Assembly: GCA_029548445.1 (NCBI GenBank)
Contig: JAKPNJ010000326.1
Span: forward strand, 1-49,677
Source: Bacillota bacterium
Lineage (GTDB): Bacteria > Bacillota > Clostridia > Saccharofermentanales > UBA5734
Length of the DNA stretch: 49,677 nt
Direction of reading: 5' to 3'
Part shown: positions 1-49,677 of the stretch, piece by piece
Numbering within the stretch: the first letter of the stretch is position 1
Layout: every line of letters starts with the position of its first letter
Translations under genes and position numbers: made by a program
Notes under the pieces: generated by a model
What the model was told of the DNA's origin: nothing
The model's input: only the letters and a program-made list of their open reading frames with translations
The model's database searches: none

Positions 1-648
1 CTGGACCGGGGAGTCCTGGGGGACATCTACTACGCCAAGGTGTCGTACCTGCGCCGGTGCGGCAATCCCGGCGGCTGGTTCGCGGACCGGTCCCGCTCCG
101 GGGGCGGCCCCCTGATTGACTTGGGGGTTCATGTCATCGACCTGGCCCGGTACCTGATGGGCAATCCCAATCCCGTGTCGGCCTTCGGCGCCACCTTCTC
201 GGGCATGGGGGTCCGGGCCAACATCCGGGGGATCGACCGCTACAGGGCGGCGGATTTCTCGGACTTCTGCGATGTGGAGGACCTGGCGACCGCCCTGGTC
301 CGCTTCGACAACGGGGCGGTGATGGCGGTGGAGACAAGCTATAGCCTCGAGATCAGGGAGGACACCGGCAGCGTCCAGCTCTTCGGCACGAAGGGCGGGG
401 CCAGCATCGACCCGGCCTTCGAGATCCATACCGAGATGGAAAACCGCCTGGTGGACCTGGCTCCCCGCGTGACGAAGGGCGCCGACTGGTTCGAGTCGAT
501 CTTCCGGCGGGAGATCGCCCACTTCGCGGACTGCGTAGCGAACGGCGTTCCCTGCCGAAGCCCGGCGGAGGACGGCGTGGCCCTGATGCGGATCATCGAC
601 GGCATCTACGAATCCGCCCGGACCGGGAGGGAGGTGACGCTTGCATGA
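1..648 (+). CDS. Gfo/Idh/MocA-family oxidoreductase, C-terminal part (5' end outside window)
   Basis: Frame is open from position 1 (LDRGVLGDIYYAKVSYLRRCGNPGGWF...GGGPLIDLGVHVIDLARYLMG); the GGGPLxDxGxHxxD motif is typical of the family C-terminal domain. Confidence 0.85.
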   Translation: MDRGVLGDIYYAKVSYLRRCGNPGGWFADRSRSGGGPLIDLGVHVIDLARYLMGNPNPVSAFGATFSGMGVRANIRGIDRYRAADFSDFCDVEDLATALVRFDNGAVMAVETSYSLEIREDTGSVQLFGTKGGASIDPAFEIHTEMENRLVDLAPRVTKGADWFESIFRREIAHFADCVANGVPCRSPAEDGVALMRIIDGIYESARTGREVTLA

Positions 649-1526
649 TCCTCGCCGTCAGTTCCTACAGCTTCAGCCAGTCGGTGGACCAGGGGCGGAT
701 GGCGTTCCTGGATATCCCCGCGAGGGCCCGGGACATGGGCTTCGGGGCCATCGAGCTCGCCGGCCTGCCGGTGCCGGCGGGGCGGTCCCCTGCGTCCGTG
801 GCCCGGGAGGTCCGGGCCGCCTGCGACCACGCAGGGCTGCCGGTGGTGAACTACGCCGTGGGGGCCGATTTCCTGCGGGGCTCCGGAGGCGACTGGCGGG
901 CCGAGGCGAACCGGCTCCTGGGGGAACTGGAGATCGCGGCGATCCTGGGCAGCCCCAGGATGCGCCATGATGCGAGCCAGGGATTCCCGGACGGTTCCGC
1001 GGGATCCGGCGATTTCGACGCAGCCCTGCCGATCCTCGCCGCCGGGTGCCGGCGGGTGGCCGAAGCCGGGGCCGCCCTGGGGATCCGAACCCTGGTGGAG
1101 AACCACGGGTTCTTCTGCCAGGACAGCGACCGGGTGGAGCGGCTGGCCCACCGGGTGGACCACCCGAATTTCGGGCTGCTGGTGGACATCGGGAACTTCC
1201 TGTGCGCCGACGAATCCCCGGAGGCGGCGGTGGGGCGGGTGGCGTCCCTGGCCGCCCATGTCCATGCCAAGGACTTCCATGTGAAGCCGGCGGAGGGGCC
1301 CGATCCGGGCCGGGGTTGGTTCCGGAGCCGGGGCGGGCAGTACCTGCGGGGTGCCATCGTGGGCCATGGGGAGGTGCCGATAGCCCGGTGCCTGGCGCTG
1401 CTGCGCAAAGCCGGCTACGACGGGGTCCTGTCCCTGGAGTTCGAGGGGCTGGAGACCCCCGAAACCGCGATCCCCATGGGGAAGGAGAACCTGGAGCGGT
1501 ACTGGGGCCTGGCGGCGGCGATGTAG
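645..1526 (+). CDS. sugar phosphate isomerase/epimerase (xylose isomerase-like TIM barrel)
   Basis: 4-nt ATGA overlap with preceding gene; NHGFFCQDSDRVERL...LLVDIGNF...HVHAKDFH...GHGEVPI motifs. Confidence 0.85.
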   Translation: MILAVSSYSFSQSVDQGRMAFLDIPARARDMGFGAIELAGLPVPAGRSPASVAREVRAACDHAGLPVVNYAVGADFLRGSGGDWRAEANRLLGELEIAAILGSPRMRHDASQGFPDGSAGSGDFDAALPILAAGCRRVAEAGAALGIRTLVENHGFFCQDSDRVERLAHRVDHPNFGLLVDIGNFLCADESPEAAVGRVASLAAHVHAKDFHVKPAEGPDPGRGWFRSRGGQYLRGAIVGHGEVPIARCLALLRKAGYDGVLSLEFEGLETPETAIPMGKENLERYWGLAAAM

Positions 1527-1616
1527 CGGACCGGACGCGGTCGGCGCGGACCGGACGCGAACCGGACGCGAACCGAGAGCGGACCGAGAGCGGACCCGCT
1601 GCGATTTCCTGCGATT
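1527..1616. repeat. short GC-rich tandem repeats (units about CCGGACGCGAA / CCGAGAGCGGA)
   Basis: Visible repetition gcggaccggacgcg..gcggaccggacgcgaaccggacgcgaaccgagagcggaccgagagcgga between two genes. Confidence 0.7.
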
Positions 1617-1629
1617 TGTCCATGTTTTC

Positions 1630-1671
1630 GGTCGCCCTGTCCATTGCGGGGCGACCTTCCTGGGCTACCAT
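1630..1671 (+). promoter_or_regulatory. putative promoter (TTGCGG-16-TACCAT) overlapped by inverted repeat GGTCGCCC-N11-GGGCGACC
   Basis: Arms at 1630-1637 and 1649-1656; -35 1644-1649, -10 1666-1671, upstream of the fucosidase gene. Confidence 0.4.
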
Positions 1672-1801
1672 GAAGGAGACGACGAAGGCTGGCGGCCGGC
1701 GGATTCGGTGTTCGGGGATACGCCCCGGCAGGGGCCATGACCCGAACCGCGACCGCAGCCGCGAGCCCCAAAAAATGCAGGAAAACGAGGAGGAGACGGA
1801 G

Positions 1802-3118
1802 ATGTCGACATTGCTGTCCAAACAGGCCTACGAAAAGCAGGTGGCGGAGAGTCGGGACCGGCGCATGGCCTGGTGGCGGGAGGCCCGGTTCGGGATGTTC
1901 GTTCACTTCGGGCTGTATTCGCAGTTGGGTCGGCACGAGTGGGCCCAGACCCTGGAAAACTTTCCCGTTGCCGAGTACGAAAAGCTGGCGGAGACCTTCC
2001 GGCCCCGGCCGGGAGCGCCTCGCGAGTGGGCGGCCCTGGCGAAGAAGGCCGGGATGAAGTACATGGTGCTGACGACCCGCCACCACGAGGGCTTCAGCCT
2101 GTGGGACTCGAGGGCGAACCCGTATAACGCCGTGAACTTCGGCCCGAAGAGGGACATCGTCCGGGAGTTCGTGGACGCCTGCCGGGAGTTCGGCCTGGGG
2201 ATCGGGTTCTATTCGTCCCTCATGGACTGGCACCACCCCGACGGCTGGCGCTGCGCCTTCGACACCGAGGCCCGCCGCCGCTTTACGGCCTACATCCGGG
2301 CCCTCAACACCGAGCTGCTGACAAATTACGGGAAGATCGACATCCTCTGGTACGACGTGCCGGCGCCCATGGAGTCCTGGGAGGGCTGGGATTCGCTTGA
2401 ACTGAACCAGCACATGCGGTCCCTGCAGCCCGACCTGATCATCAACGACCGGAGCAAGCTTCCTGAAGATTTCGGGACGCCGGAGGAGCACATCACGGCC
2501 GCCGACCGGGACTGGGAGGCCTGCATGACCTTCAACGGCATGAGCTGGGGGTATGTGGACAGCCGCCAGGCGGCGCCCTACAGCTACAACGCCCAGCGGA
2601 TCCTGCGGATGCTCGTGACCTGTGCCGCTGGAGGCGGAAACCTGCTGCTGAACATCGGGCCGGCCCCGGACGGGTCGGTGCCGGAGGAGGCGGTGGAGCC
2701 CCTGGAGACGGTGGGCCGGTGGCTCGCGGAGAACGGCCGGGCGGTGTACGGGGGGATGCAGCGGACCAGCGGATGGACCGAGGGACGGGTGGGCGGCAAC
2801 GGCGTGACGTCGGCCACCTGCGACGGAAAGTCGGTCTTCCTGTGGAACTGGATCTGGCCCGCCGGCGGGTCCATGGGCCTGGGCGGCTACATGGAGGCGC
2901 CGAAGGCGGTCCGGCTGCTGCGGGACGGCACCCCCGTCGACTTCGAGCACAAGGGACACAGAATCATCCTGAAGAACCTGCCGGCCACACCCCCCGATCC
3001 CCACGCCGGGGTGACGGTCCTGGAGATGGAGTTCGACGGGATGCCCCGGTACAAAACCTTCAGCTACTACCCGCAGCTCCACGGCGGCCTGGATGTGACG
3101 GACGGGGAGAGGCTGTAA
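1802..3118 (+). CDS. alpha-L-fucosidase (GH29)
   Basis: WWREARFGMFVHFGLYSQLGRHEW, MKYMVLTTRHHEGFSLWDS, TNYGKIDILWYDV motifs; start chosen after the rich aggagg-like region, internal to the 1046 ORF. Confidence 0.9.
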   Translation: MSTLLSKQAYEKQVAESRDRRMAWWREARFGMFVHFGLYSQLGRHEWAQTLENFPVAEYEKLAETFRPRPGAPREWAALAKKAGMKYMVLTTRHHEGFSLWDSRANPYNAVNFGPKRDIVREFVDACREFGLGIGFYSSLMDWHHPDGWRCAFDTEARRRFTAYIRALNTELLTNYGKIDILWYDVPAPMESWEGWDSLELNQHMRSLQPDLIINDRSKLPEDFGTPEEHITAADRDWEACMTFNGMSWGYVDSRQAAPYSYNAQRILRMLVTCAAGGGNLLLNIGPAPDGSVPEEAVEPLETVGRWLAENGRAVYGGMQRTSGWTEGRVGGNGVTSATCDGKSVFLWNWIWPAGGSMGLGGYMEAPKAVRLLRDGTPVDFEHKGHRIILKNLPATPPDPHAGVTVLEMEFDGMPRYKTFSYYPQLHGGLDVTDGERL

Positions 3119-3184
3119 TGTTCGGCTGACCGGGGCGGGTTCCGGCGTCTCCGCCGACGCGCCTGCCCTTCCATTGGCTCATGT

Positions 3185-3220
3185 CCGGAACCCGTCCCGG
3201 CCTTTCGGGGCGGGTTCCGG
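3185..3220. terminator. bidirectional hairpin between convergent genes
   Basis: CCGGAACCCGTCCC-GGCCTTTC-GGGGCGGGTTCCGG near-perfect inverted repeat; no clear U-tract. Confidence 0.45.
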
Positions 3221-3224
3221 CGCG

Positions 3225-4325
3225 TCAGGAGCCCGCTTCCAGGACCAGCTCGTGCAGTCGGTGGGAATAGTCGCAGAAATCCTGCCAGGACACCTCCGGC
3301 GGCACCAGGTGGTCCAGGGCCGGGATATAGCGGGTGCCGGACAGCAGCGGCCGGATGCGCTGCAGCTCCTGCTCCAGGACCTCCCGCCCCTGGGAAATCA
3401 ACCGCTTGTCGATGCCCCCGAACAGGGCCAGGTCCGGAAACTGGCGGCGCAGGGCCACGACATCGTTGCCGGCGGCGACCTCGAATGGCAGCAGGGCGTT
3501 GACGCCGCCTTCCATGAAAGGCGGGATCAGCTCGTCACATCGGCCGTCGGTGTCGACGATGAAGCCGGGGATGTCGTGGGCCAGGGCGAAGTCCGCCAGG
3601 CGGCGGTACTGGGGCACCATGAAGGTCCGGACCATCTCGGGGGAGATCAGGGATCCCTGCTTGCCGGACATGTCCTCCCACATATGGACCAGGCTGATTT
3701 CGGGAATGTCCCGGCAGATCTTCCCATAGATCGAAAGCCAGAAGTCGGCCAGGTCCGACATGATCGTCATGACCAGTTCCGGGTCGTCAAGGAAGGAGAT
3801 CAGCAGCGGTTCGACCCCCATCAGGTCCCGCAGGGTGCCGAACATCCCATAGGGATAGTTGCCCAGCTGGAGGGCGGCGTCTCCCTGGCGAAGCGATGTG
3901 GCCACCGTCGCCCAGTTGGCCGGGAAGCGCCGCGGATCCTCCGGGTCCAGGCGCTCCCGCCGGATTTTTCGCCAGTCGTCGATTGTGGCCACCGGGTTGC
4001 GCAGGATCCTCGGGATGCCGCTGCGCCCCTTGATGCTCTCCTGGACAATCCCCAGGGAATCCTGGAAGACGATGCGATCGGGGGTTTCCTGGAGCACCTC
4101 GTACGGGAAGGCGGGACAGAAGCCGAAGTTGACCCAGCTGGTCAACGGCACGATGCCGGCATCGAACCCGAAGGCCGAATATTCGACGGGCCCGCCGATT
4201 TCCCCGCGCCAGCGCGCTTCCGTTTCCGTCCAGGGGCCGAAATACAGGAACCAGGGAGCCCGGTCCAGGTCCTGGCCCATGAGACAGCGACGAATCCGTT
4301 CCCGGTTGCCCAGCGCGTGTATCAT
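3225..4325 (-). CDS. uroporphyrinogen decarboxylase (URO-D)-family protein, probably a corrinoid methyltransferase-like paralog
   Basis: IVDTDGRCDELIPPFMEGGVNALLPFEVAAGNDVVALRRQFPDLALFGGIDKRLI and IPALDHLVPPEVSW motifs. Confidence 0.8.
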   Translation of the reverse strand: MIHALGNRERIRRCLMGQDLDRAPWFLYFGPWTETEARWRGEIGGPVEYSAFGFDAGIVPLTSWVNFGFCPAFPYEVLQETPDRIVFQDSLGIVQESIKGRSGIPRILRNPVATIDDWRKIRRERLDPEDPRRFPANWATVATSLRQGDAALQLGNYPYGMFGTLRDLMGVEPLLISFLDDPELVMTIMSDLADFWLSIYGKICRDIPEISLVHMWEDMSGKQGSLISPEMVRTFMVPQYRRLADFALAHDIPGFIVDTDGRCDELIPPFMEGGVNALLPFEVAAGNDVVALRRQFPDLALFGGIDKRLISQGREVLEQELQRIRPLLSGTRYIPALDHLVPPEVSWQDFCDYSHRLHELVLEAGS

Positions 4326-5386
4326 CGTGTGGAACCTCCATCCCGCATCCGAATATAGTCATACGCCACCTGCAGGTCCCGAACCGCCTCGTCCGCCAGG
4401 CAGGGCGCCGTCCCCTCCCCGCGGACCAGGTCGATGAAATGCCGGGCCTGGTTGCGCATGGCGGAGATCGTCGGCAGCATGGGTCGCTCGAAGCGGGGGA
4501 GACCCTGGCCGTTGTCGATCATGAGCTCGACCCGCCCGGCCTGTTGGCTGGCCAGGGGCGCCGGCAGGTCGACCTGTACGGTGGCCCGTTCAAAACAGGC
4601 CAGGCAGCGCTCCTGCCAATCGATCGTATTCTGCCAGGGCGCCATTTCCAGGACGACCATGACGCCGGAGACCGACCGGCCCACCAGCAGGCGGCCGGAC
4701 GCATCCGCGTACTCGACCCCGTAGTCCTCGCCCAGGAGATAGCGGATGGCGTTGACCTGGTGGATATAGTAGTTGACGAACCCGTCGTAGGCCCGGGCCT
4801 GGTCCGGCGTCAGTCCCTCGATCTCGTCCGCCCTCTCGACGGCCATCTCCGGATAGGCTTCGCTGCTGCCCAGGGTGGCGGCAAAGCCGTTCCAGGTCCA
4901 TTCTCCCGGGGGCATCGTGACCCGGAGATAGGTCATGCGTCCGCTCACGCCGCTGGATTGCCAGTCCCGGATGACCGTCCTGGCATATTCCATGGCCGGG
5001 TCACAACGCTTGTGGTATCCGACCATGTGCGTGACCCCGTGGGATCGGGCCATATCGGCCAGCCACGCGCCGGCCGCCACCGAAAGGGCCAGTGGCTTTT
5101 CCGTCAGGATTGGCTTGCCAGCCTTGTACAGGTCCGGCAGGAGGGCTCGGTGGTGGGCATAGGGCTGGATGCAGACCAGCCCGTCGAACGCCGCGTGATC
5201 CAGCAGGTCCAGGTGGTCGTGGTAGATTTCCGGGATCCCGTAGCGGGCCGCCACCCTGGCGGCCAGGTCCCGGCGCGGCTCGGCCAGGGCGACGACCTGG
5301 CAGTCCGGCCAGGAAACATACTGCTCCAGGTGGGCGCGCTGGCCCATGAGGCCGGTTCCGATCATGGCCAGTCGAACAGGTTGCAT
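4322..5386 (-). CDS. Gfo/Idh/MocA-family oxidoreductase
   Basis: MIGTGLMGQRAHLEQY Rossmann start; GKPILTEKPLALSV; 4-nt overlap with URO-D-like gene. Confidence 0.88.
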   Translation of the reverse strand: MQPVRLAMIGTGLMGQRAHLEQYVSWPDCQVVALAEPRRDLAARVAARYGIPEIYHDHLDLLDHAAFDGLVCIQPYAHHRALLPDLYKAGKPILTEKPLALSVAAGAWLADMARSHGVTHMVGYHKRCDPAMEYARTVIRDWQSSGVSGRMTYLRVTMPPGEWTWNGFAATLGSSEAYPEMAVERADEIEGLTPDQARAYDGFVNYYIHQVNAIRYLLGEDYGVEYADASGRLLVGRSVSGVMVVLEMAPWQNTIDWQERCLACFERATVQVDLPAPLASQQAGRVELMIDNGQGLPRFERPMLPTISAMRNQARHFIDLVRGEGTAPCLADEAVRDLQVAYDYIRMRDGGSTR

Positions 5387-6537
5387 CGATCCATCCTCCC
5401 TTCCCGCTCACGGAGCGGAGGCTCCGTCCCGTGTCCCGCCACCGAGATCGGGTCCGGTACGTTCTCGAACCAGAAAAGGCCTTCCTTGCCAGGCGCCACC
5501 AGGTCCAGGCGACCGCGGCCCGCCAGGTCCGCCAGGGCGAACCAGATGCCCACGCCGGAGTGTTCGCCGCTCCCGGCGGGGCCCTCGTCGATGACCTCCC
5601 GCGTGAAACGGCCGCCGTCGATCCGGTAGCAGTAGATGAAGACGTCGTCGTTGTCGCCCGGGTCGCCGCCGCAATGGGCCCGCCAGCGCTTGCCGGTCAC
5701 GAGCTCCAGCATGCCGTCCCCATCGACGTCCGCCAGCTGCAGGTCATGGAACTGGGCATGGTCCCCGTCGATGACATGGCGCACAAAGCGGCGGCCGCCG
5801 GACTCGGTTCCCTGCTGTTCCAGCCACGCGAGGCCGTATCCGTGGGCATGGCCGACGATCAGGTCGGTCCGGCCGTCGCCGTTGACGTCATGCCCCAGGA
5901 TCGGCACGCTGGCGGCCGAAAAGCCGCAGTCATACTCGGGATGGAAATCCCACGGGCCGCTCCAGGGACCGGCATCCGGCTGCCGCAGCCAGCCGTTGGC
6001 CAGCAGGAGGTCCACCCGGCCGTCACCGTCCACATCCGCAAACCCCATGCCGTGCCCCGATGGCGCGTCGTACAGCACATGCCTGCGGAAAAGGCCCCGG
6101 CCCCGGCCGTTCCCATCCTGGAGCAGCTTGTAGCAGGCCTGGGGATTGCCCGGCGTATTGGGGAAGATCTCCGGGGTCCCGCAGCCGTCGATGTCGAACA
6201 GGCGGATGGTCTCGATGCAGCCGCACTCGTCAATGTCATGGACCGTCCAGGGGCCGGTGGTCCCCGGGTTCTCCCGCCAGCGCAGCGTCCGGCCGAACCA
6301 GCCGCCCGTCACGATATCCAGCCGGCCGTCGCCATTGACATCCAGGCCGACATCCGAGAAATCGTCGAAATACTCGCCCTCGGCCTGCACGTCGCAAATT
6401 TTGTACTTTTCCGCGAAATCCGGACCGGCGTACCAGTAGGCGCCGCTGACGATATCCGGGATCCCGTCGCCGTTGACATCGAACACCGCGGCGGCCTCGT
6501 AGCGCTCGGAACTGATCTTATGCTTGATCCACGCCAT
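5362..6537 (-). CDS. VCBS/FG-GAP repeat protein (beta-propeller)
   Basis: Repeated DVNGDGxxDIV / DVDGDGRVDLLLA motifs; start taken at MAWIKHK (6537) rather than the longer ORF start; no obvious signal peptide. Confidence 0.8.
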   Translation of the reverse strand: MAWIKHKISSERYEAAAVFDVNGDGIPDIVSGAYWYAGPDFAEKYKICDVQAEGEYFDDFSDVGLDVNGDGRLDIVTGGWFGRTLRWRENPGTTGPWTVHDIDECGCIETIRLFDIDGCGTPEIFPNTPGNPQACYKLLQDGNGRGRGLFRRHVLYDAPSGHGMGFADVDGDGRVDLLLANGWLRQPDAGPWSGPWDFHPEYDCGFSAASVPILGHDVNGDGRTDLIVGHAHGYGLAWLEQQGTESGGRRFVRHVIDGDHAQFHDLQLADVDGDGMLELVTGKRWRAHCGGDPGDNDDVFIYCYRIDGGRFTREVIDEGPAGSGEHSGVGIWFALADLAGRGRLDLVAPGKEGLFWFENVPDPISVAGHGTEPPLREREGRMDRCNLFDWP

Positions 6538-6664
6538 TTTGACCCCCTTCGACCGATCGAACGCCTGTTCAGGACCGACCCTTTTCGATATCATTATGGA
6601 ATCGGAAGGCTGGATCCGAAATGGAAAGAAACATGAAGATTGATGGACAAAAACGAGGTCGTCG

Positions 6665-7522
6665 ATGGAGCAGCTGATCAGCATCGGGTTCCAGGGGAAC
6701 ACGCACATCCCGTCCCACCACCACAGTCTGTGGGAGATTGTCTACTATGTGCAGGGCCATGTCCGGCTGACCGTCGGGGACCGGATCCTTGTGTGCGAGC
6801 CGGGGAGCCTGGTGTTCCTGCCGCCGGGGATCCCCCATGCGGAAGACTGCGAGGAGGGGTATGCGAACTACTTCTTCGTGGTCGGTCGCTTCGGCCTGCC
6901 AGTTCGGCAGGCCACCGCGGTGCGCGACCTGGCGGACCGGCCCATGCAGCAAATCCTTTCCCAGATGCTGTACCTGTTCCATACGAGGAGCAGCAAGTGG
7001 CAGCGAACCCTTGCGTCCCTCCTGGACGTCCTGGCGCACTATGCGACAGGCCTGCTGGACCAACCCGCCCGCCAGCCGCTGGTCGGGCAATTCATCAACA
7101 CCCTGGTCGACAATATCGGCAACGAGGGATTTCGCCTCGAGGTGGCCATGTCGGCGCTGCCCATGTCGGAGGACCATCTCCGCATCCTGTTCACCCGGGA
7201 GACAGGCCAATCCCCTCTGCAGTACCTGACGGACCTGCGCATCCGGCATGCCTGCAGCCTGATGCTGGCCGACCTGGACAACCATGCGCTGACCATCCAG
7301 TCGGTCTCCCGACAGTGCGGGTATTCCGATCCGTATTACTTTTCCAGGGTCTTTCGCAAGAAGGTGGGCCTGAGCCCCCGGCAATGGCTGGACCGGGAAA
7401 AGGAGCGGCTGCAGTCCGGCGATGCTGGCGATCCTCGCGATACCGGCGATGCAGACGCGGCCGTCCCGCCCGCCGTCCCGCCTGCAGCCGCCCCGCGTCG
7501 CGTCGCGCCCGCCGCCGTCTAG
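6665..7522 (+). CDS. AraC-family transcriptional regulator (cupin sensor plus C-terminal HTH)
   Basis: HHHSLWEIVYYVQGHVRLTVGD cupin and SVSRQCGYSDPYYFSRVFRKKVGLSPRQW HTH. Confidence 0.9.
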   Translation: MEQLISIGFQGNTHIPSHHHSLWEIVYYVQGHVRLTVGDRILVCEPGSLVFLPPGIPHAEDCEEGYANYFFVVGRFGLPVRQATAVRDLADRPMQQILSQMLYLFHTRSSKWQRTLASLLDVLAHYATGLLDQPARQPLVGQFINTLVDNIGNEGFRLEVAMSALPMSEDHLRILFTRETGQSPLQYLTDLRIRHACSLMLADLDNHALTIQSVSRQCGYSDPYYFSRVFRKKVGLSPRQWLDREKERLQSGDAGDPRDTGDADAAVPPAVPPAAAPRRVAPAAV

Positions 7523-8238
7523 CCCGCTGTCCCGCCCGTCGCCGTCTCCGCCTCCACGATCCGAAGGACCTCCGACAGGTCCCGGGCGAACCACCGGACC
7601 GGCTCCATCGCGGGCTTCCGGACCAGGATCGCCGGCAGGCCCACCGCCTCGGCTCCCCGGACATCCGCCTCCAGGTTGTCGCCGGCCATGAAGGCGACCG
7701 TGGGATGGCCCGCCAGGGCCAGGGCCTGGCGGAAGATCTCCGGATGGGGCTTCTCGTAGCCCACCCGGGCGGAGGTCAGGATCCCGTCGACCAGGGGCGC
7801 AAGTCCGACCCCCTCGACGATGGCCGGAAGCTCCGGAATGTGGTTGGAGACGATAACATGGCGAAAGCCCCGATCCCGGAAGCGCTGGAGGATGTCCAGG
7901 GTTTCGGGATAGAGGGTGTAGCGGCCGGGCTCCATCATGTACGCCCGGGCGGCCCGGGCGTAGACCCTCGCTGTCTCCGGCGGGAAGCCGTTCCGCTCGT
8001 AGGCCTGCTGGAACAGCGGATAGAGGTTCTCCCACCAGGCCTCCGGATCCCGGAGGTGCCGGTAGTCCCGCCAGGGTTCGTCCCAGGGGAAGCCGCTCTG
8101 GAGCCAGGGGGAGAAGTGGTCATCGGTCAGGCCGTGGCCCGGCTCCCGCTCGTCCAGCACCATCCGGAGGCTCGACCGGAACATGCCCGGCCGGGCGGCC
8201 AGGGTGTTGTGGAAATCCCAGAACAGGACCTTGTCCAT
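7519..8238 (-). CDS. HAD-family hydrolase
   Basis: MDKVLFWDFHNTLAA motif I; VIVSNH; GYEKPHPEIF; AGDNLEADVRGAEAVG. Confidence 0.85.
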   Translation of the reverse strand: MDKVLFWDFHNTLAARPGMFRSSLRMVLDEREPGHGLTDDHFSPWLQSGFPWDEPWRDYRHLRDPEAWWENLYPLFQQAYERNGFPPETARVYARAARAYMMEPGRYTLYPETLDILQRFRDRGFRHVIVSNHIPELPAIVEGVGLAPLVDGILTSARVGYEKPHPEIFRQALALAGHPTVAFMAGDNLEADVRGAEAVGLPAILVRKPAMEPVRWFARDLSEVLRIVEAETATGGTAG

Positions 8239-8305
8239 GTGTTCCTCCCAGGGGTCACGTGGCTGCCGCCGACCGGATGCCAGGCCCCCTCGGGGGCCAC
8301 CGTCC

Positions 8306-9610
8306 CTACGGCCAGGCCGGCGACCCGTCCGGCAGGCGGGTCTGGGTCCAGGCGGTGACCCCCTCGTCCGGCGGATACAGGGCCGCCTTGGCCTCGTCCA
8401 GGTCCACCCCCAGGCCCGGCGCCTCGCGGACATAGGCGTATCCGCCCCGGAGCTCCGGGCAGCCCGGGAAGACCTCCCGCGTTTGTTCGTTAAATCCCGC
8501 CCATTCCTGGATGCCGAAGTTCGGGGCGGCCAGGTCCAGGTGGAGATTCGCCGCATGACCCACCGGCGACACATCGCCCGGGCCGTGCCAGGCGGTCCGG
8601 ACCTCGAACTGCTCGCAGAAGGCTGCGAGCTTCCGGGCTGGCGTGATGCCGCCGACCTGGCTGATATGGACCCGGATGTAGTCGATGAGCCGCTCGGCCA
8701 CCAGCGCCCGCCATTCCACCGGGTTGTTGAAGAGCTCGCCCATGGCCAGGGGCACCGCGGCCTGGTTTCGCAGGATCCGGAACCACTCCGGCTGCTCCGG
8801 CGGCAGGGGGTCTTCCAGGAAGAACAGCCGATGGGGCTCCAGGGCCTTGGCCAGCCGCACCGCCTCCATGGGCGCCAGGCGCTCATGGATGTCGTGGAGC
8901 AGCTCGACCCCATCCCCCGCCTTCTCCCGGACATGGTCGAACAGGGCCACGACATCGCGGGCGTATCCTTGCGGATCGAAATAGATCCCGGGTTGGGCGC
9001 CGGCCGGCGCCAGGTCCCGGGCCGACTTGCCGCCATAGCCGCCCATCTGGCAGCGGACATGGCGGATGCCCTGGGCCATGTATCCCAGGACGTTGTCCAG
9101 GACTTCGCCGGGGCTGCCCCCGTCGGCGTGGCGATAGACCGCCGCCGCCTCCCGGCACTTCCCGCCCAACAGCTGGTACACCGGCATCCCGGCCATCTTC
9201 CCCTTGATGTCCCACAGGGCCATGTCCACGCCCGAAATGGCGTTGTTCTGGATGGGCCCGTTGCGCCAGTAGGCGTTGGCCATCATGATCCGGAACAGGT
9301 CCTCGATCCGGTGGACGTCCCGGCCCCGCAGCAGGGGGTCCAGGTATCGCTCCGCCACATCCTTCACGGCATGGGCCCGGTAGGCGAAAGTGGCGCATCC
9401 CAGGCCGTATAGCCCGGGCTCGCTGGTGTCGACCCGGACCACCACCAGGTTGATCCCGGCGGGGGCGGTGCAGATCGCCCGGACCTGGCGGATGGTCACG
9501 CCGGCGGGCGGCGCGGGGTCCACCGTAGTCCGGAGCAGGTCGTTGGGATTCAGGTCGGGTCCGTGGGACGGTGGAGCGGACATCGGGGCGGACGGCGCAT
9601 CGTGGGGCAT
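8306..9610 (-). CDS. mandelate racemase/muconate lactonizing enolase-superfamily protein, RspA/mannonate-dehydratase-like
   Basis: ICTAPAGINLVVVRVDTSEPGLYGLGCATF, ISGVDMALWDIKGKMAGMPVYQLLGGKCREA; start at MPHDAPSAP. Confidence 0.85.
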   Translation of the reverse strand: MPHDAPSAPMSAPPSHGPDLNPNDLLRTTVDPAPPAGVTIRQVRAICTAPAGINLVVVRVDTSEPGLYGLGCATFAYRAHAVKDVAERYLDPLLRGRDVHRIEDLFRIMMANAYWRNGPIQNNAISGVDMALWDIKGKMAGMPVYQLLGGKCREAAAVYRHADGGSPGEVLDNVLGYMAQGIRHVRCQMGGYGGKSARDLAPAGAQPGIYFDPQGYARDVVALFDHVREKAGDGVELLHDIHERLAPMEAVRLAKALEPHRLFFLEDPLPPEQPEWFRILRNQAAVPLAMGELFNNPVEWRALVAERLIDYIRVHISQVGGITPARKLAAFCEQFEVRTAWHGPGDVSPVGHAANLHLDLAAPNFGIQEWAGFNEQTREVFPGCPELRGGYAYVREAPGLGVDLDEAKAALYPPDEGVTAWTQTRLPDGSPAWP

Positions 9611-9705
9611 GGCGGAACCTCCTGGTGTGGGTGTTGGCGAGGGGAGGGAGGAGGGGAGAGGCGGGGAGCAAGGAGCCAGGACCGGGGCTTGCCTCCATGA
9701 TAGCC

Positions 9706-9790
9706 GAAAACCGCGGGGAACCGCCATGAACCGCGAAAAACCGACAGGCAGACCCGATAGGCAGGCCAGACAGGCAGAACCGACAGGCTT
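9706..9790. repeat. irregular short tandem repeats (AACCGC / GACAGGCAGA units)
   Basis: gaaaaccgcggggaaccgccatgaaccgcgaaaaaccgacaggcagacccgataggcaggccagacaggcagaaccgacaggc. Confidence 0.55.
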
Positions 9791-9883
9791 CGTTGCCCGA
9801 AGGCCGCGTCCGTGCTATCTTCAGGGGAAAGGCCGCCCTGTTGGACCCTGCCCGCCGGACAAGCCCACAGGAGGACGACAAAG

Positions 9884-10654
9884 ATGGACAATTGGCAGAT
9901 CCTGCTTCCCACCCTGGTCCTCGGCTACCTGCTCGGGTCCTTCTCCTTCGCCCGACTGGTCTTCGCCATTCGACGGCCCGGGGAGGCGCCGCCCCCGCTC
10001 CGCACCCCGTCGAAGGACGGCCAGGCCGCCCTCGTCTCCCATGCCGTCGGGGCGACGAATGTCATGATCGCCTTCGGCCCTCGCTGGGGGATGTTCGTGA
10101 CCGCCCTGGACATCCTCAAGGGGTTCCTGCCCACCCTGGCCCTCCGCTTGCTGTTTCCGGAGGACCATTACCACCTGGTGGTGGGCGTGGCTGTCCTCGT
10201 GGGGCATCTCTGGCCGGTGTGGCATCGGTTCGTCGGCGGCGGCGGCAATTCCTCGATCATCGGCATGGTCCTGGCCATCAGCCCCCTGGGCGTCCTGGTG
10301 ACCCACGCCATCGGGATGCTGGTCGGACGGTTCTTCCCCATGGTCGCCTTTCTCGGCGGCATCGCCCTGCTGATTCCCTGGTTCATGGTCCGGAACGGAC
10401 CCCTGAGCCCCGACGCCCTCTTCGCCGTCGTGATCACGATCCTGTACGTGGCAGCCCAGTTGCCGGCGGCCTTCGAGATCGCCCGAATGAAACGGGCGGG
10501 GCACCCCCTCGATATCCGCCATATCATGAACACCATGAAGCGGTCCGCCGCCATCGGGAAGCCGGGGGCGGAGGCCATGGCCGACCCCGCGGCAGACGGC
10601 ACGGAGAGTCCGGCCGGGAACGGGACGGAAACCCGGGAAGGAAGCGACCCATGA
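9884..10654 (+). CDS. PlsY-like (glycerol-3-phosphate acyltransferase family) membrane protein, divergent motif 3
   Basis: GYLLGSFSFARL, HAVGATNVMIAFGPRWG, LDILKGFLP, GHLWPVWHRFVGGGGNSSIIG. Confidence 0.75.
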   Translation: MDNWQILLPTLVLGYLLGSFSFARLVFAIRRPGEAPPPLRTPSKDGQAALVSHAVGATNVMIAFGPRWGMFVTALDILKGFLPTLALRLLFPEDHYHLVVGVAVLVGHLWPVWHRFVGGGGNSSIIGMVLAISPLGVLVTHAIGMLVGRFFPMVAFLGGIALLIPWFMVRNGPLSPDALFAVVITILYVAAQLPAAFEIARMKRAGHPLDIRHIMNTMKRSAAIGKPGAEAMADPAADGTESPAGNGTETREGSDP

Positions 10655-11406
10655 GCATGACGGTCCTCAACGCCGAGGGACTTCGCAAGGAATACCGGAT
10701 GGGGCAGCACCTGGTGCAGGCGCTGCGGGAGATCCGGCTGACCATCGACGAGGGGGAGTTCGTCGCGATCATGGGCCCCTCGGGCAGCGGCAAGTCCACG
10801 CTGCTGCACCTCCTGGGCGGCCTGGACCAACCCACGGACGGGGAGATCACCCTGGTGGGCAAGCAGGTGTCCCGGCTGTCCGACAAGCAGGCCACCCTGG
10901 TGCGCCGGCGCAACATCGGCTTCGTCTTCCAGTTTTTCAACTTGCTGCCGACCCTGTCCGCCGAGGAGAACATCCTGCTGCCGCTCATCATCGACGGCAA
11001 GCGGCCCAAGGCCTTCCGGGCCCGCCTGGACGAGATCCTGGACCGGGTCGGCCTCCAGGACCGCCGGACCCACCGGCCGGACCAGCTCTCCGGCGGCGAG
11101 CAGCAGCGAGTGGCCCTGGCCCGGGCCCTGATCACGAAACCCGCCATCCTCCTGGCCGACGAACCCACCGGCAACCTGGACACCCAGACCGGCACGGCCA
11201 TCATGCGGCTCCTCCAGGATTCCGCCCGGGAGCTCCGGCAGACCATCGTCATGGTCACCCACGACCCCCGGGCCGCCGCCTTCGCGGACCGGGTCGTCCT
11301 CCTGCGGGACGGCTCCATCGTCGAGGAACTGGTTTTCGACCTGGAAACGATCCACGCTGCGAAGATCCACCGGATCATCGGGTCCCTGGAAAGGCTGGAA
11401 TCCTGA
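10651..11406 (+). CDS. ABC transporter ATP-binding protein (MacB/LolD type)
   Basis: GPSGSGKSTLLHLLGGLDQPTDGEI, LSGGEQQRVALARAL, LLADEPTGNLD; 4-nt overlap with upstream gene. Confidence 0.93.
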   Translation: MSMTVLNAEGLRKEYRMGQHLVQALREIRLTIDEGEFVAIMGPSGSGKSTLLHLLGGLDQPTDGEITLVGKQVSRLSDKQATLVRRRNIGFVFQFFNLLPTLSAEENILLPLIIDGKRPKAFRARLDEILDRVGLQDRRTHRPDQLSGGEQQRVALARALITKPAILLADEPTGNLDTQTGTAIMRLLQDSARELRQTIVMVTHDPRAAAFADRVVLLRDGSIVEELVFDLETIHAAKIHRIIGSLERLES

Positions 11407-11407
11407 C

Positions 11408-14011
11408 ATGGGCCTCACGCGGCTCGTCACCCTCCGGTCCATGGCCAGCCGGCGGCTCCGCAGCCTGCTGACCCTGTTCGGCATCGTCATCGGCGTCGCG
11501 GGCATCCTCTCCATCAACGCCACCAACCGGAACGCCTTCAACTCCATTACCGAGCTGTTCGAGGGCACCTCCGGCCGGGTCAGCCTGGAAGTCCGTAGCG
11601 CCGCCAACGTGGGCGGCATCTCCGGGGACCTGCTGGACGAGGTGCTGGCGGCGGAAGGCGTCACCGCCGCCGTCCCGGTCCTCCGGCTGCCCGCTGCCCT
11701 GACGGACGAAATGCCCGCCCAGATGGACCTGAACTTTTTCGGAACCGGGGCGGGAGGCCTTTTGCTCCACGGCATCGATCCAGAGGCGGACCCCGGGATC
11801 CGAAGCTACACCATCACCGAGGGACGGTTCCTGGACCCCGGGGCCGAGGGGCGCGAAGTGGTCCTGGTGGAGGACTTCGCCCGGGAGAACGAGCTGGAGG
11901 TGGGGCAGGAGGTCCGGGTGCTGACCGCCTTCGGGCTGGTGGACCTGGAGCTGGTGGGCCTGGTCGCCAAGGAAGGCGCGGGCCTGGCGAACCTCGGCAA
12001 GTTCGGCGTCCTGGAGCTCTCCGTCGCACAAGAGCTGGCCAAACGGGAAGGGGAGATCGACCAGGTCGACGTGGTCGTCGACAACGAGGGCGGCGACCCC
12101 GCCCGGTTGGCCGAAATCCGGGATGCCCTGTCGGAGGACCTGGGATCGGCCTATGCCGTCGTCTACCCGGCGAGCCAGGGCGACCGGATGATCCAGATGC
12201 TGAGCGGCTACCAGATCGGCCTCAACTTCATGGCCGGCATCGCCCTCTTCGTGGGGGCCTTCCTGATCTACAACGCCTTCTCCATGACCGTCATCGAGCG
12301 CACCCGGGAGATTGGGCTGCTGCGGTCCGTGGGCATGACCATCCGGCAGGTGACAGGCCAGGTCCTGGCCGAGGGGCTGGTCCTGGGGCTCCTGGGCGCG
12401 GGCCTGGGCGCCGGCTTCGGCCTCCTGCTGACCCGGGGCCTGGTGGCGCTCATGTCCCAGGTCCTGGGGCAACCCCTGGATCCCGGCGCCATCCCCCTGG
12501 ATGTGCTGGTCGCCAGCATGGCCGTCGGGGTGGTCGCCACCCTGCTGGCCTCGGCCCTGCCCGCCCGGCAGGCCGGCCGGATCTCTCCCCTGGAAGCCCT
12601 GCGGATCCGGGCGGGAACCGGCGACGGCTTTCTCATGCGCTGGGGCTGGATCGCCGGACTGGCCCTGCTGGCCCTGTCCGCCGGCATCCTGGTCTGGAAT
12701 CCCTTCCCCTATGATGTCCAGTTCCGCCTGGGGAGCCTCACGGTCTTCGCCCTTTTCCTCGGAGCCATGCTGGTGATCCCCGTGACCCTCCGGGCCTGGC
12801 AGTTCCTCTGCCGCTGGCCCTTCCGGCTGCTCTTCCGCAGCCTGGGGGAGATCGGGACCCGGAACCTGGAACGGGCCCGGAAACGCACCATGCTGACCGC
12901 CGCCGCCCTGCTGGTCGGGGTGTCCATGATCGTCGTAACCCAGGGCATGGTGGGATCCTTTACGGCCGACCTCTACGCCTGGATGGACGCCTACATCGGC
13001 GGGGACATCTTCGTGGGGGCCGCAGTGCCCCTGGCCCGGGACCTGGAGGCGAAGCTGGAGTCCCTGGAGGGCGTGGAAACCGTCACCCCGATCCGCTATG
13101 TGGATGTCGACTGGCTCCCGGCGACGGACCCGTCGGACCCCGAAGCGGAGCCGACGGCGGAGCGCATCAGCTTCATGGCCGTCGACCCCGTGACCTACCC
13201 GACGGTGGCCCGCTTCGTCTTCGTGGAACCGGAGGGCCGGGACGACGAGGTCCTGGCGGACCTCGAATCGGGCGAAACCCTCTTCATTTCCAGTGTCCTG
13301 TCCGAGCGGACCGGCCTGGGACCGGGGGACACGATGACGCTGAAAACCAAGAAGGGCGACCAGGCCTTCGCCATCGCCGCCGTGGTCCTGGACTTCTTCA
13401 ACCAGGGGCTGGTCGTCACCGGCAGCTGGTCCGACCTGGAGGCATTCTTCGACGTGAAGGACGCGGGCACCTTCCTCGTCTCCGTGGAGGCGGGGGCCGA
13501 CGTGGCCGCCGCCATTGGCCGGATCGAGAACGGGTTCAAGGATGAGTACCAGCTGGTGGTGGAATCCAACGACGCCCTCCGGCAGCGGGCCGAGGGGCTG
13601 ATGAACCAGGCCTTCAGCCTGTTCGATGTCCTGGGGATCCTGGCAGTCCTGGTGGCGGCCCTTGGGGTCCTGAACACCCTGTCCATGAGCGTGGTCGAGC
13701 GGACCCGGGAGATCGGGATGCTGCGGAGCATGGGCATGACCCGGTTCCAGGTGGTCCAGATGGTGCTGGCCGAGGCCGGGCTCCTGGGGATCATCGGGGG
13801 ACTCCTGGGGCTGGGGTTCGGCCTGGTGCTGACCCGGATCTTCCTCGCCTCCATGGGCGCCATGTCCGGGTACGACCTGGACTTTATCCTGCCGGTCCGG
13901 GCCATGTGGATGAGCCTTGTCGTGGCCCTGGCCACATCCCAGCTGGCTGCGCTGATCCCGGCCCTGAAGGCCGCCCGGACCCCGGTGCTGGCCGCGATCC
14001 ACTACGAGTAG
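11408..14011 (+). CDS. ABC transporter permease with two FtsX domains
   Basis: Two copies of [24 protein letters not shown] / [24 protein letters not shown]. Confidence 0.92.
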
Positions 14012-14090
14012 GGCCTCCGCTGCGGCTGCGGATGGCGGAGTTCGGATGGAGGGCGTCGCGGCGACGCCCATGAAAAAAGGAGGAACCCCC

Positions 14091-14672
14091 ATGGCCTTTA
14101 CACTGGAGATTGGAGCCCGCGCGCCGGACTTCCGGCTGCCCGCCACCGACGGCAAGACCTATTCGCTGTCGGACTTCGCCTCGTCCCGGGGCCTCGTGGT
14201 GTTCTTTACCTGCAACCACTGCCCCTTCGTCCTCGGGTCCGACGAGGGAACCCGGGCCGTCGCCGAGGCCTTCGGGCCCAAGGGCATCGCCTTTGTGGGC
14301 ATCAACGCCAACAGCGTCCGCACCTATGCCACCGATTCCTTCGAGCACATGGTCCGGCGCATGGAGGAGCACCGCTTCCCCTGGGTCTACCTGCGGGACG
14401 AGAGCCAGGAGGTCGCCCTGGCCTACGGCGCCCTGCGGACGCCCCATTTCTACCTCTTCGACCAGGACCGGAAGCTGGTCTACACCGGCCGCGGGGTGGA
14501 CCAGCCCCTGGACCCGGCCAAGGTCCGGGTCCACGACCTGCGGCGGGCCCTGGAGGAGTTTACGGAAGGGAAGCCCATCTCGGTTCCACAGACGAATCCC
14601 ATCGGCTGCAACGTCAAGTGGGACGGCCAGGACGCCCACTGGATGCCCCCGGACGCCTGCGACCTGGTGTGA
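14091..14672 (+). CDS. thioredoxin-fold (AhpC/TSA-type) redox protein
   Basis: [47 protein letters not shown]. Confidence 0.85.
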
Positions 14673-14679
14673 CGGGCTC

Positions 14680-15450
14680 TCACGCGAAGCGCCCCAGGAA
14701 GCCGAGGCTCATGGCCAGGCTCTCGAAGGGATCCCGCCGGCACACATCCTGCTCTACCGCGAGCCACCGGACCCCTGTCTCCCGACAGGCCCCGAGGATG
14801 GCAGGCCAGTCCAGGTTGCCGGACCCCACTTCCGCCATGACCGCCTCGTCCTCGACCACGGTCATGTCCTTCAGGTGGATCACGTCGATTCGTCCGGCGT
14901 ATTGCCGGATCCAGGACGCGGGACAGCCGCCGCCGGCCTGGACCCAGTAGGTGTCCAGCTCCAGCCCGAGACAATCGGGATCGGCTGCATCCATCAGGAA
15001 TTCCAGCGCGGTGCGGCCGCCGATGGGCGCGAACTCGAACCGATGGTTGTGGTAGACGAGGCGCAGCCCCCGGTCCGCCAGGCGGCGCCCGATGGCGGCG
15101 GCCTCCCGGGCGAATTCCAGGTACCCCGCCTCGGTCCGCGGAAACTCCCGGGGCATCGCGCCGATCCCGACAATGCTGCAGTCCCACAGCCGATGCAGGG
15201 CCACGACCCCATCCGGGTCGTCCCGCAGCTGCTCGTAGGGGAGATGGGTGGCGCACACCACGAGGCCCGTTCGCTGGAGGGCCTCCCGGACGAACACCGG
15301 GTCCACCGGCGCCATCCCCGAAATCTGGACCGCCGGGTACCCCATGGCCCGAACCCGCTCCAGGGCGGCAGCGATCTCCGGCGGGGTTCCGAGACATTCC
15401 CGGAGGGTATAGAGCTGGGCGGCCAGGCTGTGGCGATCGATTCGATCCAT
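14680..15450 (-). CDS. sugar phosphate isomerase/epimerase (TIM barrel)
   Basis: LAAQLYTLRECLGTPPEIAAALERVRAMGYPAVQISG; LVYHNHRFEF; LGLELDTYWVQAGG; HLKDM. Confidence 0.87.
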   Translation of the reverse strand: MDRIDRHSLAAQLYTLRECLGTPPEIAAALERVRAMGYPAVQISGMAPVDPVFVREALQRTGLVVCATHLPYEQLRDDPDGVVALHRLWDCSIVGIGAMPREFPRTEAGYLEFAREAAAIGRRLADRGLRLVYHNHRFEFAPIGGRTALEFLMDAADPDCLGLELDTYWVQAGGGCPASWIRQYAGRIDVIHLKDMTVVEDEAVMAEVGSGNLDWPAILGACRETGVRWLAVEQDVCRRDPFESLAMSLGFLGRFA

Positions 15451-15485
15451 GGGTCATCCCACCTTCCTGCGGTCCGGTCAAGGCC

Positions 15486-15514
15486 ATTGTAGCGGTCTGC
15501 CCGGGGCGGTTCAA
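15486..15514 (-). promoter_or_regulatory. putative sigma-A promoter TTGAAC-17-TACAAT upstream of the TIM-barrel gene
   Basis: Minus-strand reading of attgtagcggtctgcccggggcggttcaa. Confidence 0.5.
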
Positions 15515-15654
15515 TGGTGCACGTTGCCACGGCGCATACATGTCTTTTTTCAACCTATGCGATTTCGACGTACGCTGCTGGCGTACCATAGGGTACATCC
15601 ATTGCGTACGCGAAAAACACATGGAATTCAAAAGGGGATATGGTCTGGTCATGA

Positions 15655-15699
15655 TCGCAAAAGAAGGACCCCTGCGGCCTGTTCGCGGCCGCAGGGGTC
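15655..15699 (-). terminator. rho-independent terminator of the sigI-rsgI operon
   Basis: Perfect 13-bp stem GACCCCTGCGGCC/GGCCGCAGGGGTC (15667-15679 / 15687-15699) followed on the minus strand by CTTCTTTT. Confidence 0.8.
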
Positions 15700-15739
15700 T
15701 GTCTGCCACTCGATGGCGGGCCGGGTTCGGCCGATCTGC

Positions 15740-16951
15740 TCAGCCTTTCCCGCCGGCCCCGGGGGTTACGTCGGGATTGTTGGGCTCGCCCTGGGGGGTG
15801 CAGGCCGGGGTGCAATGGGGCTCTCCCTGGGGCGTGCAGGCCGGAGTGCACTGGGGGGTGCAGGACGGGTCATTGGGGCCCGGCCCGGCGCCATCGGTCA
15901 CGCCGTTCTGCTCCTGGTTCTGGCCGCCGCTGGTGGGGCCGTTCTGTTCCTGGTTCTGGTCGCCCTGGGGGGTGCAGGACGGGTCGTTGGGGCCAGGGCC
16001 GGCGCCGTTGGTCGCGCCGTTCTGTTCCTGGTTCTGGCCGCCGCTGGTGGGGCCGTTCTGCTCCTGGTTCTGCTCCTGGTTCTGGTCGCCCTGGGGGGTG
16101 GCGCTGGGGTCGCCCGATCCGCTGCCGGATCCGCCGCCGCCGTTGCCGCCGCTGCCACCGTTACCGCCATTCTGCTCCTGGTTCTGGCCGCCGCCGCCAG
16201 TCTGGTTCTGCTCCTGGTTCTGCAGCAGGGCCTGGATCAGGTCGCCGACGGGGGCCTCGGCGATCTCGGCCTCGTCATAGTTCCGGTTCTGCCGGCGGGC
16301 CTGGTCCAGCAGCATCTGCCGCCCGACAGACAGCCCATTCCGGTTGGCTTCGTTGGCCACCTCGCCGTTGTAGGAGTAGATGGCCCGGACCTGGATGCCC
16401 TTGAGGGCGCCTTCGTTCTGGGTTCCCTCGATTTCCTGGAGGCGCGTCCGGAGCTGCACCGCGTCCTCCGGCATGACCGCCGACACGAGGACCGTCTGTA
16501 CCTGGATCTGGAGCTTGGCCCGAACGGCCTCGACCCACTTGCCCATGGCATCTTCCCACTGGAGTCCCCTGAACTTGAAGGCCAGGCCTTCGAGGACCTG
16601 CTTCGCCTCCTGGTTCATGGCCTGGACGGACACGACCTCGAGGTTGCGGTTCAGGGCCATTTCCAGGCTGGGGTTGATGTCGATGGACAGCCTGGCGTAG
16701 ACGGGGTTGAACAGGATTCCCTGCCCGAAGACCAGCCCCAGCACCAGGATCACGGCCAGCGGGGCCATGGCCCAGGCCAGCTTCATCCTGCGGGTCGGGG
16801 CGGGACGGACGTCCCGTGCGATTTCGGTTTCCATCCGGATCTCCCTTCCGATTGTCATGTGCGGCTTGGCATGGACTCGGACCATGCGGCAGTCGCTGGT
16901 CATCACATAGGCCCATTTCCGGTCCATGTTCAGCACGATCCCGGTATTCAT
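15740..16951 (-). CDS. RsgI-family anti-sigma factor with repeat-rich extracellular tail
   Basis: N-terminal cytoplasmic RsgI domain, single TM (LAWAMAPLAVILVLGLVFG), YARLSIDINPSLEMALNRNLEVVSV, then Q/N- and G-rich tail. Confidence 0.85.
   Translation of the reverse strand: MNTGIVLNMDRKWAYVMTSDCRMVRVHAKPHMTIGREIRMETEIARDVRPAPTRRMKLAWAMAPLAVILVLGLVFGQGILFNPVYARLSIDINPSLEMALNRNLEVVSVQAMNQEAKQVLEGLAFKFRGLQWEDAMGKWVEAVRAKLQIQVQTVLVSAVMPEDAVQLRTRLQEIEGTQNEGALKGIQVRAIYSYNGEVANEANRNGLSVGRQMLLDQARRQNRNYDEAEIAEAPVGDLIQALLQNQEQNQTGGGGQNQEQNGGNGGSGGNGGGGSGSGSGDPSATPQGDQNQEQNQEQNGPTSGGQNQEQNGATNGAGPGPNDPSCTPQGDQNQEQNGPTSGGQNQEQNGVTDGAGPGPNDPSCTPQCTPACTPQGEPHCTPACTPQGEPNNPDVTPGAGGKG
15770..16240. repeat. 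coding tandem repeats in rsgI tail (114-bp unit plus shorter CTPACTPQGEP units)
   Basis: Protein repeats GPTSGGQNQEQNG(A/V)T(N/D)GAGPGPNDPSCTPQ(GDQNQEQN) and CTPACTPQGEP. Confidence 0.8.
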
Positions 16952-17715
16952 GCGAATTCCTCCCTTTCAAACACGGTCACGTAGGAGTGGATCAGCCGGA
17001 GATCGCTCCGGAGCAGAAGGGACAGCAGGATCAGGCTCCCGCGGTTGCGCTCGATGGTCTTCAGCGGGATGTCCAGGCGGCGGGACAGCTCGGCTCCGGG
17101 CACCCGGAGGTCCGACAGCAGTTTCCCGTACAGGACATCGTCGCCGGCGATCTCCCTGGCCAGCCGGATGCAGAGCAGGCGGCTGTCCCGATGCTTCGGG
17201 AACCGGGCCACGAGGTCGGGCAGGGTGGCTCCGAAGCGATGCAGCTGGTACTCCAGCCCGATCATGGATTCCTCGAACTCCAGGTCTTCCTGGATCGTGT
17301 CGCTCCGGGGGTCCGCCAGGCGTTCCCCCAGGGTCAGGCCGTCCTCGGAATCCTGTTCCGAAAGGCTTCGGGTCGGAACGTCGAATTTGCGGCGGCGGAT
17401 CCGGTCCAGCAGGCGGTTCCGGATCAGCAGGCGGGCGAAGGGTTCGAAGGGAACGCCCCGATCGGACCGGTACCGATCGATGGCCCCGTTGAACGCCTCC
17501 AGTGCGATGGCGAATTCCTCTTCCTGCTCGACGAAGTACGACCGGGTGACACGACGCACTTCCCGACGGATCATCGGGATGTGGTCTTCGATGAAGCGAT
17601 TCCGAAGGGCTTCGTCCCCGCCCTGGATCGCCCGGACCTCCTGGACTGTGTGGCCAGCCGGAACCGCCGTGGCGTTCCGGTGCATGACCTGTGCTTCGTC
17701 CGTCCGCTGGTCCAT
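16948..17715 (-). CDS. sigI: RNA polymerase sigma factor SigI family
   Basis: VQEVRAIQGGDEALRNRFIEDHIPMIRREVRRVTRSYFVEQEEEFAIALEAFNGAIDRY; overlaps the RsgI gene by 4 nt, classic sigI-rsgI pairing. Confidence 0.85.
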   Translation of the reverse strand: MDQRTDEAQVMHRNATAVPAGHTVQEVRAIQGGDEALRNRFIEDHIPMIRREVRRVTRSYFVEQEEEFAIALEAFNGAIDRYRSDRGVPFEPFARLLIRNRLLDRIRRRKFDVPTRSLSEQDSEDGLTLGERLADPRSDTIQEDLEFEESMIGLEYQLHRFGATLPDLVARFPKHRDSRLLCIRLAREIAGDDVLYGKLLSDLRVPGAELSRRLDIPLKTIERNRGSLILLSLLLRSDLRLIHSYVTVFEREEFA

Positions 17716-17827
17716 TTCCGTCCCCTTGGCCTCCTGGTCGATTCGGGAAAAGTCCCGTCACTATCAGTATACGAGGGCGCGTCGTGATTTCGGAGGGAGT
17801 GGCGAAAACACAGGCGGAAGGTGAGTG

Positions 17828-17923
17828 TTTCGACTATGGTCGAAAAAAGAGACAGAATCTGAAATGTTTCGACTATAGACGAAAGATGTGTGAATATGCA
17901 TGAAATTACGAGTATAATCGAAA
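17828..17923. promoter_or_regulatory. three 18-bp palindromic/half-palindromic operator-like repeats spaced exactly 39 bp
   Basis: TTTCGACTATGGTCGAAA (17828-17845), TTTCGACTATAGACGAAA (17867-17884), TTACGAGTATAATCGAAA (17906-17923). Confidence 0.75.
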
Positions 17924-17940
17924 CAGGGAGGATAAAGACC

Positions 17941-19167
17941 ATGATACAACGAGAGGCGTATATGAAGCACCTGGTCGCCTTCCAGGACAAGCCGGTGATC
18001 AAGGTTGTCACGGGTATGCGTCGGACCGGCAAGTCGGTCCTGCTGGCGCTCTATCGGGACCATCTCCTGGCCCAGGGGATCCCGTCCGACCGGATCCACC
18101 TGGTGAACTTCGAATCGATGGCGTTTGCGGATGGGATGACCTACCTGGAGCTGTACGAACGGGTCCGGAACTGGATGCAGACGCCGGGCCGGCATTATCT
18201 CCTGTTGGACGAAATCCAGCAGGTTTCCGGATGGGAGCGGGCCGTGAACTCGTTCCGGGTCGATTTCGACGTGGACCTGACCCTGACGGGCTCCAACGCC
18301 GCCCTTCTGTCCTCCGAGCTGTCGACTCTCCTGTCCGGACGGTATGTGGAGATCCGGATGTTTCCCCTCTCATTCCGGGAGTACCTGGATTTCGTCGGCG
18401 ATCCCGGGCCTGCGGGCAGAATGGCCGCTTTCGGCCGTTACCTGCAGTATGGCGGCCTTCCCCTGGTGCCTTCGCTCCCGGACGAACCGGAGATCGTCCG
18501 GTCCTATTTGGCCGGGATCTACCATACAGTCATCGTCAAGGATGTCATCCAGCGGAACCAGGTTCGGGACGGCGCCCTGCTGGAGCGCCTCATGGTCTAC
18601 ATGGCCGAGACCATCGGCAATCCCGTTTCCGTCAAGAAAATCAGCGATACCCTCTGCAGCTTCGGCCACAGGACGACCGTCGACACGATCGACCAGTACC
18701 TGGGCCTGCTGGAGAAGGCGTATATCCTCTATCGGGCCGACCGCTACGACACCCGGGGAAAAAGCCTTCTCAAGACCCAGGCCAAGTACTATATCGTCGA
18801 TACGGGCATCCGGAACGAGCTGCTGGGATTCGGCCGTTCCGATTTCGGGCGGGTGTACGAGAACCTGGTCTATTTCGAACTGCTCCGGCGGGGGTATCGG
18901 GTAACCGTCGGGAAAGTCGACAACCTGGAAGTCGACTTCATCGCGAGCCGGATGGACAGAACCGCCTATTTCCAGGTGACCGCCTCGCTGGCGGACGACC
19001 AGGCCATGGAGCGGGAAATCCGTCCGCTCCTCGATCTTCGGGACAATTACGACAAGACAATCCTCTGCCTGGATACCTTTCCGCATGCCGCCCAGGACCG
19101 GGGCATCCGGTTGAAGAACCTGCTCGACTTTCTCCTGGAGCCTGAATCGGACGCCAGCTCCCCATAG
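17941..19167 (+). CDS. AAA ATPase with C-terminal DUF4143-type domain
   Basis: VVTGMRRTGKSVLLALYRDHL P-loop; YLLLDEIQQVSGWERAVNSFR; LTGSNAALLSSELSTLLSGRYVEIRMFPLSFREYLDF; KYYIVDTGIRNELLGF...GRVYENLVYFELLRRGYRV. Confidence 0.92.
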   Translation: MIQREAYMKHLVAFQDKPVIKVVTGMRRTGKSVLLALYRDHLLAQGIPSDRIHLVNFESMAFADGMTYLELYERVRNWMQTPGRHYLLLDEIQQVSGWERAVNSFRVDFDVDLTLTGSNAALLSSELSTLLSGRYVEIRMFPLSFREYLDFVGDPGPAGRMAAFGRYLQYGGLPLVPSLPDEPEIVRSYLAGIYHTVIVKDVIQRNQVRDGALLERLMVYMAETIGNPVSVKKISDTLCSFGHRTTVDTIDQYLGLLEKAYILYRADRYDTRGKSLLKTQAKYYIVDTGIRNELLGFGRSDFGRVYENLVYFELLRRGYRVTVGKVDNLEVDFIASRMDRTAYFQVTASLADDQAMEREIRPLLDLRDNYDKTILCLDTFPHAAQDRGIRLKNLLDFLLEPESDASSP

Positions 19168-19180
19168 CCAGCCCCTGCCC

Positions 19181-20326
19181 TCAGCGCGCTTTCTCCGGGT
19201 CCGCCCAGCCCATGTCCGTCCGGTCGGTCCGGAGGACCAGGTCGCTGTGCCCGGCGATGTCGAAGAAGGCGAAGTAGCGGTTCTCCATGGGGATCCATTT
19301 CGCCATGAACGCCGCCAGCCCGTCGGGACCGTTCCGGGCCCGGATCCGGCGGACCTGCTCGTCCGGGGAGATCCGCAGGAAAATCGAGAGGTCGTGGAGG
19401 TCCCGGAGCTTCGGGTGGAGCGAGTAGGATCCCTCCAGGACGAGGAGCCGGTGGGGGCGGAGGGTCACGGGCCGGCCGGGGGCCATGATCCGGCAGTCGA
19501 AGGGCCGGTAGGTGACGGGATGCCCCTCCAGGAGGCCCGGCGCCACCTCCGCCAGCAGCCGGTCGGTATCGAGGTTGCCCCCGGGTTCGGCCAGGCGCCC
19601 CGGGGTTCGCAGGGCAGGCGGCAGGAAGAAATGGTCCATGGGCAGGACGCTGCACCCGTACACCCGCCGAAGGATCGCCGCCAGGGTGCTTTTGCCGGAA
19701 CCGCAGGGGCCGTCGATGGCGACCCGGAGGGTGCCTCCCCCGGCCAGGGCGGTGTCGATTCGCCGGAAAACGGGCAAGAGATCCCGGAAACAGGAGCGGA
19801 CCACCCGGTAGGCGGGGGCATACGCCTCCCGATAGGCGGCGCTGTGGCCCAGGAAGGGCCATCCGGCCGCCTCCAGGTCCGAGAGGACCCGATCGAGTTC
19901 GGCCGGCGGGAAGGGGAGAACCCCCTCTTCCAGGCAGCGGCGCAGGACCCGGATTTTCGCGTCGAATCCCGCCCGGGAGCCGGGGGCGCGGTCCGGGGCC
20001 GGCTCCGACGAAACCAGGAACATCCGGTGGACCGTCTCGGGGGAGAGGCCCGTCCCATCGATCCCGGCCAGGTGCAGCCGGCAGTATCCGTTCCCGATGG
20101 ACTCGAACCGCGGCGGCCGGGGGCCAGGCACGGAGCCTGCGGACGCGCTGTCCCGGATCTCCGCCAGGAGGCGCTCCCGGCTCCCGGCTTCGTCGATCAC
20201 CAGGTGGCCGCCGCCAAATTCGTTCTGCAAGACCAGCTTGGCCAGGTCCCGGACCTCCAACCGCGGACGGCGCCGGGCTTCCCGGAGCAGGATCGGCCGG
20301 ATTGCGGACGGACGGCCCATGGACAA
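19181..20326 (-). CDS. uridine kinase-like P-loop kinase with extra N-terminal domain
   Basis: VAIDGPCGSGKSTLAAILRRVYGCSVLPMDHFFLP; LVLEGSYSLHPKLRDLHDLSIFLRISPDEQVRRI. Confidence 0.8.
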   Translation of the reverse strand: MSMGRPSAIRPILLREARRRPRLEVRDLAKLVLQNEFGGGHLVIDEAGSRERLLAEIRDSASAGSVPGPRPPRFESIGNGYCRLHLAGIDGTGLSPETVHRMFLVSSEPAPDRAPGSRAGFDAKIRVLRRCLEEGVLPFPPAELDRVLSDLEAAGWPFLGHSAAYREAYAPAYRVVRSCFRDLLPVFRRIDTALAGGGTLRVAIDGPCGSGKSTLAAILRRVYGCSVLPMDHFFLPPALRTPGRLAEPGGNLDTDRLLAEVAPGLLEGHPVTYRPFDCRIMAPGRPVTLRPHRLLVLEGSYSLHPKLRDLHDLSIFLRISPDEQVRRIRARNGPDGLAAFMAKWIPMENRYFAFFDIAGHSDLVLRTDRTDMGWADPEKAR

Positions 20327-20455
20327 GACCTCCTGGAGGATCGCTTCCCGTGCGGCGCGTCATGAAAGGCTGTGGCGCAAGGCGGGATGCGACGCTGCGA
20401 TTCCAGTATACCGGAACCCGCGGCCAGACAGGCGCAGTCATTGGCCGTCATCTGG

Positions 20456-20485
20456 TATAATACGGGGGTGTCGGAACCGACACCC
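20456..20485 (+). promoter_or_regulatory. extended -10 (TGGTATAAT) followed by inverted repeat GGGTGTCGG-AA-CCGACACCC at the probable start site
   Basis: TATAAT 20456-20461; repeat 20466-20485. Confidence 0.6.
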
Positions 20486-20515
20486 AGACGAATCGAAAGG
20501 AAATCGCAGGGGTTC

Positions 20516-21526
20516 ATGCGTCCGCTCCCAACACAGCCCCCTTCCCCAGGCCGTCGCGTCCGGATCCTGGCCGCGGTTTGCCTGGTCGCCCTCCTGGCCC
20601 AGCTCCTGTCCGGCTGCATGGGGTTCATGCTGCCTTCTTCCGCCTCGCCCTCCGGCACGCCCACCGCCGATCCCTCCAACGGACCCGAGCCCTCCGCCTC
20701 CCCGGAACCCGCCGCCAGCGGGACCCCTGGGCCGGACGGAACCGCCACACCCCGCCCCTCCCCGACGCCCCGGCCGGTCCTGACCATGACACCAACGGCG
20801 GTTCCCAGCGGAGAGCCTACCGCCAAGCCCACGGCCAAGCCTACGGCGAAGCCCACCGCCAAGCCCACGCCGAAACCGTCCAACCTGTATTACCTGTACG
20901 TGGAGCTGGGGTCGTACACGATGATGGTCTACGGCCGCGACAGCCGGGGGGATTACACGGTTCCCCTCCGCCGGATCCGGGTCGCCATCGGCCGGGGGAC
21001 CATGACCCGCCCCGGGAAGTACACCCTCGGGCAGAAAGACCGCTGGAAATACTTCGTCCTGGACGACCACTTCGCCCAGTACTCCACGAAATTCCACGAT
21101 TCGGGCCTCTACATCCACGGCCCCCTGTATCACACGAACGACATCCATGACATGATCACCTCCAGCTACAATGCCATCGGCACCCAGGCCACCTCGGGCT
21201 GCCTGCGCATGACCACCGGGGACGCCTACTGGATCTATATGAACTGCCCCGCCGGGACGGTCCTGGAGATCGTCCGGGGCTCGCCCCGGGACCTGGAGCC
21301 CCCGCCCCTGCCGCCGCTGCTCGATCCCGACGAGGATCCGACCGATCCCCTGATCCCCCAGCCCACCGCGACGCCCGAACCGACTCCGGACCCGTCGCCG
21401 GACCCGACGACGGAGACCACGCCGGATGCCACCCCGGACCCGACGGCCGCGCTCTCGCCCGATCCCACGCCGGAGGACCCTCCGGACCTGGGGACGGGAA
21501 ACAGATTGGAAGTTCTGGTGACATGA
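20516..21526 (+). CDS. L,D-transpeptidase (YkuD) lipoprotein with low-complexity linkers
   Basis: Lipobox-like LAQLLSGCMG; TAKPTAKPTAKPTAKPTPKP linker; HGPLYHTND...ATSGCLRMTTGDAYWIY catalytic motif. Confidence 0.88.
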   Translation: MRPLPTQPPSPGRRVRILAAVCLVALLAQLLSGCMGFMLPSSASPSGTPTADPSNGPEPSASPEPAASGTPGPDGTATPRPSPTPRPVLTMTPTAVPSGEPTAKPTAKPTAKPTAKPTPKPSNLYYLYVELGSYTMMVYGRDSRGDYTVPLRRIRVAIGRGTMTRPGKYTLGQKDRWKYFVLDDHFAQYSTKFHDSGLYIHGPLYHTNDIHDMITSSYNAIGTQATSGCLRMTTGDAYWIYMNCPAGTVLEIVRGSPRDLEPPPLPPLLDPDEDPTDPLIPQPTATPEPTPDPSPDPTTETTPDATPDPTAALSPDPTPEDPPDLGTGNRLEVLVT

Positions 21527-22863
21527 CCCATCGACTCCTCCCCATCCTGGCCGCCCTGCTCCTGACCTGTTCCCTGGCCATCGTGCCCGCCGGATGCGGC
21601 TGGGCCAGTCCGCCTACGCCCACCAACCCGCCGACGGCCACCCCCATGCCCAGCCCAACGCCGACCCTGACTCCTCCACCGCCCTCGCCGACCCCGCCGC
21701 CGCCATCGCCCACCCCGGTACCGCCGAGTCCCACGGAGACGCTCCCCACCGTGTCGCCGACGCCGACCCGGGTCCCCACACCCACGCCGGCCCCCAGCCG
21801 CCTGCTCAAGGTGATCGCCGGCAGCGTGCCCCTCCACGAGCTCCCCAGCCCCAAGGCCGCCGTGGTGGGCTACGTGGGATGGTTGGATCCGGTGGGTTTC
21901 CTGTCGGGTCCCGACCGATACGGCTATGTCCGGATCGAGTCGCCCTCCGGCGCCCGCGGCTTCGTCCGGCAGGAGCAGGTGGCCGAGCCCGATGCCGTCC
22001 TATACGCCGAGATCCCGGAGATGACCCTGTTCTCCGCCGTACCGGAGGACCTCAGCCCCGCCAAGCTGAGCCGCCTGGTGGATGTCCGCAAGGAGGCCCC
22101 GGGCCTCTGCATCGACCTGATCTTCGCCTCCGACCGGAATTTTACCGGCGTGGCCATTTACGACCGGGATCTCTGCCTGCTGCAGCGGGGAACCCTGGAC
22201 AAGCTGCTCATGGCCCAGGCCCTCTTCAGCCTGGACGGCTTCACGATCAAGATCTACGACGCCTATCGCCCCTATTCGGCCACGGTCCGGCTGTTCCAGC
22301 ACCCCTTCGGGCCCCGCTACCTGGCGGACCCGGCCAAGGGCTCGACCCACAACAAGGGGGCTGCCGTGGACATGACCGTCGTCGACGCCAACGGGGTGGA
22401 GCTGGAGATGCCGTCCCTGGTCCATGTGCTGAATGCCCAGGCCAGCCGGGAGAATCCCCTGATGACCGAGACGGCCCGGCGGAACCTGGATTATGTCCAG
22501 GGGATCATGACCCTGTGCGGGTTCATTCCCTATGCCCACGAGTGGTGGCATTACACCGACAGTGCGAGTTTCACGTATCCCTATATGGACCTGCGGTTCG
22601 CGGATGTGACGATGGTACCGGCCACCGAGCTGCCCACCGTGACCCCCCCGCCGGTGCGGGATCCCCTGGAGACCGGGTTCATCAGCGTGTCCCCGACCCC
22701 GGATCCCTTCCTGTCGCCATCCCCTTCGCCCACCGCCGGCCCGTCGGGAGAACCGACGCCGAATCCGTCCGCCGGTCCGACACCGGACCCGACAGCCGGG
22801 CCCACCCCCGAGCCGACCCTGGCGCCGTCGCCGCCCCCCGCGGCGCCGACCCCCACGCCCTGA
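21523..22863 (+). CDS. secreted VanX-like D-Ala-D-Ala dipeptidase / M15-family peptidase with SH3-like region
   Basis: Lipoprotein signal AIVPAGCGW; KIYDAYRPYSATVRLF, GSTHNKGAAVDMT, HEWWHY metal-binding motifs; Pro/Thr tails. Confidence 0.87.
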   Translation: MTHRLLPILAALLLTCSLAIVPAGCGWASPPTPTNPPTATPMPSPTPTLTPPPPSPTPPPPSPTPVPPSPTETLPTVSPTPTRVPTPTPAPSRLLKVIAGSVPLHELPSPKAAVVGYVGWLDPVGFLSGPDRYGYVRIESPSGARGFVRQEQVAEPDAVLYAEIPEMTLFSAVPEDLSPAKLSRLVDVRKEAPGLCIDLIFASDRNFTGVAIYDRDLCLLQRGTLDKLLMAQALFSLDGFTIKIYDAYRPYSATVRLFQHPFGPRYLADPAKGSTHNKGAAVDMTVVDANGVELEMPSLVHVLNAQASRENPLMTETARRNLDYVQGIMTLCGFIPYAHEWWHYTDSASFTYPYMDLRFADVTMVPATELPTVTPPPVRDPLETGFISVSPTPDPFLSPSPSPTAGPSGEPTPNPSAGPTPDPTAGPTPEPTLAPSPPPAAPTPTP

Positions 22864-22871
22864 CGAGCCGG

Positions 22872-24407
22872 CTACGGAAGAACCAGGTCCGCCTCCAGCG
22901 ATCCCCAGGCGTCTCCCATCTCGTACAGGATTCGTACAATCCGCAGGTTCGCGGCGTCCTCCGCCGGGAGCCAGGCCGTGAGGCCTGCGGCTTCCCCGGG
23001 GGTCTTGCCCGCCGGTCCGGCCGGTCCGGCCGCATCGCCGGTTTCGTCGATGGGGAAGGCCTCCACATACCGGATAACCCCCGCCGCATCCGACAGGCCG
23101 ATGAGGATCCGACCCACTGTATCCAGGGTCTCCGGATCGCCGCCGATCCGGCCCGTGACCTTCCGCCAGCCATCCGACACCGTCACGGACAGGGCCTCCA
23201 GGCGCAGGTCCCTGGCGGCGGCTCCGTCGGCGCCCTCCGGCAGGGTCCGCCAGGGAGCGGGGAGAACAGGGGCCCGGTCCAGCAGGTCGGATAGGTTGCG
23301 CTCCACGATCTCCACCAGGACGAGATCCAGGGTGTCCGGGTCGATGTCCCGGTAGTCGTAGGGGACTTCCCGGGAGAAGGTCGCCGTGTCGAACTGGTTT
23401 GCCAGCAGGGGGATCAGGGCGTTGGCGAAGGAATCCCGGAACATCAGCAGGTCCAGCCCCTTGCCATCGCCCAGGGGACGAAGGCGGCGGGTGTCGATCC
23501 GCAGGTCCTCCAGGGACCGCATGGGCCGCAGGGTCCGGTACGCCTGGGGGATGTCGAAGTACTGCTGGTCTTCCGGTTCCACGCCGGAAGGGGACAGCAT
23601 GACGGCCAGGTCGCCTTCCCAGTCGGTCCGGGTCTCGTACGCGACGCCGCTGTAGTCGTCGTAGGCGAAATCCTCCGGCGCGGTCTCGGCAGCGGCGGCC
23701 ATCAGGACCTGGTAGGCCACCCGGGCCCCCAGGTTGTTCCAGTGGGAATCGGTCCGGTGGTACAGGGGGGTGTCGCTTCCCGCCACGGCCTCCCGGAGGG
23801 GGGTTAGCAGGTCCACATCGCCCGCGGCCGCCGACAGGGGGCTTGCGAGCCAAAGAGCCAGGCTGTTCATGGGACGGACGGGCCGGTACCGGTCCGGCAT
23901 CCGGTCGCCGTAAAGGCTGTTCTTGTTGGGGGCCACGGCGAAGAGGAATTCGATCCCCAGGGAGTCGAGATACTCCTTCTGGAGGGACAGGACGAGGGCC
24001 AGGCGGCGGAGGCCCGCATCGGTCAGCACCGGCTCGGCCAGGAAGTCGGGGAGGGTTTCGCCGAAGAACAGCCAGCCGTCCCGGCCGGAGAGGACCTTCC
24101 CGGACCCGCTCTGGCCCAGGAGGGCCTGGTTCAGACGGTGATAGGCCGTCACGAGGTAGGAGCGGAAGGCGAAGTGGTCGGCGTAGTAATCCTCGAACTC
24201 CCGGGTCAGCCGCAGGTTGGGCTTGCCATCGGTCAGCAGTTCGGGCAGGGGGGAGAGGCTCCGCTTCTCCAGGGAGGGATTCTCGAAGCCCAGCAGGAGT
24301 CCGGCCAGGGGCAGGCTCGCCGCGAGGAAAAAGGCGACGACGACCAGCAGGGAGCCGGCGTGGCGCCGCCAGGGCCGCATGGGGGATCGAATTGTCTTCC
24401 GTTCCAC
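22872..24407 (-). CDS. DHHW/AlgJ-like protein (polysaccharide O-acetylation partner)
   Basis: LSGRDGWLFFGETL, YHRTDSHWNNLGARVAYQ, FRDSFANALIPLLANQF. Confidence 0.8.
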   Translation of the reverse strand: MERKTIRSPMRPWRRHAGSLLVVVAFFLAASLPLAGLLLGFENPSLEKRSLSPLPELLTDGKPNLRLTREFEDYYADHFAFRSYLVTAYHRLNQALLGQSGSGKVLSGRDGWLFFGETLPDFLAEPVLTDAGLRRLALVLSLQKEYLDSLGIEFLFAVAPNKNSLYGDRMPDRYRPVRPMNSLALWLASPLSAAAGDVDLLTPLREAVAGSDTPLYHRTDSHWNNLGARVAYQVLMAAAAETAPEDFAYDDYSGVAYETRTDWEGDLAVMLSPSGVEPEDQQYFDIPQAYRTLRPMRSLEDLRIDTRRLRPLGDGKGLDLLMFRDSFANALIPLLANQFDTATFSREVPYDYRDIDPDTLDLVLVEIVERNLSDLLDRAPVLPAPWRTLPEGADGAAARDLRLEALSVTVSDGWRKVTGRIGGDPETLDTVGRILIGLSDAAGVIRYVEAFPIDETGDAAGPAGPAGKTPGEAAGLTAWLPAEDAANLRIVRILYEMGDAWGSLEADLVLP

Positions 24408-24423
24408 TCGCGCCGCCCCCTTC

Positions 24424-25923
24424 CTAGAACCGGTAGTAGATGAAGGGGTTGTAGGTGGAGGCGGACATGGCCAGGACGCAGAGGGCCAGCAGCACGAAGG
24501 CGAGGCCGTAGGCCAGGGGCCCGGCTGCCGCCGACAGTCGGGGGACGCGCCGGAGTCGCGCCTGCAGGACCCGGGTCACGGGGGTGGCGGCCACCAGGGC
24601 GACGAAGAACACGAGGACGACGCCGGGAGTCAGGAGTTCCGTCCGCAGGGCCTGTGCGGCAGGGTTCGAGGCGAAGCCCGCGAACAGGCTGCGGATCATG
24701 CCCCACCCCTGGCCCAGGGTTTCGGCCCGGAACAGGACGAAGCCGCAGACCACCACCAGCAGCGTATAGAGATGGCGCAGGATTCGCAGGGGGAAGCGGT
24801 CGGTCCGGATGATCCGGTAGGTTTCCAGCATCAGGAAGGCCCCGTGGTAGAGGCCCCAAACCACGAAGGTCCAGCTGGCGCCGTGCCACAGGCCGGTCAG
24901 CAGGAAGACCAGGACCCGGTTGAGGCCGGTCCGGAGCAGGCCCTTGCGGTTGCCGCCCAGGGGAATGTACAGGTACTCCTTGAACCAGGTGGACAGGGAG
25001 ACGTGCCAGCGACGCCAGAAGTCCTGGAGGCTCGTGGCCGTATAGGGATGGAGGAAGTTCTCCTTGAACGTAAAGCCGAACATGTGGCCCAGGCCGATGG
25101 CCATGTCAGAGTAGCCGGAGAAGTCGAAGTAGATCTGGATCGCGTAGGCCAGGGCCCCGATCCAGGCGATGGAGATGTCCAGGTTTCCGGGATCCAGGGC
25201 GAAGGCCCGGTCGGCCACCAGCCCCATGGTATTGGCCACCAGCAGCTTCTTCGACAGCCCCAGGATGAAGCGTTGGATCCCCGCGGCGGTTTCCGGCAGG
25301 GTCATCTTCCGGTTCTCGATCTGGTCCGCTACGTCGTGGTACTTGACGATGGGCCCGGCGATGAGCTGCGGGAAGAAGGAAATGTAGAGCAGCAGGTGGG
25401 AGAACCGCTTCTGGACCAGCGTCTCCCGGCGGTAGACGTCGATGACGTAGGACATGGCCTGGAAGGTAAAGAAGGAGATGCCGATGGGAAGCGGGATGCC
25501 GGGCAGGGGAATGGACAGGCCGAACAGCCCGTTCAGGCTGCCCAGCAGGAAGTCCGTATACTTGTAGACCACCAGCAGGCCGATATTGGCCACAACTATC
25601 AGGATCATGGGCCAGTGCTGCCGGTTGCGCCGGCCGCCGGTGGCCTCGCCGGCCATGCCGCCCGCCTCGCCGGCCATGCCGCCTGCCTCGCCGACAGGTG
25701 CGGCCGGAACCGGATCCCGGACCCGGTCGATCCATCGCGCAAAGGCGTAGTTCGCCAGGGCCGAGGCGATCATGACCAGCACGAAAACCGGCTCGCCCCA
25801 TCCGTAGAACAGGAGGCTTGCGACCATCAGCAGGGGATTCCGGAGGCGCTTGGGCGCCACCAGGTTCAGGAGATAGACGACGGGAAGGAAAAGGAAGAGG
25901 AAGGTGGGCGAACTGAAGACCAT
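24424..25923 (-). CDS. MBOAT-family O-acyltransferase (AlgI/DltB type)
   Basis: MVFSSPTFLFLFLPVVYLLNL, FFPQLIAGPIVKYHDV, YFDFSGYSDMAIGLGHMFGF, LTGLWHGASWTFVVWGLYHGAFL. Confidence 0.93.
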   Translation of the reverse strand: MVFSSPTFLFLFLPVVYLLNLVAPKRLRNPLLMVASLLFYGWGEPVFVLVMIASALANYAFARWIDRVRDPVPAAPVGEAGGMAGEAGGMAGEATGGRRNRQHWPMILIVVANIGLLVVYKYTDFLLGSLNGLFGLSIPLPGIPLPIGISFFTFQAMSYVIDVYRRETLVQKRFSHLLLYISFFPQLIAGPIVKYHDVADQIENRKMTLPETAAGIQRFILGLSKKLLVANTMGLVADRAFALDPGNLDISIAWIGALAYAIQIYFDFSGYSDMAIGLGHMFGFTFKENFLHPYTATSLQDFWRRWHVSLSTWFKEYLYIPLGGNRKGLLRTGLNRVLVFLLTGLWHGASWTFVVWGLYHGAFLMLETYRIIRTDRFPLRILRHLYTLLVVVCGFVLFRAETLGQGWGMIRSLFAGFASNPAAQALRTELLTPGVVLVFFVALVAATPVTRVLQARLRRVPRLSAAAGPLAYGLAFVLLALCVLAMSASTYNPFIYYRF

Positions 25924-25956
25924 GGACGACCCCCCGGCTGCCGCTGCGCTGCGCCG

Positions 25957-26640
25957 TCAGCCGCCGGAGCCGGCGCCCTGGGCGTTGCTGCCGCTGTACC
26001 AGCTGATGGCGACCACCATGTCGTCCTCCAGGACGAAGGTCAGGCTGGGCTCGGCCAGGTTTTCCGGATCGCCGCTCAGGTTGTAGAGGAGGTCATACTC
26101 CGAGGTGCTGTCGCCGTAGGCCGCCATCACGGCCTCCCGGGAATCGCCCACCCGGAGGCCCCGGGCGGTGGCGTATCGACTGTCGGTCAGGTAGACGCCG
26201 TCCAGGAGGTCGGTGTCGCCCTGGGGGATGGTGTAGACCTGCAGGTGCCCGTAATCGAAGGTTCGGTCGAAGCCTTCGTAGACACAGCTGGGGGCCTCGC
26301 TCATCTCATAGCCGTCGCCCAGGGCCTGGAGAAGCGGCGCTGCGTCCGACAGGAGGGCGAAGGACCGGTCATCCAGGACGAAGGCCAGGTCCGCCTCGGT
26401 CAGGGAACCGCCGGGGGTCGGGGTGGATTCGGCGGGCGTGGCGGACGGGTCGGCCGGATTGGTGGGGGCCGCGGTGGCAGAGGGGTCCGCCGCCGTTGTC
26501 AGGGTCGGCCCGGCGCCGGTGGGGGAGGCTGTGGGGGTCGCAGCCGGGCTGCACCCGGACAGGATAATGGCCAGGGCCATGGCCGTGCACAGGACGAGGG
26601 CCGGGACGAGGGCGATCGTCGGATCGGGCTTCTTGTTCAC
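25957..26640 (-). CDS. hypothetical lipoprotein (probable GTG start)
   Basis: VNKKPDPTIALVPALVLCTAMALAIILSGCSP lipoprotein signal, Ala/Thr/Pro linker, folded C-terminal domain. Confidence 0.65.
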   Translation of the reverse strand: MNKKPDPTIALVPALVLCTAMALAIILSGCSPAATPTASPTGAGPTLTTAADPSATAAPTNPADPSATPAESTPTPGGSLTEADLAFVLDDRSFALLSDAAPLLQALGDGYEMSEAPSCVYEGFDRTFDYGHLQVYTIPQGDTDLLDGVYLTDSRYATARGLRVGDSREAVMAAYGDSTSEYDLLYNLSGDPENLAEPSLTFVLEDDMVVAISWYSGSNAQGAGSGG

Positions 26641-26895
26641 GAGGAAAACCTCCGGAGGCGGTCCGATTGGGAAGGGATCAAGGGGACAGCCGGCTTGGCT
26701 GCATTCCATGAAATCATACCACTTCGGAGGCAAGGAATGAACAGGGGCCTTGTCCGGGAATGTCATGTCATGCGATCACTTCGCACGTCAGTCATTCCCC
26801 TGCACAGGACAGACCCGCAGACGAGAAGGACAAACAGTAAATGCCTGCACAAAAATGTAAGGAATGACAGGGATCGCTGTTCAATCCCGCATCCG

Positions 26896-28167
26896 TTATC
26901 GCCGATTCAACAGGACCTCCTGTTCATACAGGCGGATCGCATCAAGCATCCCGATTCCAACCGGGACGCCGGTATCCAAACACAGTGAATCCCAGACAGC
27001 CTGAACAGGCAGGTTCGCAAATTCCTCCATCAGGGCAAGCCTTCCCGTATAATCCCCTTGCGATTCTGCCTTCTCAAGAAGGTCGGAGGGCTCCAGCAGC
27101 GCCCTTAAAAGGGCTCTCCCGGCTGCCCTGAGTCCGATGGCCCATGCCGCCACTCGGTTGATACTGGCGTCGAAATAGTCCAGACCCATGGCCACCTGGT
27201 CAAAGAACCGGCCTCTCTTGAGTTCCAGCATGAGATTCGACAGGTCATCTCCCTGGATCAGGACATGATCGCTGTCCCACCTGATCCCTCGGCTGATGTG
27301 CAGGAGAATGTCCTCGACCAATAGGGCAACGGACGAGATCTTGTCGACAACGCTTTCCGTCGGATGGTAATGGCCGGTATCCATGCAGATCCCCACACCT
27401 TTCCTGGATGATGCATAGGCCAGGTAGAACTCGTGGGATCCAACCGTAAAACTCTCCAGACCAATCCCAAAGAGCTTGCCTTCAAGGACATCGACCATAT
27501 AGGTTCGATCATGGGACGATTCCAGAATCCGGTCCAGCGAATCGATCAGGTGCTCCCGGTACAGACGGCGATTGGCCGGCATGTCCTTCATCCCGTCCGG
27601 AATCCAGATATTGTTGACGCATCTGTTGCCGAGCTCCCTGCCAATGTCACGAGATATTTCCCGGGCCCCGATCCCGGCCTTCACCCAGTAATCCCGTACA
27701 TCCTTCCGGCGGGAGGACAGCGAGAACCCATCCACCATCATCGGATGGGTAAAGAAGGATGCATTGAAATCCAGCCCAAGACCCTTCATCCGAGCCCAGT
27801 CGATCCATTTGCGGAAATCTTCCGTGACAAGCTCATTTCGGGGGGTGGGACGCCGTGGTTCAGCATAGATGCTGTGCAAATTGACCCGGTGCCTGCATGG
27901 GGACAGTCCGAACGCCATGTCGATGTCGCTGCGAAGCTCATCCCCGTTCCTGGCCGCTCCGGGGTAGTTGCCTGTCACCAGGTTCTGGTTCGCCACATCC
28001 CCTACATTTTCGAAACCCCTGACGTCATCTCCCTGCCAACAGTGCAATGAGATTGGAATATTGCGGAACTCCACGAGAACCTTGTCGACGTCGACGCCAT
28101 AGGACAAGTACGTCTCTCTCGCTGACTCAAAATCCCTGTGAATTTTCTCCGTACTTATGGAAACCAT
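26896..28167 (-). CDS. rhaA: L-rhamnose isomerase
   Basis: ISLHCWQGDDVRGFEN, ATGNYPG-like TGNYPGAARN, NIWIPDGMKD, KLFGIGLESFTVGSHEFYLAYASSRK, CMDTGHYHPTESVVDKISS, RWDSDHV, GLDYFDASINRVAAWAIG; RBS aggaggtg upstream of ATG at 28167. Confidence 0.95.
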   Translation of the reverse strand: MVSISTEKIHRDFESARETYLSYGVDVDKVLVEFRNIPISLHCWQGDDVRGFENVGDVANQNLVTGNYPGAARNGDELRSDIDMAFGLSPCRHRVNLHSIYAEPRRPTPRNELVTEDFRKWIDWARMKGLGLDFNASFFTHPMMVDGFSLSSRRKDVRDYWVKAGIGAREISRDIGRELGNRCVNNIWIPDGMKDMPANRRLYREHLIDSLDRILESSHDRTYMVDVLEGKLFGIGLESFTVGSHEFYLAYASSRKGVGICMDTGHYHPTESVVDKISSVALLVEDILLHISRGIRWDSDHVLIQGDDLSNLMLELKRGRFFDQVAMGLDYFDASINRVAAWAIGLRAAGRALLRALLEPSDLLEKAESQGDYTGRLALMEEFANLPVQAVWDSLCLDTGVPVGIGMLDAIRLYEQEVLLNRR

Positions 28168-28234
28168 AATCACACCTCCTGGAGCATCAGGCATACAGGC
28201 CTGAATCATCCGATACGACTGAGAACATGAATTA

Positions 28235-28299
28235 ATGGTATCAGCTGGCACGACCCGGCATCCATGTAATTTCCTAACCTTGATTTGCAGGATACTCAC
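28235..28299 (-). promoter_or_regulatory. composite element copy R1 (toward rhaA): GTGAG-N5-TGCA then GTTAG-GAAAT-TACATGGATG, candidate -10 TACCAT
   Basis: Minus strand GTGAGTATCCTGCAAATCAAGGTTAGGAAATTACATGGATG; half-site spacing 21; GTTAG to -35 distance 14. Confidence 0.65.
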
Positions 28300-28350
28300 C
28301 TTTCCTGTCCATATTCGAATGGCCTCGCGGAGAAGCAAGCCGACGGAACT

Positions 28351-28415
28351 GTTAGGATTGTGCAGGAATGGAGTTAGTGTCGTATATGGCACGAGGCAGG
28401 ACCAGGATGTAGAAT
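28351..28415 (+). promoter_or_regulatory. composite element copy R2 (toward solute-binding protein): GTTAGGATTGTGCA...GTTAGTGTCGTATATGGCAC-17-TAGAAT
   Basis: GTTAG at 28351 and 28373; -35 TGGCAC 28387-28392; -10 TAGAAT 28410-28415. Confidence 0.7.
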
Positions 28416-28556
28416 CCAATTGTAGATGGTCCCTGGCAGCATCGGATTGGGAGCGGGATGTCTGCCTTGTTGCCGAATGATGGGGGATCGGTGTTTTCCG
28501 GTCAATGGCACGACGGGATTGCAGCCGTTCGTTTGAATGGGGAATCGGGTGGAGAT

Positions 28557-31382
28557 ATGGATCTGCGGGCCTCACGATGTATCGCCAGTTTGCTGCTGAT
28601 CGGAATCTTGATCGGATGCAGTCCCAATCTTCTGGAAGCAGTCTCCTACGGGGAGTATCTGGCGTTATATGGTGACGAGGATTTCTCGGAACAGGACATT
28701 CTTCTGGATGCTGACGATCTCGGAAATCACTCGAGTGATGTGACGCGAACATCGGAGTATTCCGGACGACCCTGTCTTGTAACCGGGCAGACCGGATTTG
28801 TCGAATACGAGTTCATCGTCCGGGAAGCCGGATTCTTCAACCTGGAAATCGAGTACCATCCAGTTCCGGGCCGCGGCATGCCAATGGTTCGGTCACTCAA
28901 AATCGACGGTGAAATCCCTTATGACGAAGTAAGGGAAATTCGATTTTCCAGGATTTGGGCAGACAAGACTCCCATTTCCCGGGATCGCTGGGGCAACGAC
29001 CTGCGGCCCGACCTGGTCGAGGCACCCGAATGGACCACCAGGACGATTCGTGACGAGATGGGATATTTCAAGGAGCCACTGAAGTTTTTTTTGTCAGAGG
29101 GTCACCATTCGATCCGGCTTGACTCGATCAGCGAGCCATTGGCCATCAGCACTCTGAGGTTTCGACGGTGTCCCGTGATCGTTTCCTATGAGGAAGCATT
29201 CTCCCGCTTCCGGGCATCCGGACTGGAAGATACGTCCGGATTCATTTGCAGGATTCAGGGTGAGAAATCAAAGAACCGTTCCGATCCGTCGATTTATCCG
29301 CTTTCCGATCGAATCTCCGCCGCGACAGATCCCAATGATCCGTCCGCCATTCGCCTGAACACGATGGGTGGCGAGAAGTGGCAGGTAGCCGGGCAATGGA
29401 TCAGTTGGGAGGTTGATGTCCCCGAAAAGGGCCTATACACAATCGGGATACGGGCACGACAGAATGCCATTAACGGCGCATTTTCCATGCGACGGCTATC
29501 CATCAACGGACAGGTTCCCTTTCAGGAAGCGGAGAACATTCGTTTCTCATACAATTCCGATTGGGATCTGTATGTATTGCAGGACAACGGACAACGAATG
29601 CGATTTCCCCTGGAGAAGGGAAAGAACGAGATCCGCATGGAAGTGACATTGGGCAGTCTCGCCGACTTGCTGGAAGAGGTCCAGCGCTCCATTGGAGCTC
29701 TGAATGAAGCATTTCGCAAGATCCTGATGATCACGGGACCCATTCCCGATCCCCTTCGGGATTACCAGCTGCACAGGCAGATTCCGGAGGTCATCACGAA
29801 ATTGGGATCCGAGGCTGAAAGAATCGGCAGAATCCGTGACACCTATATCACCATAACAGGCCAGAAAGGTCAGCAGGCCCAGACACTCGAGCGGATTTAT
29901 GAACAGGTCACCCGCATGGCGGAAAATCCGAATACAATTCCGGAAAGTTTCAACAATTTTCGAAACCAGATCTCGGAGTTGGGTACCTGGCTGTTGGTGT
30001 CAAGATACCAGCCCCTTGAGATAGACTACCTGGTCATTGCGTCTCCGGATCAGGCGATGCCGGATGCCAGGCCTGGCTTGCTGCCGCAGTTCATCTTTCT
30101 CGTACGACAATTCATTTCTTCCTTTCTTACGGATTACTCCAGGATCGGTGATCCCACGGAAGGCGTTTCCAGGATCGAAGTGTGGCTGAATGGATTGACC
30201 AATGGCCGTGACCAGGCCCAGGTCCTTCTGCGCATGGCCAATGATACATTTTACAAACAACGGAACATCAGCGTCGATTTGCGATTGACACCCATCCAGT
30301 CCCTGCTGCCCGCACTGATGGCCAAGCAGGGACCTGACGTCATCCTGACGCTCAGTGCATCGGAGCCGGTCAATTACGCCATCCGGAACGGGGTCGTCAA
30401 CCTGGCGGGATTCGAGGATTTCGAATCAGTCAGCCGGCGGTTCATGCCCAGTGCCCTGGCGCCGTTCGCATTCGATGGCGGAGTGTATGCATTGCCTGAG
30501 GCGCAGACATTTTTCATGCTCTTCCATCGGAACGATATCCTGGACGAGCTTGGCCAGGAGGTTCCCCAGACATGGGATGACGTTGTCTCCCTGATCCCGG
30601 TCCTTCAGAAAAGGAACCTGACCTTCGGATTGCCACAAGCCATGGGACCCTATGTCGGCATCGGGTATTATACGTTCGCCATGTTCCTGTACCAGAATGA
30701 CGGCGAACTCTATCAGGTCGGGAATGCCCGCTCCAACCTGGATTCATTGAGTGCCATCAGGGCCTTCACACAGTGGACACGATTTTATACGGATTATCAT
30801 CTCCCGATCCAATATGATTTCCTCAACCGCTTTCGATCGGGCGAAATACCAGTGGGAATTGCAGATTATAGCCTTTTCAATTACCTGAAGGTTTTTGCCC
30901 CGGATATCCAGGGCCTATGGGGAATGTCGCCTGTACCTGGGATCCTGGAAGCGGACGGTTCCCTCAACCGCTCGGTTCCCGGCAATACAACCGGGGCGGT
31001 CATCGTCAGGTCCACGCCGGACCTGGAGGATTCATGGGAATTCCTGAAGTGGTGGACCAGCACCGATGTTCAGTCCAGGTTCGGAATCGAGCTGGAGATC
31101 ATATTGGGACCGTCTGGCCGATACTCACCTGCAAATGTCGAGGCTCTTCGAAACATCCCATGGACGCGCAGTGAACTCGCTCTGATCGAAGAACAGCTTG
31201 CACAGGTCTTTGGGGTGCCGGAAGTGCCCGGCAGCTACATGACTCCTCGGCTTGTCGATTTCGCGCTGCGGGACGTGCTGAATCGCGGATTGGATCCGGA
31301 TGAGTCCCTGAAGGAAGCCACAGATGCCATCAATAACGAGATCCGCAACAAGTACGCTGAGTTCGGGCATGGGCAGGAGTAG
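28557..31382 (+). CDS. large solute-binding lipoprotein with duplicated N-terminal beta-sandwich-like region
   Basis: Lipobox ASLLLIGILIGCSP; two copies of a SLKIDGEIPYDEVREIRFSRIW / RLSINGQVPFQEAENIRFSYNSDW segment; C-terminal extracellular solute-binding fold (KQGPDVILTLSASEPVNYAIRNGVVNLAGF). Confidence 0.82.
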   Translation: MDLRASRCIASLLLIGILIGCSPNLLEAVSYGEYLALYGDEDFSEQDILLDADDLGNHSSDVTRTSEYSGRPCLVTGQTGFVEYEFIVREAGFFNLEIEYHPVPGRGMPMVRSLKIDGEIPYDEVREIRFSRIWADKTPISRDRWGNDLRPDLVEAPEWTTRTIRDEMGYFKEPLKFFLSEGHHSIRLDSISEPLAISTLRFRRCPVIVSYEEAFSRFRASGLEDTSGFICRIQGEKSKNRSDPSIYPLSDRISAATDPNDPSAIRLNTMGGEKWQVAGQWISWEVDVPEKGLYTIGIRARQNAINGAFSMRRLSINGQVPFQEAENIRFSYNSDWDLYVLQDNGQRMRFPLEKGKNEIRMEVTLGSLADLLEEVQRSIGALNEAFRKILMITGPIPDPLRDYQLHRQIPEVITKLGSEAERIGRIRDTYITITGQKGQQAQTLERIYEQVTRMAENPNTIPESFNNFRNQISELGTWLLVSRYQPLEIDYLVIASPDQAMPDARPGLLPQFIFLVRQFISSFLTDYSRIGDPTEGVSRIEVWLNGLTNGRDQAQVLLRMANDTFYKQRNISVDLRLTPIQSLLPALMAKQGPDVILTLSASEPVNYAIRNGVVNLAGFEDFESVSRRFMPSALAPFAFDGGVYALPEAQTFFMLFHRNDILDELGQEVPQTWDDVVSLIPVLQKRNLTFGLPQAMGPYVGIGYYTFAMFLYQNDGELYQVGNARSNLDSLSAIRAFTQWTRFYTDYHLPIQYDFLNRFRSGEIPVGIADYSLFNYLKVFAPDIQGLWGMSPVPGILEADGSLNRSVPGNTTGAVIVRSTPDLEDSWEFLKWWTSTDVQSRFGIELEIILGPSGRYSPANVEALRNIPWTRSELALIEEQLAQVFGVPEVPGSYMTPRLVDFALRDVLNRGLDPDESLKEATDAINNEIRNKYAEFGHGQE

Positions 31383-31396
31383 GACGGAGGGACAGC

Positions 31397-32353
31397 GTGC
31401 CGAGGTTGAATGATCCGCGATATCTTTCGGGCCCCAATCGCCAAGCCGGCCGACAAACCAGACTTCGGCGGCTTGCGGACACCATCAGGGCCAATCGGTC
31501 ATCGTATCTTTTTATGGCACCATTCTCGGTGGTTTTCATCATATTTACCGTCTTGCCCGTCCTGATGGCGATCTTCTACAGCTTCTCCTACTTCAACCTT
31601 CTGGAGGCGCCCCGATTCATCGGATGGACCAATTACAGGCGGTTGTTGCTGGAAGACGATGTCTTCATCCTTGCCTTGACCAATACAGCCTTGATCGCTG
31701 TTGTACTGGGCCCTGCAGGGTACTTGCTCAGCTTCATGTTCGCATGGTTCATCAATGAGCTTCCACCGAAGATTCGGGCATTCCTGACTCTTCTGTTCTA
31801 TGCCCCTTCCCTGGCCAATATCTATATCATCTGGCAGCTTTTTTTCAGCAGCGATGCATATGGGATCATCAACTCCTACCTGATCAGCCTGGGGGCAATC
31901 TTTGAACCGATCCGATGGCTCCATGACGCTCGAACATTAATGCCGGTGGTCATCATCGTCCTGCTGTGGGCCAGTCTCAGCACCAGCTTCCTGGCATTTA
32001 TCGCGGGTCTGCAAACCATCGATCCGGCATTGTTTGAAGCCGGTGCGGTGGACGGCGTGCGGAACCGCTGGCAGGAACTGTGGTTCATCACGCTGCCCAC
32101 CCTTCGTCCCCAGCTGATGTTCAGCGCCATTATGAGCATTACCGCTTCCTTTGCAGTCGGAGACACGATCACACGCCTGGTGGGATTCCCGAGTCCCAGC
32201 TATGCAGTGCATACAATTATGCATCACCTCCAGGACTACGGTTATATCCGGTTCGATATGGGCTATGCGTGCGCCATCGCGACAATCCTGTTCCTCCTCA
32301 TGGTTTCGGTCAATGAGGTGGTCCAGATGTTCCTGAGGAGAATCGGAAAATGA
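31397..32353 (+). CDS. carbohydrate ABC transporter permease (UgpA/LplB type)
   Basis: SYLFMAPFSVVFIIFTVLPVLMAIFYSFSYFN; EAGAVDGVRNRWQELWFITLPTLRPQ EAA motif. Confidence 0.92.
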   Translation: MPRLNDPRYLSGPNRQAGRQTRLRRLADTIRANRSSYLFMAPFSVVFIIFTVLPVLMAIFYSFSYFNLLEAPRFIGWTNYRRLLLEDDVFILALTNTALIAVVLGPAGYLLSFMFAWFINELPPKIRAFLTLLFYAPSLANIYIIWQLFFSSDAYGIINSYLISLGAIFEPIRWLHDARTLMPVVIIVLLWASLSTSFLAFIAGLQTIDPALFEAGAVDGVRNRWQELWFITLPTLRPQLMFSAIMSITASFAVGDTITRLVGFPSPSYAVHTIMHHLQDYGYIRFDMGYACAIATILFLLMVSVNEVVQMFLRRIGK

Positions 32354-33249
32354 GTCGGAAAGGAATCGGCTTTTCACAGCTTCCGGGACTTCAGTTCCCG
32401 GCCAGGCGGAGAATCAACCGTTCCAGGGCTGGCAATATGCTAGTCATCTTATTCCTTCTGTTCTGCGGAACCTTCACTGCACTGCCCATGTGGTTCGCCC
32501 TGATCACCGCATTGAAGCCCCTGAATGAACTATGGCTCTATCCGCCGAACCTGCTCTTCGTCCGGCAGCCGTCCCTGCGCAATTATGCCGACCTGTTCCT
32601 GCTGATGTCGGAATCCTGGGTTCCATTCACACGCTATGTCTTCAACTCGATCTTCATTACTGTGGCAGGTACCGCCGGGAATGTCATTTTCTCTTCGATG
32701 TGTGCATATCCATTGGCCAAGAAGCGCTTCCCCGGATCAAGGATTTATTTCCGCATCATCGTTTTTTCTCTTATGTTCACCCAGACCGTCACATCCTTGC
32801 CTGCCTACCAAATTATGTCCGGACTAGGATGGATTGATACCTATTTTGCATTACTCGTTCCCGCATTTGCCATGCCCCTTGGATTGTATCTCATGCGTCA
32901 GTTCATGCTGTCCATTCCGGACTCGATCCTGGAATCCGGGCGGATTGATGGAGCGGGTGAATGGAAGCTTTTTTGGATCCTCCTGATGCCGCAGGTCAAG
33001 CCGGCTTGGCTGACGGTGATCATATTCTCGATGCAGGGCCTGTGGAACATGGCATCCAGCAACTATATATATCGGGAAGAACTGAAGACGTTGCCATATG
33101 CCCTGGGACAGATCGTGACGGCTGGATTTGCCAGGGCCGGAGTTGGAGCAGCCGCCACAGTCCTGGTCATGATCGTCCCAATCTCCGTATTCATTTTCGC
33201 GCAGAGCAATGTGGTGGTTACGATGGCCAGTTCCGGGATCAAGGAGTAG
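32350..33249 (+). CDS. carbohydrate ABC transporter permease (UgpE/LplC type)
   Basis: MWFALITALKPLNELWLYPPNLL; ESGRIDGAGEWKLFWILLMPQVKPAW EAA motif; 4-nt overlap with preceding gene. Confidence 0.92.
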   Translation: MSRKGIGFSQLPGLQFPARRRINRSRAGNMLVILFLLFCGTFTALPMWFALITALKPLNELWLYPPNLLFVRQPSLRNYADLFLLMSESWVPFTRYVFNSIFITVAGTAGNVIFSSMCAYPLAKKRFPGSRIYFRIIVFSLMFTQTVTSLPAYQIMSGLGWIDTYFALLVPAFAMPLGLYLMRQFMLSIPDSILESGRIDGAGEWKLFWILLMPQVKPAWLTVIIFSMQGLWNMASSNYIYREELKTLPYALGQIVTAGFARAGVGAAATVLVMIVPISVFIFAQSNVVVTMASSGIKE

Positions 33250-33262
33250 GAAGGAGGAACTC

Positions 33263-34723
33263 ATGCGCAAATCTTCATGGTCCTGGCTGATTTCGGTCCT
33301 GGTTCTTGTGGCCGCTTCAATGGAGGTCCTGGCCTTCGAACCGTATCGGAACTATACGTATGATTATCAGGGTGAAACATGGGGTGAACCGCAGGCATAT
33401 ATTCCAGGCGGCGTCATCCGTGGAGAGGATCTTGGAATCGGAGCCTTCTTGAGTCCGTCGGATATTTTCGTCGCGTCCGACAGAAGAATATTCATAGCCG
33501 ATACCGGAAACAACCGGATTGTCATCCTGACTTCGTCCTTCGCACTCGAACGGACGATCGATTCCTTCAACAACGAAAACATAATTGAGACATTCAACAA
33601 ACCGGAAGGCGTATTTGTCACCGAAGAGGGTACAATCTACATCGCCGATACCGAAAATCGAAGAATCGTCATCCTGGGCTCCGACTATGCCTTGGACCGG
33701 ATCATCCCGGAGCCGGATTTTAAAGTCGATATGCCTCTCATCTACCGCCCGATCCGCATCGTCGTCGACCAGGCAGGTCGCATGTTCATCATTTCCCGTC
33801 ATTTCAACATGGGGATGATTGAGTTGGATGCGACTGGGCAGTTCGACAGTTTCTTTGGTGCAATCACCGTTTCGGCGAATCTTGTCAATCGGCTGTGGCG
33901 ACGGATCGCAACCCAGGAACAGCGCGACAGAATGGTGCAGAGCGTACCGACCGAGTATTCGGGAAATGCCGTGGATCCCGAAGGGTTCGTGTACGGGACC
34001 ATCGGAACACCCAATGCACCCCAACCGATCCGAAAGCTGAATCCAATGGGGGTCGATGTCCTTCGTCGGCTTTCACTGAACCCTCCACAGGGAGACCTGT
34101 CCATATCCTATGATGACAAAGGGTGGCCGGTCCGGTCGTCGCTGACCGACATCTGTCTCGGAGATTACGGTGTATATAGTGTTCTCGATGCGACACGCGG
34201 ACGGATATTTACGTACAGCGAAGACGGAAGCCTCATGTATGTCTTTGGCTCCCTGGGAAATCGTGTCGGGAGCTTTCTCCAGCCCAACGCGATTGACAGG
34301 ACTGCGGACGGGGAGTATCTCGTTGCAGACGGCATTTTGCAGCAGGTTGTCCGATTCCGTCCCACTTCATATGCATCATTGATACACGAGGCCATCAGGG
34401 CCCAGTACCGGAGAGAGTATGCAGAGGCGGAACGCCAATGGATGGAAGTCCTCCGATATACGTCAAAATCCGAAATGGCTTACATCGAGATTGGGAAGGC
34501 TTATTATCGGAAGGGTGCATATGCTTCTGCCATGCGCTACTTCAGGCTGGGCAACGACCGGATCCAATATTCGAAAGCCTTCAAAAAATTCCGGAGGGAA
34601 AGCATGGGTGCGGTGTTCGATGTGGGCATGTCTGCTCTTGTGCTTGTCCTGGTCGGGGTTTTGTACCTTGTCATTCGGAGGCGCCTCGACAGAAGGGGAG
34701 GGAAGACGGATGGAAACGATTGA
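33263..34723 (+). CDS. NHL-repeat (beta-propeller) protein with TPR-like segment and C-terminal TM anchor
   Basis: Signal peptide SWLISVLVLVAASMEVLA; IFIADTGNNRIVIL / IYIADTENRRIVIL NHL repeats; C-terminal ALVLVLVGVLYLVIRRRLDRR. Confidence 0.82.
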   Translation: MRKSSWSWLISVLVLVAASMEVLAFEPYRNYTYDYQGETWGEPQAYIPGGVIRGEDLGIGAFLSPSDIFVASDRRIFIADTGNNRIVILTSSFALERTIDSFNNENIIETFNKPEGVFVTEEGTIYIADTENRRIVILGSDYALDRIIPEPDFKVDMPLIYRPIRIVVDQAGRMFIISRHFNMGMIELDATGQFDSFFGAITVSANLVNRLWRRIATQEQRDRMVQSVPTEYSGNAVDPEGFVYGTIGTPNAPQPIRKLNPMGVDVLRRLSLNPPQGDLSISYDDKGWPVRSSLTDICLGDYGVYSVLDATRGRIFTYSEDGSLMYVFGSLGNRVGSFLQPNAIDRTADGEYLVADGILQQVVRFRPTSYASLIHEAIRAQYRREYAEAERQWMEVLRYTSKSEMAYIEIGKAYYRKGAYASAMRYFRLGNDRIQYSKAFKKFRRESMGAVFDVGMSALVLVLVGVLYLVIRRRLDRRGGKTDGND

Positions 34724-35336
34724 AGCCCTTCGGTTCTCCTTCTATATCCTGTTCCATCCATTCGAAGGATTTTGGGCGGTCAAGTTCGAGCGACGGGGCA
34801 ATTTCCGAACCGCAACGCTGATCGTCTATCTGCTGATTCTTTATAGCATTGTTTCTCGCCAGTGGACAGGTTTCCCATTCAACGCACATGCTGACGCAAA
34901 CGTCAATGTCTTCCGGGAGGCGATCGGTATCTATATCCCGTTCCTGCTATGGTGCATCGCGAACTGGAGTGTGACGACGCTGCTCGACGGAGAAGGCACC
35001 TTCCGGGATATCTATGTCGCGTCGGCATATGCCCTGGTTCCGATTCTCCTGATCGGACTGCCCATGATTCTTGTCAGCAATATCATCGTCCTGGAAGAGA
35101 GTCGGCTATATTCTGCCTTGACACTGGTCTCGGCTGCCTGGTCCTGTTACCTGATGTTCGCGGGACTCATTACGATCCATCAATATACTGTACGACGGAC
35201 TCTCTTCACGATCCTCATCGCGATCGTCGCCATGGCCGCCATATTATTCCTTTTTCTCTTGTTCTTCGCATTGATTCAGCAGGTCCTCAATTTCTTCTAT
35301 ATCGCCTATATAGAAATGACACAGCGCCTGCTGTAG
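34710..35336 (+). CDS. YIP1-like multi-TM membrane protein
   Basis: LFHPFEGFWAVKFERRGNFRTA, IANWSVTTLLDGEGTFRDIYVASAYALVPILL; overlaps previous gene by 14 nt. Confidence 0.75.
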   Translation: METIEALRFSFYILFHPFEGFWAVKFERRGNFRTATLIVYLLILYSIVSRQWTGFPFNAHADANVNVFREAIGIYIPFLLWCIANWSVTTLLDGEGTFRDIYVASAYALVPILLIGLPMILVSNIIVLEESRLYSALTLVSAAWSCYLMFAGLITIHQYTVRRTLFTILIAIVAMAAILFLFLLFFALIQQVLNFFYIAYIEMTQRLL

Positions 35337-35345
35337 CACGAAAGG

Positions 35346-37919
35346 ATGCCGGAGATGCGCCGTACTGTCCAAATACTGGGCCTGGCAATGGCAACCATGA
35401 TCCTGGTTGGATGTCTCCCCAGTGATGGGAAAATTCCCAATCAGCGGACGGACAGGCTCGAGGACTCCGAATTCAGCCTGGCGGTTAAGCAGGCGAACGG
35501 ATTCCTGCCTGTGGAAGAGAACGGGAACCTCATCCTGTCTGTCAATGGAAAGACGGCCGAGATCTCTGTACGGGATCTTTCGTCAGGCAGCATTTGGTAC
35601 TCGAATCCGCGCAATCTTCTGGAGGCGGGAGCATCATTGGATCCCGGACTTGGGCGGGCACTCTCGCAGATCGAGATTACATATGCGGATGCCGGTAATC
35701 ATGTCAATGAAATGAACTCCTACGACGATTCCGTTTCACTGGATCAATACGTGTTCGAAAAAATCGAGGGTGGAATCCGTGTCCTGTATGATATTGGAAA
35801 ACAGGAGAAGATCTTTCTCGTCCCCAGGGTCATCTCCGAAGAACGATTCAGGACAGTCATTCTGTCGAAACTGGACGAATCGGAACAGGAATCCATTCTC
35901 CGCTACTATCAGTTCTTCTCGAAGGGGGCGATCGCGAACAAGGAACTGGAATCCGAACTCATCCGGAAGTATCCCCTTCTCGAGACGGAGAACATTTATG
36001 TCCTGATCGACAACCTTGCGGAATTCGTCATGGAACGGCTGCAGAAAATCACCGAAAAGGCTGGATATCGCCTGGAGGATCTGCAGGAAGACGATCGGAT
36101 GAATGGGGTTGGGCAGGCGGAACAGGCGGTCTCCTTCAGGATTCCCGTGAACTATTGCATCCGGAACGACAGGCTCGAGACCTGGATCACCACGAAGGAA
36201 ATCAGGTATCCCGAGGGCATCAAGCTGCGGGAGATCCGCCTTCTGAGCCATTTCGGAGCCGCCAGCCCTGATGATGAAGGGTACCTGTTCATTCCCGATG
36301 GAAGCGGAGCCCTGATTCATTTCAACAATGGTCGGGCGCGGATGGGACCGTGTCGGATCCCCCTATACGGGCAGGATCCTGCACTTCAAATCAGGGAACG
36401 GCTGACTCCTTGGCTGAAGGCTCATTTGCCGGTCTATGGCATGAAGAAGGGAGACGCGGCTTTCCTGGCAATCCTCGAATCCGGGGACGCACTCGCCACC
36501 ATCAATGCATCCATCAGTGAAATATCCAGTTCCTACAATACAATCTATCCTTCTTTCAGCATGGACCAGAGTCTTGTGATGAAAGTGCCGTACCGTGACG
36601 AGAGTGACATGGACATCTATCAGCGGTCCCGTTTTGACGGCGAACTTCGCGTCCTGTTTTCTTTCCTGGGAGGAAAACAGGCCACATATATCGGCATGGC
36701 GACAGCCTACCGGGAGTATTTGCTGGATACCGGCGAGCTTGCTGTCCATGATCCGGAAGACATGTCCCTTTATATTGATTTTCTGGGGGCGATCCGAAAA
36801 GAGGATGAAATCCTGGGATTCCCATATACAAGGACGACATCCCTTACGACATTCGAGCAGGCTCGGAGCATCGCAGAACAGTTGCAGGCAGGAGGTGTTC
36901 CGGATCTTACCGCAAGATACATCGGCTGGGCCAATGGCGGTATCGAACACAGCCTTATGGATTCAATCGGGATCCAACGCCAACTCGGCTCGAAAGAGGA
37001 TCTTGCCGACCTTATGGCCTGCTTCCGGGATTTTGGATACACGCTTTTCATGGACATTGATATCCAGCGCGTCCATTTTCGGTCACTCTTCAGTCGATAC
37101 AGCCCCCTATTCGACAGTCCCCGGGACATCCTGGGCAAACCGGTTCGGGAACAGATCCTGGATACTGCGACCGGTGAAACAGTTGAACACGTCAGCCTTT
37201 TGTCTCCCTCCCGCTTTCCGGGGGTTGCGGAGAGTGCCGTCGGAAGCCTGAAAAGGGAAGGCATCAACCGCATATCCCTATCGACCCTGGGCGAACTTCT
37301 ATACTCCGACTTCAACTCCGGGCGATATATCGATCGCCAGCAATCCATCCGCTTGGCTCGGCAGGGCATCGAGGCATTCCGCGCAGCCGGGATGGAATTT
37401 GTCATTGAAGGGGCACATGCATATGCCCTTAAGGGCGCAGCCGCTGTCATCGGCCTTCCGGCCACATCCAACGGGTTCTATCTTGCTGATGAGGATGTGC
37501 CATTTTACCAGATCCTTCTTCATGGCATCCTTCCCTACGCCAGCCAGCCCCTGAACCTGGCAGGAGATCTCGAGCGGGAAACGCTTCGCCTTATCGAGAC
37601 CGGAACAGCCCCGCGCTTCACCTGGATGGCCCACATGAATGAGGAGCTGAAGGAATTGAAGGTCGATCGATATGCCGTCTCGTACAGGGAATGGATTGAC
37701 AGCGCGATCAGGATCCATCGGGATGTCGCGAATGCCCTGCTGTCGGTACAGGGATCTCGGATCATTGGTCACGAGCGGGTTTCCGAAACGCTTGCCCGAA
37801 CCGAATACAGCAATGGAGTCTGCATTTACGTCAACTACGACAGCAAGAGCGTTGAAGCGGATGGTCATGCAATTGAGTCGATGGGCTATCTGGTCGTGAC
37901 ACAGCCGGCTGGAGACTGA
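35346..37919 (+). CDS. DUF5696-type lipoprotein (possible distant TIM-barrel hydrolase)
   Basis: ILVGCLPSDGK lipobox; VNGKTAEISVRDLSSGSIWYSNP; LFIPDGSGALIHFNNG; C-terminal barrel-like GINRISLSTLGELLYSDFNSG. Confidence 0.7.
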   Translation: MPEMRRTVQILGLAMATMILVGCLPSDGKIPNQRTDRLEDSEFSLAVKQANGFLPVEENGNLILSVNGKTAEISVRDLSSGSIWYSNPRNLLEAGASLDPGLGRALSQIEITYADAGNHVNEMNSYDDSVSLDQYVFEKIEGGIRVLYDIGKQEKIFLVPRVISEERFRTVILSKLDESEQESILRYYQFFSKGAIANKELESELIRKYPLLETENIYVLIDNLAEFVMERLQKITEKAGYRLEDLQEDDRMNGVGQAEQAVSFRIPVNYCIRNDRLETWITTKEIRYPEGIKLREIRLLSHFGAASPDDEGYLFIPDGSGALIHFNNGRARMGPCRIPLYGQDPALQIRERLTPWLKAHLPVYGMKKGDAAFLAILESGDALATINASISEISSSYNTIYPSFSMDQSLVMKVPYRDESDMDIYQRSRFDGELRVLFSFLGGKQATYIGMATAYREYLLDTGELAVHDPEDMSLYIDFLGAIRKEDEILGFPYTRTTSLTTFEQARSIAEQLQAGGVPDLTARYIGWANGGIEHSLMDSIGIQRQLGSKEDLADLMACFRDFGYTLFMDIDIQRVHFRSLFSRYSPLFDSPRDILGKPVREQILDTATGETVEHVSLLSPSRFPGVAESAVGSLKREGINRISLSTLGELLYSDFNSGRYIDRQQSIRLARQGIEAFRAAGMEFVIEGAHAYALKGAAAVIGLPATSNGFYLADEDVPFYQILLHGILPYASQPLNLAGDLERETLRLIETGTAPRFTWMAHMNEELKELKVDRYAVSYREWIDSAIRIHRDVANALLSVQGSRIIGHERVSETLARTEYSNGVCIYVNYDSKSVEADGHAIESMGYLVVTQPAGD

Positions 37920-37926
37920 GGGGAGG

Positions 37927-38841
37927 ATGTGCATGGGGAGACGAAGAGGAATCACCTATCGACAGAAGCGTGCCCTGGCCGGGTGGTTGTTCTCCATACC
38001 CTTCCTGGTCGGGTTTTTCCTGTTTTTCCTGATTCCGGTCCTCCAGTCCCTGGTCATGGGTTTCCAAACTGTCAAAGCCTCACCGACCGGGATCAAGCTG
38101 ACCTTCATCGGACTTGAAAATTTCAAGCAGCTTCTCCTTGTGGATCCCGATTTCATCCCGGTCCTGGTCTCCAGCCTGACAGACCTGGCCATTGATTTCC
38201 CGGCCATCATTCTGTTCAGTTTCTTCATTGCGAGCCTCCTGAACCAGAAATTCCGGGGGAGGACCCTATCCCGCGTAATCTTCTTCCTGCCAGTGGTGAT
38301 CTCCTCCGGGGTCATCCAGCTGATCCAGAGCAGTCAATTGCAGGCCGTTTCCGCGACCTCCATCACAGCCGAGGCTCAGAACACCGGAGTGGTGCAGCTT
38401 GCTGATTTTGCCCTTGGCCTGATCCGTACGGTCAGGATTGATCCCGTGATCCTTGACTATGTCCAGATGGCTGTAGACCGGGCATATGGCATCACCGTGG
38501 CTTCCGGAATCCAGATCCTCATTTTTCTGGCAGGACTCCAGGGAATCCATCCGGCATTGTTCGAAGCGTCGAGCCTCGAAGGAGCGACAGGGTGGGAAAA
38601 CTTCTGGAAGATTACATTTCCCATGATCAGTCCCCTGATTCTCGTGAATTCGGTGTTCACGATCATCGACTCAATGGGTGGGCTGCTGAACCAGACGATC
38701 ATGAGGATCCACACGACCTCCTTCATTATCGGCAATTATGGGTATGCCTCTGCAATGAGTTGGACGTATTTCCTGATCATTTTCATCGTCCTGTCGATCT
38801 TCCTCTACCTGACGTCCAGGAAGGTCTACTATGAAAACTGA
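37927..38841 (+). CDS. carbohydrate ABC transporter permease
   Basis: AGWLFSIPFLVGFFLFFLIPVLQSLVMGF; EASSLEGATGWENFWKITFPMISPLI. Confidence 0.9.
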   Translation: MCMGRRRGITYRQKRALAGWLFSIPFLVGFFLFFLIPVLQSLVMGFQTVKASPTGIKLTFIGLENFKQLLLVDPDFIPVLVSSLTDLAIDFPAIILFSFFIASLLNQKFRGRTLSRVIFFLPVVISSGVIQLIQSSQLQAVSATSITAEAQNTGVVQLADFALGLIRTVRIDPVILDYVQMAVDRAYGITVASGIQILIFLAGLQGIHPALFEASSLEGATGWENFWKITFPMISPLILVNSVFTIIDSMGGLLNQTIMRIHTTSFIIGNYGYASAMSWTYFLIIFIVLSIFLYLTSRKVYYEN

Positions 38842-39814
38842 AAGCAGGACCCAACACATGAAAACTGCATGGCGGAACCGAATTGACAGGCAATGGTCGG
38901 CAGACAGGCTCAGGAGGCATTCCTGGACACTGTTTCGATTTCTGCTGATCGCCGGGCTTGCATTCATTATCGTGCAGCCGATCCTGATCGAGATCTCGTC
39001 TTCTTTCAAGGGGTTGAGTGATCTGTACGACGGATCCGTATTTCTTTTTCCGAAGAATCCGACCTGGAAGAACTACGTGGATGTTTGGAAATACCTGGAA
39101 TATCCATCCCGCCTGGCCTATACGGTCGCATATTGTCTCCTGTGTGCAACCCTTCAGGTCGTCAGTTGTTCTCTCGTCGCCTATGGCATCGCGCGATTCA
39201 ATTTTCGGGCAAAAAAAATGATCCTTGGCATGGCGATCGCGACCATCGTGGTTCCCATCCAAACAGTCCTTTTGCCCCAATTTCTCCAGTTCCATTACTT
39301 CTCTCCGATCACCATGTTCACTTTGGGGAACGTTCTGAAAGGCGTGAACCTGATCGGAACCCCCATTCCTCTGATCATCCTGTCGGCCACCGGGGTAGCT
39401 TTCAAGAACGGCCTGTTCATCTTCATGCTGCGACAGTACTACAGGAACCTGCCGAAAGAACTGGAAGAAGTCGCAAGCATTGATGGATGCGGTTTTTTCA
39501 AGACCTACGTGAGAATCATCACCCCTGGCGCCGCCACCATGATGATGACGGTTCTGCTGTTTGCATTCGTCTTCCAGTGGAATGACTACTTCTTCACGAC
39601 AGTCCTGACTCCAGGGTTGAATGTATTCTCCACCGTTATTGTCAACATTGGAGAATCCATTGCCGTGACACAGGGGATCTGGTTCGGAAACATGCAGGAG
39701 ATGCTGTATGACAGTGCCGCACTCATCCTCTTTATCCTGCCGCTCATCATTCTGTATTCATTCACACAGCGGTTCTTTGTCCAGAGTATCGAACGGAGCG
39801 GCATTGTGGGATGA
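38831..39814 (+). CDS. carbohydrate ABC transporter permease
   Basis: LPKELEEVASIDGCGFFKTYVRIITPGAATMM; QWNDYFFTTVL. Confidence 0.92.
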   Translation: MKTESRTQHMKTAWRNRIDRQWSADRLRRHSWTLFRFLLIAGLAFIIVQPILIEISSSFKGLSDLYDGSVFLFPKNPTWKNYVDVWKYLEYPSRLAYTVAYCLLCATLQVVSCSLVAYGIARFNFRAKKMILGMAIATIVVPIQTVLLPQFLQFHYFSPITMFTLGNVLKGVNLIGTPIPLIILSATGVAFKNGLFIFMLRQYYRNLPKELEEVASIDGCGFFKTYVRIITPGAATMMMTVLLFAFVFQWNDYFFTTVLTPGLNVFSTVIVNIGESIAVTQGIWFGNMQEMLYDSAALILFILPLIILYSFTQRFFVQSIERSGIVG

Positions 39815-39846
39815 TGTCCGAATCTCCGACGGCATGGAGATATCAA

Positions 39847-39910
39847 GTTAATATAGTGCATTGATGCGGTTAGCGCCGTACATGGACTTGCAGTTCCCGT
39901 GAAATATAAT
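39847..39910 (+). promoter_or_regulatory. composite element copy R3: GTTAATATAGTGCA...GTTAGCGCCGTACATGGACT-16-TATAAT
   Basis: GTTAA at 39847, GTTAG at 39869; -35 TGGACT 39883-39888; -10 TATAAT 39905-39910. Confidence 0.72.
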
Positions 39911-39990
39911 TTAAGCATGGGAAAGGATTAATATTGCAGTCGCATGTGTTCCGGAACAAGGCCTGCGAATGAAGATGGGGAGGGAATACC

Positions 39991-41415
39991 ATGAAGGCTC
40001 GTACTCGTGGACAGAACGGAAATGGAACAAGAAGCGGATTCGTTATTTGGCTACTACTGTTGCTGCTGATCAGTCTTGTGGCCTGCGAGGCCGCCCCGTC
40101 GGTGACGCCTACCCCGATACCTACCAGTGCTCCAACCGATGCAGCAACTCCGGTTCCAACCGAACCCGGGCGCGAAGTCAAGGATCTTCAGGGCCGTGAG
40201 ATCCGGCTGTTCATTTATGGTTTTGACAGGGCCTGGATGGAAAATGATTTCAACGGAAAGCGAACACTGAATCGGTTCTCCGAGATCGAGACGAAATTCA
40301 ACTGCAAGCTGACAATCCTGTCAGGACCCAAGGACACAACCAATGAAGCCATCTGGGCGACAATCATTTCAGGAAATCCCAGTGCGGACATCATTGACGG
40401 TGCCGGTCCCCATCTGATCGCACAACCGGTCTCCAATGCTTTATATATGGACCTCAACACATTTGGGGTCTTCGATTGGTCCGATGAGAAGTGGGATCCC
40501 AATATCATGGAACTGCTGGAATTCAAGGGGAAGCAATATGGGTGCACGACCCGCGGAGATCTGACCCAGCGATACATGCTGAACAATGTCATGTTTTTCA
40601 ATCGGGGCCTCGTCCAGAGTGCAGGATACAATCCCGATGATCTCTATACCTGGCAGGCAGAAGGTACCTGGACCTGGGAGAAATTCGAGGAGGTTGCCGA
40701 AAAAATTTCCAAGCTCTCAACTGCAGAAACGGAGATTTTCGGTTCCATCAGCAACGATCTTCGTTTGTATTCCGGATTGGTCGCTTCCATGGGAGCCAAG
40801 TGGATCACGAACAACGCGGATGGAATTCCCGAGTTCACGGCAGATGATCCCAAGGCGATGGAGGCTCTTGACTTCTACCTCAATTTGTTCAGGAAGGGGA
40901 TCATACCGGATACGGACGAGTACAATAACCAACGCCTGTTCACATCAGGAACCATCGGATTCATGCCGGACTACCTGGATAAGGTCAACAACAAAACACT
41001 CAAGATCAGTACAATCAAGGATGGCTACGGCCTTCTCATGTTCCCGAAGCACAAGGATGCCGAGGATTATGTTTCGTTCCGCGACTGGTTCGGTTTCTGG
41101 GCCATTCCGACGGGAGCGAGCGAGCCCCGGGACATTGCATTGGTCATCAACTACCTGACGGATCCGATGGAAGGTGCTGCCGACCCACAAGTCATTTTCG
41201 AATCCTATGTCAAGGATGAAGGATCCCTTGCCGTCTTCGACCTCATCCAGGACCGTACCGTCATTTTGCCAACCTTCATGAGCAATCCTGTGTGCCGTTT
41301 GTGGCAGGGACAGCTGGGCTTGATACGCCGCGGCGAGAAGACCCCGGCTGAAGCGATTGCCGAGAATAAGGCGCAATACGAAGCGGAACTCGATGCGATA
41401 TGGAAAATCGGGTGA
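39991..41415 (+). CDS. extracellular solute-binding lipoprotein
   Basis: IWLLLLLLISLVACEAAPS lipobox; NPSADIIDGAGPHLIAQPVSNALYMDLNTF. Confidence 0.88.
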   Translation: MKARTRGQNGNGTRSGFVIWLLLLLLISLVACEAAPSVTPTPIPTSAPTDAATPVPTEPGREVKDLQGREIRLFIYGFDRAWMENDFNGKRTLNRFSEIETKFNCKLTILSGPKDTTNEAIWATIISGNPSADIIDGAGPHLIAQPVSNALYMDLNTFGVFDWSDEKWDPNIMELLEFKGKQYGCTTRGDLTQRYMLNNVMFFNRGLVQSAGYNPDDLYTWQAEGTWTWEKFEEVAEKISKLSTAETEIFGSISNDLRLYSGLVASMGAKWITNNADGIPEFTADDPKAMEALDFYLNLFRKGIIPDTDEYNNQRLFTSGTIGFMPDYLDKVNNKTLKISTIKDGYGLLMFPKHKDAEDYVSFRDWFGFWAIPTGASEPRDIALVINYLTDPMEGAADPQVIFESYVKDEGSLAVFDLIQDRTVILPTFMSNPVCRLWQGQLGLIRRGEKTPAEAIAENKAQYEAELDAIWKIG

Positions 41416-41486
41416 CCACGGCCTGATCCGGGAATCGGAGAAGCCTGCAGACACAAATGGTATCGGGACATCCCGCGGGAGTTGTC

Positions 41487-44198
41487 ATGAAGATGGACGA
41501 TTGTTCGCAAGGTATTGTTGCGCTATGTGATTATTTGCATAATCCGCTCGGCGTCAACAATCCCACCCCCAGTTTTTCCTGGCGCCTGACAGGCTCGGCT
41601 GGCCAGCAATATCAATATCAAATCCTGGTACGTGACTCGAAGGATTGCGGCAGGACGCGATCCGGCAACTGTTGGGACAGTGGCATTGTCCAGGACCATC
41701 GATCGATCGGAATCCCCTATGGCGGCCGCCCCCTGCAGAGTTGTCACCGTTATGACTGGCAGGTGTCTGTCTGGTGTGACGGGGATTCCGAACCCTGCAG
41801 GGGACCCTGGAACCATTTTGAAACTGCCATTCTGCACGATGCTGAATGGAAGGCTCTCTGGATCGAGCCCGCCACCCTGTCGCCAGGTACGACCTCGCTC
41901 ATACGAAGAAGCTTCCAAGTCGACGGCCCCCTGGACAGGGCTCGCCTATACATAAGCGGCTTGGGATATCACTATGTATGGCTGAATGGTCGACGCGTCG
42001 GGGATGGCTGGCTTGAACCCGGCTGGACCAATTACCAGAAAACCGTCCTGTATTGCGTCCATGACATTACGGAGCTGGTTGAGTCGGGTGAAAACGTCCT
42101 TGGTGTCGAAATCGGCGATGGCTGGTATGGACACCAGCATCCCAGTTTCACCCGGTACATTGGTCATCAGCCCAGCTGGCATTCCCATCCGAAGCTCCTT
42201 TTTGAAATAAGCCTGGCTTTTCAGGATGGCAGCTGCATCGTGGTGCCAAGCAGGGCCGATGGAGAAACCGTATCGACTGAAGGACCCACAGTGCGGAACA
42301 GTATCTATGACGGCGAGACCTATGATGCAACTCGAAGGATCGATGGCTGGAATGAAAGATCCCATCGCATGGACTGGAGTCGCTGGAAGCCGGTGATCCT
42401 GTCGGATCCTCCTGGCGGCATTCGAAAAGCACAGATGATGCCGCCCATTCGGACGACGGATATCCTTCCGGCGATTGGTTCGTCTCGTTCCGGACCATGC
42501 AGGACGGTTTATGATTTCGGCCAGAATATGGCCGGCGTTGTGGAGGTCAGGGTATCCGGGAAAAGAGGAGACCGGATCGTGTTGCGACATGCCGAGACAC
42601 TTGCTCCGGAAGGGCGGATCAATCAGGAGAACCTGAGGGGTGCACAGGCAACGGATATTTTTTTTCTGGAAGGCATCGGAGAGGAAACCCACGAGCCTCG
42701 CTTCACTTACCACGGATTTCGGTACGTAGAGGTCGAAGCACCCCAGGAAGTGCAGATTCACGAAATAAGGGCCAAAGTTCTGCATACGGATGTCAGACGA
42801 ACCGGCTTCTTCACATCGAGCCATGAAGAATTGAATCAATTGTATAACGCCGTGATCTGGACCGAAAGAAGCAACATGCACAGTGTCCCGACGGATTGCC
42901 CTCAGAGGGACGAGCGGATGGCCTGGCTGAACGACATGACTGTCCGCTGCGAAGCGGCAAGCATTCATTTCGACCTGGTCCATTTCTATCGAAAGTGGAT
43001 GGACGACCTGGCGGACGAACAGTCTTCTTCCGGATATGTTCCGGACACAGCCCCGTACATATATGGAGGCAATCCTGCCCAGCACATCTCGTCTTGCATG
43101 GTGCTGGTCCCGTGGCTGATGTACCTGAACTACGGCGATGAGACGACCATGAGGAAATTCTATGGGAACATGCGACGCTACCTGCTGTTTCTTGATTCCC
43201 AAACAGCGGAGGATGGCATCCTGAAGGACAAGTACTATGGTGAATGGGCTGCTCCGATTGGTGTGTGTCATGAGGAGATTGCCTGGAGCGCCTTGCCAAA
43301 GGACATCCCATCCGGTCTGGTGACAACAGGGTACCTCTACTATGTTGCACGAACAATGGAGCTGGTTGCCTCCCATCTGGACTACCCGCAGGATGTCAAT
43401 GAATATTCGGAAATCGCGAAAAAGGCGAAAGCCGCCATCAACCTCCGCTACTTTAACCTTGTGGACGGATGCTACTTTCCGGGATCCCAGGGATCCAACA
43501 TTTTTCCCCTCTATCTCGGCATTGTTCCGGATGGCCAGCATGAACGAGTCTTCCGGAATCTGCTGCAAGACCTTGTCAACCATCGACAGTATCATTTGAC
43601 TACTGGCAACCAGATGACCAAATACCTGTTTGAGGTTCTGGACCAGGGCGAAAGGAACGATGTCGCACTCGCCCTTCTGGAGAATAATGATTATCCTGGT
43701 TTCGGGTATATGCTTGCGAATGGTGCGACCACGATTTGGGAACGCTGGGAGAGACTCGAGGGAGGGGGTATGAACTCCCACAACCATCCCATGCATGGGG
43801 CCTTCTCGTCTTGGTTCTACAAGACTCTTGGCGGGATCCGGCTGGATCGTTCGGGGGGCATTCTCCAGGGATTGCGCCTGGAGCCCCAAACGGAAATTGG
43901 CCTTGACTTTGTCGCTGTCGAATATGAGTCTGTCAAGGGCCCGATTCGCATGGCATGGCGAAAGCAGGAAGGCTCGATCCACCACTCCATGGAAATACCC
44001 TGGAACTTGCCTGCCGTTTTTGTCCTGAAACTGCCGGCGAATCCCTTCCGGATCGAGATGGATGGGAGGGAGATCGTCTTCGAAGGTTCCGACGCCAATG
44101 CGCCAGACGGGATCACGTGCCGGATGAATGAGTCAGGGGAAAAATTGATTTTCAGCATTCCATCCGGCCAGCATGACATCGTATTGCTGACAGGATAG
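41487..44198 (+). CDS. alpha-L-rhamnosidase (GH78), no signal peptide
   Basis: LHNPLGVNNPTPSFSWRL; YISGLGYHYVWLNGRRVGDGWLEPGWTNYQKTVLY; DCPQRDERMAWLNDM; GATTIWERWE; MHGAFSSWFYKTLGGI. Confidence 0.93.
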   Translation: MKMDDCSQGIVALCDYLHNPLGVNNPTPSFSWRLTGSAGQQYQYQILVRDSKDCGRTRSGNCWDSGIVQDHRSIGIPYGGRPLQSCHRYDWQVSVWCDGDSEPCRGPWNHFETAILHDAEWKALWIEPATLSPGTTSLIRRSFQVDGPLDRARLYISGLGYHYVWLNGRRVGDGWLEPGWTNYQKTVLYCVHDITELVESGENVLGVEIGDGWYGHQHPSFTRYIGHQPSWHSHPKLLFEISLAFQDGSCIVVPSRADGETVSTEGPTVRNSIYDGETYDATRRIDGWNERSHRMDWSRWKPVILSDPPGGIRKAQMMPPIRTTDILPAIGSSRSGPCRTVYDFGQNMAGVVEVRVSGKRGDRIVLRHAETLAPEGRINQENLRGAQATDIFFLEGIGEETHEPRFTYHGFRYVEVEAPQEVQIHEIRAKVLHTDVRRTGFFTSSHEELNQLYNAVIWTERSNMHSVPTDCPQRDERMAWLNDMTVRCEAASIHFDLVHFYRKWMDDLADEQSSSGYVPDTAPYIYGGNPAQHISSCMVLVPWLMYLNYGDETTMRKFYGNMRRYLLFLDSQTAEDGILKDKYYGEWAAPIGVCHEEIAWSALPKDIPSGLVTTGYLYYVARTMELVASHLDYPQDVNEYSEIAKKAKAAINLRYFNLVDGCYFPGSQGSNIFPLYLGIVPDGQHERVFRNLLQDLVNHRQYHLTTGNQMTKYLFEVLDQGERNDVALALLENNDYPGFGYMLANGATTIWERWERLEGGGMNSHNHPMHGAFSSWFYKTLGGIRLDRSGGILQGLRLEPQTEIGLDFVAVEYESVKGPIRMAWRKQEGSIHHSMEIPWNLPAVFVLKLPANPFRIEMDGREIVFEGSDANAPDGITCRMNESGEKLIFSIPSGQHDIVLLTG

Positions 44199-44254
44199 GA
44201 ATGGATTGCGTTCCGTTTCGGCCACATGTCGGGTGAAAGTGTAGGTTCTGCAGT

Positions 44255-45457
44255 ATGGTCAACGACCGGGCCAATCACATCTGGGTCGATAATTCGCGAC
44301 ACAGGATTCCGGATCACCAGGCACCCCGGCTTCTGGACGAGCAGACTGGCTGGATCCGGAACGAAAGGGATGTCCTGACCGGTTTTTACAGTATGTATCA
44401 ACCGGAAGTCATTGCCGTGGAGGACTCGGAATATCCATACCGCATGTGGTTCATGGGGTGGGCTTACAATCAGCTCAACGAGCCTGCAGTTCTACCGGAT
44501 GGCAGTGATTATCCGGGGTGGCCCGGTGGTGATGCAATTTTTACAGCCCGCTCCAGGAACCTTGACGACTGGGAGGTCTATGCGAAATATTCGAACGGAA
44601 CAGGCGATCCATACTGGGATACAAGGCAGAAAACCACAGACTGGGTTCCGGTACTGACTTGCCAGAACACCTGGTATGACGATTTCCATGTCGGTGATCC
44701 TTCCATTGTATATGACGGCGGTCTGTTCTACATGGCATACTCGGCGATGGGAACCGACAAGCCCAATCCCGAAGAGGAATTTCCCTGGAGCGATAATGCA
44801 GCCTGCATCATGGGTGCGATCTCAACGGATGGAATCCACTGGAAACGAAGCAAGGAACCCTTGCTGATCTGGGAGAACGAATACGGTTTCGACGAAACCA
44901 GATACCGGGATCAATATCGGGGAGGATATCAGCGGCCGTCTCTCATGTATGAGGACAACCGTTGGAAGATATGGTATGACTTTGAGGCAGGACCGACGAA
45001 TCGCGTGTCCATCGGGTATGCAGAAAACCAGGGCGATTTCTTGTCGCCGGATGACTGGCACAGGAAGACCGGTGATGATACACCCCTGATCTCCCATTGG
45101 GTTGATTTTGATGTCGTTCGGATCGGATCGATCTATTATGCATATGGAGATCCCTTCCTGGCGACCTGTGGAATCCATGATCCTCAACTGGTCGACTATG
45201 ATGCGAACTGGTCCAGGCGCCAGATTGTCGAAGCACAATCGTATGACGGGATACATTGGGTGACAACTGGGTATTTCCGGCCTGACCGTGATTGCCCTGC
45301 GAACCAGATCCCGCAGGTCTTTCTGGACCATGATCGACAGCGGGTCTGCCTATTCTATGCGACACAGCGCGGGATCCGGCCGGACGGATCGTATGACTGG
45401 CGATGGAGCGGGTTTCGATATATGACACGCGATCTCTCCTGCTATATCGTTCGGTAA
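44255..45457 (+). CDS. GH43/GH32-like beta-propeller protein, predicted cytoplasmic
   Basis: YPYRMWFMGWAYN, WYDDFHVGDPSIVYDGGLFYMAYSAMGTDKP, repeated propeller blades; no signal peptide. Confidence 0.7.
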   Translation: MVNDRANHIWVDNSRHRIPDHQAPRLLDEQTGWIRNERDVLTGFYSMYQPEVIAVEDSEYPYRMWFMGWAYNQLNEPAVLPDGSDYPGWPGGDAIFTARSRNLDDWEVYAKYSNGTGDPYWDTRQKTTDWVPVLTCQNTWYDDFHVGDPSIVYDGGLFYMAYSAMGTDKPNPEEEFPWSDNAACIMGAISTDGIHWKRSKEPLLIWENEYGFDETRYRDQYRGGYQRPSLMYEDNRWKIWYDFEAGPTNRVSIGYAENQGDFLSPDDWHRKTGDDTPLISHWVDFDVVRIGSIYYAYGDPFLATCGIHDPQLVDYDANWSRRQIVEAQSYDGIHWVTTGYFRPDRDCPANQIPQVFLDHDRQRVCLFYATQRGIRPDGSYDWRWSGFRYMTRDLSCYIVR

Positions 45458-45524
45458 GATTGCCTGCTGTCCTGGACCGTTCCATCCTGGGACCTTTGCC
45501 ATTGCAATGCTAGGAGAATCCTGA

Positions 45525-46763
45525 ATGAAGAGAATCGAACAGACCCTGTCCGTTCCGGTCCTGGACCATTTCGATGTTGTCGTTGCCGGAGGAGGACCAG
45601 CCGGAATCGGGGCTTCAATCCGGTCGGCGCGATTGGGAATGAGGACGCTGCTTGTCGAGCGCTACGGGTTTTTGGGAGGCATGTGGACGGCCGGTTTTGT
45701 CAATCCGATCCATGACTCCTGGAACAAGGATGGTGTCGTCCGGGAACTGATCGGGAACTTGAAGGATCGGAACGCATGGGGTGGATTTTATGGAATGTGT
45801 TTCGATTTCGAATGGATGAAGCGGGTCCTTGACCAGATGATCCATGACAGCGGGGTCTCTCTTCTGTTGCACACATGGATCGCGGATGCCTGGATTCAGG
45901 GAGATGCCATCCGTGGAATCATCGTCGAGAACAAGAGCGGACGAACCGCCATCTCGGCACGGATCGTGATTGACTGTACTGGCGATGGAGATGTCGCCTT
46001 CCATGCCGGGGCGCCCCATTTTCTGGGGCGACCGAAAGACGGACTATGCCAACCCATGTCCACAATTTTTATACTGGGGAATATCGAGTATCGGCAAGGC
46101 GACTCGCATGATGTCGCCAAAATGGTCAGGGATGCCTTGCTGGAATGTCCCGAAGAGTTCGATCCGACATATACCCGCCCCTATATCATCCAGCTGCCAA
46201 ATCCGGGACGGGTTGTGGTGGAGTGGGTGCATGTCCGAAACAAGTTGGGAACGAACGCCGATCAGCTCACATCGGCTGAAATCGAGGGAAGGGCCCACGT
46301 TTTCCGAATCATAGATTTCATGAAAAGACGACTTCCACTCTTCAGGGATGTCGAATTGTTGGCGATCGCACCCCAGATCGGCGTTCGGGAAACCCGGAGA
46401 ATCCAGGGGCTATATACTCTGACACAGGAAGACTGTGTTCATGGCGCCCAGTTCGATGATGGCATCGTCAATGTCGAGTTCAACCTGGATATCCACCAAC
46501 CGGATGGGATCGACCAGGATAACCTGGACGTGAAACCGTACCAAATCCCGTACCGGTGCCTGGTGCCCGTCTCTCTGGACGGGCTCCTGACGGCAGGACG
46601 CTGCATTTCCGGAACCCATGAAGCCCACTCCTCCTACAGGGTCACGGCCAATTGCATGGCCATGGGCGAGGCTGCCGGCATTGCCGCCGCGTTGGCATGC
46701 CAGGGAGGGATGCGTCTTCGGGATATCGATACATCGGAGCTTCGGGCAATCCTGAATATGTAG
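45525..46763 (+). CDS. FAD-dependent oxidoreductase
   Basis: FDVVVAGGGPAGIGASIRSARLGMRTLLVERYGFLGGMWTAGFVNP; LTAGRCISGTHEAHSSYRVTANCMAMGEAAGIAAAL. Confidence 0.88.
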   Translation: MKRIEQTLSVPVLDHFDVVVAGGGPAGIGASIRSARLGMRTLLVERYGFLGGMWTAGFVNPIHDSWNKDGVVRELIGNLKDRNAWGGFYGMCFDFEWMKRVLDQMIHDSGVSLLLHTWIADAWIQGDAIRGIIVENKSGRTAISARIVIDCTGDGDVAFHAGAPHFLGRPKDGLCQPMSTIFILGNIEYRQGDSHDVAKMVRDALLECPEEFDPTYTRPYIIQLPNPGRVVVEWVHVRNKLGTNADQLTSAEIEGRAHVFRIIDFMKRRLPLFRDVELLAIAPQIGVRETRRIQGLYTLTQEDCVHGAQFDDGIVNVEFNLDIHQPDGIDQDNLDVKPYQIPYRCLVPVSLDGLLTAGRCISGTHEAHSSYRVTANCMAMGEAAGIAAALACQGGMRLRDIDTSELRAILNM

Positions 46764-46774
46764 GAGGTCAGTTC

Positions 46775-48520
46775 ATGAAGGTCTTTTCCGGAATTCAGCT
46801 CCAACGCATGCGAATCATCCTCTCCTGCGTCATTTTCCTGATCACGGTCTCCAACACGGCAACCCTGGCCGGTTGTCAGCAGTCTGTCACTGAACCAGTT
46901 CTCGCAAGTCCAACAGCCTGTTGCAGCGCCACTCCCCACAATGCAACAGGAGAGCCAATGGTTTCCGCAATCGTATCTCCTGATTCGGACTGCGCGCAGG
47001 GGCATATTGATGTCGATGACTCTGCCTACGAGATTCCAAACCAGGTGCGTCCGCCTTTGCTGTCAGAGCAGGATGGCTGGGTGCGAAACGAGAGAAATTG
47101 CGTGTCCGGCTTTTACAGCATGTACCAGCCAGAGGTAATCAGGGTCAACGATACCGAGTACCCATATCGGATGTGGTTCATGGGGTGGGCTTACAATACG
47201 AACAACGATCTGGAAATCCTTGGGGATGGGACTGTATATGAAGGATATCCTGGTGGGGATGCGATCTTTCTCGCCCGGTCCAAGGACCTTGATGAATGGC
47301 AAGTGTATAGCCGAAGCAACAACGGATCAGGTGCCATATACTGGGATCGTGCAGAAACCGTTCGAGACTGGGTGCCGGTCCTGACATGCCAGGACGTATG
47401 GTATGACGATTTCCATGTCGGAGATCCATCCATTGTCTATCAGAACGGGACATACTTCATGGCCTACTCCGCCATGGGAACCGACAAACCGGATGATGAG
47501 TACGCATATGCATGGCAGGATGCCGCATACTGCATTATGGGGGCTGTATCAAGCGACGGGATCAATTGGGTCCGCAGCCAGGAGCCTCTCCTGATCTGGG
47601 AAGGAGAGTACGGAGCCGATGAGAATATCCAGCGAAGCGCTGATAACGATACGTACTATGGAATGTACCAACGCCCCTCTTTAATGTATGAGGATGGCAA
47701 ATGGAAGATGTGGTTCGATTACTGGGCAGGCTATCGTTCCGGCAACGGCACTTCCGTCGGGTACGCAGAGAACGACGGTGATTTTCTCGATAGTACCGCA
47801 TGGGATCGAAAAACGGGCGACACCACGCCGTTGCTCCGGCAGTTCGTCGATCTCGATGTGGTCAGGATCGGACGCGTCTATTATGGCTATGGAGATCCGT
47901 TTCTTGGCGCCCATCGGATTGCCGATCCCGAAATCAAGCGCGAGAGTCCCGAATGGTCGATGCGCCAGATCGTCGAGGTCCAGTCCTATGATGGAATCGA
48001 ATGGTCTGTAACCGGATATTTCAGGCCGGACGAAGGGTACCCGGCGAACCAGGTGCCCCAGGTCTTCATTGACCATGATGGCCAGCGGATCCTGCTCTTC
48101 TATGCTACCCAGCGCGGACGAAGGGAGAGCAGCGTTTATGATTGGCGCTGGGATACCCTTCGATACATGTACCGGCCGCTTTCTGCCTATGGGAATCTAA
48201 TTGGAACAGTATCACCCGTACCACCCTCTTCGAGTCAATCGCCTCCCACGCCAACCATTTCCAATCCACTGCCGACCGCAACTCCGGATCCGAGCCAGGC
48301 CGTTACGCTGACCGAAGCGGCGGTTTCTCCTACCTCGATCGGCGAGCCATCCGCAACGACGGGCGCCATGGCAACGCCGACAGAATCCATAAGCGGGAAT
48401 CCCACGGAACCGGTCCGCCCTGCGCGTAACCAGGGCCTGCTTGTGATGCTGATCGCAGTCTCGGTCATGGGCACTGTCCTTGCAGCCATGTACCTGTTGC
48501 GACGAAATCGGACAAACTGA
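46775..48520 (+). CDS. surface-exposed paralog of the 44255 beta-propeller protein with C-terminal TM
   Basis: Signal/lipobox ITVSNTATLAGCQQS; same WYDDFHVGDPSIVYQNGTYFMAYSAMGTDKP core; C-terminal GLLVMLIAVSVMGTVLAAMYLLRRNRTN. Confidence 0.72.
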   Translation: MKVFSGIQLQRMRIILSCVIFLITVSNTATLAGCQQSVTEPVLASPTACCSATPHNATGEPMVSAIVSPDSDCAQGHIDVDDSAYEIPNQVRPPLLSEQDGWVRNERNCVSGFYSMYQPEVIRVNDTEYPYRMWFMGWAYNTNNDLEILGDGTVYEGYPGGDAIFLARSKDLDEWQVYSRSNNGSGAIYWDRAETVRDWVPVLTCQDVWYDDFHVGDPSIVYQNGTYFMAYSAMGTDKPDDEYAYAWQDAAYCIMGAVSSDGINWVRSQEPLLIWEGEYGADENIQRSADNDTYYGMYQRPSLMYEDGKWKMWFDYWAGYRSGNGTSVGYAENDGDFLDSTAWDRKTGDTTPLLRQFVDLDVVRIGRVYYGYGDPFLGAHRIADPEIKRESPEWSMRQIVEVQSYDGIEWSVTGYFRPDEGYPANQVPQVFIDHDGQRILLFYATQRGRRESSVYDWRWDTLRYMYRPLSAYGNLIGTVSPVPPSSSQSPPTPTISNPLPTATPDPSQAVTLTEAAVSPTSIGEPSATTGAMATPTESISGNPTEPVRPARNQGLLVMLIAVSVMGTVLAAMYLLRRNRTN

Positions 48521-48568
48521 ACTCGCCAGGGCAGCTGGTCATTCCGGTCAACATCACAGATAGACAAG

Positions 48569-48633
48569 GTTAGGATTATGCAAGGAACTGGTTAGGCGAG
48601 TACATGGACTTTGTACGTGGCGGATTCTACAAT
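48569..48633 (+). promoter_or_regulatory. composite element copy R4: GTTAGGATTATGCA...GTTAGGCGAGTACATGGACT-17-TACAAT
   Basis: GTTAG at 48569 and 48591; -35 TGGACT 48605-48610; -10 TACAAT 48628-48633. Confidence 0.72.
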
Positions 48634-48727
48634 TTGACCATGAGGCAGGCCTTTCGAGGTCACGTCCATTGGTTCCGGGGGTTGTCGTGCCTGTACGCAT
48701 TCGAGGAGAAAGGGAGAGGAGTTGTAC

Positions 48728-49426
48728 ATGAAAAGGAAGTATCGGGTGATTGTCTGGTGTATTGCTCTCGTGGTCATCATGTCCCTGATGTCGGGCGCAA
48801 GCTTCGCAGCCGGTGAAAATGAGCTGACCATCATTCCGCCTGCATTTGATTTTGATGGAAAAGGTGTCACGGATTGGGGCTCCTACAAGGCGATCGATAT
48901 TTTTTGCAACAATGTCCTGACTGACCTGGCCTATGGTGCGGATATCGGCGTCCTGAATGATTACATCACCATTAATGGCGTTCTGCTGAGTTTTCGGGCC
49001 AGCAAGGATGCATCCCTGGGTCTCGGCGACATGTCCGGGTTGTATGACAGGTCCGTCGCGCTGAACGTCCTGGACAGCAAAAGCTTCAGAATCTTCTATT
49101 GCGGTGGAGGGACCGGGGACCTGAATCCTGATGCAGAGAACATCGTCGTATTCGCCGCGAATATGCCTGTGGGTGCAGGAACGCTCGGCAGAACCATCAC
49201 GATGGTCATGGATCCTGCGACTGGTGTCTGGACGGAGGAAGTCGAACCGACGACTGCCCCAACGGAACAGCCGACAGATCAGCCGACTCAGCCACCTGAA
49301 GCGACAGCCACAACAGCCCCAACCGACGGCGAGAACCCTACCACCGGAGATCCCGGACAACTCCTGGTCCTTGGGCTGCCACTTGCATCTGCCGCACTCC
49401 TGGTCACAATGCGGAAGAAACGCTGA
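48728..49426 (+). CDS. secreted protein with C-terminal NPTTG sortase-type sorting signal
   Basis: Signal peptide VIVWCIALVVIMSLMSGASFAAG; NPTTGD + hydrophobic LLVLGLPLASAALLV + MRKKR tail. Confidence 0.8.
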   Translation: MKRKYRVIVWCIALVVIMSLMSGASFAAGENELTIIPPAFDFDGKGVTDWGSYKAIDIFCNNVLTDLAYGADIGVLNDYITINGVLLSFRASKDASLGLGDMSGLYDRSVALNVLDSKSFRIFYCGGGTGDLNPDAENIVVFAANMPVGAGTLGRTITMVMDPATGVWTEEVEPTTAPTEQPTDQPTQPPEATATTAPTDGENPTTGDPGQLLVLGLPLASAALLVTMRKKR

Positions 49427-49471
49427 TCGACTGATCTGTTGTAGAATTCTGACCATTCCGGATTTTGTACG

Positions 49472-49500
49472 AAGGCGTCCGCTGGCAAGGCGGACGCCTT
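49472..49500 (+). terminator. hairpin AAGGCGTCCGC-TGGCAAG-GCGGACGCCTT downstream of sortase-anchored protein gene
   Basis: Perfect 11-bp inverted repeat; weak T-tract. Confidence 0.55.
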
Positions 49501-49578
49501 CTCATAGGAGTTCCGGATCGATGGATATGGGTACTTCTACTCGAGTTTGACAGTTTGAAGGGATAGCAAAATCCCGGA

Positions 49579-49617
49579 AGCCCCTGTAATCAATAGGATT
49601 ACAGGGGCTTTTTTTGT
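49579..49617 (+). terminator. rho-independent terminator
   Basis: AGCCCCTGTAATC-AATAG-GATTACAGGGGCT followed by TTTTTTTG. Confidence 0.85.
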
Positions 49618-49677
49618 CCGTAAGTTTCCGCAATAATAGTGACACGGTATATATATAGAAGCTTGTAATATGAATAA

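Follow-up and report, generated by a model that had tools for sequence, protein, structure and literature searches.

A tandem-repeat motif predicted to be the shared operator of a rhamnoside island in a Bacillota bacterium

The window, meaning the whole stretch of 49,677 nucleotides that was analysed, is the complete contig C119 of a Bacillota genome assembly (GCA_029548445.1). Its right-hand part holds a rhamnoside island of four transcription units: rhaA, a transporter operon, an operon encoding a solute-binding protein (SBP) and a rhamnosidase, and a gene for a surface protein with an NPTTG sorting-like signal (Table 1). The locus raises the question of whether these four units answer to a single regulator, and if so, to which one.

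The GC content is 0.67 over the first 26 kb of the window and 0.53 from 28 kb onward. With its 53% GC inside 67%-GC DNA, the island therefore looks acquired. The sharp fall lies within 26000-28000, at rhaA, which marks the left edge of the acquired-looking island.

We found that one motif heads every unit of the island. A sequence-only reading of this DNA had proposed four tandem sites, R1 on the minus strand and R2, R3 and R4 on the plus strand, and all four are present at the coordinates it gave. From rhaA to the end of the NPTTG gene, the only gaps longer than 100 bp are those that hold R1/R2, R3 and R4. The sites thus fill every such gap, and the motif stands in front of all four transcription units.

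Table 1. Predicted sites, genes and insertion-sequence end in and beside the island. Positions are those of the window unless a contig is named.
Feature	Position	Strand	Half-sites (first base)	Promoter-like elements	Aligned sequence	Unit served or remarks
R1, tandem activator site (predicted)	28259..28299	-	distal GTGAG-N5-TGCA from 28299; proximal GTTAG-N5-TACA from 28278; 21 bp apart	-35-like TGGATG 28264-28259; -10-like TACCAT 28240-28235; predicted start ~28228	GTGAGTATCCTGCAAATCAAG-GTTAGGAAATTACATGGATG	serves rhaA
R2, tandem activator site (predicted)	28351..28392	+	GTTAG-N5-TGCA 28351; GTTAG-N5-TATA 28373	TGGCAC 28387-28392; -10-like TAGAAT 28410-28415	GTTAGGATTGTGCAGGAATGGAGTTAGTGTCGTATATGGCAC	serves large SBP/transporter operon
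R3, tandem activator site (predicted)	39847..39888	+	GTTAA-N5-TGCA 39847; GTTAG-N5-TACA 39869	TGGACT 39883-39888; -10 TATAAT 39906-39911; predicted start ~39918	GTTAATATAGTGCATTGATGCGGTTAGCGCCGTACATGGACT	serves SBP/rhamnosidase operon
R4, tandem activator site (predicted)	48569..48610	+	GTTAG-N5-TGCA 48569; GTTAG-N5-TACA 48591	TGGACT 48605-48610; -10 TACAAT 48628-48633; predicted start ~48640	GTTAGGATTATGCAAGGAACTGGTTAGGCGAGTACATGGACT	serves NPTTG surface protein
rhaA, L-rhamnose isomerase	26896..28167	-				Pfam RhaA, E 7e-157; ATG start 28167 with GGAGG
Transporter operon	28557..39814	+				Pfam SBP_bac_1, BPD_transp_1, NHL, Yip1, DUF5696; order: large SBP, two permeases, NHL, Yip1 and DUF5696 proteins, two more permeases
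Second operon	39991..48520	+				Pfam: SBP, alpha-L-rhamnosidase (41457-44198), FAD oxidoreductase (45525-46763); also unknown-family proteins at 44255-45457 and 46772-48520
Secreted protein, C-terminal NPTTG sorting-like signal	48728..49426	+				from the translation
IS1634-family left end	49540..49677	+				matches contig C67 bases 1-138 exactly (138 bp)
Candidate AraC gene	C301:218-1057					279 aa, 45% GC; GTG start, GGGGAGG before
TIM-barrel protein	C301:1106-1888					after candidate AraC gene

Each site consists of two half-sites in direct repeat. As had been reported, these lie 22 bp apart in R2, R3 and R4 and 21 bp apart in R1, close to two helical turns. Within a half-site, the first and second boxes start 10 bp apart, one helical turn, in 8/8 cases. 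The claim that every half-site reads GTTAG-N5-TRCA held for GTTAG in 6/8 and for TRCA in 7/8; it failed, by one base each, in the distal first boxes of R1 (GTGAG) and R3 (GTTAA) and in the proximal second box of R2 (TATA). The purine of TRCA is not random: the second box is TGCA in 4/4 distal and TA(C/T)A in 4/4 proximal half-sites.

The sites stand directly before promoter-like elements. In all four, a TGGNNN hexamer begins exactly 14 bp past the proximal GTTAG, and a -10-like hexamer follows within the stated 16-18 bp, at 17 bp in R2-R4 and at 18 bp in R1. The proximal second box is immediately followed by the TGG hexamer, which places each site at the -35 element in the manner of a class II activator. 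Matches to the -10 consensus were 4/6 (R1), 5/6 (R2), 6/6 (R3) and 5/6 (R4). Of all TGGs in the island, approximately 6.5% are followed at 16-18 bp by a -10 matching in at least 4/6 positions, 0.9% by one matching in at least 5/6 and 0.2% by one matching in 6/6. The -35 hexamers (TGGACT, TGGCAC and TGGATG) are poor, and activator-dependent promoters tend to have poor -35 hexamers. CATG occurs exactly 5 nt past the -10 in R1, R3 and R4 (C at 28229, 39917 and 48639), and may plausibly be a shared start-site sequence.

Could the sites be alike by chance? The boxes agree between sites at 19-20/21 positions in pairwise comparison, but this identity is partly by construction, since the boxes were defined on R1-R4 themselves, and a genome scan is therefore the fairer test. 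We scanned 3,026,451 bases (3.03 Mb) in 359 contigs for the two-half-site pattern with up to 3 mismatches. Only R2, R3 and R4 (22-bp spacing) and R1 (21-bp spacing) were found in the whole genome, and a reversed-pattern control gave 0 matches in the same scan. Searched for by itself, the half-site GTTAG-N5-TRCA has 5 copies in the window, each of them within R1-R4, and none in another 687 kb of the genome. Simulated islands contained 0 sites at up to 2 mismatches, compared with the 4 observed. The sequence-only reading had asked whether the motif is just as common in coding sequence or in unrelated DNA; by the genome scan, the half-site counts and the simulations, it is not. The proximal half-site plus -10 alone was also tried as a search pattern and set aside as unspecific at up to 3 mismatches (control 10 vs 3).

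The likeness of the sites might instead be a by-product of recent promoter duplication, with no shared regulation. R2 and R4 have distal half-sites that are alike over approximately 19 bp, as such copying would leave. Outside the boxes, though, the four promoters are only 24-35% identical, at or near background, against 90-95% within the boxes. This contrast indicates selection, not recent copying, and largely refutes duplication, which can hardly be the explanation. No cre-like site was present in the island promoter gaps, and no Rfam RNA in the island.

Apart from this genome itself, none of the genomes scanned, which were those of 58 relatives, 391 members of the class and 399 of the phylum, had the 22-bp form of the motif at up to 2 mismatches, and 1.95 Mb of homologous loci likewise yielded no copy. 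There is thus no phylogenetic footprint among the genomes scanned for the 22-bp form, which counts against the reading of R1-R4 as operators, as does the 21-bp spacing of R1 where the other three sites have 22 bp. Upstream of homologous large SBPs, close direct repeats showed no clear enrichment at 20-23 bp, in a search whose threshold of 12/15 identity would miss the R1-R4 half-sites themselves (~9/15 shared).

What kind of protein might bind such sites? LytTR-type response regulators recognise GTT-centred, 9-bp direct repeats at 21-22 bp spacing, with conserved bases before the GTT. R1-R4 could be read as boxes of this type (GTT-containing 9-mers in direct repeat, ~21 bp apart), and GTTAG fits the LytTR core. 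Such a reading is highly improbable: positions -3 to -1 before GTTAG carry 0.25-0.7 bit, the TRCA 10 bp further on is conserved, and the genome encodes one LytTR protein (a 159-aa frame on another contig, C82) vs 52 of the AraC family. We consider it very unlikely, too, that R1-R4 are operators of a DeoR-family repressor of the RhaR type. DeoR-family rhamnose regulators do use direct repeats (PMC3870299), but with a published periodicity of 10-11 bp, whereas here the boxes that lie 10 bp apart differ (GTTAG vs TGCA) and the period is 21-22 bp. Moreover, the sites are upstream of the -35 and not over the promoter, and a position upstream of a poor -35 suits an activator.

The layout matches that of AraC/XylS-type activators. 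AraC-family rhamnose regulators of Bacillales, Bacteroides and Enterococcus bind direct repeats with 21-bp periodicity, with sequences unique to each group (PMC3870299). R1-R4 resemble these in layout, as direct repeats of ~21 bp upstream of rhamnose genes, and differ in having 22 bp in 3/4 sites and 21 in one, and in a predicted regulon that takes in the entire island (double ABC transporters, rhamnosidase and surface protein). At Pm, XylS binds direct half-sites whose two boxes are separated by 6 bp, so that they start 10 bp apart (PMC5481539). Here, too, there are two direct half-sites, each with two boxes of 4-5 bp starting 10 bp apart; the boxes themselves are GTTAG and TGCA in place of the TGCA and GGTA of XylS, and the inducer class differs. 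In Caldicellulosiruptor bescii, AraC sites upstream of promoters were interpreted as activator sites (PMC8579813). The direct-repeat AraC and two-component AraC regulons described there likewise have tandem repeats before candidate carbohydrate transporter promoters; unlike in our island, rhamnose genes were assigned to DeoR-family regulators. The sequence-only reading had offered RhaS as an example of the layout. This example is unfit, because the half-sites of E. coli RhaS and RhaR form inverted repeats (PMC3870299) and those of R1-R4 are direct; the likeness to that system is the AraC-family control of rhaA-type genes, here predicted. The mechanism is thus an already known kind of sugar control, of which the R1-R4 regulon is a new, well-supported example.

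We looked for the regulator beyond the window. The window breaks off inside an IS1634-family element, the first 138 bp of which form the window's end. Contig C67 carries a full copy (1-1861) with a 531-aa transposase of the IS1634 family (E 2e-115). Contig C301 opens with the other end of the element, its bases 1-138 being identical to C67 1724-1861. The 5-bp target duplication TTCTA is found before the element in the window (49535-49539) and after it in C301 (from base 139). Other known flanks of the element (C208 left, C67 right) pair with neither TTCTA flank, and any one position carries TTCTA with a frequency of only 2.3e-4 to 4.6e-4. The GC content of C301 is 44-55% for approximately 1.9 kb and then 67-70%, so that the start of C301 looks like the far edge of the island. 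C301 probably continues the window across IS1634. Against this, the link between C119 and C301 rests on one 5-bp duplication, and a target preference of the element could raise its chance.

Copies or ends of the element lie on four contigs: the window, C67, C301 and C208 (right end). Two other continuations of the window were rejected. C67 shares the left end of the element, but the sequence to the right of its copy lacks a match to the target duplication in the window; C265, which has an AraC gene at its contig end, shares no end sequence with the window.

C301 encodes an AraC-family protein that is most likely the regulator of R1-R4, judging by its placement and domains. Its start codon lies 79 bp past the end of the element, and no other AraC gene is placed in the island. 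Its domain matches are AraC_binding, HTH_18 and HTH_AraC, with two matched helix-turn-helix units and no receiver domain among them, as for a one-component regulator. The idea of a YesN-like regulator is thus unsupported, the best candidate being a one-component AraC protein, whereas a gene outside the window, as had been suggested, fits: it is probably next door, across IS1634. The region upstream of the candidate gene contains no R-type site (best, 6 mismatches/18).

A different AraC protein may be the one that recognises R1-R4, and the AraC-type reading of the sites is independent of the C301 candidate. The genome has 52 AraC-family genes, any of whose products could bind. Among those considered were the low-GC C153:15668 and C265:42433 and the gene at 6665-7522 of the window; of all proteins encoded in this genome, the product of C153:15668 (53% GC) is nearest to the C301 protein. 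Yet C153:15668 immediately precedes an SBP-permease cluster of its own, and C271:10141 immediately precedes an 807-aa gene, which suggests that both are local regulators. None of these genes is in the island, and no GTTAG/TGCA tandem is near them. We regard a regulator from elsewhere in the genome as somewhat unlikely. The low-GC AraC genes on C153, C144 and C271 were rejected as candidates; they sit among other genes and are without such sites. There is no sign that the AraC gene in the window serves the island. It is on the plus strand in the 67%-GC part, approximately 20 kb off, between genes for an FG-GAP protein and an HAD hydrolase.

Taken together, the sites, their uniqueness and their coverage of every unit support the proposal that one regulator, using tandem AraC/XylS-type half-sites beside the -35, co-activates all island units. 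We think it quite probable that R1-R4 are operators of one such activator of the whole island, with the C301 protein as the most likely one. In this model, half-sites two helical turns apart would present the same face of the DNA. A single AraC-family monomer would contact the GTTAG and TGCA/TACA boxes of each half-site through its two helix-turn-helix units, and the dimer, bound with its proximal half-site abutting a poor -35, would recruit RNA polymerase. Rhamnose, or a rhamnoside taken up by the cell, would probably act as inducer. The candidate gene was probably cut off from the island by the IS1634 insertion. A further proposal is that the island arrived by horizontal transfer as a self-contained regulon, with its own activator and a private operator code at every promoter, and that IS1634, 79 bp upstream of the activator's start codon, alters or silences the entire island in this lineage; this we consider unlikely.

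As a predicted regulon, 22 kb of little-studied genes become one unit of control, for which a candidate regulator can be named and the boxes given exactly. Shared control would also connect the conserved NHL/Yip1/DUF5696 transporter cassette with the use of rhamnosides by this bacterium. The cassette is widespread, and most homologous loci keep its gene order; among the papers searched, none treats the cassette or mentions DUF5696 alongside ABC transporters. A search with the window's large SBP gave 12 matches in this genome, its own included, and the closest large SBPs among the genome contigs scanned are approximately 45% identical.

Several further observations concern the genes themselves. 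The stretch 28557-41415, which is the cassette including the second SBP, is conserved over many Bacillota and some other lineages. A second rhaA, of 66-67% GC and without the motif, is split over the contig ends C302:3-878 and C296:1-366. Plasmid-borne relatives of the C301 AraC protein are <34% identical among the best listed, and one that was inspected adjoins an alpha-galactosidase. The NPTTG protein scored 21.8 bits against the EF0750-like LPXTG model, below the cut-off. The products of 44255-45457 and 46772-48520, which have no Pfam match and flank the FAD oxidoreductase in the rhamnosidase operon, are clearly related to each other, and the latter is apparently secreted and membrane-anchored.
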